45,130 nucleotides of DNA from Elusimicrobia bacterium GWF2_62_30 (GTDB lineage: Bacteria; Elusimicrobiota; Elusimicrobia; Elusimicrobiales; UBA9959). Positions 1-45,130 of this stretch are shown here, piece after piece. The notes under the pieces were generated by a model, which worked only from the letters and a program-made list of their open reading frames with translations, had not been told where the DNA came from and ran no database searches. Within the stretch, counting starts at the first letter, position 1. Every line of letters starts with the position of its first letter. The stretch spans positions 1 to 45,130 of the forward strand of contig MGUK01000050.1 in the NCBI GenBank assembly GCA_001799995.1. The letters run 5' to 3'. Position numbers and translations under genes: made by a program.

Positions 1-546
1 TACGCGGCCCCGGTGGACGAGCCTCCCGCCGCGGATTCCCTGGCGCTGATAAAAGACTCGCAGAGCGGACGGGCCGCCGGCGCGAAAGCCAGGGGGAAGA
101 GGCAGGTAAAAACCAGGCTGAGAATGAACCCGGCTGCTTTCGGCAGCTCCGGAGGAAATTTCGCGCCTATGGGCCCGAGGCTGGAGCGGTCCGTTTCCAA
201 AGCCCCCGACGATACTGTAAACGCCCGTTATGCGGAGGACGGGGATATAGTCCTCCCGGCGGCCGCGCTGACAAAAAAGGTAAAGCTGAAAGGCTCGGCC
301 CCGGTACCGGCGGCGGTGGAAAAGAAATATACCGGCACCGACAGGGAAGGCGAGCTCCTGCGGGTAAAGAAGGAAATGGAACTTGAGGCGGCCGCCGCCG
401 CAAAAAGACAGCTCCGCCGGGAACAGCTCATACTAGCCGGGCTGGTCCTCGTCGGCGGCTCGCTGGTGATCCTGATCGGCTCGAGGATCGTTAAAGCCGT
501 GAGGCTGCTGCACAAACCCGAAGGCGCGCATTGGACGCTGAAATAA
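1..546 (+). CDS. Unknown single-pass membrane protein, 5' end outside window
   Basis: The reading frame is open from the first base, so the gene probably begins upstream of the window; a GTG at 13 is the first possible start inside it. The visible 180 or so residues are basic and Ala/Lys/Arg-rich. A charged, probably helical stretch is followed by one hydrophobic segment near the C-terminus (LILAGLVLVGGSLVILIG) and a short basic tail. This looks like a C-terminally anchored protein with a large soluble N-terminal part. I recognise no family. The stop is 4 bases before the next start, suggesting co-transcription with the pyroglutamyl peptidase remnant. Confidence 0.55.
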   Translation, partial: YAAPVDEPPAADSLALIKDSQSGRAAGAKARGKRQVKTRLRMNPAAFGSSGGNFAPMGPRLERSVSKAPDDTVNARYAEDGDIVLPAAALTKKVKLKGSAPVPAAVEKKYTGTDREGELLRVKKEMELEAAAAAKRQLRREQLILAGLVLVGGSLVILIGSRIVKAVRLLHKPEGAHWTLK

Positions 547-550
547 ACTT

Positions 551-1155
551 ATGAAAAAGAAAATACTGGTCACCGCTTTTGAACCTTTCGCCGGGCGCCG
601 CCGCAACCCGGCGCTGGACGTGCTCCTGGAGCTCCCCCCCGCTCTCGGCGGTCACAGCCTGCATAAATTCAAGCTGCCTGTGGACGGGAACGCCGTAGGC
701 CGCCGCATAGCGGAACTGATACGCCGCGTAAAACCGGACCTCATCGTTTCGCTGGGCCTCGCGGCGGGAGAAGCGGGCATCCGGGTGGAAAGGTTCGCGC
801 TGAACATAAAGGATTACGGGATCAAGGACAATGCGGGGCGCCGGCCGGAAGGGAAAAAGATAAAAGAGGGCGGGCCTGCCGCTATTGCGTCAGTTCGGAC
901 CCGGTGAAACTGGTTGCGGCCATCCGCAAGGCGGGCGTGCCGGCCTATGTGAGCAATCACGCCGGGGCTTATGTCTGCAATACCCTGATGTACGAGGCCC
1001 TGCACGCCGCGGGGCCCGGGGTTAAGTACGCTTTCATCCACCTGCCGCTTACTACCGAGATGGTCCTGGCGGACGAACCGGGCAAAGCCCTGGCCCCGTC
1101 GCTGCCCCTCTCCCTGCTCGTAAAAGCCGTAGAAGCCGCGATAAAAGTTATTTAG
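551..1155 (+). pseudogene. pcp: Pyroglutamyl-peptidase I, frameshifted
   Basis: Pyroglutamyl-peptidase I (peptidase C15) removes N-terminal pyroglutamate from peptides. The first frame (from 551) gives the N-terminal half, with the start ILVTAFEPFAG and the region GIRVERFALN that carries the catalytic Glu. The second frame (coding to 1155) gives SNHAGAYVCNTLMY with the catalytic Cys and FIHLPL with the catalytic His. Joined, they make about 201 residues, the normal family length. The break lies near 881-886: one extra base there would continue GPAA directly into YCVSSDPVKL. All three catalytic residues survive on the DNA, so this is either a recent inactivation or a single-base sequencing or assembly error. 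Confidence 0.85.
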
Positions 1156-1186
1156 CTCGAGTTGCTAAAGTCCGGGCACGCGGTGA

Positions 1187-1339
1187 CGTGGGGACCGGAA
1201 CGCAAAACGAGTCCAGGCACGTGACGCCGTGGGGACCGGAACGCAAACCGCGCTCGGCACACCGTGCCTCGCTCATCCTCCGGCCTCGGCGCTATGCAAG
1301 CCTCGGCCTACGAAAGGGTTTGCTAACCCGGTCCCCACG
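1187..1339. repeat. Dispersed palindromic intergenic repeat, copy A with extra left end
   Basis: The 112-bp unit at 1228-1339 starts with CGTGGGGACCGG and ends with its exact reverse complement, with GCAAA/TTTGC just inside each end. A second copy of the left end (20 identical bases) lies at 1187-1206. The centre holds a small hairpin around GGCACACCGTGCC. The element fills the gap between the convergent pcp and FlgO-like genes. Related units occur at 2578-2703, 10574-10772 and 31527-31706. Confidence 0.8.
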
Positions 1340-1377
1340 TCGCCACATGCCAAGGTTGCCTGCCTGGGTCAGCGGCT

Positions 1378-1983
1378 TCAGGGGATGGATCTTTCGGCGG
1401 GGGTTTTCTTGCCGGTCTTCTCGTCGATGTATTTGAGGATGGCTTTATCGTAGGACTTCAGCTTGTCGCTGTCTTTCAATTCGTGCTCTTCGGGGGGTTG
1501 GTTTTTTAACTTGTCGCGCCAGTCCTTCCTGACCTTGACGTTGAAGGCGTTGATTATCTCCCCGGACTCCACGCCCACCAGCCTGGCATTCACTTCGATC
1601 TGCTTGTCTTCGAGCTCGGCCAGCGTGCCGAGGATCAGCCAGTCGGCGCCCAGCATCTTGCCGATGTCCTTTACGGAATCAGCGTCTATAGCCCCGGAGC
1701 CCTGCAGCTTCAGTTCCTCGAAGACTTTCTCTATCTCCTTGCGCTCGGTGACCTTGAACTTTTTAAGCCTGACCAGTTCGGTGGTGATGCGCCCGGAAAT
1801 GATGTTGCCGTCGCCTGAAGCCCTTTCGTCGGGATAGCTGAAATTGGCTACGGCCAGCTTCTTGTCCTTCCCGTCGCAATTCCTGAGCAGTTCGGTGACC
1901 AGGGACCTGTAGGGGCCGCCGGCGTTGTCCCTGGCGCCGGCTAAAGCCGGTAAGAGGAGCAGCAGCGTTAAGAATATTTTCAT
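1378..1983 (-). CDS. FlgO/CsgG-like exported protein
   Basis: This 201-residue protein has a clear signal peptide (MKIFLTLLLLLPALAGA). The mature domain resembles the FlgO / CsgG N-terminal fold: LAVANFSY near residue 44, then GRITTELVRLKKFKVTERKEI and later GADWLILGTLAE. Such domains assemble envelope or outer-membrane-associated structures, but the exact role here is unknown. No lipobox Cys is visible, so it is probably a soluble periplasmic protein. The start ATG overlaps the stop of the upstream membrane protein gene by four bases (ATGA), so the two are translationally coupled. The C-terminus is Lys-rich. Confidence 0.7.
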   Translation of the reverse strand: MKIFLTLLLLLPALAGARDNAGGPYRSLVTELLRNCDGKDKKLAVANFSYPDERASGDGNIISGRITTELVRLKKFKVTERKEIEKVFEELKLQGSGAIDADSVKDIGKMLGADWLILGTLAELEDKQIEVNARLVGVESGEIINAFNVKVRKDWRDKLKNQPPEEHELKDSDKLKSYDKAILKYIDEKTGKKTPAERSIP

Positions 1984-2510
1984 CCGCGCGGTTCCTCCGT
2001 GCGCCCAAGGTGCTTTTCCGCCAATTCCCTGACTATCTGCGGCCAGGCCCGTTTCAGGAAAAGGACCAGGGAATAGCCTACCGAACCCGACAGCGCGAAC
2101 AGATCGTCGAACTGTCCCGGGATGTTAAGCGGCAGCATTTCATAAAGAAAAACTATCGCCGGGAAGATGAGCCACCTCTTGTCCGTCTCCCAGCGCTTGG
2201 CCAGCGCCATGCACGCGCCCAGCACGAGCGCTGCGCCGATGAAGGCCGGCGCCGAGAACAAACTGGCCCCGAAGCTGAACGGGGCCAGCGCCGCAGACCA
2301 GAACACCGCGAAGACCAGCGGCAGCGCCGCGTCGAGATAGGTATAGGTCTTGATAAAGAAGAGGCTTACGATGGAGGCGACGAAAAACACGGTAAACACG
2401 GCCGCGCCCGCAATAACCCCTGTACGCAGGTCCCGGGCAGCCCAGCCTATAACGAAAGCCAACCCCGAAAAGGGAAATGAAAGCACCCCGATAAGCGCGG
2501 TTTTCCACAT
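1980..2510 (-). CDS. Polytopic membrane protein of unknown function
   Basis: A 176-residue hydrophobic protein with about five predicted membrane segments (for example LIGVLSFPFSGLAFVIGW, AGAAVFTVFFVASIVSLFF and IGAALVLGACMALA) and a charged C-terminal tail. I recognise no family or catalytic motif. It is the first gene of a two-gene minus-strand unit with the FlgO-like gene, overlapping it by four bases, so the two may act together in the envelope. No strong Shine-Dalgarno precedes the ATG. Confidence 0.6.
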   Translation of the reverse strand: MWKTALIGVLSFPFSGLAFVIGWAARDLRTGVIAGAAVFTVFFVASIVSLFFIKTYTYLDAALPLVFAVFWSAALAPFSFGASLFSAPAFIGAALVLGACMALAKRWETDKRWLIFPAIVFLYEMLPLNIPGQFDDLFALSGSVGYSLVLFLKRAWPQIVRELAEKHLGRTEEPRG

Positions 2511-2577
2511 GCGCTTATCTTACAATTTATCCCCCCAAAAAGCACAACAGAACAAGCATACAGCTATTTATGGGAGG

Positions 2578-2703
2578 GGCACACGGGGAACCGGGTTAGC
2601 AAAACCTTCCGACGACTGAGCCTTGCGTAAGCGGCGAAGGAGGAGGATGAGCGACGGGCACGGTGTGCCCTAGCGCGTTTTGCGTTCCGGTCCCCCGGGT
2701 GCC
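2578..2703. repeat. Dispersed palindromic intergenic repeat, copy B
   Basis: A 126-bp copy in the opposite orientation to copy A. The ends are GGCACACGGGGAACCGG and the imperfect inverse CCGGTCCCCCGGGTGCC. Inside are GGTTAGCAAAACC, the central GGGCACGGTGTGCCC hairpin, and CGCGTTTTGCG. It lies between divergent genes (membrane protein and glgB), directly upstream of the glgB promoter, so it is not simply a terminator. It matches the unit at 10647-10772 almost base for base over its inner part. Confidence 0.8.
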
Positions 2704-2752
2704 CCGACCAGACCTCCAGCAATTGCTCTGTCCCGGCAAGGCCCCGGGTTAT

Positions 2753-2761
2753 TGGTATAAT
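2753..2761 (+). promoter_or_regulatory. Extended -10 promoter for glgB
   Basis: TGGTATAAT is a consensus extended -10 element 38 bases before the glgB ATG; no good -35 is visible at the expected distance. The transcript would start near 2768, giving a leader of about 30 bases that contains the GGCGGAAG ribosome site. Confidence 0.6.
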
Positions 2762-2798
2762 AAATCAACGCAGACCCTACAAAAGGCGGAAGAACCTT

Positions 2799-4709
2799 AT
2801 GAAGAAAACTACCGGCGCGCCCCAGCACCTGACCGACGAAGACCTGTACCTTTTCAACGAAGGCAACCACGTCCGCCTCTATGACCGGCTCGGCGCGCAC
2901 CTCGCCAAAGTGGACGGCGTAGAAGGCACCCATTTCGCCGTCTGGGCCCCCAACGCCAAAGAAGTCAACGTCATCGGCGACTTCAACTTCTGGAACAAAA
3001 CGCAGAACCCCATCCTGCAGCGCGGCAACTCCGGCATCTGGGAAGGCTTCATCCCCGGCGTAAAACAGGGGCACAACTACAAATACCACGTCACTTCCCG
3101 CTACGGCAACTTCCAGTGTGAAAAAGCCGACCCCATGGCCCTCGCCTCCGAAGTCCCGCCCAAGACCGCCTCGGTGGTCTGGAAGCTGGACTACAAGTGG
3201 GGCGACAAGGAATGGATGAAGACGCGCGGCGCGGCCAACGGCATGAAAGGCCCCGTCTCCATCTACGAGATGCACCTGGGCTCCTGGATGCGCATCCCCG
3301 AAGAGAACAACCGCCCCCTGACCTACCGCGAGCTGGCGGTAAAGCTCCCCGAATACCTCAAGCGCCTGGGCTTTTCCCACGTCGAGATGATGCCCGTCAC
3401 CGAACACCCTTTCTACGGCTCGTGGGGCTACCAGACCACGGGCTATTTCTCCCCCACCAGCCGCTACGGCACGCCGCAGGACCTGATGTTCCTCATCGAC
3501 AAGCTGCACCAGGAAGGTATAGGCGTCATCCTGGACTGGGTGCCCGCCCATTTCCCCACCGACATGCACGGCCTGGAGTTCTTCGACGGCACGCACCTTT
3601 ACGAACACGCCGACCCGCGCCAGGGCTTCCACCCCGACTGGAAAAGTTCCATCTTCAATTTCGGCCGCAACGAAGTAAAGAGCTTCCTGCTTTCCAGCGC
3701 GATGTTCTGGCTGGATAAGTACCATGTGGACGGCCTGCGCGTGGACGCGGTGGCCTCCATGCTGTACCTGGACTATTCGCGCAAGAAGGGCGAGTGGGTG
3801 CCGAACAAGCACGGCGGCAACGAGAACCTGGAAGCGATAGCTTTCCTCAAGCAGTTCAACCACGTGGTGTACCAGCATTACCCCGACACGCAGACCTTCG
3901 CCGAAGAATCCACGGCCTGGCCGATGGTGTCGCGCCCCACCTACCTGGGCGGCCTCGGCTTCGGCATGAAATGGGACATGGGCTGGATGCACGACACGCT
4001 GAAATATTTCACCAAGGACCCGGTCTACCGCAAGTACCACCACAACGCGCTCAACTTCCGCATGCTCTACGCCTTCGGCGAGAACTTCGTGCTGCCGCTG
4101 TCCCACGACGAGGTGGCGCACGGCAAGGGTTCGCTGCTCAACAAGATGGCCGGCAACGACTGGCAGAAATTCGCCAACCTGCGCCTGCTCTACGGCGCGA
4201 TGTTCGCCCAGCCCGGGCAGAAACTGCTCTTCATGGGAGCCGAGTTCGCGCAGTGGAAGGAATGGAACCACGACACCAGCCTGGACTGGCACCTGACCGA
4301 ACACGCCCCGCATGCCGGCATGCAGAAATGGGTGGGCGACCTCAACGCCCTGTACCGCGGTGAGCCCGCCATGCACGAGCTGAACTGCAACCCGGCCGGC
4401 TTCGAATGGGTGGACGCCAACGACTCCCAGCAGAGCGTGACCGCGCTGCTGCGCAAAGCCTCCAACGGGAAAGGCACGATACTGTCCATCTGCAATTTCA
4501 CCCCGATACCGCGCCACAATTACGTGGTGGGCGTGCCCAACGGCGGCTTCTGGAAGGAACTGCTCAACAGCGACGCCGCCGATTACTGGGGCAGCGGCCT
4601 GGGCAACCACGGCGGCGTGGAGGCCGAAGAAGCCGCCGCGCACGGGCGCCCGTATTCGCTCAAGATCACGCTGCCGCCGCTTTCCGCGCTTTTCTTTAAG
4701 GCGCAATAG
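2799..4709 (+). CDS. glgB: 1,4-alpha-glucan branching enzyme
   Basis: Branching enzyme (GH13) cuts alpha-1,4 glucan chains and re-attaches them by alpha-1,6 bonds during glycogen synthesis in the cytoplasm. The 636-residue protein has an N-terminal CBM48-like region ([20 protein letters not shown], about 43-62), then the catalytic barrel. [11 protein letters not shown] holds the nucleophile Asp (about 316), AEEST (368-372) the acid/base Glu, and LSHDEV (434-439) the transition-state His-Asp. A C-terminal beta domain follows. The length is typical of the family. No other glycogen gene is adjacent, so it stands alone behind its own promoter. An antisense frame spans almost the whole gene; it is a composition artefact. 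Confidence 0.95.
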
Positions 4710-4762
4710 CGGTCCATTGGGCCCAGTCCGGCGTGGGCAATATTACAGTTATTTAAGGGCCT

Positions 4763-4790
4763 TTGAGACCTTGGGCCCCTGGCATATAAC
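4763..4790 (+). promoter_or_regulatory. Candidate sigma70-type promoter upstream of the DUF4105-like gene
   Basis: TTGAGA (4763-4768) and TATAAC (4785-4790) are separated by 16 bases. The start codon lies only about 15 bases downstream, with no Shine-Dalgarno visible, so the transcript would have a very short leader. Confidence 0.35.
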
Positions 4791-4805
4791 CGTTATGATA
4801 TATAT

Positions 4806-5930
4806 ATGCTCAGAAAACTACTTTCCATAGTTTCACTGCCAGTTTTTTTCGCCTCCCTCTCTTTCGCTCAAACCCCGGCCTTCGAAGACCTGCAGCCGCT
4901 GACCGCGGCCGACATCCAGGCCGGCGTCCTGGTTTCCGACGACCTCCAGGCCCAGAAAAAATGGGGCGTAAGCTACATCCTTAACGGGACGCTCACCGTC
5001 AACGACGAGAAGATACTCTTCAACACCCCGGACGGGCGCATTTTTGAACTGGACATGAGCCGGCGCAAGGCCCGCAAGTTCAACGGCCAGACGGTCCATC
5101 TGGAGGCCAAGGCCAAGCAGGCGGACGACATGTCCGTGCTGAAGGTCTCGGGCATAGAGAAATACGACCCGGCCCTGCACGAGCTGACGCTCCCCCCCTA
5201 CCAGGCCAAGCGCAGGCGCGCGGAGGTCGTTTCCGATCTCGACGGGACACTCACGGTCAACAATATACGCTGGTTCCAGGCCTCCGTCCCGGCGAAAGAT
5301 TCCTTCGACTGGGCTACGGCCTCGATCAAGCCCGAGCTCGTGAAGAACGTCTATTTCGTTAAAAAGCCTTTCGCGCCCGAATGGATAGCCGCGCACTCGC
5401 TGCTGACCTTTACTTTCGAGAAAGGCGGGCTGACCGACGCCAACGGCAACGAAGCCTCAGGGCTTTCCCTGACCATAGAGGCTTTCCTGCGTGAAGGCCA
5501 GTCATACGGCCTGGTCAGCGGCATGAAGAAGAAGTTCGGGATAGTCTGGATGCTGACCACCTGGGAAGACTACGCGGCCAGGACCGCGCTGTACGATACC
5601 GATTCACCGCGCCTCATCCCCTACGCCGTGAACTTCACGCACGAACAGAAAGCGCAGATGGTGCGCGAAGCCGTAAAGCTGGCGGCGGTGAACCGCGACG
5701 GTGAATTTTACGATACCATCACCAACAACTGCACCAACAACCTGGTGCTCATCATGAACCACGTCCTGCCGGAGAACAGGCGCATGAAAATGTGGACCAT
5801 CCCCTACCTGGTGTTCAACCTGCGCGCCACCATGCCGGTGTGGGTGCCCGCCTACCTGCAGAAAAAGGGCCTGCTGGGTGAGGAAATGGCCCCGGTGACC
5901 GCCGCCAATTACCAAATTCCTCTGCCCTGA
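4806..5930 (+). CDS. Exported DUF4105 (Lnb periplasmic domain)-like protein
   Basis: A 374-residue protein with a signal peptide ending about SLSFAQ (residue 22). The C-terminal half resembles the DUF4105 / Lnb N-terminal periplasmic domain: HSLLTFTF, then GQSYGLVSG, the conserved RLIPYAVNFTHEQ region, and TITNNCTNNLVLIMNHVLP. The Cys in NNCTNN is the likely nucleophile of this papain-like fold (inference). The N-terminal half contains two similar stretches, NGTLTVNDEKI and DGTLTVNNIRW, about 95 residues apart, which may be an internal duplication. It is a single-gene unit ending in a strong terminator. The function is probably envelope-related and otherwise unknown. Confidence 0.65.
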   Translation: MLRKLLSIVSLPVFFASLSFAQTPAFEDLQPLTAADIQAGVLVSDDLQAQKKWGVSYILNGTLTVNDEKILFNTPDGRIFELDMSRRKARKFNGQTVHLEAKAKQADDMSVLKVSGIEKYDPALHELTLPPYQAKRRRAEVVSDLDGTLTVNNIRWFQASVPAKDSFDWATASIKPELVKNVYFVKKPFAPEWIAAHSLLTFTFEKGGLTDANGNEASGLSLTIEAFLREGQSYGLVSGMKKKFGIVWMLTTWEDYAARTALYDTDSPRLIPYAVNFTHEQKAQMVREAVKLAAVNRDGEFYDTITNNCTNNLVLIMNHVLPENRRMKMWTIPYLVFNLRATMPVWVPAYLQKKGLLGEEMAPVTAANYQIPLP

Positions 5931-5952
5931 GCCGTTCCCGGCCCGGCAGCAA

Positions 5953-5980
5953 AAGCCCCGCGCGTCCGCGGGGCTTCTGA
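5953..5980 (+). terminator. GC-rich hairpin terminator
   Basis: A perfect 10-bp stem AAGCCCCGCG/CGCGGGGCTT (5953-5962 and 5967-5976) with a 4-base loop, just after the DUF4105-like gene. The following T tract is weak (TTCTGATTT), so efficiency is uncertain. Confidence 0.65.
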
Positions 5981-6029
5981 TTTCCCCTGTTTCCCGCCTC
6001 CCGGGCCAGGGCTCTCCCGCGGGCCGCGC

Positions 6030-6060
6030 CGGGATATTTGCCCGGCCCTCGGGATATTTG
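6030..6060 (+). promoter_or_regulatory. Direct repeat upstream of the gcv operon
   Basis: CGGGATATTTG occurs twice, at 6030-6040 and 6050-6060. The 20-base spacing puts both on nearly the same DNA face, two helical turns apart. An AT-rich stretch that probably holds the core promoter follows (6058-6085, with TTGTTA and TATATA/TATACA hexamers). The arrangement suits a dimeric regulator binding upstream of gcvT. No glycine riboswitch pattern was seen. Confidence 0.4.
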
Positions 6061-6098
6061 TTATAAATTTTATATACCTATACAGCCCAGGAGGCCCT

Positions 6099-7226
6099 AT
6101 GTCCACCGCAACCGAAATTCGCCGCACCACCCTTAACGAGACCATGAGGAAAGCAGGCGGCAAGATGGTGGACTTCCACGGCTGGGAACTGCCCATCGAA
6201 TTCTCCGGCATCCTCAAGGAGCACGAAGCCGTGCGCAAGTCGGCCGGCATCTTCGACGTCTCCCACATGGGCCAGGTCTTCGTGACCGGCGCGGACGCCT
6301 TCAAGCTGTTGCAGCGCATCAACGCCAACGACCTGCGCAAGGCCACCCCCGGCAAGGGCGTCTACTCCCACGTCACCAACGAGAACGCGGGCCTGGTGGA
6401 CGACATCATCGCCTTCTGCCTGGCCCCCGACCGCTACCTGGTCATAGTGAACGCCACCACCTCCACCAAGGACTACGAGTGGTTCAAGTCCCAGGCGGTA
6501 AAGATGCACGTGAAGATCGAGAACAAGAGCGACGATTTCTCCATGGTCGCCATCCAGGGCCCGAACGTGCCGAAAATGTTCGAGCTCTTCGCCCCCGAGG
6601 CGCTCAAGCTCCCCCGCTTCGGCATCGTAGAAAAAGACATCTTCGGCCAGCACTGCTATATCAGCCGCACCGGCTATACCGGCGAGGACGGCTTCGAGAT
6701 CACCGCGCCGCATTCCATAATAACGCAGGTCTGGGAAAAGATGATGGAGCTGGGCAAGCCCTACGATATCGTTCCCTGCGGCCTCGGCTGCCGCGACACC
6801 CTGCGCCTTGAATCCGGCTACCTCCTTTACGGGCAGGACGTGGACGATTTCCACACCACCTACGAGACCGGCTACGGCTGGGTCGTAGCGCTCGACAAGG
6901 GCGATTTCATCGGCCGCTCCATCCTGGCGGACCAGAAGGCCAACGGCGTGAAGCGCCGCCTCACCGGCCTGACCCTGACCGGCGGCGTGCCGCGCCCCGG
7001 CTGCAAGATCTTCATGGACGGCAAGCAGGTGGGCGAGCTCAACAGCGCCACCTATTCCCCGACGCTCAAGAAAGGCATCGGCGTGGGCTACGTCGTGCCC
7101 CCCGGCCTGAAGCCCGGCACCCCGCTGGAAGTGGAGATCCGCGGCCGCCGCGTGAAGGCGGAAGTCTCGCAAATGCCTTTCCACAAGGGCACGGCCTTCA
7201 GCAAGAACATTTACACCGGCAAATAA
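6099..7226 (+). CDS. gcvT: Glycine cleavage system T protein (aminomethyltransferase)
   Basis: The T protein moves the aminomethyl carbon from lipoylated GcvH to tetrahydrofolate, giving 5,10-methylene-THF and ammonia. The 375-residue protein is full length. It has the N-terminal motif MVDFHGWELPIEFSG, the region FDVSHMGQ, and YTGEDGFEI and GLGCRDTLRLESGYLLYGQD, which are hallmarks of the folate-binding fold. AGGAGG ends 7 bases before the ATG. It is the first gene of a gcvT-gcvH-gcvPA-gcvPB operon; the L protein gene (lpd) is not in the window. Confidence 0.96.
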   Translation: MSTATEIRRTTLNETMRKAGGKMVDFHGWELPIEFSGILKEHEAVRKSAGIFDVSHMGQVFVTGADAFKLLQRINANDLRKATPGKGVYSHVTNENAGLVDDIIAFCLAPDRYLVIVNATTSTKDYEWFKSQAVKMHVKIENKSDDFSMVAIQGPNVPKMFELFAPEALKLPRFGIVEKDIFGQHCYISRTGYTGEDGFEITAPHSIITQVWEKMMELGKPYDIVPCGLGCRDTLRLESGYLLYGQDVDDFHTTYETGYGWVVALDKGDFIGRSILADQKANGVKRRLTGLTLTGGVPRPGCKIFMDGKQVGELNSATYSPTLKKGIGVGYVVPPGLKPGTPLEVEIRGRRVKAEVSQMPFHKGTAFSKNIYTGK

Positions 7227-7264
7227 ACGCCGGGCGGAATTTGTAAGCACATTAAGGAGATAAT

Positions 7265-7651
7265 ATGCCTAAACCCGAAGAAGCCAGATATACCAAGACC
7301 CACGAGTGGATACACCTCGGCGCGGAAGCGTCCGTAGGCATTTCCGACCACGCCCAGCACGAGATGGGCGACGTGGTGTTCGTGGAACTGCCGAAAGTGG
7401 GGCAGAAGCTGGAAAAAGAGAAGCCCTGCGCGGTGGTGGAATCGGTAAAATCAGCTTTCGATATTTACTCCCCGGTGTCCGGCGAAGTCACCGCCATCAA
7501 CGACGCGGTTACCGGAGAGCCGGCCCTGCTCAACCAGTCCCCGCTCGACAACGGCTGGCTGTTCAAGATGAAGCCGTCCAACCCCGCGGAAGGCGAAACC
7601 CTGATGAACTGGGCCGCCTACCAGGACTTCGTCAAGCAAGCGGCGCACTAA
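7265..7651 (+). CDS. gcvH: Glycine cleavage system H protein
   Basis: The H protein is the lipoylated shuttle of the glycine cleavage system. The 128-residue product carries the lipoyl-lysine in ESVKSAFDIYSP (Lys62), with the usual start YTKTHEWI and the ending GWLFKMK. A strong ribosome site (AAGGAG) lies upstream. It sits 38 bases after gcvT. The lipoate ligase downstream of gcvPB is the likely enzyme that modifies Lys62 (inference). Confidence 0.96.
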   Translation: MPKPEEARYTKTHEWIHLGAEASVGISDHAQHEMGDVVFVELPKVGQKLEKEKPCAVVESVKSAFDIYSPVSGEVTAINDAVTGEPALLNQSPLDNGWLFKMKPSNPAEGETLMNWAAYQDFVKQAAH

Positions 7652-7659
7652 CAACTACC

Positions 7660-7755
7660 GGTCGGGAGTCTGGGGTCGGGAGTCATGGGAAAGCATATTC
7701 CCGGATTCCCGATTCCCGGTTCCCGGCCTTCGACTCTTGACCCCCGACTGCCCCA
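7660..7755. repeat. Palindromic repeat between gcvH and gcvPA
   Basis: The left arm AGTCTGGGGTCGGGAGTC and right arm GACTCTTGACCCCCGACT pair at 15 of 18 positions. Between them is a short tandem array of ATTCCCG/GTTCCCG units (about 7698-7726). It is unrelated to the other repeat family here. It could form a large hairpin in the polycistronic mRNA and set the H:P protein ratio (inference). Confidence 0.65.
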
Positions 7756-7765
7756 GGAGTACCAC

Positions 7766-9094
7766 ATGTATATCCCCCACACTAAATCCGATAAAGAGGA
7801 AATGCTGAAAACCATCGGCGCCGCCTCCTTCGAAGAGCTCGTAAAGCAGGTCCCCTCAAAATTCCTCTGGCCGAAGCTGAACCTGCCCGCCGAGAGCCTG
7901 GACGAGTCCCAGGCCGCCGCCCGCATGGCCGGCCTGGCCGGCAAGAACTGCCGCCCGCTGAGCTTCCTGGGCGCCGGCGCCTACGAGCGCTACACGCCCG
8001 CCGCCGTAAAAGCCATAACCTCTCGCACCGAGTTCCTGACGGCTTACACGCCCTACCAGCCAGAGGCCAGCCAGGGCACGCTGCAGGCCATCTACGAATT
8101 CCAGAGCACGGTCAGCGCGCTGTACGGCATGGACTGCGCCAACGCTTCGATGTACGACGGCGCCAGCTCCTTCGCCGAGGCCGTCCGCGCCACGGTGCGC
8201 GTCACCGGCCGCAAGAAGATAGTCTACTCCGCCGGCGTGAACCCGCAGTACATGGACACGCTCAAGACCTATTTCGCCCATTCCGCCGACTACACTTACG
8301 TAAAAGTTCCCATGAAGGACGGCGCGATGGACAAAGCCGCCCTGCCGGCCCTGCTCGAAGGCGCGGCCTGCCTGGCCGTGCAGACGCCCAACTTCCTCGG
8401 CCTTATAGAGGATATGGGCGGCGTAGCCGAGACCGCCAAGAAAGCCGGCGCGCTGCTGGTGGCCGCGGCCGATCCCGTCAGCCTGGGCATCCTCGCCGCT
8501 CCCGGCGAGTACGGCGCTGATTTCGCGGTGGGCGAAGGCCAGAGCCTGGGCCTGCCGCTGGCTTACGGCGGCCCCTACCTGGGCCTGTTCTCCTGCAAGA
8601 AGGAGCATGTGCGCCAGATGCCGGGCCGCATAGCCGGCCTCACCAAGGATAAAGACGGCAAGCGCGGCTTCGTACTGACGCTGCAGGCCCGCGAGCAGCA
8701 TATACGCCGCGACAAAGCCGCCTCCAATATCTGTTCCAACGAAGCGCTTTGCGCGCTGGCCGCCACCGTCTATTCCTCGCTCTACGGCCCCGAAGGCCTG
8801 AAGGAGCTGGCGGAATCTAACGCCGGCGCCGCCGCCTTCGCGGCCGAGCGCCTCTCGGCGATAAAGGGCTGCTCGCTCAAGTTCAAAGGCCCGTTCTTCA
8901 ACGAATTCGTCCTGTCCGTTCCCGGCAGCGCGGCGAAACTGCGCGAGAAGGCGCTGGCCCGCGGCGTGGACATCGGCCTGCCGCTGGTCCCGCTCTTCCC
9001 GGAACTCGGAGAAACGCTGCTGGTCTGCGCAACCGAAACCAAGACCGAGGCGGACATCTTGAAACTCGAAACCGCGATAAAGGAGGCCATATGA
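7766..9094 (+). CDS. gcvPA: Glycine dehydrogenase (decarboxylating) subunit 1
   Basis: This is the N-terminal half of the P protein, which forms a PLP-dependent complex with subunit 2 to decarboxylate glycine and load the aminomethyl group on GcvH. I chose the ATG at 7766 because AGGAG lies 6 bases upstream and the protein then begins MYIPHTKSDKEEML, as in the family. An in-frame ATG at 7685 would translate the palindromic repeat. The resulting 442 residues match usual GcvPA length. Typical regions include FLGAGAYERYTP, TAYTPYQPEASQGTLQ and YDGASSFAEA. It overlaps gcvPB by 4 bases. Confidence 0.93.
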   Translation: MYIPHTKSDKEEMLKTIGAASFEELVKQVPSKFLWPKLNLPAESLDESQAAARMAGLAGKNCRPLSFLGAGAYERYTPAAVKAITSRTEFLTAYTPYQPEASQGTLQAIYEFQSTVSALYGMDCANASMYDGASSFAEAVRATVRVTGRKKIVYSAGVNPQYMDTLKTYFAHSADYTYVKVPMKDGAMDKAALPALLEGAACLAVQTPNFLGLIEDMGGVAETAKKAGALLVAAADPVSLGILAAPGEYGADFAVGEGQSLGLPLAYGGPYLGLFSCKKEHVRQMPGRIAGLTKDKDGKRGFVLTLQAREQHIRRDKAASNICSNEALCALAATVYSSLYGPEGLKELAESNAGAAAFAAERLSAIKGCSLKFKGPFFNEFVLSVPGSAAKLREKALARGVDIGLPLVPLFPELGETLLVCATETKTEADILKLETAIKEAI

Positions 9095-10539
9095 CCTGCG
9101 CCGCCACGCTCGACAACCGCCTCAGCATAGAGAAATCCGATCCCGGCCGCCGCGGCCTGTGGTGCAAGAACCCCCTGCGCGCCAAAGCCAACGTGCCCGC
9201 TAACCTGCGCCGCAAGTCCCCCCCGCGCCTGCCGGAGCTGTCCGAGTTCGACGTGATACGCCACTTCACGCGCCTGTCCCGCCTGAACTTCTCCGTCGAT
9301 ACGCATTTCTACCCGCTCGGCTCCTGCACCATGAAGTACAACCCGCGCTTCAACGAGGAAGCCGCGGCGCTGGAAGGCTTTGCCGCGCTGCACCCGCTCG
9401 CGCACGACACCTGCGCGCAGGGCACGCTGGAGCTCATCCACGACCTGTCCGCCCGCCTGTGCGAGTTGTGCGGCCTGGACGCCATCACGCTGCAGCCCGC
9501 CGCCGGCGCGCACAGCGAATTCACCGGCCTGCTGCTGGCCAAGGCCTACTTCGAGAACAAGGGCGAGACCCGCAACGAAATAGTTGTCCCCGATTCCGCG
9601 CACGGCACCAACCCGGCCACCGCGTCGATGATGGGCTTTAACACGGTAAACATCACCTCCAAGCCCGACGGCCGCCTGGACGTGGAGGAGTTGAAGAAGC
9701 ATATCGGCCCCAAGACCGCCGTGCTGATGCTGACCGTGCCTAACACCGTCGGCATCTTCGAGACCAACATCGAGGCCATCGCCAAAGCCGTGCACGAGGC
9801 CGGCGCGCTCCTCTACATGGACGGCGCAAACTTCAACGCCCTGATAGGCATGGTGAAGCCCGGCGACCTCGGCATCGACATGATGCACCTGAACTTCCAC
9901 AAGACCTTCTCCACCCCGCACGGCGGCGGCGGCCCCGGCGCCGGCGCCATCGTGTGCCGCAAGCACCTGGCCCCGTTCCTGCCTGTGCCGACCGTGAAGA
10001 AGGAAGGCGGGAAGTTCGTCTCCGACTTCGGCGACGCCCGCAGCATAGGCAAGGTGAAGGCCTTCTTCGGCAACACCGGCGTGCTCGTGCGCGCCTACGC
10101 CTATATGCTGGCGCATTCCGCCAAGGAGTTCGGCGAGATAGCCGTCTGCTCCATCATCAACGCCAACTACGTGGCGGCGCTGCTCAAGGAGATGTACCCG
10201 TCGTATTCCAAGGAATACTGCATGCACGAATGCGTGCTGACCCCCGGGCCGGACATGCTCGCGAAAGGCCTGAAGACGCTGGACGTGGCCAAGGGCCTGC
10301 TGGACCGCGGCTTCCACGCGCCCACTATCTACTTCCCGCTGATCGTGCACGAGGCCATCATGATCGAGCCGACCGAAACCGAGTCGAAGGATACCCTGGA
10401 CGAATTCGTGGCGGCCATGAAGTCCGTGCACGACGCCGGCATAGCCGACCCCCAGTCGCTCAAGGACGCGCCGCACACCATGCCCGTCAAGCGCCTGGAC
10501 GAAGTGCAGGCCGCCCGCCAGCCCAACCTCCACTGGTAG
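9091..10539 (+). CDS. gcvPB: Glycine dehydrogenase (decarboxylating) subunit 2
   Basis: The C-terminal half of the split P protein, 482 residues, carries the PLP-binding lysine in LNFHKTFSTPHGGGGPG (Lys271). Also visible are FYPLGSCTMKYNPR, the PAAGAHSEFTG region and DSAHGTNPA, all typical of GcvPB. The start ATG overlaps the gcvPA stop (ATGA), as expected for a coupled heterodimer. The Cys-bearing N-terminus (MTCAATLDNR) is somewhat longer than in some homologues, but no better start is visible. Confidence 0.95.
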   Translation: MTCAATLDNRLSIEKSDPGRRGLWCKNPLRAKANVPANLRRKSPPRLPELSEFDVIRHFTRLSRLNFSVDTHFYPLGSCTMKYNPRFNEEAAALEGFAALHPLAHDTCAQGTLELIHDLSARLCELCGLDAITLQPAAGAHSEFTGLLLAKAYFENKGETRNEIVVPDSAHGTNPATASMMGFNTVNITSKPDGRLDVEELKKHIGPKTAVLMLTVPNTVGIFETNIEAIAKAVHEAGALLYMDGANFNALIGMVKPGDLGIDMMHLNFHKTFSTPHGGGGPGAGAIVCRKHLAPFLPVPTVKKEGGKFVSDFGDARSIGKVKAFFGNTGVLVRAYAYMLAHSAKEFGEIAVCSIINANYVAALLKEMYPSYSKEYCMHECVLTPGPDMLAKGLKTLDVAKGLLDRGFHAPTIYFPLIVHEAIMIEPTETESKDTLDEFVAAMKSVHDAGIADPQSLKDAPHTMPVKRLDEVQAARQPNLHW

Positions 10540-10573
10540 GGCTCGGACGCCACCGGGACAGGAACCGCGGACG

Positions 10574-10772
10574 ACGCGTGGAGAGGGTTAGCAAAACCTT
10601 CACGGAGGCCGAGGCTTGCGGATAAGTAATTGAGAGCCGGAGCCCGGGTGCCGCGGGGACAGGGTAAGCAAAACCTTCCGACGACCGAGCCTTGCGTAAG
10701 CGGCGAGGGAGGAGGATGAGCGACGGGCACGGTGTGCCCTAGCGCGTTTTGCGTCCCTGCCCCCGCGGCGCC
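10574..10772. repeat. Dispersed palindromic intergenic repeats, copies C1 (half) and C2
   Basis: C2 (10647-10772, 126 bp) has imperfect inverted ends (GGTGCCGCGGGGACAGGG against GGCGCCGCGGGGGCAGGG read from the other end), the inner AAGCAAAACCTTCCGACGAC block and the GGGCACGGTGTGCCC hairpin, nearly as in copy B. C1 (10574-about 10625) is a half copy carrying GCGTGGAGAGGGTTAGCAAA, whose end type matches the unit at 31589-31706. Together they fill the gap between gcvPB and the lipoate ligase gene. Confidence 0.8.
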
Positions 10773-10799
10773 AGGGCGAGCAAAGAATACGCCGATCCA

Positions 10800-11501
10800 A
10801 TGAACAAAGGGATAATCATCGAAACGCAGGCGCTGGACGTCTATGAACAGATGGCCATGGACGAGGCGCTGTGCGAAGCCATGCCCGCCCCCCACATCCT
10901 GCGCTTCTACAACTGGAAAGCCCCCGGCATAACCTACGGCTACTCCCAGCGGCGCAAGAACGTAGAGGAAGCCGTAGCGGCCGCCGGCTGCGCCATAAAA
11001 GACGCCACCCGCCGCCCCACCGGCGGCGGCATAGTCTTCCACGAGACGGACCTGACCTTCTCCTTCATCTTTCACTGCCCCGGGGTCTATTTCGAGCCCG
11101 GCAAGACCTACGACCGCCTCCATAAAGCGATAAACGACGAATACGCCCGCCAGGGAGTAACCTTCGACCTGCTCAAGGAAAAGACCAAAGATTACGCCGT
11201 CAACGACCCCGTAATGGACTGCTTTTCAAAACCCGTCAACATGGATATATTGTATAATGGGAAAAAAGTACTTGGCGGCGCCCTGCGCAAATTCGGCGAC
11301 CATATGCTTTACCAGGCCTCTTTCCAGGCTCCGGACGCCAGGGCAAACGCCCCCCGGCACAGCAATGCCGTGATCAAGGCGCTGGGCGGCGAATTCGGAC
11401 TTGAATGGGAGAACACGGCGGCGGCGCCGGAAACGCTCGGGCGCGCGGCGGAGCTGGCGGAGACGAAATACCGCAGCGCCGCGTGGAACGGGCGGATCTA
11501 G
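10800..11501 (+). CDS. lplA: Lipoate-protein ligase A family protein
   Basis: Members of this family attach lipoate (or octanoate) to lysines of GcvH and 2-oxoacid dehydrogenase E2 proteins. The 233-residue product shows YGYSQ, the substrate loop RRPTGGGIVFHETDLTFSF and NGKKVLGGALRKFGD, with the Lys that binds lipoyl-AMP. The ATG at 10800 is chosen because it gives the family N-terminus (MNKGIIIETQ); an in-frame ATG at 10749 would translate repeat C2. The small size, without a C-terminal accessory domain, also fits LipM-type octanoyltransferases. The position after the gcv operon suggests GcvH as substrate (inference). Confidence 0.82.
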   Translation: MNKGIIIETQALDVYEQMAMDEALCEAMPAPHILRFYNWKAPGITYGYSQRRKNVEEAVAAAGCAIKDATRRPTGGGIVFHETDLTFSFIFHCPGVYFEPGKTYDRLHKAINDEYARQGVTFDLLKEKTKDYAVNDPVMDCFSKPVNMDILYNGKKVLGGALRKFGDHMLYQASFQAPDARANAPRHSNAVIKALGGEFGLEWENTAAAPETLGRAAELAETKYRSAAWNGRI

Positions 11502-11514
11502 AAGGAGAACCGAT

Positions 11515-11745
11515 ATGATAGCTTTCGTACTCTGCAAGCTGGTGGCCGGTCTCGAACAGAAGGCCGTACAGCAGATAAAGAACGTCCGCGGCGTAAAGGA
11601 CGTGTACATGACCTTCGGCGGCTGGGACGCCATACTCCTGGCCGAATCGGACACGATAGACAAACTCAGCGGCCTGATAGTGCGCGAAGTACGCGGCATC
11701 CACGGCGTGCAGACCACTGAAACGCTCGTTACCACGAATCTTTAA
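11515..11745 (+). CDS. Stand-alone Lrp/AsnC ligand-binding (RAM) domain
   Basis: A 76-residue protein matching only the effector-binding half of Lrp/AsnC regulators: AFVLCKLVAGLEQKAVQQI, then VRGVKDVYMTFGGWDAILLAES and a C-terminal HGVQTTETLVT. There is no helix-turn-helix. GAAGGAGAA precedes the ATG. Stand-alone domains of this kind bind amino acids or modulate partner proteins. Sitting between the lipoate ligase and a response regulator, 13 bases after the former, it may sense an amino acid such as glycine (speculative). Confidence 0.8.
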   Translation: MIAFVLCKLVAGLEQKAVQQIKNVRGVKDVYMTFGGWDAILLAESDTIDKLSGLIVREVRGIHGVQTTETLVTTNL

Positions 11746-11772
11746 CAGCTTTTAACGGGCAAAAGAGGAAAG

Positions 11773-12201
11773 ATGGAAAATAGTTCCGGGTTCAGCAATC
11801 CCGCTGACAAACTGGTCCTGATAGTGGACGACGACGACGCCGTCAGGGACCTGATCGAATTCATAGTCAAGAAAGAAGGCTTCAACATAGAAAGAGCGGC
11901 GGACGGCGAAGAAGCGCTGAAGAAGGCGCGCACCGTCAACCCCGACCTGATACTGCTGGACCTGATGCTGCCCAAATTCGGCGGCTTCGAGATACTGCGC
12001 GAGCTCCAGGGCGACGACACGGGGAACATCCCCATAGTCATCATCACCGGCCGCTATACCGACCGCTCTACCTCCGAGATGATAAAGCAGGAGCCGAACG
12101 TGAAAGACTTCATCGAAAAACCCGTGAAACCGCAGGTGCTGAGTTCGCTCATCCACAAGCTGCTGCACACGCAGCCGGCCCTCAGAAAACCGGGAGCCTG
12201 A
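11773..12201 (+). CDS. Receiver-only response regulator
   Basis: A 142-residue CheY-like receiver domain with the acidic cluster DDDD (about 19-22), the phospho-acceptor Asp63 in LLDLMLPKFGG, Thr92 and Lys117 in IEKPVKP. No output domain follows, so it would act through protein contacts. The ribosome site is AGAGGA. The stop codon directly abuts the ATG of the next gene (TGAATG), so it is co-transcribed with a small membrane protein. No histidine kinase is in the window. Confidence 0.9.
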   Translation: MENSSGFSNPADKLVLIVDDDDAVRDLIEFIVKKEGFNIERAADGEEALKKARTVNPDLILLDLMLPKFGGFEILRELQGDDTGNIPIVIITGRYTDRSTSEMIKQEPNVKDFIEKPVKPQVLSSLIHKLLHTQPALRKPGA

Positions 12202-12651
12202 ATGAGGCCGGCGACGCTGCGCCTCGCCGCCTGGACCGCTTTAACGGCGGTCCTTTTTTTCCTCGCGGCGGCCGACCTGGGGCTTCGCTCCCGCTCCGCG
12301 CTGCTGGAGGCCCGGCAGCAGGAACTCTGGCGGGACAACCCTTCGCTGAAAAAACGATACTACGACGCCGGGCTGGAAGATAAGCTGCTGGCGCTTAAAA
12401 AAAGAGCCGGCAGCGGGGAGCTCGCCAGGGAAGAGGCCGCGCGGCAGGAAGCGCTGCTGCGCGCGGAAAGGGACCTGTACGTCTCCGAAAGTTCCGCCAG
12501 GCTGGCCTACACCTGGTACAAGACCGCCGCCGAAGACTTCCCTTCCCCCCTCAACCCCTGGGCGGCCGAAGCCGCAAAAAGCCTGCCCTCCGCCCGGAAG
12601 GCCTGGCAGGCCGAGCTCGGGCCCGCCGCCTCAGCCAGGATAGCGGACTAA
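12202..12651 (+). CDS. Small membrane-anchored protein, unknown
   Basis: A 149-residue protein with one N-terminal hydrophobic segment (AAWTALTAVLFFLAAADLGL), then a charged, probably alpha-helical or coiled-coil stretch rich in Glu, Lys, Arg and Ala, ending in an Ala-rich tail. It looks like an inner-membrane-anchored periplasmic helix protein. I recognise no family. It immediately follows the receiver gene and precedes the M50-like peptidase by 18 bases, so all three are probably in one operon. Confidence 0.6.
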   Translation: MRPATLRLAAWTALTAVLFFLAAADLGLRSRSALLEARQQELWRDNPSLKKRYYDAGLEDKLLALKKRAGSGELAREEAARQEALLRAERDLYVSESSARLAYTWYKTAAEDFPSPLNPWAAEAAKSLPSARKAWQAELGPAASARIAD

Positions 12652-12669
12652 GCCTCCGTACTACCGCCT

Positions 12670-13386
12670 ATGAGCCCCGCCAGGACCATAACAGGGATAT
12701 TGATAGCGCCTGCCGCGGCCGCGGCGGTGTGGGCCACGCTGCTTACGCTCGGCCCCGCGCTGGGCAGGCTCGAGGTGACCTTCCCTCTCCTGGCCGGCGC
12801 GCTGGCTTTCCTGCTGCTGCACGCGGCCGGCGCCGTCAGCGGCAGGGACCTGGGGAACAAGCGCCTTTACGTGACCGCGCACGAGCTCTCGCATGCCCTG
12901 GCGGCCTTGCTCAGCGGGGTAAAAGTGCGCAAGATAGCCGTGCGCAGGCAGAGCGGTTACGTCCTGACCGATTCCACCAACACTTTTATCTCCCTGGCCC
13001 CTTACTTCATACCGTTCTACACGCTGGCGGCGGCCCTGGTCTATTGGACCGCCGCGCGCTTCTATGGCGCGGCGCCGCTGCGCCCGTGGTTCCTGGCCGC
13101 GGCGGGCTTCACGCTGGCGTTCCACCTGCTGCACACGGCCGACATCCTTTCCGGCCCCGTGCAGAGCGACCTGAAGAAAGCCGGCGGGCTGCTGTTCTCC
13201 CTGCCCGTGGTGCTGCTGCTCAACTGCGCCGGTTTCGCGGCGGCCCTTAAGCTGATGTTCCCCGAACTTCTTTCCTTCAAAGCCTATCTTTCGCAGGTGC
13301 TGAGCTGCCAGAAGGATTTTTACCGCGCTATTTTTTCGGCGGCCGTATACCTCTTTAATACTGCTAAAATATACCTCAGGTCATGA
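12670..13386 (+). CDS. M50-like membrane metallopeptidase
   Basis: A 238-residue polytopic membrane protein with HELSH (His71-Glu72-His75) in VTAHELSHALAALLSG. This is the zinc-binding HExxH motif as placed in site-2-protease-like (M50) membrane peptidases. The usual third ligand (an NPDG-like motif) is not obvious; LLHTADILSG near residue 157 may take that place (uncertain). There are five or more hydrophobic segments. Its stop overlaps the start of the AsmA-like gene by four bases (ATGA). A plausible role is intramembrane proteolysis in envelope signalling, but a non-catalytic M50-like protein is possible. Confidence 0.6.
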   Translation: MSPARTITGILIAPAAAAAVWATLLTLGPALGRLEVTFPLLAGALAFLLLHAAGAVSGRDLGNKRLYVTAHELSHALAALLSGVKVRKIAVRRQSGYVLTDSTNTFISLAPYFIPFYTLAAALVYWTAARFYGAAPLRPWFLAAAGFTLAFHLLHTADILSGPVQSDLKKAGGLLFSLPVVLLLNCAGFAAALKLMFPELLSFKAYLSQVLSCQKDFYRAIFSAAVYLFNTAKIYLRS

Positions 13387-15566
13387 AGTTATTTAAACAG
13401 GTACTCATACGGATCGTCTTCCTCCCGCTTATCTTCGCGGCCTGCCTGGCCGCCACGGCGGTAACGGCCGCCAGGTTTATCTTCACGCCGGAAAACCTGC
13501 ATTCCATAGTCACCTACCAGCTGCAGGAGATACTTAAGCGCCCCGTCCGCATCGAGGGCGCCAGGTTCTCCGCTGCGGGAGAGATAAAAGTTAAGGGCCT
13601 GCGCGTGACCGAGACCGGGACGGAGGCGATAGACCTGGTCACCGCCGACTATATCTACGCCACCTACCGCATCCTGCCCCTGTTCAGGCGCAAAGTCGAG
13701 ATCGACAGCCTGCGCTTCATCTCCCCGAAGATCACGCTGATCAAGCGCGCCGACGGGCACTGGAACATCGGCGATATTTTCGCGGGCTACCGCAAGACAG
13801 GGAAAAAGAGCAGCCTGAACAGGATAAGTTCCGCGGAGATAAAGGACGGCGAGGTGGCCATCATCTATGTCGCTTCGGGCAAGCGCTACTCCTTCGAGAA
13901 TTTCAATCTCAACGTTAAGGATTTCAAGCCGGCCGAGGACACCTTTTTCGACGCCTCCGTTTTCTTTAAGAGCGACGCGTTCAAGAAGCCGGTCTCGGGC
14001 CGCCTCTACGCCGAGGGCGCCGTGAATTTCGCCGCCTTCAACTGGGAAGCGGCCGGGATAAAGGACCTCCGCGCGGAACTCGCCGTCCTGGGCAAAACTG
14101 CCCGCTTCTCCGGCGGCATGAAGAACTTCCGCAGGCCGGAGATAGCGCTGAAAGCCGAGACCCCGGAGGTAAAGAGCACGGAGCTGGCCTACCTGTTCGA
14201 GTCGCCGCTCAAGTTCACGGCGCCCCGCTCGACCTGGGACCTGCACATAGTGCGGACCGGCACGATGACATTCTCCCTGCAGACCACGGCCAAGCCGCTG
14301 AACGTCAAGGCCGAAGGGACCCTCGACCTATCCCTTTCCACGCCGTCGTACAATTTCACGGTCGCGGCCCCGCCGCTGAGCCTCCTGCTCATACAGCGCT
14401 ACTGCGACCTCCCTTTCAGCGACCCTTCCGGGAAACTGACCGTACGGTTGAGGGTGGCCTCAGAGAACGGCCGCCCCCAGGTTTCGAGGGTGGTGGCGAA
14501 CACCACCTGGGCGGGCTTCCGCTACCAGGCGCTTTCCGCGGCGGACCTGAACGCCACGGCTTTGCTTTCGGAAAATTTCGCCAACAGCTACATAACGGCG
14601 TCGGACGGGAGCCTAGCCCTGGGCTCGGCCCGCCTCACCGGCCTCAAATTAAAGACCGACATTTCCAAAGAAGAGCTGGGCCTCACCTATTCCGGCCGCC
14701 TCAACAAGAAGCAGGTCCTGGGCAAAATGGCGATCGTCAACCCCTTCACCAAAGCTAAAACCGTTTACTTCACCGGCTACTCCAAGGAGCTGACGTTCTC
14801 CGCCACGAAAAAACTGATCTTCGACATCATCAAGCTGCGCGGCGCGCCCAAAAGCAAGCCGACCAGGAGGTCGCAGCTCGTCTGGCTGAAGACCCTCAAG
14901 AACTCCATTCCCAGCGGTTACGCCTTTTTCAGGCTCCTCTATAAGGCCGACCATTTCAGCCACGATTACATGGAGGCCGACAACTTCTACGTTTCGGCCG
15001 CGCTAAAGAACATCTCCGGCAGCATAGAACAGCTCAAAGGGGACGTCTCCATCAAGTCCGGCCGCGGCACTTTTTTCGATGTTGAAGCCACGTCGGAGAA
15101 AGACCGCGTCTACTATATCTTCTCCATGCCGCTGCGGCTGATCTACAAGTGGAACCGCACGGGAGCCCTTAAGTTCGGCTACAAGCTCAAGGATATCTCC
15201 TTCAATGCCATCGGCAGCGAGTATTCCATGGACAAAGGCAGGGTGCAGGTAAAGAACTTCTACATGGACGGCAAGGAGTTTTCCGCGCACGCCACCGGCT
15301 GGATAGATTTTTCGAATGAAACCATGGACCTTAAAATTTATACAATATCAGGTAAGTACTATTCGATGGGCAGCCTCCCGGAGGCGCTCACCGACGCGAG
15401 CGGCAAACCGGCCCTGGCTTTCACGCTGAAAGGCAAGATGACCAACCCGGATATCACCATGCTCAGCTCCAGGGACGCCGGCAAACTTATCAAGGACGCG
15501 GCGAAGAACGGGCCGGTGATTGATTTCACCAAGATAAACAACCTGATGGTAGGAGGAAAGAAATAA
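13383..15566 (+). CDS. AsmA-like envelope protein
   Basis: A 727-residue protein with one N-terminal membrane anchor (about 8-30) followed by a long beta-rich periplasmic region. The start resembles AsmA/YhdP/TamB-type proteins: LQEILKRPVRIEGARF, then KVKGLRV, and RKVEIDSLRFISPKITLIKRADG with GHWNIGDIF. The C-terminal part contains a second AsmA-like repeat (SAHATGWIDFSNETMDLKIY). Such proteins form lipid-conducting bridges or act in outer-membrane biogenesis. It overlaps the M50-like gene upstream by four bases and pyrE downstream by one base (TAATG), so they share a transcript. Confidence 0.75.
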   Translation: MKLFKQVLIRIVFLPLIFAACLAATAVTAARFIFTPENLHSIVTYQLQEILKRPVRIEGARFSAAGEIKVKGLRVTETGTEAIDLVTADYIYATYRILPLFRRKVEIDSLRFISPKITLIKRADGHWNIGDIFAGYRKTGKKSSLNRISSAEIKDGEVAIIYVASGKRYSFENFNLNVKDFKPAEDTFFDASVFFKSDAFKKPVSGRLYAEGAVNFAAFNWEAAGIKDLRAELAVLGKTARFSGGMKNFRRPEIALKAETPEVKSTELAYLFESPLKFTAPRSTWDLHIVRTGTMTFSLQTTAKPLNVKAEGTLDLSLSTPSYNFTVAAPPLSLLLIQRYCDLPFSDPSGKLTVRLRVASENGRPQVSRVVANTTWAGFRYQALSAADLNATALLSENFANSYITASDGSLALGSARLTGLKLKTDISKEELGLTYSGRLNKKQVLGKMAIVNPFTKAKTVYFTGYSKELTFSATKKLIFDIIKLRGAPKSKPTRRSQLVWLKTLKNSIPSGYAFFRLLYKADHFSHDYMEADNFYVSAALKNISGSIEQLKGDVSIKSGRGTFFDVEATSEKDRVYYIFSMPLRLIYKWNRTGALKFGYKLKDISFNAIGSEYSMDKGRVQVKNFYMDGKEFSAHATGWIDFSNETMDLKIYTISGKYYSMGSLPEALTDASGKPALAFTLKGKMTNPDITMLSSRDAGKLIKDAAKNGPVIDFTKINNLMVGGKK

Positions 15567-16156
15567 TGTCTAAAATGGGTAAATTCGACATAGTCGGCCT
15601 GCTGCAGGAACACGGCGCCATACTTAACGGACATTTCCAGATACCTTCCGGCTTTCACACGCAGACCTATATCCAGCCGTCCATGATCCTCCAATACCCG
15701 CACCTCGCCCAGAAAGTGGCCAAGGAGATGGCCTCCAAATTCACCCAGGAAGTCAACGTGGTGATCTCCCCCTCGGTCGGCTCCATGTCCATCGGCCAGG
15801 AAGTGGCCCGCGTCAAAAAAGCCCGCTCCATCTTCACGGAAAAGATCAACGGCGTGATGGTGCTCAAGCGCGATTTCAAGATCTCGGAAGGCGAACGCGT
15901 GCTGATAGTGGACGACGTGCTCAACACCGGCCGCCTCTGCGGCGAGGCCATAAACCTGGCCCGCGGCTACGGGGCCAAGATAGTCGGCATCGCCGCGATA
16001 GTGGACCGCTCCACCGGCGACCTGGCCTTCAACGTCCCGGTGCGCGGGCTCATCTCCTACCCGCTCCAGCTGTTCCCCCCGGACAACTGCCCGCTCTGCA
16101 GGCAGAAGCTTCCGCTTACCATCCCTGGCCACCACCAGGCCCACGGCCAGGACTAA
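15566..16156 (+). CDS. pyrE: Orotate phosphoribosyltransferase
   Basis: PyrE converts orotate and PRPP to OMP in pyrimidine synthesis. The 196-residue protein has the PRPP-binding motif VLIVDDVLNTGR (112-123), the N-terminal FQIPSGFHTQTYIQPS region and the phosphate loop SPSVGSMSIGQE. The C-terminus has a Cys-x-x-Cys pair (NCPLCRQ), seen in a subset of PyrE proteins. A strong ribosome site (AGGAGG) lies inside the end of the AsmA-like gene, and the start overlaps its stop by one base. Confidence 0.92.
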   Translation: MSKMGKFDIVGLLQEHGAILNGHFQIPSGFHTQTYIQPSMILQYPHLAQKVAKEMASKFTQEVNVVISPSVGSMSIGQEVARVKKARSIFTEKINGVMVLKRDFKISEGERVLIVDDVLNTGRLCGEAINLARGYGAKIVGIAAIVDRSTGDLAFNVPVRGLISYPLQLFPPDNCPLCRQKLPLTIPGHHQAHGQD

Positions 16157-16222
16157 CCCCGGCCGGACCGCCGCCGGCGGCGGGAACAACGCGAAGGCGC
16201 GGCCTGCCGCGCTGCCAGCATT

Positions 16223-17023
16223 ATGAAGACCAACACGATAGCCCTGCTTTCGGATTTCGGGACCACGGACCCGTTCGTAAGCGCCATAAAAGGCGTGCTG
16301 TACACCAGGATCCCGCGCCTGACCATCATCGACATCACCCACGACGTGCCCCCGCAGGACATACAGACCGGCGCGTTCTACCTGATGGCCGCCATGCCGT
16401 ACATGCCCAAATCCACCCTGTTCATAAACGTGGTGGACCCCACCGTGGGGACCGGCCGGGGCATAATCTGGGCGAAGACGGAGCATTACCAGTTCATAGC
16501 CCCTGACAACGGCCTGATAAGCTGGGTGGAACAGGCCGAGAAAATAAAAGAAGCGCGCTTCATCAGCAACTCCGGGTTGTTCAGCAAGGACATCAGCGCC
16601 ACCTTCCACGGCCGCGACATCATGGCCCCGGTGGCGGCGGCTATAGCCAAAGGGCTGCCTGAAAAGAAGATAGGCCCTGTCTTCAACGATTACCGCAAGC
16701 TGCCTTTCCCCCGCCCGGAGAAGGCGGGCAACCGGGTGACCGGGCAGGTGATAGCCATAGACCATTTCGGCAACGCCATAACCAACATCCGGCGCGGCCA
16801 CGTGAACGCCAACGCGGTCTTCGCCATCTCGGAGCGCATGATCAAAGGCCTGAAGCTTACCTACGCCTCGGTACCGGAAGGCGAGGCGCTGGCGGTCATC
16901 GGCTCTTTCGGCTTTCTTGAATTCTCGGTTCGGAACGGTAATTTCGCGAGGGCTTTCGACGTCAAGATCGGCTCGCCGGTGGAAGCCATGGGATCAATAG
17001 ATGAACGACTACAAAATACTTAA
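16223..17023 (+). CDS. SAM hydroxide adenosyltransferase (DUF62 family)
   Basis: This family (SAM_HAT, formerly DUF62) hydrolyses S-adenosylmethionine to adenosine and methionine. The 266-residue protein starts with IALLSDFGTTDPFVSAIKG. It contains ITHDVPPQDIQTGAFYL, VVDPTVGT, the adenosine-contacting FIAPDNGL, and GRDIMAPVAA, followed by a C-terminal barrel with IDHFGNAITNI. Its end overlaps the next gene by 23 bases. A 16-bp GC palindrome at 16168-16183 lies in the short gap after pyrE. Confidence 0.9.
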   Translation: MKTNTIALLSDFGTTDPFVSAIKGVLYTRIPRLTIIDITHDVPPQDIQTGAFYLMAAMPYMPKSTLFINVVDPTVGTGRGIIWAKTEHYQFIAPDNGLISWVEQAEKIKEARFISNSGLFSKDISATFHGRDIMAPVAAAIAKGLPEKKIGPVFNDYRKLPFPRPEKAGNRVTGQVIAIDHFGNAITNIRRGHVNANAVFAISERMIKGLKLTYASVPEGEALAVIGSFGFLEFSVRNGNFARAFDVKIGSPVEAMGSIDERLQNT

Positions 17024-18185
17024 ACTTAAAACCTCGGCGGTAAAACGCCGCGCCTCCGGGCATCTCTGGGTGTTCTCCAACGAGCTGGAGAAGGTGGACA
17101 CCACCATCCCGCCCGGAACTATCTGCGGCCTGCAGTACCCCACCGGCAACGCCGCCGGCGTCGGCTTTTTCAACCCGAAAAGTCTCATTTCCTTCCGCCT
17201 GCTGGCCGCGAACACGCTGACGCTGCCGGAAGATTTCATTAAAACGCGCCTGGAGCAGGCGCTGGAATACCGCGAGTCGCTAGGCATCAGCCGCAACTGC
17301 CGCCTCTGCTTCGGAGAATCGGACGGCCTGCCCGGGCTGGTAGTGGACCGCTACGGCGACGCCGTGGTCGTGGAGATCCTTTCGGCCGGCATGGAACTGC
17401 TGAAGGCCGAGATAACGACCGCCCTCATCGACGTGCTGCGCCCGCGCGGCATCGTCTACCGCAATACCCACCATTTCCGCGAACTGGAAGGCCTGCCGAG
17501 CTACGAGGAGGTCGCCTTCGGGACCATGCCCGAGAAGGCGCGCATACAGGAGAACGGGCTGGAATACATGGTGCCCATGAGCGGCGCGCAGAAGACCGGC
17601 TGGTATTTCGACCAGCGCGAGAACCGGGCGGCGCTGGCGCCACTCTTCAAAGGCCGCAAGGTGCTGGACCTGCACACCTACCTCGGCGCTTTCGCGATAA
17701 CTGCGGCCAAAGCCGGGGCCGAAGCGGTCTGGGGCATAGATTCCTCGGATAAAGCCGTAGAGGCCGCCATCGAGAACGCGGAGCTCAACGGCGTCGGCAA
17801 GAAAATAACTTTCAGGAAGGAGAAGGCCGAACGGGTGCTGGAGGCCCTCGAGTCCGGCCAGCTGCCCGAGAAGCCGGACTTCATCCTGCTGGACCCGCCG
17901 AACATAGTTCACAACAAGAAGCACCTCCCCCAGGCCCTGAAGATGCTGGCCCGCATGGCGGGCGCCGCCATAAAGGCCCTGCCGCGCGGCGGCTACCTGG
18001 CGGTGTCCACCTGCTCGCACCACATCTCCCGCGGGATGTTCGTAGAGACCCTGGCCGGCGCGGCGGCGCGGACCAACCGCAAAGCCATGCTGGTGGAACT
18101 GCGCGGCCAGGCCAAAGACCACCCGATCCTTATCAGCATGCCCGAGACCGAATACCTGCATTTCGCGCTCCTGCGCGTAGTCTGA
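17001..18185 (+). CDS. RlmI-like class I SAM-dependent RNA methyltransferase
   Basis: A 394-residue member of the RlmI/YwbD family of 23S rRNA cytosine-C5 methyltransferases. The N-terminus is a PUA-like domain (KRRASGHLWVFSNELEKV). Then come the EEHEA-like region with RLCFGESDGLPGLVVDRYG, the SAM motif VLDLHTYLGAFAITAAKAGA and the catalytic-loop motif LLDPPNIVHNKK. VSTCSHHIS near the end carries a Cys where the family has its nucleophile. The start lies inside the preceding gene. The preceding SAM-consuming gene makes an interesting neighbour for a SAM-using enzyme. Confidence 0.88.
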   Translation: MNDYKILKLKTSAVKRRASGHLWVFSNELEKVDTTIPPGTICGLQYPTGNAAGVGFFNPKSLISFRLLAANTLTLPEDFIKTRLEQALEYRESLGISRNCRLCFGESDGLPGLVVDRYGDAVVVEILSAGMELLKAEITTALIDVLRPRGIVYRNTHHFRELEGLPSYEEVAFGTMPEKARIQENGLEYMVPMSGAQKTGWYFDQRENRAALAPLFKGRKVLDLHTYLGAFAITAAKAGAEAVWGIDSSDKAVEAAIENAELNGVGKKITFRKEKAERVLEALESGQLPEKPDFILLDPPNIVHNKKHLPQALKMLARMAGAAIKALPRGGYLAVSTCSHHISRGMFVETLAGAAARTNRKAMLVELRGQAKDHPILISMPETEYLHFALLRVV

Positions 18186-18195
18186 CCGGGGCGGT

Positions 18196-18235
18196 AAAAA
18201 AAGCCGGCCGCGTGCAGCGCGGCCGGCTTTTTATT
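18196..18235. terminator. Bidirectional terminator
   Basis: A 12-bp perfect stem (AAGCCGGCCGCG and its complement, 18201-18212 and 18218-18229) is flanked by an A run on the left and a T run on the right. It lies between the convergent methyltransferase and response-regulator genes, so it can stop transcription from both sides. Confidence 0.9.
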
Positions 18236-18248
18236 TAGCCTGAATATT

Positions 18249-18620
18249 TTAAGAGATAGAACTTTTTACTACCTTGAGGATCTCGGAGCGGCTGGAAGGT
18301 TTCGTCAGGTAGGTCTTGGCGCCGTAGCCTATGGCTTCCTCTATTTCCTTTATGCTGCCCTCGACTGTGAGCATCACCACGGGAATGGGCTTGGTGGCTG
18401 GATCGGTTTTTATCGCCTTGCAGGCCTTGAGGCCGTCCAGGACGGGCATATGGATGTCGAGCATCACCAGCGCGGGCAGCTCTTTACGGGCCAGCTCCAC
18501 GGCCTCCGCGCCGTTCTCGGCCCTGACGATGACATAGCCTTCCCCTTCCAGCATGGTGCTGAGCATCTCCAGCATTTCGGCGTCGTCGTCGGCTATCAGG
18601 ATCTTGTTATGGAGGGGCAT
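18249..18620 (-). CDS. Receiver-only response regulator
   Basis: A 123-residue CheY-like receiver with the acidic triad DDD (11-13), phospho-acceptor Asp55 in VMLDIHMPVLDG, Thr85 and Lys107 in YLTKPSS. There is no output domain. It differs clearly from the receiver at 11773, so this is not a recent duplication. The ribosome site CAGGAGAA lies upstream. It is downstream of tRNA-Phe on the same strand, 25 bases away, and may be co-transcribed with it. Confidence 0.9.
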   Translation of the reverse strand: MPLHNKILIADDDAEMLEMLSTMLEGEGYVIVRAENGAEAVELARKELPALVMLDIHMPVLDGLKACKAIKTDPATKPIPVVMLTVEGSIKEIEEAIGYGAKTYLTKPSSRSEILKVVKSSIS

Positions 18621-18645
18621 AGGACCGTTCTCCTGAAATGGAATT

Positions 18646-18717
18646 TGCCGCGGGTTGGGATCGAACCAACGACACCCGGTTTTTCAGACCGGTGCTCTAC
18701 CACTGAGCTACCGCGGC
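18646..18717 (-). tRNA. tRNA-Phe (GAA)
   Basis: On the minus strand a complete cloverleaf can be folded: 7-bp acceptor GCCGCGG/CCGCGGC, D arm GCTC/GAGC, anticodon stem CCGGT/ACCGG with loop CTGAAAA (anticodon GAA), 5-base variable loop, and T arm GTTGG/CCAAC with loop TTCGATC. The total is 72 bases with discriminator A. CCA is not encoded. A possible -10 (TATTAT) lies at 18743-18748 on the same strand. Confidence 0.95.
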
Positions 18718-18799
18718 AAAATGTGGTAAGACTGCGCCTTCAATAATAGCATTTTTTGAAAAACCTGATAAGGCCGTACGGCCGGGAATAATAATGCGC

Positions 18800-18805
18800 T
18801 ATAAT
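18800..18805 (+). promoter_or_regulatory. Consensus -10 upstream of the polysaccharide deacetylase
   Basis: TATAAT lies 19 bases before the deacetylase ATG; no good -35 is visible. The transcript would start near 18812 and carry GGACGAGAG as its ribosome site. Confidence 0.4.
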
Positions 18806-18824
18806 TATCAGGACGAGAGCCCCC

Positions 18825-19592
18825 ATGACGCCATTCCATTACGCTACCGCCGCCGCGGCCGCCTGCCTTGCCGGGTCGGCGTTTTTTTTGCCCGGCCAGG
18901 CGCGCTGGTGGGGAGCGGCAACGGCCCTGCTCGCCTATGGCGCCGTCACCGCGGCGGGGGTTTTCGAGATACGCCTGAACTACTTCTGCCCGGCGCTCCG
19001 GCACGGCAGGCCCGGCAAAAAAAGAATAGCCCTTACCTTCGACGACGGCCCCGATCCGGCCGCCACGCCGGCCCTGCTAGACCTGCTCAAAGAGCGCGGC
19101 GCGCGCGCCACTTTCTTCTGCGTGGCCGAACGGGCCAAGGACAACGCCGCGCTGGTCCGACGGATCACGGCGGAGGGCCATACCCTGGGGAACCATTCCT
19201 GCGCCCACCGCTGGTGGACCAACTTTCTCACCGGCGGGCCCATGAAGGCCGAGATACTCGGGGCGCAGCAGGTCTTCAAAGAACTTTGCGGGGAAACGCC
19301 GCGGTATTACCGCAGCCCGATGGGGCTCACGAACCCGCACCTGGGGCCCGTCCTGGCAGAGGCCGGGCTGACACTGGCCGGCTGGGATGTGCGGCCCTTC
19401 GACCGCGGGACCCCGGCGGGGACCACCGCCGCGCGGGTGAACGGCGCGGCCAGGGACGGCAGCATCGTCCTGCTGCATGACGGCGGCGCCGCAGCAGAGA
19501 GCCTGTGCGCGGCGGTGGCGGAGATCATTTCCCATTTCACGGCGCTCGGTTATTCGTTCGTCAACCTCGACGAACTCTTCAAGGATATATGA
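18825..19592 (+). CDS. Polysaccharide deacetylase (NodB domain)
   Basis: A 255-residue carbohydrate esterase family 4 protein. Two N-terminal hydrophobic segments are followed by the NodB domain: ALTFDDGPDP (motif 1, metal and catalytic Asp), GNHSCAHRW (motif 2, HxxxH zinc site), YYRSPMG (motif 3), LAGWDVR (motif 4) and VLLHDG (motif 5). It would deacetylate N-acetylated glycans such as peptidoglycan or exopolysaccharide in the envelope. The substrate cannot be told from sequence. It overlaps the next gene by four bases. Confidence 0.88.
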   Translation: MTPFHYATAAAAACLAGSAFFLPGQARWWGAATALLAYGAVTAAGVFEIRLNYFCPALRHGRPGKKRIALTFDDGPDPAATPALLDLLKERGARATFFCVAERAKDNAALVRRITAEGHTLGNHSCAHRWWTNFLTGGPMKAEILGAQQVFKELCGETPRYYRSPMGLTNPHLGPVLAEAGLTLAGWDVRPFDRGTPAGTTAARVNGAARDGSIVLLHDGGAAAESLCAAVAEIISHFTALGYSFVNLDELFKDI

Positions 19593-20416
19593 GACGATAT
19601 ATTTTATGCGGCATTATACTGCTGGCCGCGGCGGCCCAGGGCCGGGCCTACGAATACGAATTCTTCAACGCGGAACAAAGCGCCGTGCTGGCCGCCGACC
19701 CGGGCCAGCCGGTGGTCCGGTCGTTGTACACCCGCAGCGCGGGAAAATATTTCAGGCAAATGAGCTTCTGGGATGTCGGCATCGGCGGGGAACTGCCGCT
19801 GGTGAGGGCCACCCGCGGCGCGGAGCAGGTCGCGGGAGTGAACGTCCGCGGGGATCTCAGGTCCCGGTTCGTGATCAGTTCCCACTCCTTCGACCTGCTC
19901 AACGCCGACTATATCGGCGCCCTGAACCTCAGGCTAAAAAAGCCCTTCGGCCTGCCGGGCAGCGCCGAGTTCTGTCTTTCCCACACCAGCTCGCATCTTG
20001 GTGATGAAGTGTCCCTGGCCACCGCCGCGTATAATTACCGCCAGATAAACTATTCGAGGGAAGTCCTACGGGCGCTTTACTTCGGGAGCTTGTCAGGCTC
20101 GGTCACCCATGCTTACGGGGCGCAGTATATCCTGCGCAAAGACCCGGCAACGCCGCGGGGCAGGCTGGCCCTGCAGTACGATATCTCGGCGCCTTTAGGG
20201 AAACGCTTCCTCTTCGATTCCGACCTCCTGTTCAACGAGGAACATGACTGGGCCCCGGACTTCACGGTGCAGCTGGGGCTTAAACTGGGCAGGGAGGCCG
20301 GCCAGGTCTTCTCGCAGAGACTGACGCTGGAATTCTACGACGGCTATTCCCGGCAGGGCCAGTTCTTCGACAAACGCGAGCGGCATATTTCCATAGGCAT
20401 AACCGCCCATCTCTGA
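19589..20416 (+). CDS. Exported DUF1207-like outer-membrane protein
   Basis: The ATG at 19589 overlaps the deacetylase stop (ATGA) and begins a signal peptide (MRRYILCGIILLAAAAQGRA); a longer frame start at 19505 would lie inside the deacetylase. The 275-residue product resembles DUF1207 proteins: SFWDVGIGGELPLVR, an SFDLLNADYIGAL stretch, HTSSHLGDE and a terminal beta strand HISIGITAHL. The final aromatic and hydrophobic strands suggest an outer-membrane barrel. HTSSHLGDE resembles a conserved surface motif of the family; enzymatic function is unproven. It probably works with the deacetylase in envelope modification (inference). Confidence 0.65.
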   Translation: MRRYILCGIILLAAAAQGRAYEYEFFNAEQSAVLAADPGQPVVRSLYTRSAGKYFRQMSFWDVGIGGELPLVRATRGAEQVAGVNVRGDLRSRFVISSHSFDLLNADYIGALNLRLKKPFGLPGSAEFCLSHTSSHLGDEVSLATAAYNYRQINYSREVLRALYFGSLSGSVTHAYGAQYILRKDPATPRGRLALQYDISAPLGKRFLFDSDLLFNEEHDWAPDFTVQLGLKLGREAGQVFSQRLTLEFYDGYSRQGQFFDKRERHISIGITAHL

Positions 20417-20430
20417 ACCCGCGCCGCGCG

Positions 20431-20458
20431 TTGACATCCCGGGCGCTTTTTGTAATAA
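20431..20458 (+). promoter_or_regulatory. Sigma70-type promoter of the barrel protein gene
   Basis: TTGACA (20431-20436) is a perfect -35 and TAATAA (20453-20458) a good -10, 16 bases apart (17 if AATAAT is taken). It is the best promoter in the window. It gives a leader of about 55 bases with GGGGGA before the ATG at 20520. Confidence 0.75.
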
Positions 20459-20519
20459 TTCAAGAATCGGGTCAGGGGTTTTACTCAGCTTCGCGGTCAA
20501 TTCTACGGGGGGACTATCA

Positions 20520-21452
20520 ATGAAAAGAGCATTGTGGATATTTGCGTTTGCCGCGTTCATCTTGCCGCAGGCCGCTATCGCGCAGGAATACGGCGGAGAG
20601 GACGAGTGGGCGGACGAAGCGCCCGCGCAGCCCGCTCCGGCGCGCAAGAAGGCAAAAGCCAAAGTCCAGCCGGTAGTTGAAGAAGACGCGGAAGAAGCCC
20701 CGGCGCCGGCCCCGAAGCCCAGGAGAAAAGTGCAGGCCGCGCCGGTGGCAGAAGCCGACGAGTACGCCGAGCCGGCGCCGCAGCCGAGACGGCAGCAGCG
20801 CGTCCAGCCCGCCTACAACAATTACAACCGGCAGCCGCGCGCCAATTATAATTCCGGCGGCGACGAAAAGAGGGTAAAGTTCCTGCTCGACCTCAGGCCG
20901 GGCAATTTCGGCATGGCCGACGGGCTTGAGGGCTTCGAGGTCTCGGGCGTGGACTGTTACGGTTTGTCCTGTTATTCCTATACCGACACCGTTACCTCCG
21001 GCTTCATGTGGCTGCCCACCATCAACGCGGGCGTCGGCATTAACACGCCCATGATGGAAATAGACGTGACGGCCGGCTTCGGCTTTATGATGGCCGGCGG
21101 AATGGTAGGCTATACTCTGCAGGGCGACGTGGCGGCCAGGTTCAAGCTGGGCGAAAAAGCGACGATCGGGCCCCACCTGGGGCTTATGTATATCTCCCCC
21201 ACCTGGTATGGCGGAGGCTATACGACGGCCGATGACATCACCATAGAAGGCGCCAGCGGCATTATGGTCGGCGGCTCTTTAACCGCCGGCAAGAAAGTCG
21301 CTTTCGTGGCGTCCATAGACAAGCTGATGATGAGCGAGATGGCGGTCACGGCGAATTCCTTATCCACTTATGATTATGTCGTCGCTCCAACCACCCTGGA
21401 CCTCTCCGGCTGGCTGGTCCAGTTGGGGATCATGTTCAGGTTCGGCAATTAA
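20520..21452 (+). CDS. Outer-membrane beta-barrel protein with low-complexity linker
   Basis: A 310-residue protein with a signal peptide (MKRALWIFAFAAFILPQAAIAQ). A disordered segment rich in Ala, Pro, Glu, Lys and Arg follows (about 23-110, with repeated PAPA/PRR motifs). The C-terminal half has alternating amphipathic strands ending WLVQLGIMFRFGN, typical of an outer-membrane barrel with a terminal aromatic. There is a Cys pair in GVDCYGLSCYSY. The strong promoter suggests high expression. The linker could span or bind peptidoglycan (inference). I recognise no named family. Confidence 0.7.
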   Translation: MKRALWIFAFAAFILPQAAIAQEYGGEDEWADEAPAQPAPARKKAKAKVQPVVEEDAEEAPAPAPKPRRKVQAAPVAEADEYAEPAPQPRRQQRVQPAYNNYNRQPRANYNSGGDEKRVKFLLDLRPGNFGMADGLEGFEVSGVDCYGLSCYSYTDTVTSGFMWLPTINAGVGINTPMMEIDVTAGFGFMMAGGMVGYTLQGDVAARFKLGEKATIGPHLGLMYISPTWYGGGYTTADDITIEGASGIMVGGSLTAGKKVAFVASIDKLMMSEMAVTANSLSTYDYVVAPTTLDLSGWLVQLGIMFRFGN

Positions 21453-21490
21453 CAGTGGGGTCTGACAGCGTGTATTAACCAGGAGGAAAA

Positions 21491-22105
21491 ATGAAAGTTA
21501 TATTTTCTACCGGAAGAGCTGTTTGCTTGATAGGCCTGTTCCTGCTCAGCGGCTGCGCCGGCGGCAACCTCCTGGCGGTGCGCACCGACCGGATAATGAG
21601 CCGCCCGCCGGAGGACCAGCCGATAATCGTGAAGCCTTTCAGGACCAACAACACCGAGGTCCTGGGGGACAAATCCAATGTTCCGGCCGCAGTGGAGGGG
21701 ATGAAGGACCGCGTAAGATCCGGCCTACAGAGCTTCCTTGTGGAAGAACTCCAGACCGCCGGGTTCAACGCCATGGCCTACAAGCCTAATGCCCCGCTCC
21801 CCAAAGGCGGGCTGATCCTGGACGGCATCGTGCGCAAGATCGACAACGGCTCTACGGCCGCAAGGTTCTGGGTGGGCATGGGCGCAGGCGCGGCCACTAT
21901 CATCTCCACTGTGCGCATCACCCGGTCGGAGGACCAGAAGGACGTGCTGGCCGAGTTCGACGCTACTGGCTCCACCAAGGGCGAAGGCGGCTGGAGCGCT
22001 TATACGGACAGCGCCCAGGCTAATTCACAGAGGCTGGCCAAGGCGATAGTCAAGAATTACTTCATGAAAAAACCGGCCGGCGGCCAGGACGAGTACGAGA
22101 AATAA
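21491..22105 (+). CDS. DUF4410-like lipoprotein
   Basis: A 204-residue protein with a lipoprotein signal peptide and lipobox LLSGC. The mature part resembles the DUF4410 family: a V/IxPF stretch (IIVKPFRTNNTEV), then FLVEELQTAGFNA, LILDGIVRKIDNGSTAARFWVGMGAG and a C-terminal ending ANSQRLAKAIVKNYF. It is expected in the periplasm or anchored to the outer membrane; function is unknown. The ribosome site AGGAGG is strong. It follows the barrel gene by 38 bases and ends before a bidirectional terminator. Confidence 0.75.
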   Translation: MKVIFSTGRAVCLIGLFLLSGCAGGNLLAVRTDRIMSRPPEDQPIIVKPFRTNNTEVLGDKSNVPAAVEGMKDRVRSGLQSFLVEELQTAGFNAMAYKPNAPLPKGGLILDGIVRKIDNGSTAARFWVGMGAGAATIISTVRITRSEDQKDVLAEFDATGSTKGEGGWSAYTDSAQANSQRLAKAIVKNYFMKKPAGGQDEYEK

Positions 22106-22117
22106 CCCGCCCGCTTC

Positions 22118-22167
22118 CGGGGCATAAAAAAACACCGGGTGAAAGCCCGGTGTTTTTTTATGCCCCG
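22118..22167. terminator. Near-perfect bidirectional terminator, end of the polyene cluster
   Basis: A 22-bp stem with no mismatch (22118-22139 and 22146-22167) encloses a 6-base loop TGAAAG. Its arms contain A7 and T7 tracts, so it terminates from both sides. It separates the + strand lipoprotein gene from the last gene of the minus-strand polyene cluster. Confidence 0.92.
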
Positions 22168-22182
22168 CGGGGAGTTTCAGGG

Positions 22183-22557
22183 TCAGGAGTCTTTTTCAAG
22201 CGTCAGCTCGACGTGCGCGGCTTTTTCCGGGCCCACGGCCGACCTGGCTTTTACCGTGAAACGCCCGCCCGAGCAGGAAAAGGCCAGCAGCGCGTCGATA
22301 CGCTCTCCGGGCTTCACTTCCCTCAGGAACTTGGCCCTATCCACCGACACTATGCGCAGGGGCGCCCCTGTGAACCGCTCCATGACGGCCCGCGCCATCT
22401 CCAGCTCCAGCACCCCGGGGACCAGCGGCCTTCCCGGGAAATGCCCGGAGAACACGGCGAGCTCCGCCGGGAAGATGAAGACCGCTTCCAGCTCTCCCTC
22501 CCGGGGATTCCGGAGTTCTTTTAGGCCCTCCGCCGCGTCGCTTTTAAGGTCATTCAT
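22183..22557 (-). CDS. Hot-dog 3-hydroxyacyl-ACP dehydratase (ApeI/FabZ-like)
   Basis: A 124-residue FabA/FabZ-type dehydratase. FSGHFPGRPLVPGVLELEMA carries the catalytic His (39) and the helix Glu (about 53). It should remove water from the 3-hydroxyacyl-ACP formed in each extension round, giving the double bonds of the polyene. The second dehydratase at 26525 is of a different subtype, and such pairs are usual in aryl polyene clusters. It is the last gene of the cluster; its start overlaps the lipoprotein gene upstream by 8 bases. Confidence 0.85.
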   Translation of the reverse strand: MNDLKSDAAEGLKELRNPREGELEAVFIFPAELAVFSGHFPGRPLVPGVLELEMARAVMERFTGAPLRIVSVDRAKFLREVKPGERIDALLAFSCSGGRFTVKARSAVGPEKAAHVELTLEKDS

Positions 22558-23251
22558 AAAATAATTTTTCCGGGAGTTCTCCCGGCTCCAGCTTCAGCAG
22601 GTCGGCCTCGAGCTTCAGCTGCGCCTTCTTGTTCTCCACGACTATATGGCGCGGAACTTTCCGCTCCACTCCGGGGACGGCGGCATAATCGGAATACTCC
22701 ACCTCGTAAGCCGCGCCGTTGCGCAGCACGGTGAACCGCTCCGCCTGCTCGCCGCCCTGCTCCTCCGCGAAACGGAATTCTTCCTGAACCCCGTTCTTGC
22801 GCAGGTAGGCCAGTATGACCGACGCCCCCCGCTTCGAGACGACCACCGGCGCGTCGGCGGCAGGCGGCAGGAACAGCAGTTCCACCAGGTCCGCGGCCGG
22901 CCCGGTGAGCCAGCTTTTGCGTATGGCCCCCGGTTTCTTTATTACGCGCACGGCCTTGCCGGGAACCGCGGCCAGTTCGAAAAGGCTGCCGCCGAATTCG
23001 CCGAACGCGGCGGCGCGCCAGGCGCCGCGGCGCTTTACCAGCAGGTAGCCGGTAAAGTCGAACTGGCGCCCGTAAAAAGACAGCGTGACCCTGTGCTGGG
23101 CCCGGTAAGCCGCCGGGTAGGGCCCCTGCACCCTTTTCCTGAACCCGTCCACCACCACCTGGTCGCCGAACGGGATCCCGGTCAGGCGCGGCGCGAAGCA
23201 GGCGCCGAGCAGGCAGGGCAGGAGTAAAAGGGACAGGCGGCTTTTCTTCAT
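22550..23251 (-). CDS. DUF3261-like outer-membrane lipoprotein
   Basis: A 233-residue protein with a lipoprotein signal (LLLLPCLLGAC, lipid Cys18). The body resembles DUF3261 lipoproteins: a beta-rich fold with VTLSFYGRQFDFTGYLLVKRRG, AFGEFGGSLFEL and a late stretch VPRHIVVENKKAQLKLEADLL. The fold type is like LolB, and a LolA-like gene directly precedes it. Proteins of this pair occur in aryl polyene clusters and probably carry the finished lipid across the periplasm to the outer membrane (inference from family context). It overlaps the LolA-like gene by 4 bases. Confidence 0.75.
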   Translation of the reverse strand: MKKSRLSLLLLPCLLGACFAPRLTGIPFGDQVVVDGFRKRVQGPYPAAYRAQHRVTLSFYGRQFDFTGYLLVKRRGAWRAAAFGEFGGSLFELAAVPGKAVRVIKKPGAIRKSWLTGPAADLVELLFLPPAADAPVVVSKRGASVILAYLRKNGVQEEFRFAEEQGGEQAERFTVLRNGAAYEVEYSDYAAVPGVERKVPRHIVVENKKAQLKLEADLLKLEPGELPEKLFYE

Positions 23252-23916
23252 TTCTGTTCCGGCGCGAACAGGCCGGCGGGGAGCTCGGGATTGAGCCGCA
23301 CGTCCTCGAAGCTTATCAGCGTATAGTCGCTCTCCCCCTCGCGGATCCTGACGGAACTGACGCTGTCGAGGGCCGGAGTGAATTTCATCTCGATAGCGGG
23401 GATGAACTGCCGCATCTTTTTGTTCTTCGGCACCAGCACCAGCCGCGCCGGCTCCCCGGAATAGACCGCCAGCTCGTATTTCCCGGCCTGCTCGGAGAAC
23501 TTACCCTGGTGCAGGCCGGCGATCTGGCCGAACACCTCGAAAAGCGCGTCGGCGACAGGCAGTTTAAGCCTGCGCGGCTGGCCCTTTATATAATCGTATT
23601 TAGCCAGCTCCCGCCCGTTCATGATCAGGAGGGAGTGGAACGGGGAGGTTATCTCCCAGCGCAGGCTGGACGGCACCGAGAAAGCGAACGTCCCGCTGGA
23701 GGTCAGCACGTCCTGGAAAAGCAGCAGGTGTTTTTCCTGCACGAACCTGGCCTGCAAGGTTCGCGAAGCTTTAAGGTTCCCCTCCAGTTTGCCCAGGAAT
23801 TCCTTCTGCTGCGCGGGCGAAAACCTGACCGACACGGAGGAGTCGGCGGCGTGAGCGGTCCAGGCCGGGAACAGGCCCGCTAAAGCCAGCAGAGGCAAAA
23901 GGAATATTTTTTTCAT
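23248..23916 (-). CDS. LolA-family periplasmic carrier
   Basis: A 222-residue LolA-like protein with a signal peptide (MKKIFLLPLLALAGLFPAWTAHA). The mature part has the LolA pattern: SRTLQARFVQEKHLL, SGTFAFSVPSSLRWEITSPFHSLL and NGRELAKYDY. LolA-type proteins carry hydrophobic cargo through the periplasm; here it may ferry the polyene lipid rather than general lipoproteins, since it is embedded in the biosynthetic operon next to a LolB-like DUF3261 lipoprotein (inference). Its start overlaps the upstream ketosynthase-like gene by four bases. Confidence 0.82.
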   Translation of the reverse strand: MKKIFLLPLLALAGLFPAWTAHAADSSVSVRFSPAQQKEFLGKLEGNLKASRTLQARFVQEKHLLLFQDVLTSSGTFAFSVPSSLRWEITSPFHSLLIMNGRELAKYDYIKGQPRRLKLPVADALFEVFGQIAGLHQGKFSEQAGKYELAVYSGEPARLVLVPKNKKMRQFIPAIEMKFTPALDSVSSVRIREGESDYTLISFEDVRLNPELPAGLFAPEQK

Positions 23917-25064
23917 AAGCTCCTGAGCAAAGCCGCGCTATGGGACCCCGAGCGGGAAATGGTATAGGACAGGACGGTGCTGACAGGGCCGGGAGCTGCG
24001 GTTCCGTTAGGGAACAGGCCGGGCGGGACCGTGCCGGAGCTCAGCAGCAGCGCCGCCAGCCCGAAGCCGAAGCCGGAGGCGGCCTTGTAATCCCCGCAGT
24101 ACTGCTTGAAGCTGCCGTGCGGCACAAGACGGCCGGCGCGGCGGCCGAGTTCCGCCGCCGTCCGGAGATAGACCGCGTCGAGCGCGCAGTCGCCGTCGGC
24201 GCCGGACAGGAGCAGGCCGGTCTCCTCCGGCTTTACCCCGCAGGCAGCCAGGAGGCCGCAGAGAAAATCGGCCGAGGCGGCCGGGTCCAGATAAGTGGAG
24301 GCGTCGTAGCGGTATCTCGCGGTCCTCGCGCCCAGCACCTTCGCTAAAGCGCCCTCGGCGGCGCCGGAGGAAAGCAGGAAGACGGCCGCGCCCTCGCCCG
24401 GGCTGGTGCCGCGGGTAGTTCCCCCGGCCAGCGGCCGCAGCGGTCCGGCGCCGTCCTTCCACAGGCCCTTTTCCTCCGCCGCAAGCAGGTGGTAATAGTT
24501 AAGTTCGTCGGCGCCGCAGACCACGGCGCGCTTTAACCGCCCTTTGGCGAGAGCGGAAACGCCGTGGCCCAGGGCCGCGTCGAAAGAAATGTCCCGGTGA
24601 GCGACCGTGATGTTCTCCCCCTTAATGGCATATTCCAGCGCCAGGCTGGAAGCCGCGGCATTATGCACCGAATTGATGAAATTAGCGGGCTTGGGAAATT
24701 CCTCGCCGTTGAGCACCATATTCTCGAGGAAAGCCGCCGTTTCACCCATCGACCCCAGGCCGGTCCCCATATAAACCCCGGTATCCCCGGCGCAGGCCTC
24801 GGCGGAAAGGCCCGCTTTTTTAGCCGCGAGCAGGGTCATGGTCTGAAGCCGGCCCAGGCGGCGCAGCTTCATCGGGCCGAGCAGGGCCTTCGCCTCGGAC
24901 AGGTCGCAGCGGTAGCCGGCGGTTTTCAACGCCGCTTTTTGTCCCGGATAATCAAGCGGTACCGGCGCCGCGGGCACGGCCGAAAGCAGCTGCTCCGGAG
25001 AGCCGCCGGCCGGGCTTACAAGCCCCGCTTTAAGTATATAAGCGCCGGTATTCTCGTTCTCCAT
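23913..25064 (-). CDS. Catalytically dead ketosynthase (chain-length-factor-like)
   Basis: A 383-residue thiolase-fold protein related to beta-ketoacyl-ACP synthases but without the active residues. The nucleophile Cys is replaced (AHRDISF, probably Asp158), the HGT histidine is lost (SGADGDC), and the second His is Asp (CGDYKAASG, Asp325). The fold signature SPGEGAAVFLLSS is kept. It lies one base after an intact ketosynthase gene, so it should be the KS-beta or chain-length-factor partner of that enzyme and help set polyene length (inference from type II polyketide and aryl polyene systems). Confidence 0.82.
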   Translation of the reverse strand: MENENTGAYILKAGLVSPAGGSPEQLLSAVPAAPVPLDYPGQKAALKTAGYRCDLSEAKALLGPMKLRRLGRLQTMTLLAAKKAGLSAEACAGDTGVYMGTGLGSMGETAAFLENMVLNGEEFPKPANFINSVHNAAASSLALEYAIKGENITVAHRDISFDAALGHGVSALAKGRLKRAVVCGADELNYYHLLAAEEKGLWKDGAGPLRPLAGGTTRGTSPGEGAAVFLLSSGAAEGALAKVLGARTARYRYDASTYLDPAASADFLCGLLAACGVKPEETGLLLSGADGDCALDAVYLRTAAELGRRAGRLVPHGSFKQYCGDYKAASGFGFGLAALLLSSGTVPPGLFPNGTAAPGPVSTVLSYTISRSGSHSAALLRSL

Positions 25065-25065
25065 G

Positions 25066-26262
25066 TTATTGCGCCTGTCCGGCCGCCGAAAGGATAAGGC
25101 AGTTATTATTGCCGCCGAAACCTAGCGAGAGGCTCATAACGTTCGAGAGCTTGCAGGCGGCAAAATCCCGCTGGATCTTTACGGGGCAGGCCGGGTCCTG
25201 CCGGTTCAGGCCGGCATTGGGCGGGACGGCCTGGTGCTGCAGCGCCAGTACGCAGGCCAGCGTCTCGATGGCCCCGGCCGCCGCGAACGTGTGGCCGAAC
25301 GCCCTTTTTATAGACGAAACCGGGGGCGTCTGTTCTCCGAAAACGGCTTTTATGGCGGCCGCTTCGGCGCGGTCGTTGTCCGGGGTGGCGGTGCCGTGCG
25401 CGCTTATATACTGGATGTCGCCGGGAGAAAGCCCGGCGCCGGCCAGCGCGCCGCGCATGGCCCGCTGTATGCCTTCCCCTTCGGGCGAGGGCGCGGCGGC
25501 GTGGTGGGCGTCGCAGGTGGCGGCCCAGCCGGAGAGGCGCGCCAGCACCCTGGCGTTCCTGCGGGCGGCCGACCCGGCGCTTTCAAGCGCCAGCACGGCG
25601 GCCCCTTCGCCGAGCGACATGCCCTTCCTTTCCTCGTCGAAAGGGCGGCAGCCCTGCGGGTCCATGAGCAGCAGCGAACCGAAGCCGTTGACCGTAAGCC
25701 GGCTCAGGGAATCCGTGCCGCCGGCCAGCATGACGTCCGACTCGCCGGAAAGTATCAGCTCGGCCGCCAGGCAGATGGCGTTCTGTCCCGAGGAGCAGGC
25801 GGTGGAGATGGTTTCGCAGGGTCCGTACAGCCCCAGCGTGCCGGCCACCGCGTCGGCCGACGAGGCGCACTCGTGGAAATGGAGAAGTTCCGTCTCGCGG
25901 GCGCCGGTGCGCAACAGGCGCTCGAGGAAAACCTCGCTGTCGGCCATGCCGCCCACGCAGGCCCCGAGGATGACCCCGGCCCGGGCGGGATCGGGCAGCC
26001 CTCCGGGGAAACTTTGGGAGAACGCCTGCCTGGCCGCGGCCACGGCAAGATGGTCGGAGCGGGAACCGCCCCCCAGGCCGCTCAGCGCGGGTAGGTCCGC
26101 CTGGAGCTGGCCCGCCGGGATGCCGGCGTAGCGGGCCGAAGGAAAAAGAGAGAAAGGCCTGAGCCCGTCCCGCCCCTCCTTCAGCGCCTGCCAGGTTTCC
26201 CCGACGGAAGCCCCGGCCGCGGAAAGTATTCCGGCGCCGGTTATTACGACTTCCCTCTTCAT
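25066..26262 (-). CDS. Beta-ketoacyl-ACP synthase (FabF-like)
   Basis: A 398-residue condensing enzyme with an intact Cys-His-His triad: Cys156 in TISTACSSGQNA, His289 in SAHGTATPDNDRAE and His324 in SIKRAFGHTFAAAG, with Lys319. It extends the ACP-bound chain by two carbons from malonyl-ACP. The adjacent dead ketosynthase is its likely partner. It overlaps the ACP gene upstream by 4 bases. It is one of three active condensing enzymes in the cluster. Confidence 0.92.
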   Translation of the reverse strand: MKREVVITGAGILSAAGASVGETWQALKEGRDGLRPFSLFPSARYAGIPAGQLQADLPALSGLGGGSRSDHLAVAAARQAFSQSFPGGLPDPARAGVILGACVGGMADSEVFLERLLRTGARETELLHFHECASSADAVAGTLGLYGPCETISTACSSGQNAICLAAELILSGESDVMLAGGTDSLSRLTVNGFGSLLLMDPQGCRPFDEERKGMSLGEGAAVLALESAGSAARRNARVLARLSGWAATCDAHHAAAPSPEGEGIQRAMRGALAGAGLSPGDIQYISAHGTATPDNDRAEAAAIKAVFGEQTPPVSSIKRAFGHTFAAAGAIETLACVLALQHQAVPPNAGLNRQDPACPVKIQRDFAACKLSNVMSLSLGFGGNNNCLILSAAGQAQ

Positions 26263-26516
26263 TTTGCGGATTTTTTTTCGGTGATATATTCGGCTATGCT
26301 GCGTACCGAAGTCAAAGCTTTGCGTCCTTCGTCCATGTTCACGATCTTGATGCCGTAATTGGCGTTTATCATCACTACCAGCTCCAGCACATCTATGGAG
26401 TCGAGGCCGAGCCCTTCCCCGAACAGCGGGGCGTCGGTATCGATCTCATCCGGGCTTATCTCCAGCTTTAGGCTGGTCACGATATGCTGCTTAAGTTCTT
26501 TTATCAGGTTTTCCAT
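26259..26516 (-). CDS. Acyl carrier protein
   Basis: An 85-residue carrier protein with the phosphopantetheine site Ser40 in GLGLDSIDVLELVV. It carries the growing chain as a thioester. A second, different ACP is at 29248, so the cluster has two carriers, as many aryl polyene clusters do. The gene overlaps the ketosynthase gene by four bases. The ribosome site AGGGAA is inside the short gap after the dehydratase gene. Confidence 0.92.
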   Translation of the reverse strand: MENLIKELKQHIVTSLKLEISPDEIDTDAPLFGEGLGLDSIDVLELVVMINANYGIKIVNMDEGRKALTSVRSIAEYITEKKSAK

Positions 26517-26524
26517 AAAATTCC

Positions 26525-26953
26525 CTATTTCCCGTCGTGCAGATAGAGCTTCAGCTCTCCCCCGGCGATCCGCCGCGCGCCGGAAAGTATCTTCGCTTCC
26601 ACTATGAACATCGGTCCGAGGTTCCTGGTGACCTCCACTTCAATGCGCAGCGGCTCGTCCAGCTCCGGCCGCCTGTTGAAAGAGAACAACGAGACCCCCG
26701 CGAGAAAACCCAGGCCGGAAGCCCGGGCGCCTGATCTTGCGAGATACCCGAACATGGCCGCCACGGTCTGCGCCGCGCATTCTATCAGCGCGGGCTCGGC
26801 GACCGCGCCGCCGCTTACCCCGTAATCTCCCCGCCGAAACGTCTTGGCGGCGGCACCGCGGGTTTCAGAGGCTTCCAGCAGCGCGTCTATCATCACCACC
26901 GGAGCCCGGTGGGGCAGAAGTTCGAGAACGGGGGTATCCTGGAGGGCCGGCAT
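26525..26953 (-). CDS. Hot-dog dehydratase (ApeP-like)
   Basis: A 142-residue protein of the ApeP / FabA-like hot-dog group. The catalytic His15 is in LLPHRAPVVMID and a Glu (about 58) is in EPALIECAAQTVA. It should dehydrate 3-hydroxyacyl-ACP intermediates together with the enzyme at 22183. In characterised aryl polyene systems two dehydratases of these two types occur. It starts 15 bases after the radical SAM gene. Confidence 0.83.
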   Translation of the reverse strand: MPALQDTPVLELLPHRAPVVMIDALLEASETRGAAAKTFRRGDYGVSGGAVAEPALIECAAQTVAAMFGYLARSGARASGLGFLAGVSLFSFNRRPELDEPLRIEVEVTRNLGPMFIVEAKILSGARRIAGGELKLYLHDGK

Positions 26954-26968
26954 AAAAATAATTTTACT

Positions 26969-28333
26969 TTATCGGCAGAGATATTCCCATAGGGGCCCGC
27001 TGCGGCCGCGCGCCCGCAGGCGCTGCATGAGCTTGAGGTTCTTCTCATAGTCGCGGGGCAGCAGCCAGTTCCCTGCGCCGGCGGTCTCTTGCGCTACCAG
27101 CTTTTCAAGGGAAGCGGAGTCGAAGCCGGGGGCGAAGTAAAAAGCCGGTTCCAGGCCGTAGCCGCCGGGCCCGGCGCCTTTTTCGGCGGCCGCCAGGCGG
27201 GCCAGCGGCGTGCCCGGGAAAATGCGCATGCCCATCGCGGCGAAAAAAACGGTCAGCTTCTGTTCGCGCGTGCGCGCCATGGTCTCTTTTATGGTGTCTG
27301 CGGTCTCGCCGGGGCCGCCGAAGATGAGGTAATGCGCGGACGGTATGCCGGCCTTGAAAGCTTCCGCCCCGGCTTTCGAAATATCCGCGTAGCAAAAGTT
27401 CTTGCCGTAGGCCTTCAGCACCGGGTCGGAGAAGGAATCCGAGCCGAACTCTATGTGGGTAAGGCCGGCGCGCTTGAGCGCGGCCAGGTACCCGCCGTCC
27501 ACGGCGGCGGGCGAGAAGAAGGCGCCCCATTTCGCCGGCGTGCCCAGTTTTATCAGCGCTTCAGCCAGCGCCAGCTCCTTCTCCCTGTCCATATTGAAGA
27601 CCGAATCGGTGAAAAAAACGTAGTCCACGCCGCAATCTTTGCGCAGGCGGGCCACCTCGTCGGCCACTGCCTCCGGGTTAAAGGCATAGGCCGAGCGGCC
27701 GTCTATCAGCGGGTAAGTGCAGTAGACGCAGTTCAGCGGGCAGCCGGTCTTGGTCTGCACGCCAATCATCCCGGAGCTGCGCCAGTAATACTGCAGGAGG
27801 TCCTTTTGATGGTCCGCCCCGCCCGGCGACACCGGGGGGCGGGCGCCGCCCGCCAGGGCCGGGCGCTTTTGGGAATAGACGTAGCCAAGCGCGGCGGGGT
27901 CCTTGCCCAGCGCTAAGGCGTCGGCCAGCGCGCAAAGGGCTTCCTCCCCCCTGCCCGCTATGCCGTAATCGGCACCGAGCCGGGCTACCAGTTCCGCGGG
28001 AAAGATGGAGAAGCCGCTGCCGCCGAGGACGACGGGCGCGGACGAGCAGGCCCGGAGGCCGGCCACCAGCGCGGCATAGCCGTCTATGTAGGAGCGCTGG
28101 GTGCAGGAATCGGTATTGTCTATATTGCGCAGCGAGACGCCGACCAGGAAGGGTTCGTCCAGGCGGACTTTTTCGGCCAGCTCCTTCAGGGAGCCGGTCA
28201 GCATATCGTACTGTGAAACCGCGTAGCCGCGCGTCTTCAGCGCGGCCGCGAGCCTCGGCAGCGCCGCCGGGTAGGCCGGGTAGGGTGAAACCTCGGTATT
28301 GGCCGAAACGAGGAGGATCTTTTTCTTATCCAT
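26969..28333 (-). CDS. B12-binding-type radical SAM protein
   Basis: A 454-residue protein with an N-terminal cobalamin-binding-type Rossmann domain (ILLVSANTEVSPYPAYP, then VVLGGSGFSIFPAELV with GIAGRGEEAL) and a radical SAM core. The cluster-binding motif is CPLNCVYC (Cys198, Cys202, Cys205), and a gly-rich YLIFGGPGET follows. Members act as methylases, ring-forming enzymes or other C-C chemistry catalysts. A few related proteins are annotated as lipid-biosynthesis B12/radical SAM enzymes, which fits this setting. What it does here is unknown; candidate roles are C-methylation or remodelling of the polyene or its fatty tail. It overlaps the acyltransferase gene by 8 bases. Confidence 0.85.
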   Translation of the reverse strand: MDKKKILLVSANTEVSPYPAYPAALPRLAAALKTRGYAVSQYDMLTGSLKELAEKVRLDEPFLVGVSLRNIDNTDSCTQRSYIDGYAALVAGLRACSSAPVVLGGSGFSIFPAELVARLGADYGIAGRGEEALCALADALALGKDPAALGYVYSQKRPALAGGARPPVSPGGADHQKDLLQYYWRSSGMIGVQTKTGCPLNCVYCTYPLIDGRSAYAFNPEAVADEVARLRKDCGVDYVFFTDSVFNMDREKELALAEALIKLGTPAKWGAFFSPAAVDGGYLAALKRAGLTHIEFGSDSFSDPVLKAYGKNFCYADISKAGAEAFKAGIPSAHYLIFGGPGETADTIKETMARTREQKLTVFFAAMGMRIFPGTPLARLAAAEKGAGPGGYGLEPAFYFAPGFDSASLEKLVAQETAGAGNWLLPRDYEKNLKLMQRLRARGRSGPLWEYLCR

Positions 28334-29246
28334 GCGATTCCCAGAAAGGGTAAAAATTGAACCACTGCAGCGGGTTCTCCGCCAGGAACGCTTCCAGGTG
28401 CAGGGCGAAGTGCGCCGCGTACTTTTTCAGCGGTTCCTTTTCGGCGCCGGTCCCTTCCAGCGCCGGCAGTACCGGCGGCCAGGCCTTGAGGCTGTAGGCA
28501 TACGCGCCGGTACGCGCCGCGAAGGTATGGATGAGGGGCGCGCCGGCCGCGGCGGCCACGGCATAAGGCCAGAGCGGGAAAGCGGCCTCGCCGCCGAGGA
28601 AAGGCAGCTTCGCGGTGCGCCCCCCCAGGGTCCTATCCCCGTGCATGGCGACCACCTCGCCCCGGCCCAGCGCTTCCACCAGGGCCAGGCTGTCGCCCGG
28701 AGAGCCGCTGACTCCGATCACGCGGATATTGGAGGTCTTTACGGACCGCTGCAAAAGCCTGCGCACGTTCTCGGCCTCTCCTTCGAACCTGACCACGTTG
28801 ACGGTTATGTTCTTGCCGCCCAGCAGAGACACGGCCGCTTCCCAGCCGCCCGCGTGCGCCCCCAGGAGCACCAGGCCTTTGCCGGCCGCCGCCGCGGCCG
28901 TGATATGGGAATAGCCCTCTTCGGCGACCCTGAAACGGCTCGGGTCGTCGCCCACGGCGATGCGGTCCAGCAGCACCTGGCCGAAACAGAAAAAATGGAG
29001 GTAGGAATAATAAAAACGGCGCAGCGCCCCGCACTTGAACTGCCGGCGCAGGTAGTCAGAAGAGGCTTTAAAGGCTTCGGGGGCGAAGAAGAGGAAGTAG
29101 AAGGAGACGGGCAGCAGCAGCAGGTAGGCGGCCCGGAGGCCCAGGAGGCGCAGGACCCTGATGAAGAGCCAGTTCCCGAAATACCCGCCCCTCGTCCTGC
29201 CTGTCCAGGGGCGGCGGCTTTCCTGCGCTTTTGTTAGCGGGTCCAC
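28326..29246 (-). CDS. LpxL/HtrB-type lysophospholipid acyltransferase
   Basis: A 306-residue membrane-anchored acyltransferase. The HxxxxE motif is GAHAGGWE (His131, Glu136), followed by VAMHGDRTLGG, matching the late acyltransferase family that acylates lipid A. The N-terminus has a hydrophobic segment (AAYLLLLPVSFYFLFF). It probably joins the polyene acyl chain to a lipid or glycolipid acceptor (inference from aryl polyene lipids). The start is uncertain: the GTG at 29246 abuts the ACP stop and its only GAGG lies too close, so a start further inside is possible. Confidence 0.83.
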   Translation of the reverse strand: MDPLTKAQESRRPWTGRTRGGYFGNWLFIRVLRLLGLRAAYLLLLPVSFYFLFFAPEAFKASSDYLRRQFKCGALRRFYYSYLHFFCFGQVLLDRIAVGDDPSRFRVAEEGYSHITAAAAAGKGLVLLGAHAGGWEAAVSLLGGKNITVNVVRFEGEAENVRRLLQRSVKTSNIRVIGVSGSPGDSLALVEALGRGEVVAMHGDRTLGGRTAKLPFLGGEAAFPLWPYAVAAAAGAPLIHTFAARTGAYAYSLKAWPPVLPALEGTGAEKEPLKKYAAHFALHLEAFLAENPLQWFNFYPFWESHG

Positions 29247-29247
29247 C

Positions 29248-29496
29248 TCAGGGATTTTTCAGCTTGTTGATGCAATCGTAAAGCTGGTCGAGCGTGCGTA
29301 TTTCGCGGGCCTCGGCTTCCTGTATCCTGCAGCCGAACTTCTTTTCCATCGTGACGACGATGTCCACCGCGTCCAGGCTGTCCAGGCCGAGCTCCTCGTG
29401 AAGTTTGGTCCCGGGTTCTTTGAGGCTGGCCGGGTTCAGTTCGAACTGTTCCGCCAGGATCTTATTAACCTCTTCGACGATTTCTTCGCGTGTCAT
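29248..29496 (-). CDS. Acyl carrier protein
   Basis: An 82-residue ACP with the phosphopantetheine serine at Ser40 (ELGLDSLDAVDIVV). It differs from the ACP at 26259 in sequence, suggesting division of labour, for example one for the aryl starter and one for elongation (inference). A good ribosome site (GGAGGG) precedes the ATG. It overlaps the upstream ketosynthase gene by 4 bases. Confidence 0.92.
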   Translation of the reverse strand: MTREEIVEEVNKILAEQFELNPASLKEPGTKLHEELGLDSLDAVDIVVTMEKKFGCRIQEAEAREIRTLDQLYDCINKLKNP

Positions 29497-30746
29497 ATCC
29501 CTCCAGGGAGATCAGGCTCGAGATCAAGTATTATCGCGGCGTTGGTGCCGCCGAATCCGAACGAATCCGAGAGCACGTGCCGCAGTTTCGCCGGCCTTGC
29601 CTCGCGCACCACGTTTATCCCGGCGCACTCGGGATCGGCCTCTTCGAAATTTATGTTGGGCGCGATAAAGCCGCCCTTCGCCATCAGGATGCAGTAGACC
29701 AGCTCGCTGGCCCCCGCCATCCAGCATTCGTGACCGGTCATCGACTTGGTGGACGAGACCGGCACGGAAGTGCCGAAAACGCGGGCTATCATTTTAGCCT
29801 CGGCCGCGTCCCCCGCCGGGGTGGACGTAGCATGCGCGTTGATATAGTTTATCATTTCCGGGGCCAGGCCCGCATCGGCGAGGGCGTGGCGCACGGCCCG
29901 TTCGGAGCCTTCGCTGCTGGGCAGGGACAGGTGGGCGCCGTCCGAGGAAAAACCGTAGCCGCTTATCACGGCGTGTACCCGGGCCCCCCGCCGGAGGGCG
30001 TGCGCCAGGTCTTCCAGCACCAGGCAGGCCCCGCCGCCGCTGGGGACCAGGCCGCTGCGCCCTTTGTCGAAAGGCCGCGAGGCTTTCTGCGGGGCGTCCT
30101 CCTGCACGGAAAAAGCGTTCAGCGCGTCGAAAGCGGCCATGGATTCCAAGCCGGTCTCCTGCGCGCCGCCGGCTATTACGATGTCCTGCAGGCCGGAACG
30201 TATCAGCATCAGGCCCTGGCCTACCGCGTGGGCGCCGCTGGCGCAGGCGGCGCTCAGCGTCCAGTTGGCCCCGCGGATGCCGAACCGGGACCCGAGGTTC
30301 ATCGTTACCGTGGAGTTCATGCCCTGGAAAACGCTGCCGCTGCCGATAAAGTGGGTTTCTTTCTCCCTGCGCAGGGTGTCCACGGCTTCCACGGCCGCGG
30401 AAATACAGCTGTCGTTGCCGAAGACCACGCCGCAGCGGCCGGAGCCGCGCAGCTCAGGGGTGAGGGCCGCGTCCTTAATCGCGTCGCTGGCGGCGCAGCA
30501 GCCGTACAGCGCCGGCTGCCCCATCGTCTTGAGCGCTTTGCGGTCCAGGCCGTAATCGGCCGGCTTTAGCTCTTTAACTTTTCCGGTCAGGGCGGAGCGG
30601 AAGCCCAGGCTCTTGCGCGCCTCGTCCAGCACTATACCGGAGCGGCCAAGGCGCAGCGATTCCGTGACTTCGGCGGGCGTGATCCCTATCGAGGAGATTA
30701 TCCCTATCCCGGTCACGGCTACCTGGCGTTTTGAATTGTTTTGCAT
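29493..30746 (-). CDS. Beta-ketoacyl-ACP synthase (FabB/FabF-like)
   Basis: A 417-residue condensing enzyme with Cys168 in TLSAACASGAHA, His305 in NAHATSTP and His339 in SSTKSMTGHECWMAG (Lys334). All catalytic residues are present. The C-terminus (DSFGFGGTNAAIIL) is intact. It begins 13 bases after the ketoreductase stop, without an obvious Shine-Dalgarno, so it is probably expressed by coupling. It could initiate or elongate the aryl polyene; three active ketosynthases plus a dead one suggest specialised roles. Confidence 0.92.
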   Translation of the reverse strand: MQNNSKRQVAVTGIGIISSIGITPAEVTESLRLGRSGIVLDEARKSLGFRSALTGKVKELKPADYGLDRKALKTMGQPALYGCCAASDAIKDAALTPELRGSGRCGVVFGNDSCISAAVEAVDTLRREKETHFIGSGSVFQGMNSTVTMNLGSRFGIRGANWTLSAACASGAHAVGQGLMLIRSGLQDIVIAGGAQETGLESMAAFDALNAFSVQEDAPQKASRPFDKGRSGLVPSGGGACLVLEDLAHALRRGARVHAVISGYGFSSDGAHLSLPSSEGSERAVRHALADAGLAPEMINYINAHATSTPAGDAAEAKMIARVFGTSVPVSSTKSMTGHECWMAGASELVYCILMAKGGFIAPNINFEEADPECAGINVVREARPAKLRHVLSDSFGFGGTNAAIILDLEPDLPGGI

Positions 30747-30759
30747 TTAACCGACCGGC

Positions 30760-31485
30760 CTACATGTATATCCCGCCGTTCACCGGTATGACCGCCCCGG
30801 TCACATACGCGGCGCCCTGCGAGCACAAAAAAGAAACTACGGCCGCTACTTCTTCCGGGGTCCCCAGCCTTCCGGCGGGGATGCGCTTTTTTATTTCTTC
30901 TATCGGCAGGCCTTCCAGCATGGCCGTGTCGATGAAGCCCGGGGTGACGGCGTTCACGGTAATTCCGCGCTTGCCCACTTCGGACGCCAGGGCTTTTGTG
31001 GCGCCGATAAGCCCGGCCTTGGCCGCCGAGTAATTTACCTGCCCGGCCTGCCCGGCCTGCCCGGCGGTGGAGGAGATGTTCACCACCCTGCCCTTGCGCT
31101 GCAGCAGCATCTCTTTAATGACGGGGCGAGTTATATTATAGAATCCGGTTAAATTAGTGTCAATGACGCCGTGCCAGTCCTCGTCCTTCATCCAGACCAT
31201 CAGGGAATCGGCGCGGATGCCGGCGTTGTTTACCAGGGCGTACAGGGGGCCGTTCTTTTCCATCCAGGCGGTCACTACGTCCGTGGATTCTTTTTTGCCT
31301 ACATCGAAGCAGAGCAACTCCGCGGAGCCGCCCGCGCGGGCTATCTCGGCTAGCGCGGCCTGGGCGTCGGGGCCGTCCTTGCGGCAGTTCACTATCACGT
31401 GGAAGCCGTCGCGGGCCAGCGCCAGGGCTATGGCCCTGCCTATGCCTTTGCTGGCCCCGGTAACGAGCGCGGTTTTTTTCTCCAT
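30760..31485 (-). CDS. 3-oxoacyl-ACP reductase (FabG-like SDR)
   Basis: A 241-residue short-chain dehydrogenase with the NADPH motif TGASKGIG (10-17), NNAG, and the catalytic Ser139-Tyr152-Lys156 (ISSTAG and NYSAAK). It reduces the beta-keto group after each condensation. Before the active Tyr lies an unusual GQAGQAGQ stretch, encoded by a short triplicated GCCTGCCCG-like DNA repeat, but overall loop length is normal. AAGGA lies 7 bases upstream of the ATG. The 269-bp gap before it, filled by repeat D, is the only break in the cluster. Confidence 0.93.
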   Translation of the reverse strand: MEKKTALVTGASKGIGRAIALALARDGFHVIVNCRKDGPDAQAALAEIARAGGSAELLCFDVGKKESTDVVTAWMEKNGPLYALVNNAGIRADSLMVWMKDEDWHGVIDTNLTGFYNITRPVIKEMLLQRKGRVVNISSTAGQAGQAGQVNYSAAKAGLIGATKALASEVGKRGITVNAVTPGFIDTAMLEGLPIEEIKKRIPAGRLGTPEEVAAVVSFLCSQGAAYVTGAVIPVNGGIYM

Positions 31486-31526
31486 AAAATGTCCTTAACA
31501 CCTTTTGCGATAGACTGCCGGCATTC

Positions 31527-31706
31527 GCCGCGGGGACCGGAACGCAAACCGCGCGAAGACCTGTCGCTTCGCTCCATCCGGCGGCCGCCGCGTGGAGAGG
31601 GTTATCAAAACGCGGGTCTCGCACACCGTGCTCGCCCTCATCACTCAGCCTCGGCGCTTACGCAAGCCTCGGCTTCCGTGAAGGTTTTGCTAACCCTCTC
31701 CACGCG
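31527..31706. repeat. Dispersed palindromic intergenic repeat, copy D with extra left end
   Basis: The complete unit at 31589-31706 (118 bp) has ends CGCGTGGAGAGGGTTATC and, inverted, CGCGTGGAGAGGGTTAGC; over 23 bases the ends differ at one position. The centre has GCACACCGTGC. A partial copy (CGCGGGGACCGGAACGCAAA) lies at 31530-31549, and the end type matches copy A. It fills the gap between the C45-type hydrolase and ketoreductase genes inside the polyene cluster. Confidence 0.8.
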
Positions 31707-31754
31707 TCATCCGCGGGTTTGCCAAGGTCCCGGGCGGTCCGTCCCTCCAAAGAC

Positions 31755-33191
31755 TTAATACGCTGCCTGGCTGTTTACTTTCATGTAGCGCGCGTAGCGG
31801 CCGTCCAGGTAGAAAGGGTCGGCGGGAACGCGCGGCACTGACGGCGACGACGCGAAATCTTTGATGCTGAAGGGAACGTACTCGCCTTCCTGGTGCGGGC
31901 CGGCCGAGACCCAGAGTATGCCGGCCGTGACGTCGGCTACTATCGAGTGGGTGGCCACCAGCGTGTTTATGGCCATGGGATCGGCGCCTTCGGCGTCCTT
32001 GCGGCCTTCGCCGCGGTCCCGCAGGATGGCGGCCGCCGAGAACAGGTCCGGCCCCTTCGGCAACCGGGCCAACAGGGCCTCCGCGCGCTTGAGCCTGGCT
32101 ACGGAAGAACTGGAAGCCATGTACTTCAAATTCTTCGGGTCCTGCGCAAGCTCCGCGGTGAGAAAATGATTGGAGCAGGCGATGCGCTCCCCCTCCGGCC
32201 TGCGCAGCCCCAGGCGGGCCGGGGTTTTTTCCACCACTACGGCCCGGCCTGTCTTGCCATCCGCCACCAGGAACGAATCGGAAACGAACACCTGCGCCTT
32301 GGTGATGAGCTCCACCGCCTCTTCGAGCGAACCCGCCCGCTGCAGCGCTTCGCGCACCACGAAGCACGACGGGGTGCCCACGCCGCGCGTATCCGAGGAG
32401 GCGCCGGCGTTTATGGACACGTAGACCAGCCTGGCGTTCAGGCCGGTCACGGCCCCCAGCATGCCGGGCCAGGAGACGGAGATGAAAGGATAGCCTTTTT
32501 GGGGCTTTACGAACATCACTATCTTGTCCCTGTCGAAGCCCGGCCCGCCCTGGAAGTCGAAATTGCGCGCGGCCAGCAGGTGTCCGCCGGGACCGCGGGC
32601 GGCGAAGGAAGTGCAGCCGTCGATGGGTTCTTTCGGCCCCAGCGGCATGTCCATTACGAAATGGGAGATATCGTGCGCGGCGTGGTAAGCGCCCAGCCTG
32701 TGATACAGCGGCGCTATCTCGGGATGGCGGTCGGTAAAGCCTTTCGACGCGCCCAGTATCTCCAGTTTAAATTCCTCGTCGATATAGTCAGGCAGGGCCC
32801 TGAGCCTGAAGATCACGTACTTCTTCAGCGCCCAGAGCAGCGCGGAGGACGGGACCTTGTCTTTTATCATCCCGAGGAAATCGTTCTCGAGGCTTTCCAT
32901 CATGGGGTCGGTCAGGCGCGCGGCCGTATAGCCTACCGTGAAGGGTTCGCCCTCCAGGTACATCTTCCAGATCCCCCGCTCTTTGCGCAGCCACGACCTG
33001 CCTGAAAACCGGGCCTGTCCCTTTTCAGCCTCGCGCACCTCCGCCGGCGGGAGTTCTTTGGGCGCCCGGGCCAGCAGCTCGTCGGGGATGCGGAAGACCC
33101 GCTCCTGCACGGCATAGCCGCCCAGCCCGGCCAGCACGGCCGCCAGCGCGGCCGCGCCGCAAGCGACAAGGAGTTTCCGTCTTAAGGTCAT
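31755..33191 (-). CDS. C45-type Ntn hydrolase / acyltransferase-like
   Basis: A 478-residue protein resembling the C45 / acyl-CoA:6-aminopenicillanate acyltransferase (Ntn hydrolase) family. An N-terminal hydrophobic segment (about 7-26) probably anchors or exports it. The predicted autoproteolytic nucleophile is Cys193 in PIDGCTSFAARG, followed by HLLAARNFDFQ. Later motifs include TATA-like VTGLNARLVYVSINAG, GVGTPSCFVVREAL and RIACSNHFLTAE. Related hydrolases occur in flexirubin and aryl polyene clusters. It may form or cut an ester or amide in the finished lipid (inference). The start overlaps the ketosynthase stop by four bases. Confidence 0.78.
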   Translation of the reverse strand: MTLRRKLLVACGAAALAAVLAGLGGYAVQERVFRIPDELLARAPKELPPAEVREAEKGQARFSGRSWLRKERGIWKMYLEGEPFTVGYTAARLTDPMMESLENDFLGMIKDKVPSSALLWALKKYVIFRLRALPDYIDEEFKLEILGASKGFTDRHPEIAPLYHRLGAYHAAHDISHFVMDMPLGPKEPIDGCTSFAARGPGGHLLAARNFDFQGGPGFDRDKIVMFVKPQKGYPFISVSWPGMLGAVTGLNARLVYVSINAGASSDTRGVGTPSCFVVREALQRAGSLEEAVELITKAQVFVSDSFLVADGKTGRAVVVEKTPARLGLRRPEGERIACSNHFLTAELAQDPKNLKYMASSSSVARLKRAEALLARLPKGPDLFSAAAILRDRGEGRKDAEGADPMAINTLVATHSIVADVTAGILWVSAGPHQEGEYVPFSIKDFASSPSVPRVPADPFYLDGRYARYMKVNSQAAY

Positions 33192-34408
33192 CTGGTCCCG
33201 AAGATCAGCGAAGCGTTGATGCCGCCGAAGGCGAAGCTGTTGGAGAGCACCCTGCGGGCCCGCACGGCCGCCGGCTGCTGCAGGTGGTTGACCCCGGCGC
33301 AGTCCTCGCTTACTTTCTCGAGGTTCAGCGTCGGCGCCAGGAAGCCCTCGCGCATCATCAGGATGGAAAAGATGGCTTCCAGGCAGCCGCAGGCGCCTAT
33401 CGTATGGCCCACATGGCCCTTCGAGCTGCTCACCGGCACCTTAGCGCCGAAAAGCTCCCTGATGCCCCACGATTCCGCCGCGTCGCCCAGCTGCGTGCCG
33501 GTGGCGTGCGCGTTGATGTAATCTATATCCCCGGGCTGCAGGCCCGCCGAAAGGAGAGATTCGCGCATACAGCGCAGCATCCCCTCGCGCGAAGGCATGG
33601 CGATATGCTCGCCGTCGCAGCAGGTGGTGTAGCCGAGCACCTCGGCGTAGACCGGCGCGTTGCGCGCCAGCGCGCGCTCCCGGTCCTCGAGCACCATGAC
33701 CGCGGCGCCTTCGCTCACCGCCAGGCCGTCGCGCGCCGCGTCGAACGGGCGCGGCGTCTTCGTGGGAGAATCGTTATAGGCCCGGGAGGCCGCGCGCACT
33801 ATGTCGAAGGTGCCCGCCGTGGTAACGTGCAGTTCTTCGGCCCCGCCGCACAGCATCACTTCCTGCTGGCCGTGCCGTATCAGGTCGTAGCCCAGGCCTA
33901 TAGCCTGGGCGGAGGAGGCGCAGGCCGACGTCGGGGAATAGACGCAGCCGGTCACGCCAAGGTGCACGGCGGCGTTGGCCGCGGTGGTGTGGCCCATCAC
34001 CTTCATGAAGGACGTGCCCATCTGCTCCTCTATGCCGCCCTTCAGCGTGAACTCCGAGAAGAAATCGCTCATGCACTTGGGGCTGCCCGTGGTGGAACCC
34101 AGGGAGATGCCGGCCCTGCCGGAGCGCAGGTACTCGGGCGCCAGCCCGGCGTCTTTGGCCGCGTCCTCGGCGGCTATCGTAGCCATGACGGAAACCTTGC
34201 CCATGGTCCGGCGCGCGTGCCGGGGGATACGCTTCGGGTCGAAGCCAGTAACCTCGCCGCCCACGAAGGAATTCAATCCCTTCATCGCTTTCCATTCTTC
34301 CATGGCTTTTATGCCGGAGCGCCCGTTCTTGAGGCCCTCCACGACGCTGGCGGCATCGTTGCCTATCGGCGAAAGCATGCCTATACCCGTTACCACTACA
34401 CGGTTCAT
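33188..34408 (-). CDS. Beta-ketoacyl-ACP synthase (FabF-like)
   Basis: A 406-residue condensing enzyme with Cys163 (SPTSACASSAQA), His301 (NAHATGTQ) and His335 (SSKGHVGHTIGACG, Lys330). The catalytic triad is complete. It overlaps the flavoprotein gene upstream and the C45-type hydrolase gene downstream by four bases each. It is the first ketosynthase met in the transcript. The ribosome site is GGGAG. Confidence 0.92.
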   Translation of the reverse strand: MNRVVVTGIGMLSPIGNDAASVVEGLKNGRSGIKAMEEWKAMKGLNSFVGGEVTGFDPKRIPRHARRTMGKVSVMATIAAEDAAKDAGLAPEYLRSGRAGISLGSTTGSPKCMSDFFSEFTLKGGIEEQMGTSFMKVMGHTTAANAAVHLGVTGCVYSPTSACASSAQAIGLGYDLIRHGQQEVMLCGGAEELHVTTAGTFDIVRAASRAYNDSPTKTPRPFDAARDGLAVSEGAAVMVLEDRERALARNAPVYAEVLGYTTCCDGEHIAMPSREGMLRCMRESLLSAGLQPGDIDYINAHATGTQLGDAAESWGIRELFGAKVPVSSSKGHVGHTIGACGCLEAIFSILMMREGFLAPTLNLEKVSEDCAGVNHLQQPAAVRARRVLSNSFAFGGINASLIFGTR

Positions 34409-35898
34409 AATGTCTCCCTGTTTATCTTTTCCAGCAGGTAGTCCCCGCCCAGCATCTCGGCGCAGCAGGATACGCTGCCGATGACGGTCCCGACGATGCC
34501 GGACATCTCGATATTCTGCCCGGCCAGAAAAAGCCCCTTCAGCCGCGTGCGCGGCATGATCTTGGCGGCGCGCAGCTGGGACACGCTCTTCTTCACCCCG
34601 TAGGTGGAGCCGTCCCAGGCCAGCACGTAATCGCGGAGCGTCAGCGGCGAGAAGGTGCTGACCACCTCGGCGTCCTTCACGACTTCCGGGAGGCGGGCCT
34701 TCACGAACTCCAGCACCTTGCCGGCCACGTCCTCTTTCATGCGCAGGTAAGCCTCCGGGCGGGCGCCCAGCCGGCTGTCCTTCCAGCGCTCCACTTCGGA
34801 GAAGGCCATCGGCGTCAGCAGCGTGGCGGTGCCGTTGGGCGACCCGGGGTCGCAGGAGCCGGAGCAGAAGACCAGCTCAGTTTTGGCGCCGGGCGCGGAC
34901 AGTCTCTGCCCGTAGCAGCTGGTCACGTCGTCGCCGGCGAAAAGGTAGATGTTGCGCGAGTCCAGCGCGGACTTGCGCCCCTTGAAGAGCAGGCAGACCC
35001 CGAACAGGGACATGGTCTCCTCGAGCGAGAGCAGGCGTTCCTTGTAGGCCGGCCGCATGATGCCGGGCGGGATCAGGCCGAAGAGATGCTTGGGATGGCC
35101 GGTGAAGACCGCCTGCTTCGCCCCGATGAATTCCCCCCCGGCCAGGCGCACGCCGGAGACGCCCTCGTTCTCGACGCAGATCTCCGTCACCTCGGCGGAG
35201 GTCCGCAGCTCCGCGCCGCGGGCCTTGAGGGCCTTGAGGAAAGCGTCCGTCAGCGCCGAGCTGCCGCCGTCCACCTTCCAGGCGCTCTGCAGGAAAGAGT
35301 CCAGCACCAGGAAGTGCAGGAAGCAGGGGCATTCGTCCGGCCGCACGCCGTAAAGGCTGTTATTGGCCGCGAGCACCAGCTTCAGGCGTTCATTGCCGGT
35401 TATGGAGTCCAGGTAGTCCTTCAGCGAACGCTGGTCGTCGGCTTCCCTGCTCCCCGCGGCCGGCGGCCTGAGGTTGTAGAGCGCGAACCTGCCGCAGGTG
35501 GCGCGCATATCGGAAATAAAACGTTTGATGGCGGCGCGCTCGTCCGGGAAATAGGAAGCCAGCTTTTCCTCGAAGGCTTCGTAGCCCTGCGGCACGCACG
35601 CGGAGAACCCGGGGAACGAGTATTCGTCGAAACAGCCCGTATCGAACCTGGTGAAGGAGGCGTGCTCCAGCACCCCGGCGTATTTCAGGTAGCGCCACAG
35701 CATCTGCCCGGGGGCCAGCCCGCCGATAAAATGTACCCCGGTCGGGAAGGTCTCCCCGCGGCGTTTGAAGCACTGCAGCAGCCCGCCGGGCACCGCGTGC
35801 TTTTCCAGCACCAGCACCTTCTGTCCTTCTTTGGCCAGCAGGGAAGCCGCATAAAGGCCCCCTATACCGGAGCCTATCACCACTGAATCGTACGCCAT
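34405..35898 (-). CDS. FAD-dependent oxidoreductase, carotenoid desaturase/RetSat-like
   Basis: A 497-residue flavoprotein of the phytoene desaturase / all-trans-retinol saturase group. The dinucleotide motif is GSGIGGLYAASLLA (9-22), followed by VLVLEKHAVPGG and the late motif GLFLAGQNIEMSG typical of the family. In a polyene cluster it probably adjusts double bonds or isomerises the chain (inference); substrate is unknown. Good ribosome sites (GGAGGACGGGAG) precede the ATG. It starts 16 bases after the fusion gene ends. Confidence 0.87.
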   Translation of the reverse strand: MAYDSVVIGSGIGGLYAASLLAKEGQKVLVLEKHAVPGGLLQCFKRRGETFPTGVHFIGGLAPGQMLWRYLKYAGVLEHASFTRFDTGCFDEYSFPGFSACVPQGYEAFEEKLASYFPDERAAIKRFISDMRATCGRFALYNLRPPAAGSREADDQRSLKDYLDSITGNERLKLVLAANNSLYGVRPDECPCFLHFLVLDSFLQSAWKVDGGSSALTDAFLKALKARGAELRTSAEVTEICVENEGVSGVRLAGGEFIGAKQAVFTGHPKHLFGLIPPGIMRPAYKERLLSLEETMSLFGVCLLFKGRKSALDSRNIYLFAGDDVTSCYGQRLSAPGAKTELVFCSGSCDPGSPNGTATLLTPMAFSEVERWKDSRLGARPEAYLRMKEDVAGKVLEFVKARLPEVVKDAEVVSTFSPLTLRDYVLAWDGSTYGVKKSVSQLRAAKIMPRTRLKGLFLAGQNIEMSGIVGTVIGSVSCCAEMLGGDYLLEKINRETL

Positions 35899-35914
35899 TA
35901 CTCCCGTCCTCCGC

Positions 35915-38900
35915 TCAAGCCGGTTTTTCGCAGATGAACACCAGGTTGGAACGCCAGCCCAGGTCGTTTACGGCCTCACTGCAATTAAAGCCTATTTTCC
36001 GCAGCAGCCTCAAATAGTTTTCCCTGTTGCCGGGGACCACCCCGTGGCGGCTCTTGTTATGCCCGATGAACACGGCGAACAGTTCGGCAAGACGCACGGC
36101 CCCGCCCTTAACGCTTCCGTCGGCGCAGTTCTCGCGCAGGATCAGGCGGCCGCCGGGCTTCAGGCAGGCAAAGGTCTTGAGCAGGATCTTTTCCTGCTCG
36201 GCCTCCGGCCAGTAATGCAGCACGTCTATGAGCAGCGCGGTATCGGCGGGCGGGAAAGCGCTGTCGAGGATATCGCCCAGCTCCGAAGTCATCCGCTCCG
36301 GGGCGACGGCGGACTTGCGCGCCGCGGCCACCTTGTCGGCGTCGAAATCTATGCCGATGATACTGCGGCGGGTGGACTGCGCGGCCAGGATGTTGGACAT
36401 CAGCCCGTAACCCTGGCCCAGGTCCAGGACCACGCCTTCGCGCGGCACCAGGCCGGCTATCTTCCCAAACAGCGGGTCCAGGCGCAGCTTCCAGGCCGTG
36501 TACTGCTCGATGTAAGGGCCCAGGTAGTTATAGCGCTGGCGCATCCTGCTGAAAAATCCCGGCCCGTCGCAGGCGATGGCCAGGACCCTTTCATACTCTT
36601 CTTCCATCAGCTTCCGGGCGGCACGGGCCGTCTCCCCCGGGTCCGCGGCGGAGAGGCGGGGCATCACGCTCACCACCAGGCCGTGATCGGGCAGCCAGAA
36701 ACCGGTCTTCGGAATGCAGGAACGCGTTTCGCACATGACCACCGGCAGCAGTTCCGCGCCGGCGCGCGCGGCTATCTCGAAGGCGCCTTTTTTGAACCGG
36801 CTTATCTGCCCGGTATCCGAGCGCGTTCCTTCCGGGAAGAACATCAGGAAATCGCCCTCCCGCAGGCATTGCGCGGCCTTTTCAAAAACCTCCGCTGTAT
36901 TCTCCCCGTCGGACAGGATATAGCCCGCTTCGCGTATCACCGGGCCCATGAAGAAAGAATTCCACACCCAGGGTTTGACCACCATGCGCAGGTCGGCGGG
37001 CAGGTTCAGGGCGCAGATGATGTCGATCACGGACTGGTGGTTGCAGATCAGCACCGCGGGCTTGGCGAAAGACTCAGGCCCGGCGTTGAGGAAAATGCGC
37101 TTACCGTACGGGCACAGGCTGAAAAGGAGACGGCAGCAGGTACGCAGGAAAGACTGCAGGGCCTTGCGGCGCAAGGCGGGCTCCCCGGCGTGGCGAAGCT
37201 GCAGCCACGGCATGAAAAAGAGGCGGCAGTAAACGAGCGCCAGGGCAAAGATCCCTATCAGGCCAAGGCCGACGGCCGCCGAAACCAGCGTCGGGGTGCC
37301 TTGCCGGCCGTTGCCCCAGAGCAGGAAGCGCATGGCTATCGGTGGCACTATCACCGCCGCCAGGAGACCGTTGACCATCACCAGGCAGGCCGCCAGGCCC
37401 AGGGAGCGCAGCGCCGGGTGCTGGGCCGCCAGCAGGGCCGCGAAGCCGCCTATGGCCGTAACCGCCGAGATGGTAAGAGCACCGCCGGCCACGCCGATAT
37501 CCTCGCTAGAGTCCTTATACCGGTCCAGGAACGCGCTGACGACGAAAATGACGTAGTCTATGCACATGCCGAAGATGAACAGGGAGAAGATATTGTTCAT
37601 CAGGTCCACCCGCAGCCCGAACCAGCCCATGAGGCCCAGGCTCCAGAGCGCGTCCAGGGCGAGCACCGCTATTACCAGCAGCGTCATCTCCAGCCTGCCG
37701 TAAACCAGGAGCAGGATGACCAGCGAGCCCGCCAGGGCGCACCAGATGAACAGCTTTAAACCCTCTTTCACCAGTTCCGAGATGCGCCGCGCGAAGGCGT
37801 TCCCCTCGTAGAGATAAGCGTCGGGCAGGGCGGCCAGGACCTGCCCGGAGAGCTGCGCGTGCCCGGCCGCGGCCTGCACCTCCGTCAGGATGAAAACTTC
37901 CCCTTCTTTTTCGGAGATGAAGCCCTCCGTGACGGCGCCGAGAGCGCCCTTTTTCAATTCCTCCGGCGGGAGCGTAGCCGCCTTGCGCTCCAGTTTCCGG
38001 TAGAACGGCTCGAAAGCGGTGGTGGAGAAACCTTCCCCGGCCCCGGCCTTCCCCAGCCTGCTCTTGAGCAGGCGCACCCTGGCCGGGGTCCAGACCGCCC
38101 GCCAGCGCGCGGCATTTTCAAGCTGCGTGCCCAGGGCGGGAGCTATCGGGGAGATGGAGGTGAACCTTTTTACGGAGCCAGAGCGCTCAAGTTCCCGGAG
38201 CAGGGCATAAAGCCGGTCGTTCTTGAGCCGGGCTTCCTCCATGGACGCCCCCCTCACGGCTATCAGGGTATTCTTTAGGAACTTGCCGCCCCACCTGTCC
38301 GAAACGGCCTGTTCATCCCCGGCGGTGGCGGGACGCATCCCGTTCATGCGGCGCAGGTCACCGTCGAAGGTCAACCTGGGCAGGCCGAAAGCGCAGAACA
38401 GGGAAAAGACAAGGACGAAACCGAGGCAAAGCCCGGTGTGGCGGGCGTGCCACTCGAAAAAGCCGCGCCACAGGCTTGCCAGGGGCAGGATGGCCTTCTG
38501 CCGCGCGGGCCGGCGCAGCGGGAGCAACTGCGGCAGCACGATGACGGAGAAGAGCGCGGCGCCGGTGATGCCCAGCGCGGCGAACGCCCCCAGCTGCCGC
38601 TGGCCCGGGGACGAGGACAGGAGCAGGCACAGGAAAGCGGCGATGGTGGTGGCCGAGGCCATCACGACCGCCTCGATGATCACGGAAAGATGCCTGCCGA
38701 GAGGTTCCGGCCCTTCTTCAAGGCGGTCGAAATTGTCGTAGCGGTAGAGGATATGCACGGAGCAGTCCACCGCTATGCCGATAAGGGCCCCGCCGAAACC
38801 GGCGACTATCGCTGAGATCTTATCCGAGAAAAGCGCGAAAACCCCGGCGGCGAGGATGCCGCCGAAAGCCACCGGCAGCAGTCCGGCCAGCGCCAGCGAA

Positions 38901-39754
38901 AACCGGCGGTAGACCAGGAACGTGAATACGAGGATCAGCAGAGTGGACGCCGCCATGGTGAGCGTGATGTCGTGCCGCATCATGTCCTGGTTCTCGACGG
39001 TGATGCGCGGCGCGCCCGTATAACGTATCCTCACTCCCGGGTGCGCCGCGGCGGCGGCCGCCCTGGCCTTATCCACGAAAGCTATCATCTCCGCGGCCCT
39101 GGCCCCCTGGGCATAGCCGTCGGCCGGCAGGGCGGCCATCAGCAGATGTTCCCCGCCGGGGCTGCAGATGCGGCCGTCGCGCAGCTCCGCGCCGTCGTAG
39201 AAGCCCGCCATTTTGGAAAGGAAGACCGCCTGCAGGCCCAGCGGGTCGCCGCGAGCCATCCCGGCGAGCGGCCCCGCCGCCGGCGCCTCCATCAGCATTT
39301 TTTTATAGCCGGCCAGCTGCCCGCGCAGCTTGTCCTCCTCCAGCAGCGGGAGCAGGCGTTTCTCCTCTCCCGCCCCGAACAGCGCCGGCATATGCCCCTG
39401 TATCAGCTCCAGGGCGGCCAGGCCTTCTTCCTGCTGCACCCGGTACCTGATATTTTTAAAACACCCGGAAGCCGAGAGCTTGCCGTAAAGCTCGTCCGCG
39501 GCCGCGCAGTTTTCGGTCCAGCCGCCTTCCCCCACGTCGAAGAACAGCCTGTTCTGCAGGCCGAAGCGCGAAACTATGGCGTGAAAATCGTCGATGGTCT
39601 TGTCCCCGGCGGGCAGCATGTCGAACACGTTCTCCCTGAGGGAAAGGCGCGACGCCAGCCCCAGGCACAGCAGGGAGGCCACCAGCACCGAACCGGCCAG
39701 GAGGCCGCGCCGCGGGCGCAGCGCGCCGAAGGCCCACTGGAATATTTTATGCAT
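35915..39754 (-). CDS. MMPL/RND exporter-PlsC acyltransferase-methyltransferase fusion
   Basis: A 1279-residue protein joining three functions. Residues 1 to about 815 are an MMPL/RND-type exporter with two membrane-domain repeats (about 265-410 and 665-815) and two large periplasmic regions. Residues about 880-1060 are a PlsC-type acyltransferase with NHQSVID (His906, Asp911) and FPEGTR (973-978). Residues about 1100-1279 are a class I SAM methyltransferase with VLDLGQGYG (1109-1117). No stop or frameshift separates them. It would load, acylate and methylate a polyene lipid while exporting it (inference). The start ATG lies 8 bases inside the glycosyltransferase gene. Confidence 0.88.
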   Translation of the reverse strand: MHKIFQWAFGALRPRRGLLAGSVLVASLLCLGLASRLSLRENVFDMLPAGDKTIDDFHAIVSRFGLQNRLFFDVGEGGWTENCAAADELYGKLSASGCFKNIRYRVQQEEGLAALELIQGHMPALFGAGEEKRLLPLLEEDKLRGQLAGYKKMLMEAPAAGPLAGMARGDPLGLQAVFLSKMAGFYDGAELRDGRICSPGGEHLLMAALPADGYAQGARAAEMIAFVDKARAAAAAAHPGVRIRYTGAPRITVENQDMMRHDITLTMAASTLLILVFTFLVYRRFSLALAGLLPVAFGGILAAGVFALFSDKISAIVAGFGGALIGIAVDCSVHILYRYDNFDRLEEGPEPLGRHLSVIIEAVVMASATTIAAFLCLLLSSSPGQRQLGAFAALGITGAALFSVIVLPQLLPLRRPARQKAILPLASLWRGFFEWHARHTGLCLGFVLVFSLFCAFGLPRLTFDGDLRRMNGMRPATAGDEQAVSDRWGGKFLKNTLIAVRGASMEEARLKNDRLYALLRELERSGSVKRFTSISPIAPALGTQLENAARWRAVWTPARVRLLKSRLGKAGAGEGFSTTAFEPFYRKLERKAATLPPEELKKGALGAVTEGFISEKEGEVFILTEVQAAAGHAQLSGQVLAALPDAYLYEGNAFARRISELVKEGLKLFIWCALAGSLVILLLVYGRLEMTLLVIAVLALDALWSLGLMGWFGLRVDLMNNIFSLFIFGMCIDYVIFVVSAFLDRYKDSSEDIGVAGGALTISAVTAIGGFAALLAAQHPALRSLGLAACLVMVNGLLAAVIVPPIAMRFLLWGNGRQGTPTLVSAAVGLGLIGIFALALVYCRLFFMPWLQLRHAGEPALRRKALQSFLRTCCRLLFSLCPYGKRIFLNAGPESFAKPAVLICNHQSVIDIICALNLPADLRMVVKPWVWNSFFMGPVIREAGYILSDGENTAEVFEKAAQCLREGDFLMFFPEGTRSDTGQISRFKKGAFEIAARAGAELLPVVMCETRSCIPKTGFWLPDHGLVVSVMPRLSAADPGETARAARKLMEEEYERVLAIACDGPGFFSRMRQRYNYLGPYIEQYTAWKLRLDPLFGKIAGLVPREGVVLDLGQGYGLMSNILAAQSTRRSIIGIDFDADKVAAARKSAVAPERMTSELGDILDSAFPPADTALLIDVLHYWPEAEQEKILLKTFACLKPGGRLILRENCADGSVKGGAVRLAELFAVFIGHNKSRHGVVPGNRENYLRLLRKIGFNCSEAVNDLGWRSNLVFICEKPA

Positions 39755-40928
39755 CCCGGTACCTCAGGACGGCGCGCACCAGGCTCAGGGCCGCGTAGGA
39801 GAGCAGGCCGCCGGCCAGGCCCGCGGCCACGCCCAGGACCACGCTGCCCAGCAGCCATTCCGGGAGCCGCTCGGCGGCCAGCTGCCGCAGCCCCCCGTCA
39901 AAAGCCGGGGAAAAGTCCACGGCCCCGGTCAGGAGCGCGTGGCCGAGCACCAGCGCGAAGTAAAAAATGAAAGGCGCTATCGCCGGGAAAGAGATGTTGC
40001 TGGCGGCCACGGCTATGAAGCTGTTAAGCCGCAGGCGGGCGGCCACCAGGGAGGCGGTGAGCATCTGGAAGCCCCAGATAGGGAGTATCCCCAGCATCAT
40101 CCCGAAGCCTATCGAGAGGGAAGTATTGAGCGGGGCGGAAACCGCCTCGGTCAGAGTGGAGCGCGTGACAACGCGCAGCTTTTTTAAAAAGGAAACCCCT
40201 TCAAGGGACCTGTCGCAGGAAACCCGCTGAAGCGGGGCGGGCAGGAAAAAGCGCATGAAAAAGAAAAGCGTGTAGAGGTGCGAGATCCGCATGAAGTCAA
40301 CGAACGGGCGGAAATGGGAGACCCGCTCCCCCGCCGGCAGGTAGACGGCGGTGACAGGCACGGCCCTGAGCGGCACGCCCAGCCAGGCGGCCTTCACCAG
40401 CACCTCCACTTCAAGATCGTAGCGCCTCTTGTCCAGCTTCAGCCGGTCTATGGCGGCCAGCGGGTAGCTCCGGAAGCCGCACTGCGTATCGGGCAGGCTC
40501 GCGCCGGATTCGAGCCAGAACCAGAAATCGGAAAATTTGTTGGCGAAGCGGCTGCCGAACGAAACCCTGGCGCCGACGCGCTTGCGCGAGCCCACGAAAA
40601 GGGCTTCGGGCTCCCGGGCGGCGGCCCCGAGGAAAGCCGGGATATCCTCCGGCAGATGCTGGCCGTCGGAATCCATCGTTATGGCGCGGTCGAAGCCGAG
40701 GGCCAGGGCCTTGGCGAAACCGCTGAGCAGCGCGGCCCCTTTACCCCGGTTCTTGTCGTGGCGCAGCACCGTGACGCCGGGCAGTCCTGCGGCGGCGCGC
40801 TGCGTCCCGTCGGTGGACCCGTCGTCCACGAAGATCACGTCCGGCAGATAAGCCAGCGCGCCCCGGATGACGGCGGCGGCCGTTCTCCCGTTATTATAAG
40901 CGGGAATTATTACGCAGGTACGTCCCAT
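39747..40928 (-). CDS. Family 2 glycosyltransferase with DUF2062 tail
   Basis: A 393-residue protein. The N-terminal GT2 domain shows VIIPAYNNG, FVDDGSTDGT (35-42) and TMDSDGQHLPEDI with the metal-binding DxD-like Asp. The C-terminal third is a DUF2062-like membrane region (about 235 onward, TSLSIGFGMMLGILPIWGFQ). The ATG at 40928 is used because it overlaps the thioesterase stop by one base (TAATG) and gives the usual GT2 start MGRTCVIIPAYNN; a start 24 codons upstream would lie inside the thioesterase gene. It probably glycosylates the polyene lipid or a lipid carrier (inference). Confidence 0.88.
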   Translation of the reverse strand: MGRTCVIIPAYNNGRTAAAVIRGALAYLPDVIFVDDGSTDGTQRAAAGLPGVTVLRHDKNRGKGAALLSGFAKALALGFDRAITMDSDGQHLPEDIPAFLGAAAREPEALFVGSRKRVGARVSFGSRFANKFSDFWFWLESGASLPDTQCGFRSYPLAAIDRLKLDKRRYDLEVEVLVKAAWLGVPLRAVPVTAVYLPAGERVSHFRPFVDFMRISHLYTLFFFMRFFLPAPLQRVSCDRSLEGVSFLKKLRVVTRSTLTEAVSAPLNTSLSIGFGMMLGILPIWGFQMLTASLVAARLRLNSFIAVAASNISFPAIAPFIFYFALVLGHALLTGAVDFSPAFDGGLRQLAAERLPEWLLGSVVLGVAAGLAGGLLSYAALSLVRAVLRYRDA

Positions 40929-41392
40929 TAGTTTCTTTTTTCCAGCGCGGCCCTGACCCGTGCCAGCAGCGGCTCCGGCGAGACGAAGAACATCTCCCAC
41001 GTGCCGGGCTTCACGGCTACCTGCAGGGTCTGGCCTTTTGCCAGCAGACGGCCGCCGTCTTTTTCCGTTATGCGGTAAGCGATCTTCAGCCGGTGCTCCG
41101 TCTCCAGCAGCACGGCCCGGCAGATAACGCGCATGCCGTAGCGCAGGGGCGACACGTACCGGCAGGAGGATTCGGCGACGGGCCAGACATAGCCGGAGTC
41201 CCGCATCTCCTCCACGTCGAAGCCGATGGAACGCATCAGCTCCGTGCGGGCCAGTTCGAAATACTTGTAGTAGTTGCCGTGCCAGACCACGCCCAGCGGG
41301 TCCAGGTCGCAGAACGGGACCTGCGCCTCTATCTCGGCGCTCAGCTCCCGCGCGGGCGCGGTCTCGGCGGCGGGGTTAATTTTATCGCTCAT
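40928..41392 (-). CDS. Acyl-CoA/ACP thioesterase (YbgC/4-HBT-like)
   Basis: A 154-residue hot-dog thioesterase. FCDLDPLGVVWHGNYYKYFE carries the catalytic Asp31 and His38 region of the 4-hydroxybenzoyl-CoA thioesterase / YbgC type. In this cluster it could release the aryl or polyene acyl chain or proofread ACP loading. Thioesterases of this type are common in aryl polyene clusters. It overlaps the ammonia-lyase by 11 bases and the glycosyltransferase by one base. Confidence 0.88.
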   Translation of the reverse strand: MSDKINPAAETAPARELSAEIEAQVPFCDLDPLGVVWHGNYYKYFELARTELMRSIGFDVEEMRDSGYVWPVAESSCRYVSPLRYGMRVICRAVLLETEHRLKIAYRITEKDGGRLLAKGQTLQVAVKPGTWEMFFVSPEPLLARVRAALEKRN

Positions 41393-42926
41393 ATAATTTC
41401 CAGGCCCTGGCGTTGACCTGCGCCAGCAGCCAGCGCAGATCGTCTTCGAGCGCGCGGTCCTCTTCCACGAAGGGCACCTTCACGCGCACCGCGCGGATCA
41501 GCGCGGCCAGTTCCGGGGCCACCATGGCTTCCTTCAGCTCTTTTCTCCTCGCCCGCAGTTCGATGCCCTGCAGCGCGCCCAGCAGGGCGCCGACGGCGGC
41601 CTGCTCCGTCAGCTCCAGCACGCGCAGGCAGTCCCTTGCCGCGATCGTGCCCATGCTCACCTTGTCCTGGTTATGGCATTCGGTGGAGCGCGAGAAGACG
41701 CTGGCCGGCATGGTAAGCTTGAGCGCCTCGGCCGCCCAGGCGGAGGTGCCTATCTGCAGCGCTTTGAAGCCGTGGTTTATGGCCGCCCTTTCCTCCACCG
41801 CTCCGGACAGGTTGGAGGGCAGGCCGTGATTGGTGCGCTTGTCCACCAGCAGTTCCAGCTGGCGGTCGTGCAGGTCGGCCAGGTTCGCCACGGCCGTCTT
41901 CAGGCAGTCCATCGCGAAAGCTATGTGCCCGCCGTAAAAATGCCCGCCGTGCATCACTTTACCCTTCACGCCGTCTATGAGCGGGTTGTCGTTGGAGCTG
42001 TTAAGCTCCGTCTCTATCTGCGCGCGCATCCATGGCAGCGCGTCGGCCAGCACCCCGATTATATGCGGCGCGCAGCGCAGGGAATAGCTGTCCTGCAGGC
42101 GCGCCCCGGCGCCCCAGTAGCCGCGCATGGCCAGGTCCCGCCTTATCCAGGCGGCCACCTGCATCTGGCCGGGGTGAGGCTTGCGCTCGAACAGTTCCTC
42201 GTCGTAATGCGACGTATTGCCCTTCAGCGCTATCACGCACATGGCGGTTATGCGGCTTGAAAGGCGCTGCAGGTAAGCGGCTTTCTCGTAGGCCAGGCAG
42301 GCCAGCGCCGTCATCACGCTGGTCCCGTTCATCACCGCCAGGCCTTCCTTGGGCATCAGCTTCAGGGGCTTGAGGCCGCACTTCTTCAAAGCCGCGGCGG
42401 CGGGCAGGCGTTCGCCGCGGTAGAGCACGTCGCGCTCGCCCATCAGGGCCGCGGCGATATAGGAAAGCGGGGTAAGGTCGCCGCTGGCGCCCACGGAGCC
42501 TTCTTCGGGGATCAGGGGCAGGATGCGGTTGTTGATCAGGGCGGCCAGGTTCTCCAGCAGTTCCCAGCGCACGCCCGAATAGCCTTTCGACAGCGAGATA
42601 AGCCGCGCCGACAGTATGGCCAGGGTGGTTTTCTCGTCGAAGATCCGGCCCAGGCCGCAGCCGTGGTAGCGCACCAGCTGCCGGGGCAGTTCCTCTATCA
42701 GGTTCTCCGGCACTACGCGCTCCACCGACGCGCCGTAGCCCGTGTTGATGCCGTAAAGCTGACGGCCGCTCTTCCAGCCGCGGCGGATGAATTCCACGCC
42801 CTTGTCCACCGCTTCGCGCAGCTTCGGGTCGTCGGGCAGCGCGGCGCGCGCGTTCCCGCCGGCCAGCGCCGTCACGTCCTCTATTTTCCAGTTCCCGCGC
42901 CCGGCGAATATAGTTTTATTCCGCAT
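41382..42926 (-). CDS. Aromatic amino acid ammonia-lyase (HAL/PAL/TAL family)
   Basis: A 514-residue MIO-dependent lyase. The MIO-forming triad is Ala147-Ser148-Gly149 in GSVGASGDLTPLSY, and the catalytic Tyr64 is in GINTGYG. The substrate-selectivity pair is Tyr87-His88 (VRYHGCGLG). Histidine lyases usually have Ser-His and tyrosine lyases often His-Leu, so the substrate cannot be fixed. The adjacent aryl-acid ligase makes Tyr to 4-coumarate or Phe to cinnamate likelier than histidine (inference). No hut genes are nearby. GGAGG lies 8 bases upstream of the ATG. Confidence 0.88.
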   Translation of the reverse strand: MRNKTIFAGRGNWKIEDVTALAGGNARAALPDDPKLREAVDKGVEFIRRGWKSGRQLYGINTGYGASVERVVPENLIEELPRQLVRYHGCGLGRIFDEKTTLAILSARLISLSKGYSGVRWELLENLAALINNRILPLIPEEGSVGASGDLTPLSYIAAALMGERDVLYRGERLPAAAALKKCGLKPLKLMPKEGLAVMNGTSVMTALACLAYEKAAYLQRLSSRITAMCVIALKGNTSHYDEELFERKPHPGQMQVAAWIRRDLAMRGYWGAGARLQDSYSLRCAPHIIGVLADALPWMRAQIETELNSSNDNPLIDGVKGKVMHGGHFYGGHIAFAMDCLKTAVANLADLHDRQLELLVDKRTNHGLPSNLSGAVEERAAINHGFKALQIGTSAWAAEALKLTMPASVFSRSTECHNQDKVSMGTIAARDCLRVLELTEQAAVGALLGALQGIELRARRKELKEAMVAPELAALIRAVRVKVPFVEEDRALEDDLRWLLAQVNARAWKLYER

Positions 42927-44364
42927 TTAGAGACCTCCGGCCTGCCGGCTGATTGAAAACTTTAGAGATATCCGCGCGGGATATCTTCCCCTGTGAATTG
43001 AGCGGGATGGAAGCCGCGTACCTGAAAAACCGCGGCAGCGTGACCGCGTCGAAATGCCCCGAAAGGAAACGCCTGAACTCCCTGGCCGCCGCCGGCCGTC
43101 CGCCGGCCGCGAGGTTTTCCTTCCCGGCCGGGTTAAGCACTAGCAGCGCGCCGATAAATGCCCGGCCCGGGGGGCCGTCTTCCAGCACCGACAGCACGGC
43201 CGCGGCCACCCAAGGGTGCCCTTTCAGCCGTCGCTCCATCTCGTCGAGGGAGAGGCGTTTGCCGGCTACCTTCACCACCCTGTCCACGCGGCCCGCCGAA
43301 CCAAAACGGCCGTCCGGCAGCACTTCTCCCCTGTCCCCCATGGCGCGCCAGCCGCCGGACAGCGGGGGACTTACGAAAGGCGAAGAAACCCGCAGCCTGC
43401 CGCCGCGGGAAGCGGAAACTCTCACTCCGGGCAGCGGCGCCCAGAGCGGGGAAGCCTCCGGCCCCGACTGCACGCGCCAGCCCACGCCGCCGGTCTCGGT
43501 GGAGCCGAAAACCTCCCGCACAGGGAGGCCCCAGCGGGCGCGTATCGCCAGCGCCGCCTCCGCGGCGAGCGGCGCGCCGGAGGAAAAGACGGCGCGGCAG
43601 CCGGGCGGCGGGTTGATATCGGCCCCCGGCGAGCAGACCCGGTTAAGGTGGGCCGGGGAGCTTACCAGGCAGACGGCGGGCGGCAGCGGGCCGCCCGAGG
43701 GCAGTTCGTCCCAGAGCAGCGGGGTTTCGGAAATGAAAGGCCGGCCGGAGCAGAGCGGCCAGAACAGGCGGAAAAGGAGGCCGTAGATATGCTGGTGCGA
43801 GACCGTGGCCAGCACGGCGCTGTCGCCCACGGCGGGGCCGAAAGTCCTTTCCAGCGCCGCCAGCTCTTCCTCTATATTGGCCAGCGTCTTGGGAACGCCC
43901 TTGCGCCCGCCGGCGGAGCCCGACGTGTAAAGCCACAAGGCGGACCTGCCGCTGTCGAGGTCCTTCCACTCCCAGTCGCCGGAGAACGCGGCGGGCGGCA
44001 GCACTACCATCCCGCCGGGGCCGGGCACGTCGCCGAGCATGCCGCGGATACCGGTGGTCAGCTCCTCCAGGCTCCCTTTCTGGAGATTCGGGGGCAGCAC
44101 CGCGGTATTGCCGGTCTGCCACAGGGCGCACAGGCTTACGGCAAAAGCGTAGCTGGAGTTGGCGGCCGCCAGCCACCGCCCGCGCGGCCTGCCGTCGAGT
44201 TCCCGGCAGAGCCCGCCCACGTGCCTGGTAAAAATCCCCCAGTCCAGGGGCTTGCCGTTCTCAAAGGCCACAACGCTGCCCGGCGCGCGCCGGCCAGTCA
44301 TCAGGTGCGATAACTTTATGATCTTTTGTCGCGGAAGCGAAGCTAAAGCGGTACGTCCCCTCAT
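42916..44364 (-). CDS. AMP-dependent aryl-acid ligase (ApeH-like)
   Basis: A 482-residue ANL-superfamily enzyme that should activate an aryl acid and load it on the cluster ACP or CoA. The phosphate loop is YTSGSAGGRKG (146-156), the A5 motif FGSTETGG (286-293), the ribose-binding Asp is in MGDRGE (343-344) and the catalytic Lys470 is in NSQGKIS. The length suits the short ApeH-type ligases. It is the first gene of the cluster. The ATG at 44364 is uncertain because no Shine-Dalgarno lies upstream and the -10 at 44374 is only 9 bases away. Confidence 0.88.
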   Translation of the reverse strand: MRGRTALASLPRQKIIKLSHLMTGRRAPGSVVAFENGKPLDWGIFTRHVGGLCRELDGRPRGRWLAAANSSYAFAVSLCALWQTGNTAVLPPNLQKGSLEELTTGIRGMLGDVPGPGGMVVLPPAAFSGDWEWKDLDSGRSALWLYTSGSAGGRKGVPKTLANIEEELAALERTFGPAVGDSAVLATVSHQHIYGLLFRLFWPLCSGRPFISETPLLWDELPSGGPLPPAVCLVSSPAHLNRVCSPGADINPPPGCRAVFSSGAPLAAEAALAIRARWGLPVREVFGSTETGGVGWRVQSGPEASPLWAPLPGVRVSASRGGRLRVSSPFVSPPLSGGWRAMGDRGEVLPDGRFGSAGRVDRVVKVAGKRLSLDEMERRLKGHPWVAAAVLSVLEDGPPGRAFIGALLVLNPAGKENLAAGGRPAAAREFRRFLSGHFDAVTLPRFFRYAASIPLNSQGKISRADISKVFNQPAGRRSLNAE

Positions 44365-44373
44365 TGTAACTAT

Positions 44374-44379
44374 ATTATA
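44374..44379 (-). promoter_or_regulatory. Consensus -10 of the polyene cluster promoter
   Basis: TATAAT on the minus strand ends 9 bases before the ATG of the ligase gene. A start point about 7 bases downstream would make an almost leaderless mRNA. No convincing -35 is seen at 17 bases, so an activator may be needed. Confidence 0.5.
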
Positions 44380-44468
44380 TCATAGAGGAAACCGCGGCAT
44401 TTTCCAGGCAGCGCCAAGCTGGGATTGCACACCCGCTCCGCCAGTCCGATCGTCTAATGGAGCATTTG

Positions 44469-45130
44469 CTAAAACTCAGCAGTTAACGCTATCCTCTGGG
44501 CGTTGCCCAGCTCTCCGTACGGGGTGAAGGCGTAATCCAATTTGAAGGTGTTTAACTCCGCGCCGAAGCCGGCCGAAAGGCCGCGCAGGTTGTCCAGTGT
44601 TTTCAGGCCCCTGGTGTCTTCGCTTTTGCCGGCCTTGGCCGATTTGCTGTTGTAGCCGGCGCGTAGCACCAGGCCCTTGGCCGCTTTATAGCCAGCGCCC
44701 AGGCACAGCTCGTCGTCACCATCTTTGGGACGGGTCCTGCCTTCCAAAGTCAACTCCAGTTTATTTATGCCGGCGTAGCTTGCGCCCAGGGCGTAGGTCT
44801 GCGGCAGCGGCCTCTTGTCGCCCGAGAACTTAAACTCCGGCCCCAGGTTCTGCGCGGTCAGGGCGGCCTTCAGGTCCTTTACCGGCGTGGTCCAGGTAGC
44901 ACCCGCGTCCAGCGCAAAGCCCCCGCCGCTTTCCCCGCCTATGCGGCTGTGGATGTATTTGCCCGCAACGCCCAGGCTCAGGTCTTTGTTAAAACTCCTG
45001 GCATAGGCCAGGCTTAGGGCCATGTCTTCGGCTGAAAAGCCCCCAGCGCTTAATCCGTTGATGTCCCGGCCGTTCAGGCTGCCGTAGCTCAGCCAGGTGA
45101 TGGCCGCGCCCAGGTTCCCCCCAAAGCCTT
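44469..45130 (-). CDS. PorV/PorQ-like outer-membrane protein, 5' end outside window
   Basis: The frame is open to the right edge of the window, so only about 220 C-terminal residues are seen. Barrel-type repeats are evident: DMALSLAYARSFNKDLSLGV, GFALDAGATW, QTYALGASYAG and GLVLRAGYNSK, ending RIALTAEF with a terminal aromatic. This resembles the PorV/PorQ (UPF0164) family of outer-membrane beta-barrels. It is on the same strand as the polyene cluster and ends 104 bases before it. That gap holds the candidate cluster promoter; no terminator hairpin is evident, so read-through into the cluster is possible. Confidence 0.7.
   Translation of the reverse strand, partial: GFGGNLGAAITWLSYGSLNGRDINGLSAGGFSAEDMALSLAYARSFNKDLSLGVAGKYIHSRIGGESGGGFALDAGATWTTPVKDLKAALTAQNLGPEFKFSGDKRPLPQTYALGASYAGINKLELTLEGRTRPKDGDDELCLGAGYKAAKGLVLRAGYNSKSAKAGKSEDTRGLKTLDNLRGLSAGFGAELNTFKLDYAFTPYGELGNAQRIALTAEF

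Follow-up and report, generated by a model that had tools for sequence, protein, structure and literature searches.

The run of 20 genes at positions 22183-44364 of the window (by which we mean the whole 45,130-nt stretch analyzed, contig MGUK01000050.1 of Elusimicrobia bacterium GWF2_62_30) very probably specifies, as judged from its gene families, the synthesis of an aryl-polyene, pigment-like membrane lipid. The class of such loci is known, and the Elusimicrobia locus is a new variant of it that mixes features of the aryl polyene (APE) and flexirubin systems; we found no account of such a cluster in Elusimicrobia in the openly licensed literature searched. In this variant a B12-binding radical SAM (rSAM) enzyme seems to replace ApeB, the usual methylating enzyme. 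On balance, we consider it probable that the locus directs the formation of an outer-membrane aryl-polyene lipid of mixed type, with the rSAM enzyme acting as a C-methylase in place of ApeB. The sequence-only reading of this DNA had proposed an APE/flexirubin-class lipid made from an aromatic amino acid, and this assignment is supported by the gene content, the ketosynthase (KS) phylogeny and a comparison with clusters already annotated as APE or flexirubin-type, a check that it had itself suggested.

The locus is tiled by 20 open reading frames (ORFs), all on the minus strand of the 45,130-base contig, and at 18 of the 19 gene junctions the neighbors either overlap or are no more than 16 nt apart. 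The sole larger gap, of 269 nt, separates the C45 and FabG genes, and a simple scan around it (31400-31900) detected no promoter or terminator. The tight packing of 20 co-directional genes noted in the sequence-only reading is borne out by this layout, and the families that it listed agree with ours; its list did not include the C45 or FAD oxidoreductase genes. The host genome is a 2.9-Mb metagenome-assembled genome that is 84% complete. Cluster genes have matches of 61-95% identity in a genome of the same genus (G004) and another of the same family (G147), and this conservation, taken together with the 20-gene run on one strand, indicates that the arrangement is not a product of chance. The window contains no detectable cobalamin riboswitch, a tRNA being the only Rfam match at the gathering threshold. 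Across the phylum, lyase homologs (E <= 1e-80) are present in 9 of 340 genomes and APE-type acyl carrier proteins (ACPs; E <= 1e-8) in 65 of 340; no flexirubin lyase was recovered from viral contigs.

KS1 (33188-34408), KS2 (29493-30746) and KS3 (25066-26262) retain the catalytic cysteine and both histidine motifs; no catalytic Cys/His motif was found in the fourth KS homolog (23913-25064), a proposed chain-length factor. Both ACP1 (29248-29496; PF00550; PRK05350 68.3 bits, cut-off 65) and the APE-type ACP2 (26259-26516; PRK09184 76.7 bits, cut-off 70) contain the GLDS motif, extended to GLDSL in the former. The earlier tally of three active and one dead KS and two ACPs is accordingly confirmed by the active-site motifs. 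In a 28-row KS tree, KS1 falls within the ApeR clade (support 99/97), KS2 within a flexirubin-type clade (100/100) that is sister to FabB, and the inactive homolog with chain-length factors (100/100), while KS3 groups with ApeO and the elongating KS of flexirubin systems at 91/87, a support value that the tree program did not star. KS3 and the inactive homolog find their best PDB sequence matches in chains 9s5h_B and 9s5h_C, respectively. Both motifs and clades hence point to the combination of an active KS with an inactive chain-length-factor partner that is typical of Ape systems. A placement of these enzymes in primary fatty-acid synthesis, named beforehand as the outcome that would count against the polyene assignment, was not obtained, KS2 being sister to FabB but lying inside the 100/100 clade of cluster ketosynthases; on the strength of the tree we discarded that reading.

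An aryl starter would be supplied, as in Ape-type systems, by a lyase and/or a ligase, and both are encoded here. The ApeH-like AMP-dependent ligase (42916-44364; PF00501), predicted to activate an aryl acid, is 33% identical to a Pseudoalteromonas APE ligase and 27% to ApeH, with no match at E 0.01 to the ligase of the flexirubin-type cluster on plasmid pPP6 of Persicobacter psychrovividus (NZ_AP025298.1). The aromatic amino acid ammonia-lyase (41382-42926; PF00221, 523 bits), predicted to form cinnamate or 4-coumarate from Phe or Tyr, is 57% identical to its Pseudoalteromonas APE counterpart versus just 33% to that of Persicobacter. It displays the motifs ASGD and NQD, the latter of which we take to be the TAL/PAL form of motif 2. 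According to excerpts of PMC3992019, the lyase of the flexirubin system, FlxA, is HAL-like at motif 1 but carries the TAL/PAL residues at motif 2, and its preference for tyrosine is 1010-fold. Given these motifs and the pattern and preference of FlxA, tyrosine is the likely substrate of the window lyase, and phenylalanine a possible one.

Other comparisons show a dual affinity. The ApeK-like 4HBT thioesterase (TE; 40928-41392; PF03061/PF13279) is 41-42% identical to APE proteins (41% to ApeK) against 28-29% to Bacteroidota counterparts, and KS1 is 45% identical to ApeR against 35-39% to Bacteroidota ketosynthases. Conversely, KS2 shows 52% identity to a Persicobacter KS versus 34% to APE proteins, and the GT2 glycosyltransferase with a DUF2062 region (39747-41000) shows 39% over 383 residues to the Persicobacter DUF2062 protein versus 34-37% over about 220 to APE proteins. 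The true start of the latter gene, as inferred from its translation, is probably near 40928 rather than 41000, in which case its 73-base overlap would vanish. A fusion of an MMPL exporter, a PlsC-type acyltransferase and a class I methyltransferase (35915-39754; motifs NHxxxxD, FPEGTRS and a SAM motif) could be aligned, over 1223 residues, in Persicobacter only among the annotated clusters compared. Its three domains recur in loci L105 and L119; it is full length in two of 41 genomes searched (the host and G004) and partial in 10 more, and G147, outside that set, has it at 66% over 1277 residues. Also closer to the Bacteroidota side are a CrtI/CrtD-like FAD oxidoreductase (34405-35898; PF01593; CrtD the best NCBIfam model at 103.9 bits, below cut-off), 33% identical over 490 residues to the Persicobacter enzyme, and a C45/AAT autoproteolytic acyltransferase/hydrolase (31755-33191; NF040521 171.8 bits, cut-off 85), a gene likewise present in Persicobacter. 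As that plasmid cluster has nearly the same parts, the fusion, the FAD oxidoreductase and the C45 enzyme are not new. The FabG-type ketoreductase (30760-31485; 48-51%) and ACP2 (42-48%) do not discriminate between the two types. On the whole, the cluster resembles a mixture at the sequence level, with a ligase, lyase, thioesterase and KS1 like those of proteobacterial APE clusters and a KS2, chain-length factor, GT2 and fusion like those of Bacteroidota flexirubin clusters.

The other Ape-type components are also recognizable, the dehydratases being weak matches. The FabA-like hotdog dehydratase DHz (22183-22557) matches PF07977 at 25.9 bits (cut-off 23). DH1 (26525-26953) scores 26.6 and 24.3 bits against FabZ models, well short of their cut-offs. 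It shares 24% identity with a "hotdog family protein" encoded in a Pseudoalteromonas APE cluster and 24-27% with the gene that takes the corresponding position in two Bacteroidota clusters. Of the two dehydratases claimed earlier, one has a Pfam match slightly above cut-off and the other leans on weak FabZ matches. Similarly, of the "LolA/LolB-like carriers", the LolA-type protein (23248-23916) is verified by PF03548, and the LolB/DUF3261-position gene (22550-23251), which has no Pfam or NCBIfam match, is a putative lipoprotein by its lipobox-like N-terminus and position. An LpxL/HtrB-type acyltransferase (28326-29246; PF03279) is encoded as well. The one Ape-type component with no match in the window is an ApeB-type head-group methyltransferase, and none was detected in the host genome at E <= 1e-15. 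ApeB is an inconstant feature, none being annotated in the Pseudoalteromonas APE clusters.

The FlxB-like and LolA2-like genes and the gene content shared with Persicobacter could suggest a true flexirubin cluster, whose product would be an aryl polyene esterified to a dialkylresorcinol. However, all three equivalog models score under cut-off (the lyase 315.8 bits against 700 for FlxA, the ketoreductase 319.2 against 340 for FlxB, the LolA protein 92.4 against 125 for LolA2_flexi), and the one ACP_syn_III_C (PF08541) ORF in the 84%-complete genome, detected with a general rather than a dar-specific model, lies on a PKS contig outside the cluster. We regard a true flexirubin cluster as very unlikely.

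The B12-binding rSAM enzyme (26969-28333) belongs to TIGR04072, "lipid biosynthesis B12-binding/radical SAM protein" (rSAM_ladder_B12), with 409.6 bits against a cut-off of 360, and is 81% and 63% identical to its counterparts in G004, where it is joined to the LpxL-type acyltransferase in one ORF, and G147. In a 98-row tree these three form a clade (99) next to a Planctomycetota sequence (96). Relatives were surveyed with one genome per species, and the best 80 of at least 525 loci were kept; they were picked by their rSAM gene and many stretches end at contig ends. In the fetched stretches of these best 80, 31 loci have a lyase and at least one KS, 30 a KS without a lyase, two a lyase without a KS, and 17 no KS, at least four of the last on full 21-kb stretches; these KS-less loci imply that the family has other settings too. 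The usual order in Bacteroidota, among the matches listed, is lyase-FabG-KS2-ACP1-LpxL-rSAM-DH1-TE, followed by further genes, and three Bacteroidota lyases taken from these loci all score above the FlxA threshold (791-842 bits versus 700). Many flexirubin-type loci thus include the rSAM enzyme as a regular component, and it is no oddity of the window. The earlier view that the rSAM and fusion genes fall outside the core Ape set is correct for E. coli Ape, but both recur in Bacteroidota clusters. The LpxL profile, built in part from the joined ORF of G004, also scores rSAM ORFs, and such ORFs were relabeled by rSAM score; the C45, CrtI, LIG and D3261 profiles come from few sequences, so that their absence from the locus lists carries little weight. 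No rSAM match was found on plasmids at E 1e-20.

The name and score of TIGR04072 raise the question of whether this enzyme and the FAD oxidoreductase fold the polyene into rings, giving an aryl ladderane-like lipid. Anammox clusters, in excerpts of PMC2649909, likewise combine phytoene-desaturase-like FAD enzymes, rSAM enzymes, a FabF that has lost its active site and a ligase. On the other hand, the same rSAM occurs in flexirubin-type clusters of many Bacteroidota, from which all three lyases scanned surpass the FlxA threshold, the ladder-forming enzyme is given as not known in excerpts of PMC9821293, Desulfotalea, with a syntenic gene set, yielded no ladderanes according to excerpts of PMC2649909, and the exclusion of ApeB described below better suits methylation. 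We therefore regard ring formation as very unlikely, and hold out scarcely any expectation that TIGR04072 and the FAD enzyme cyclize an ACP-bound aryl polyene such that aryl ladderane-type lipids would extend beyond anammox bacteria to Elusimicrobia and many Bacteroidota. A ladderane reading of the whole locus was dropped on account of this occurrence of the rSAM in flexirubin-type clusters. Anammox genera are absent from the best 80 of at least 525 rSAM loci.

The relationship between the rSAM enzyme and ApeB favors C-methylation. In Persicobacter the slot between LpxL and DH1 is occupied by a class I methyltransferase that shares 48% identity with E. coli ApeB. Among PDB sequences this methyltransferase matches 3dp7 best, with SibL, an aromatic C-methylase, a distant second. 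ApeB is considered to methylate the aryl head (PMC8253772, in excerpt). Aureispira has neither an rSAM nor an ApeB-like gene in that slot. A search of 100 loci, of which 99 have an rSAM match, yielded no strong ApeB-like ORF within the fetched flanks, beyond which a methyltransferase would escape detection; two weak matches were seen, the best at E 4e-7. In an independent, phylum-wide test, TIGR04072 (E <= 1e-60) occurs in 30 of 340 genomes and an ApeB-like protein (E <= 1e-15) in 34, with none having both. Of the 65 genomes that encode an APE-type ACP, eight have the rSAM, 32 an ApeB-like protein and 25 neither, so that the methylation step is not obligatory, which counts against the proposal; the absence of any genome with both has a chance probability of 0.0028 under independence, uncorrected for ancestry and with E thresholds of our choosing. 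One of the eight (G166) should be discounted, as the tree places its long-branched rSAM with sequences that are not cluster-borne (support 88).

A comparable exchange is seen among syntenic clusters of family f21. Three genomes (G289, G292, G296) have the order TE-rSAM-GT2, and 12 (G246, G247, G291, G293, G294, G295, G298, G299, G310, G312, G314, G316) have TE-GT2 with nothing mapped between; in G297, G300, G301 and G303 this junction was not scorable. The methyltransferase is absent from the first three and present in 10 of the 12 (all except G247 and G293; Fisher p 0.022, uncorrected for ancestry). It directly follows the chain-length-factor gene in G310, G312, G314 and G316 and lies on another contig in six genomes, for instance beside the FabG, FAD and KS1 genes (G246) or beside KS3 (G298). 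G291 shares its genus with G289 and G292.

Alternatively, the cluster could be of the ordinary aryl-polyene lipid kind, its rSAM enzyme catalyzing some unrelated late modification (oxidation, hydroxylation or chain methylation), and the lack of ApeB could reflect lineage. The occupation of the same slot by an ApeB homolog in Persicobacter, the exchange in f21 and the fact that TsrM clearly leads both the sequence and the fold comparisons all argue against it, and we regard it as rather unlikely. TsrM (tryptophan C2-methyltransferase; PDB 6WTE/6WTF) is 26% identical to the window enzyme, which shares its full-length fold and an equivalent of Arg69. The iron-sulfur-cluster ligand Glu273 of TsrM is replaced in 35 of 35 aligned rSAMs (Val in 31, Ala in three, Thr in one), so that its mechanism is not transferable as it stands.

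What the analysis shows is the gene families with their kinship and order, and the mutual exclusion of the rSAM and ApeB; from these, under the C-methylation proposal, the following pathway can be envisaged, each chemical step of which is an inference. The lyase would deaminate Tyr or Phe and the ligase activate the resulting acid; KS1 and/or KS2 might start the chain, which KS3 and its inactive partner would extend iteratively, FabG and the hotdog dehydratases acting with them on the ACP-bound chain. The TIGR04072 enzyme would take the place of the SAM-dependent methyltransferase ApeB and C-methylate the aryl head or, with lower likelihood, the chain. The thioesterase, acyltransferases and GT2, together with the FAD and C45 enzymes, may release and attach the polyene, and the MMPL domain, LolA and the small lipoprotein would export the lipid. 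The fusion retains a methyltransferase domain that could itself methylate, which counts against the rSAM proposal.

We found no assigned reaction for TIGR04072, a family named for ladderane biosynthesis, and no suggestion of it as an ApeB substitute, in the openly licensed literature searched. The exclusion of ApeB gives the family a concrete candidate reaction, aryl-polyene C-methylation, and its carriers include isolates such as Flammeovirga. If this is true, the ladderane field should treat TIGR04072 as a methylase relative rather than a presumed ring builder. A mixed APE/flexirubin locus is also added for Elusimicrobia.

Among known systems, the anammox and Desulfotalea ladderane-candidate clusters, as portrayed in excerpts of PMC2649909 (the anammox set being compared by description alone), share with the locus an rSAM, a phytoene-desaturase-like FAD enzyme, a defective FabF, a ligase and a glycosyltransferase; the window differs in having an aromatic lyase, KS2 and the fusion. 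The flxA-flxY cluster of Chitinophaga pinensis (PMC3992019, in excerpt) resembles it in its lyase start, ligase, several ketosynthases, reductases, dehydratases, LolA, glycosyltransferase and exporter; the window differs in its sub-threshold FlxA score, and no dar genes were identified in it. The Ape clusters of E. coli CFT073 and large Pseudoalteromonas plasmids have in common with it the ligase, thioesterase, ApeR-type KS1, a KS with chain-length factor, two ACPs, ketoreductase, LolA and MMPL, with the lyase shared by Pseudoalteromonas; in contrast, their annotations include no KS2, rSAM or C45 gene and no fusion of this kind, and E. coli has ApeB and lacks the lyase. The Persicobacter pPP6 cluster shares the lyase, FabG, KS, both ACPs, LpxL, a gene in the DH1 position, thioesterase, a second KS, chain-length factor, LolA, DUF2062 GT2 and an AMP-binding gene, as well as the fusion, FAD oxidoreductase and C45 enzyme. 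It differs in the divergence of its lyase and ligase noted above, in gene order, in additional KS-like and deacetylase genes, in that the best match of KS1 there is a KS2-type KS (35%), and in having an ApeB-like methyltransferase in the slot held by the rSAM enzyme in the window.

Outside the aryl-polyene cluster, the window carries a minus-strand tRNA-Phe (18645-18718), about 3.5 kb past the 3' end of the cluster, and a two-part glycine dehydrogenase of the GcvPA/GcvPB type (7685-10539). Elsewhere in the same genome, ketosynthase domains are found in two ORFs of 2160 and 2327 aa at G000:C85:41222-57073 (loci L001, L002, L004 and L158), which probably constitute a modular PKS; a 407-aa KASIII-like ORF is situated close to them.

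In the congeneric genome G004, a single 756-aa ORF (L065:6488-8758) spans the LpxL acyltransferase and the radical SAM enzyme, representing either a genuine fusion or an assembly slip. The C45 gene of this genome is split over two overlapping frames (L065:2257-4034), which could reflect a broken gene or a misassembly; in G147, a member of the same family, mapping of the fetched stretch revealed no C45 gene. In G166, another genome of the phylum, the lyase match (G166:C17:17716-19245, L164) contains one internal stop codon (TGA), as does the APE-type ACP match at 13631-13894 (TAG).

Among loci with TIGR04072-like radical SAM genes (the best 80 of at least 525 relatives, one genome per species), no ketosynthase was mapped anywhere in the full 21-kb stretches L083, L113, L139 and L140, or in the shorter fetched stretches L080, L137, L143 and L153. 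At L085, L095, L096, L098, L112 and L146, and also at L090, a second radical SAM ORF, encoded on the opposite strand, and an ACP-like ORF occur upstream of the flexirubin-type lyase, the aromatic amino acid ammonia-lyase of Bacteroidota clusters that carry the TIGR04072 radical SAM gene.
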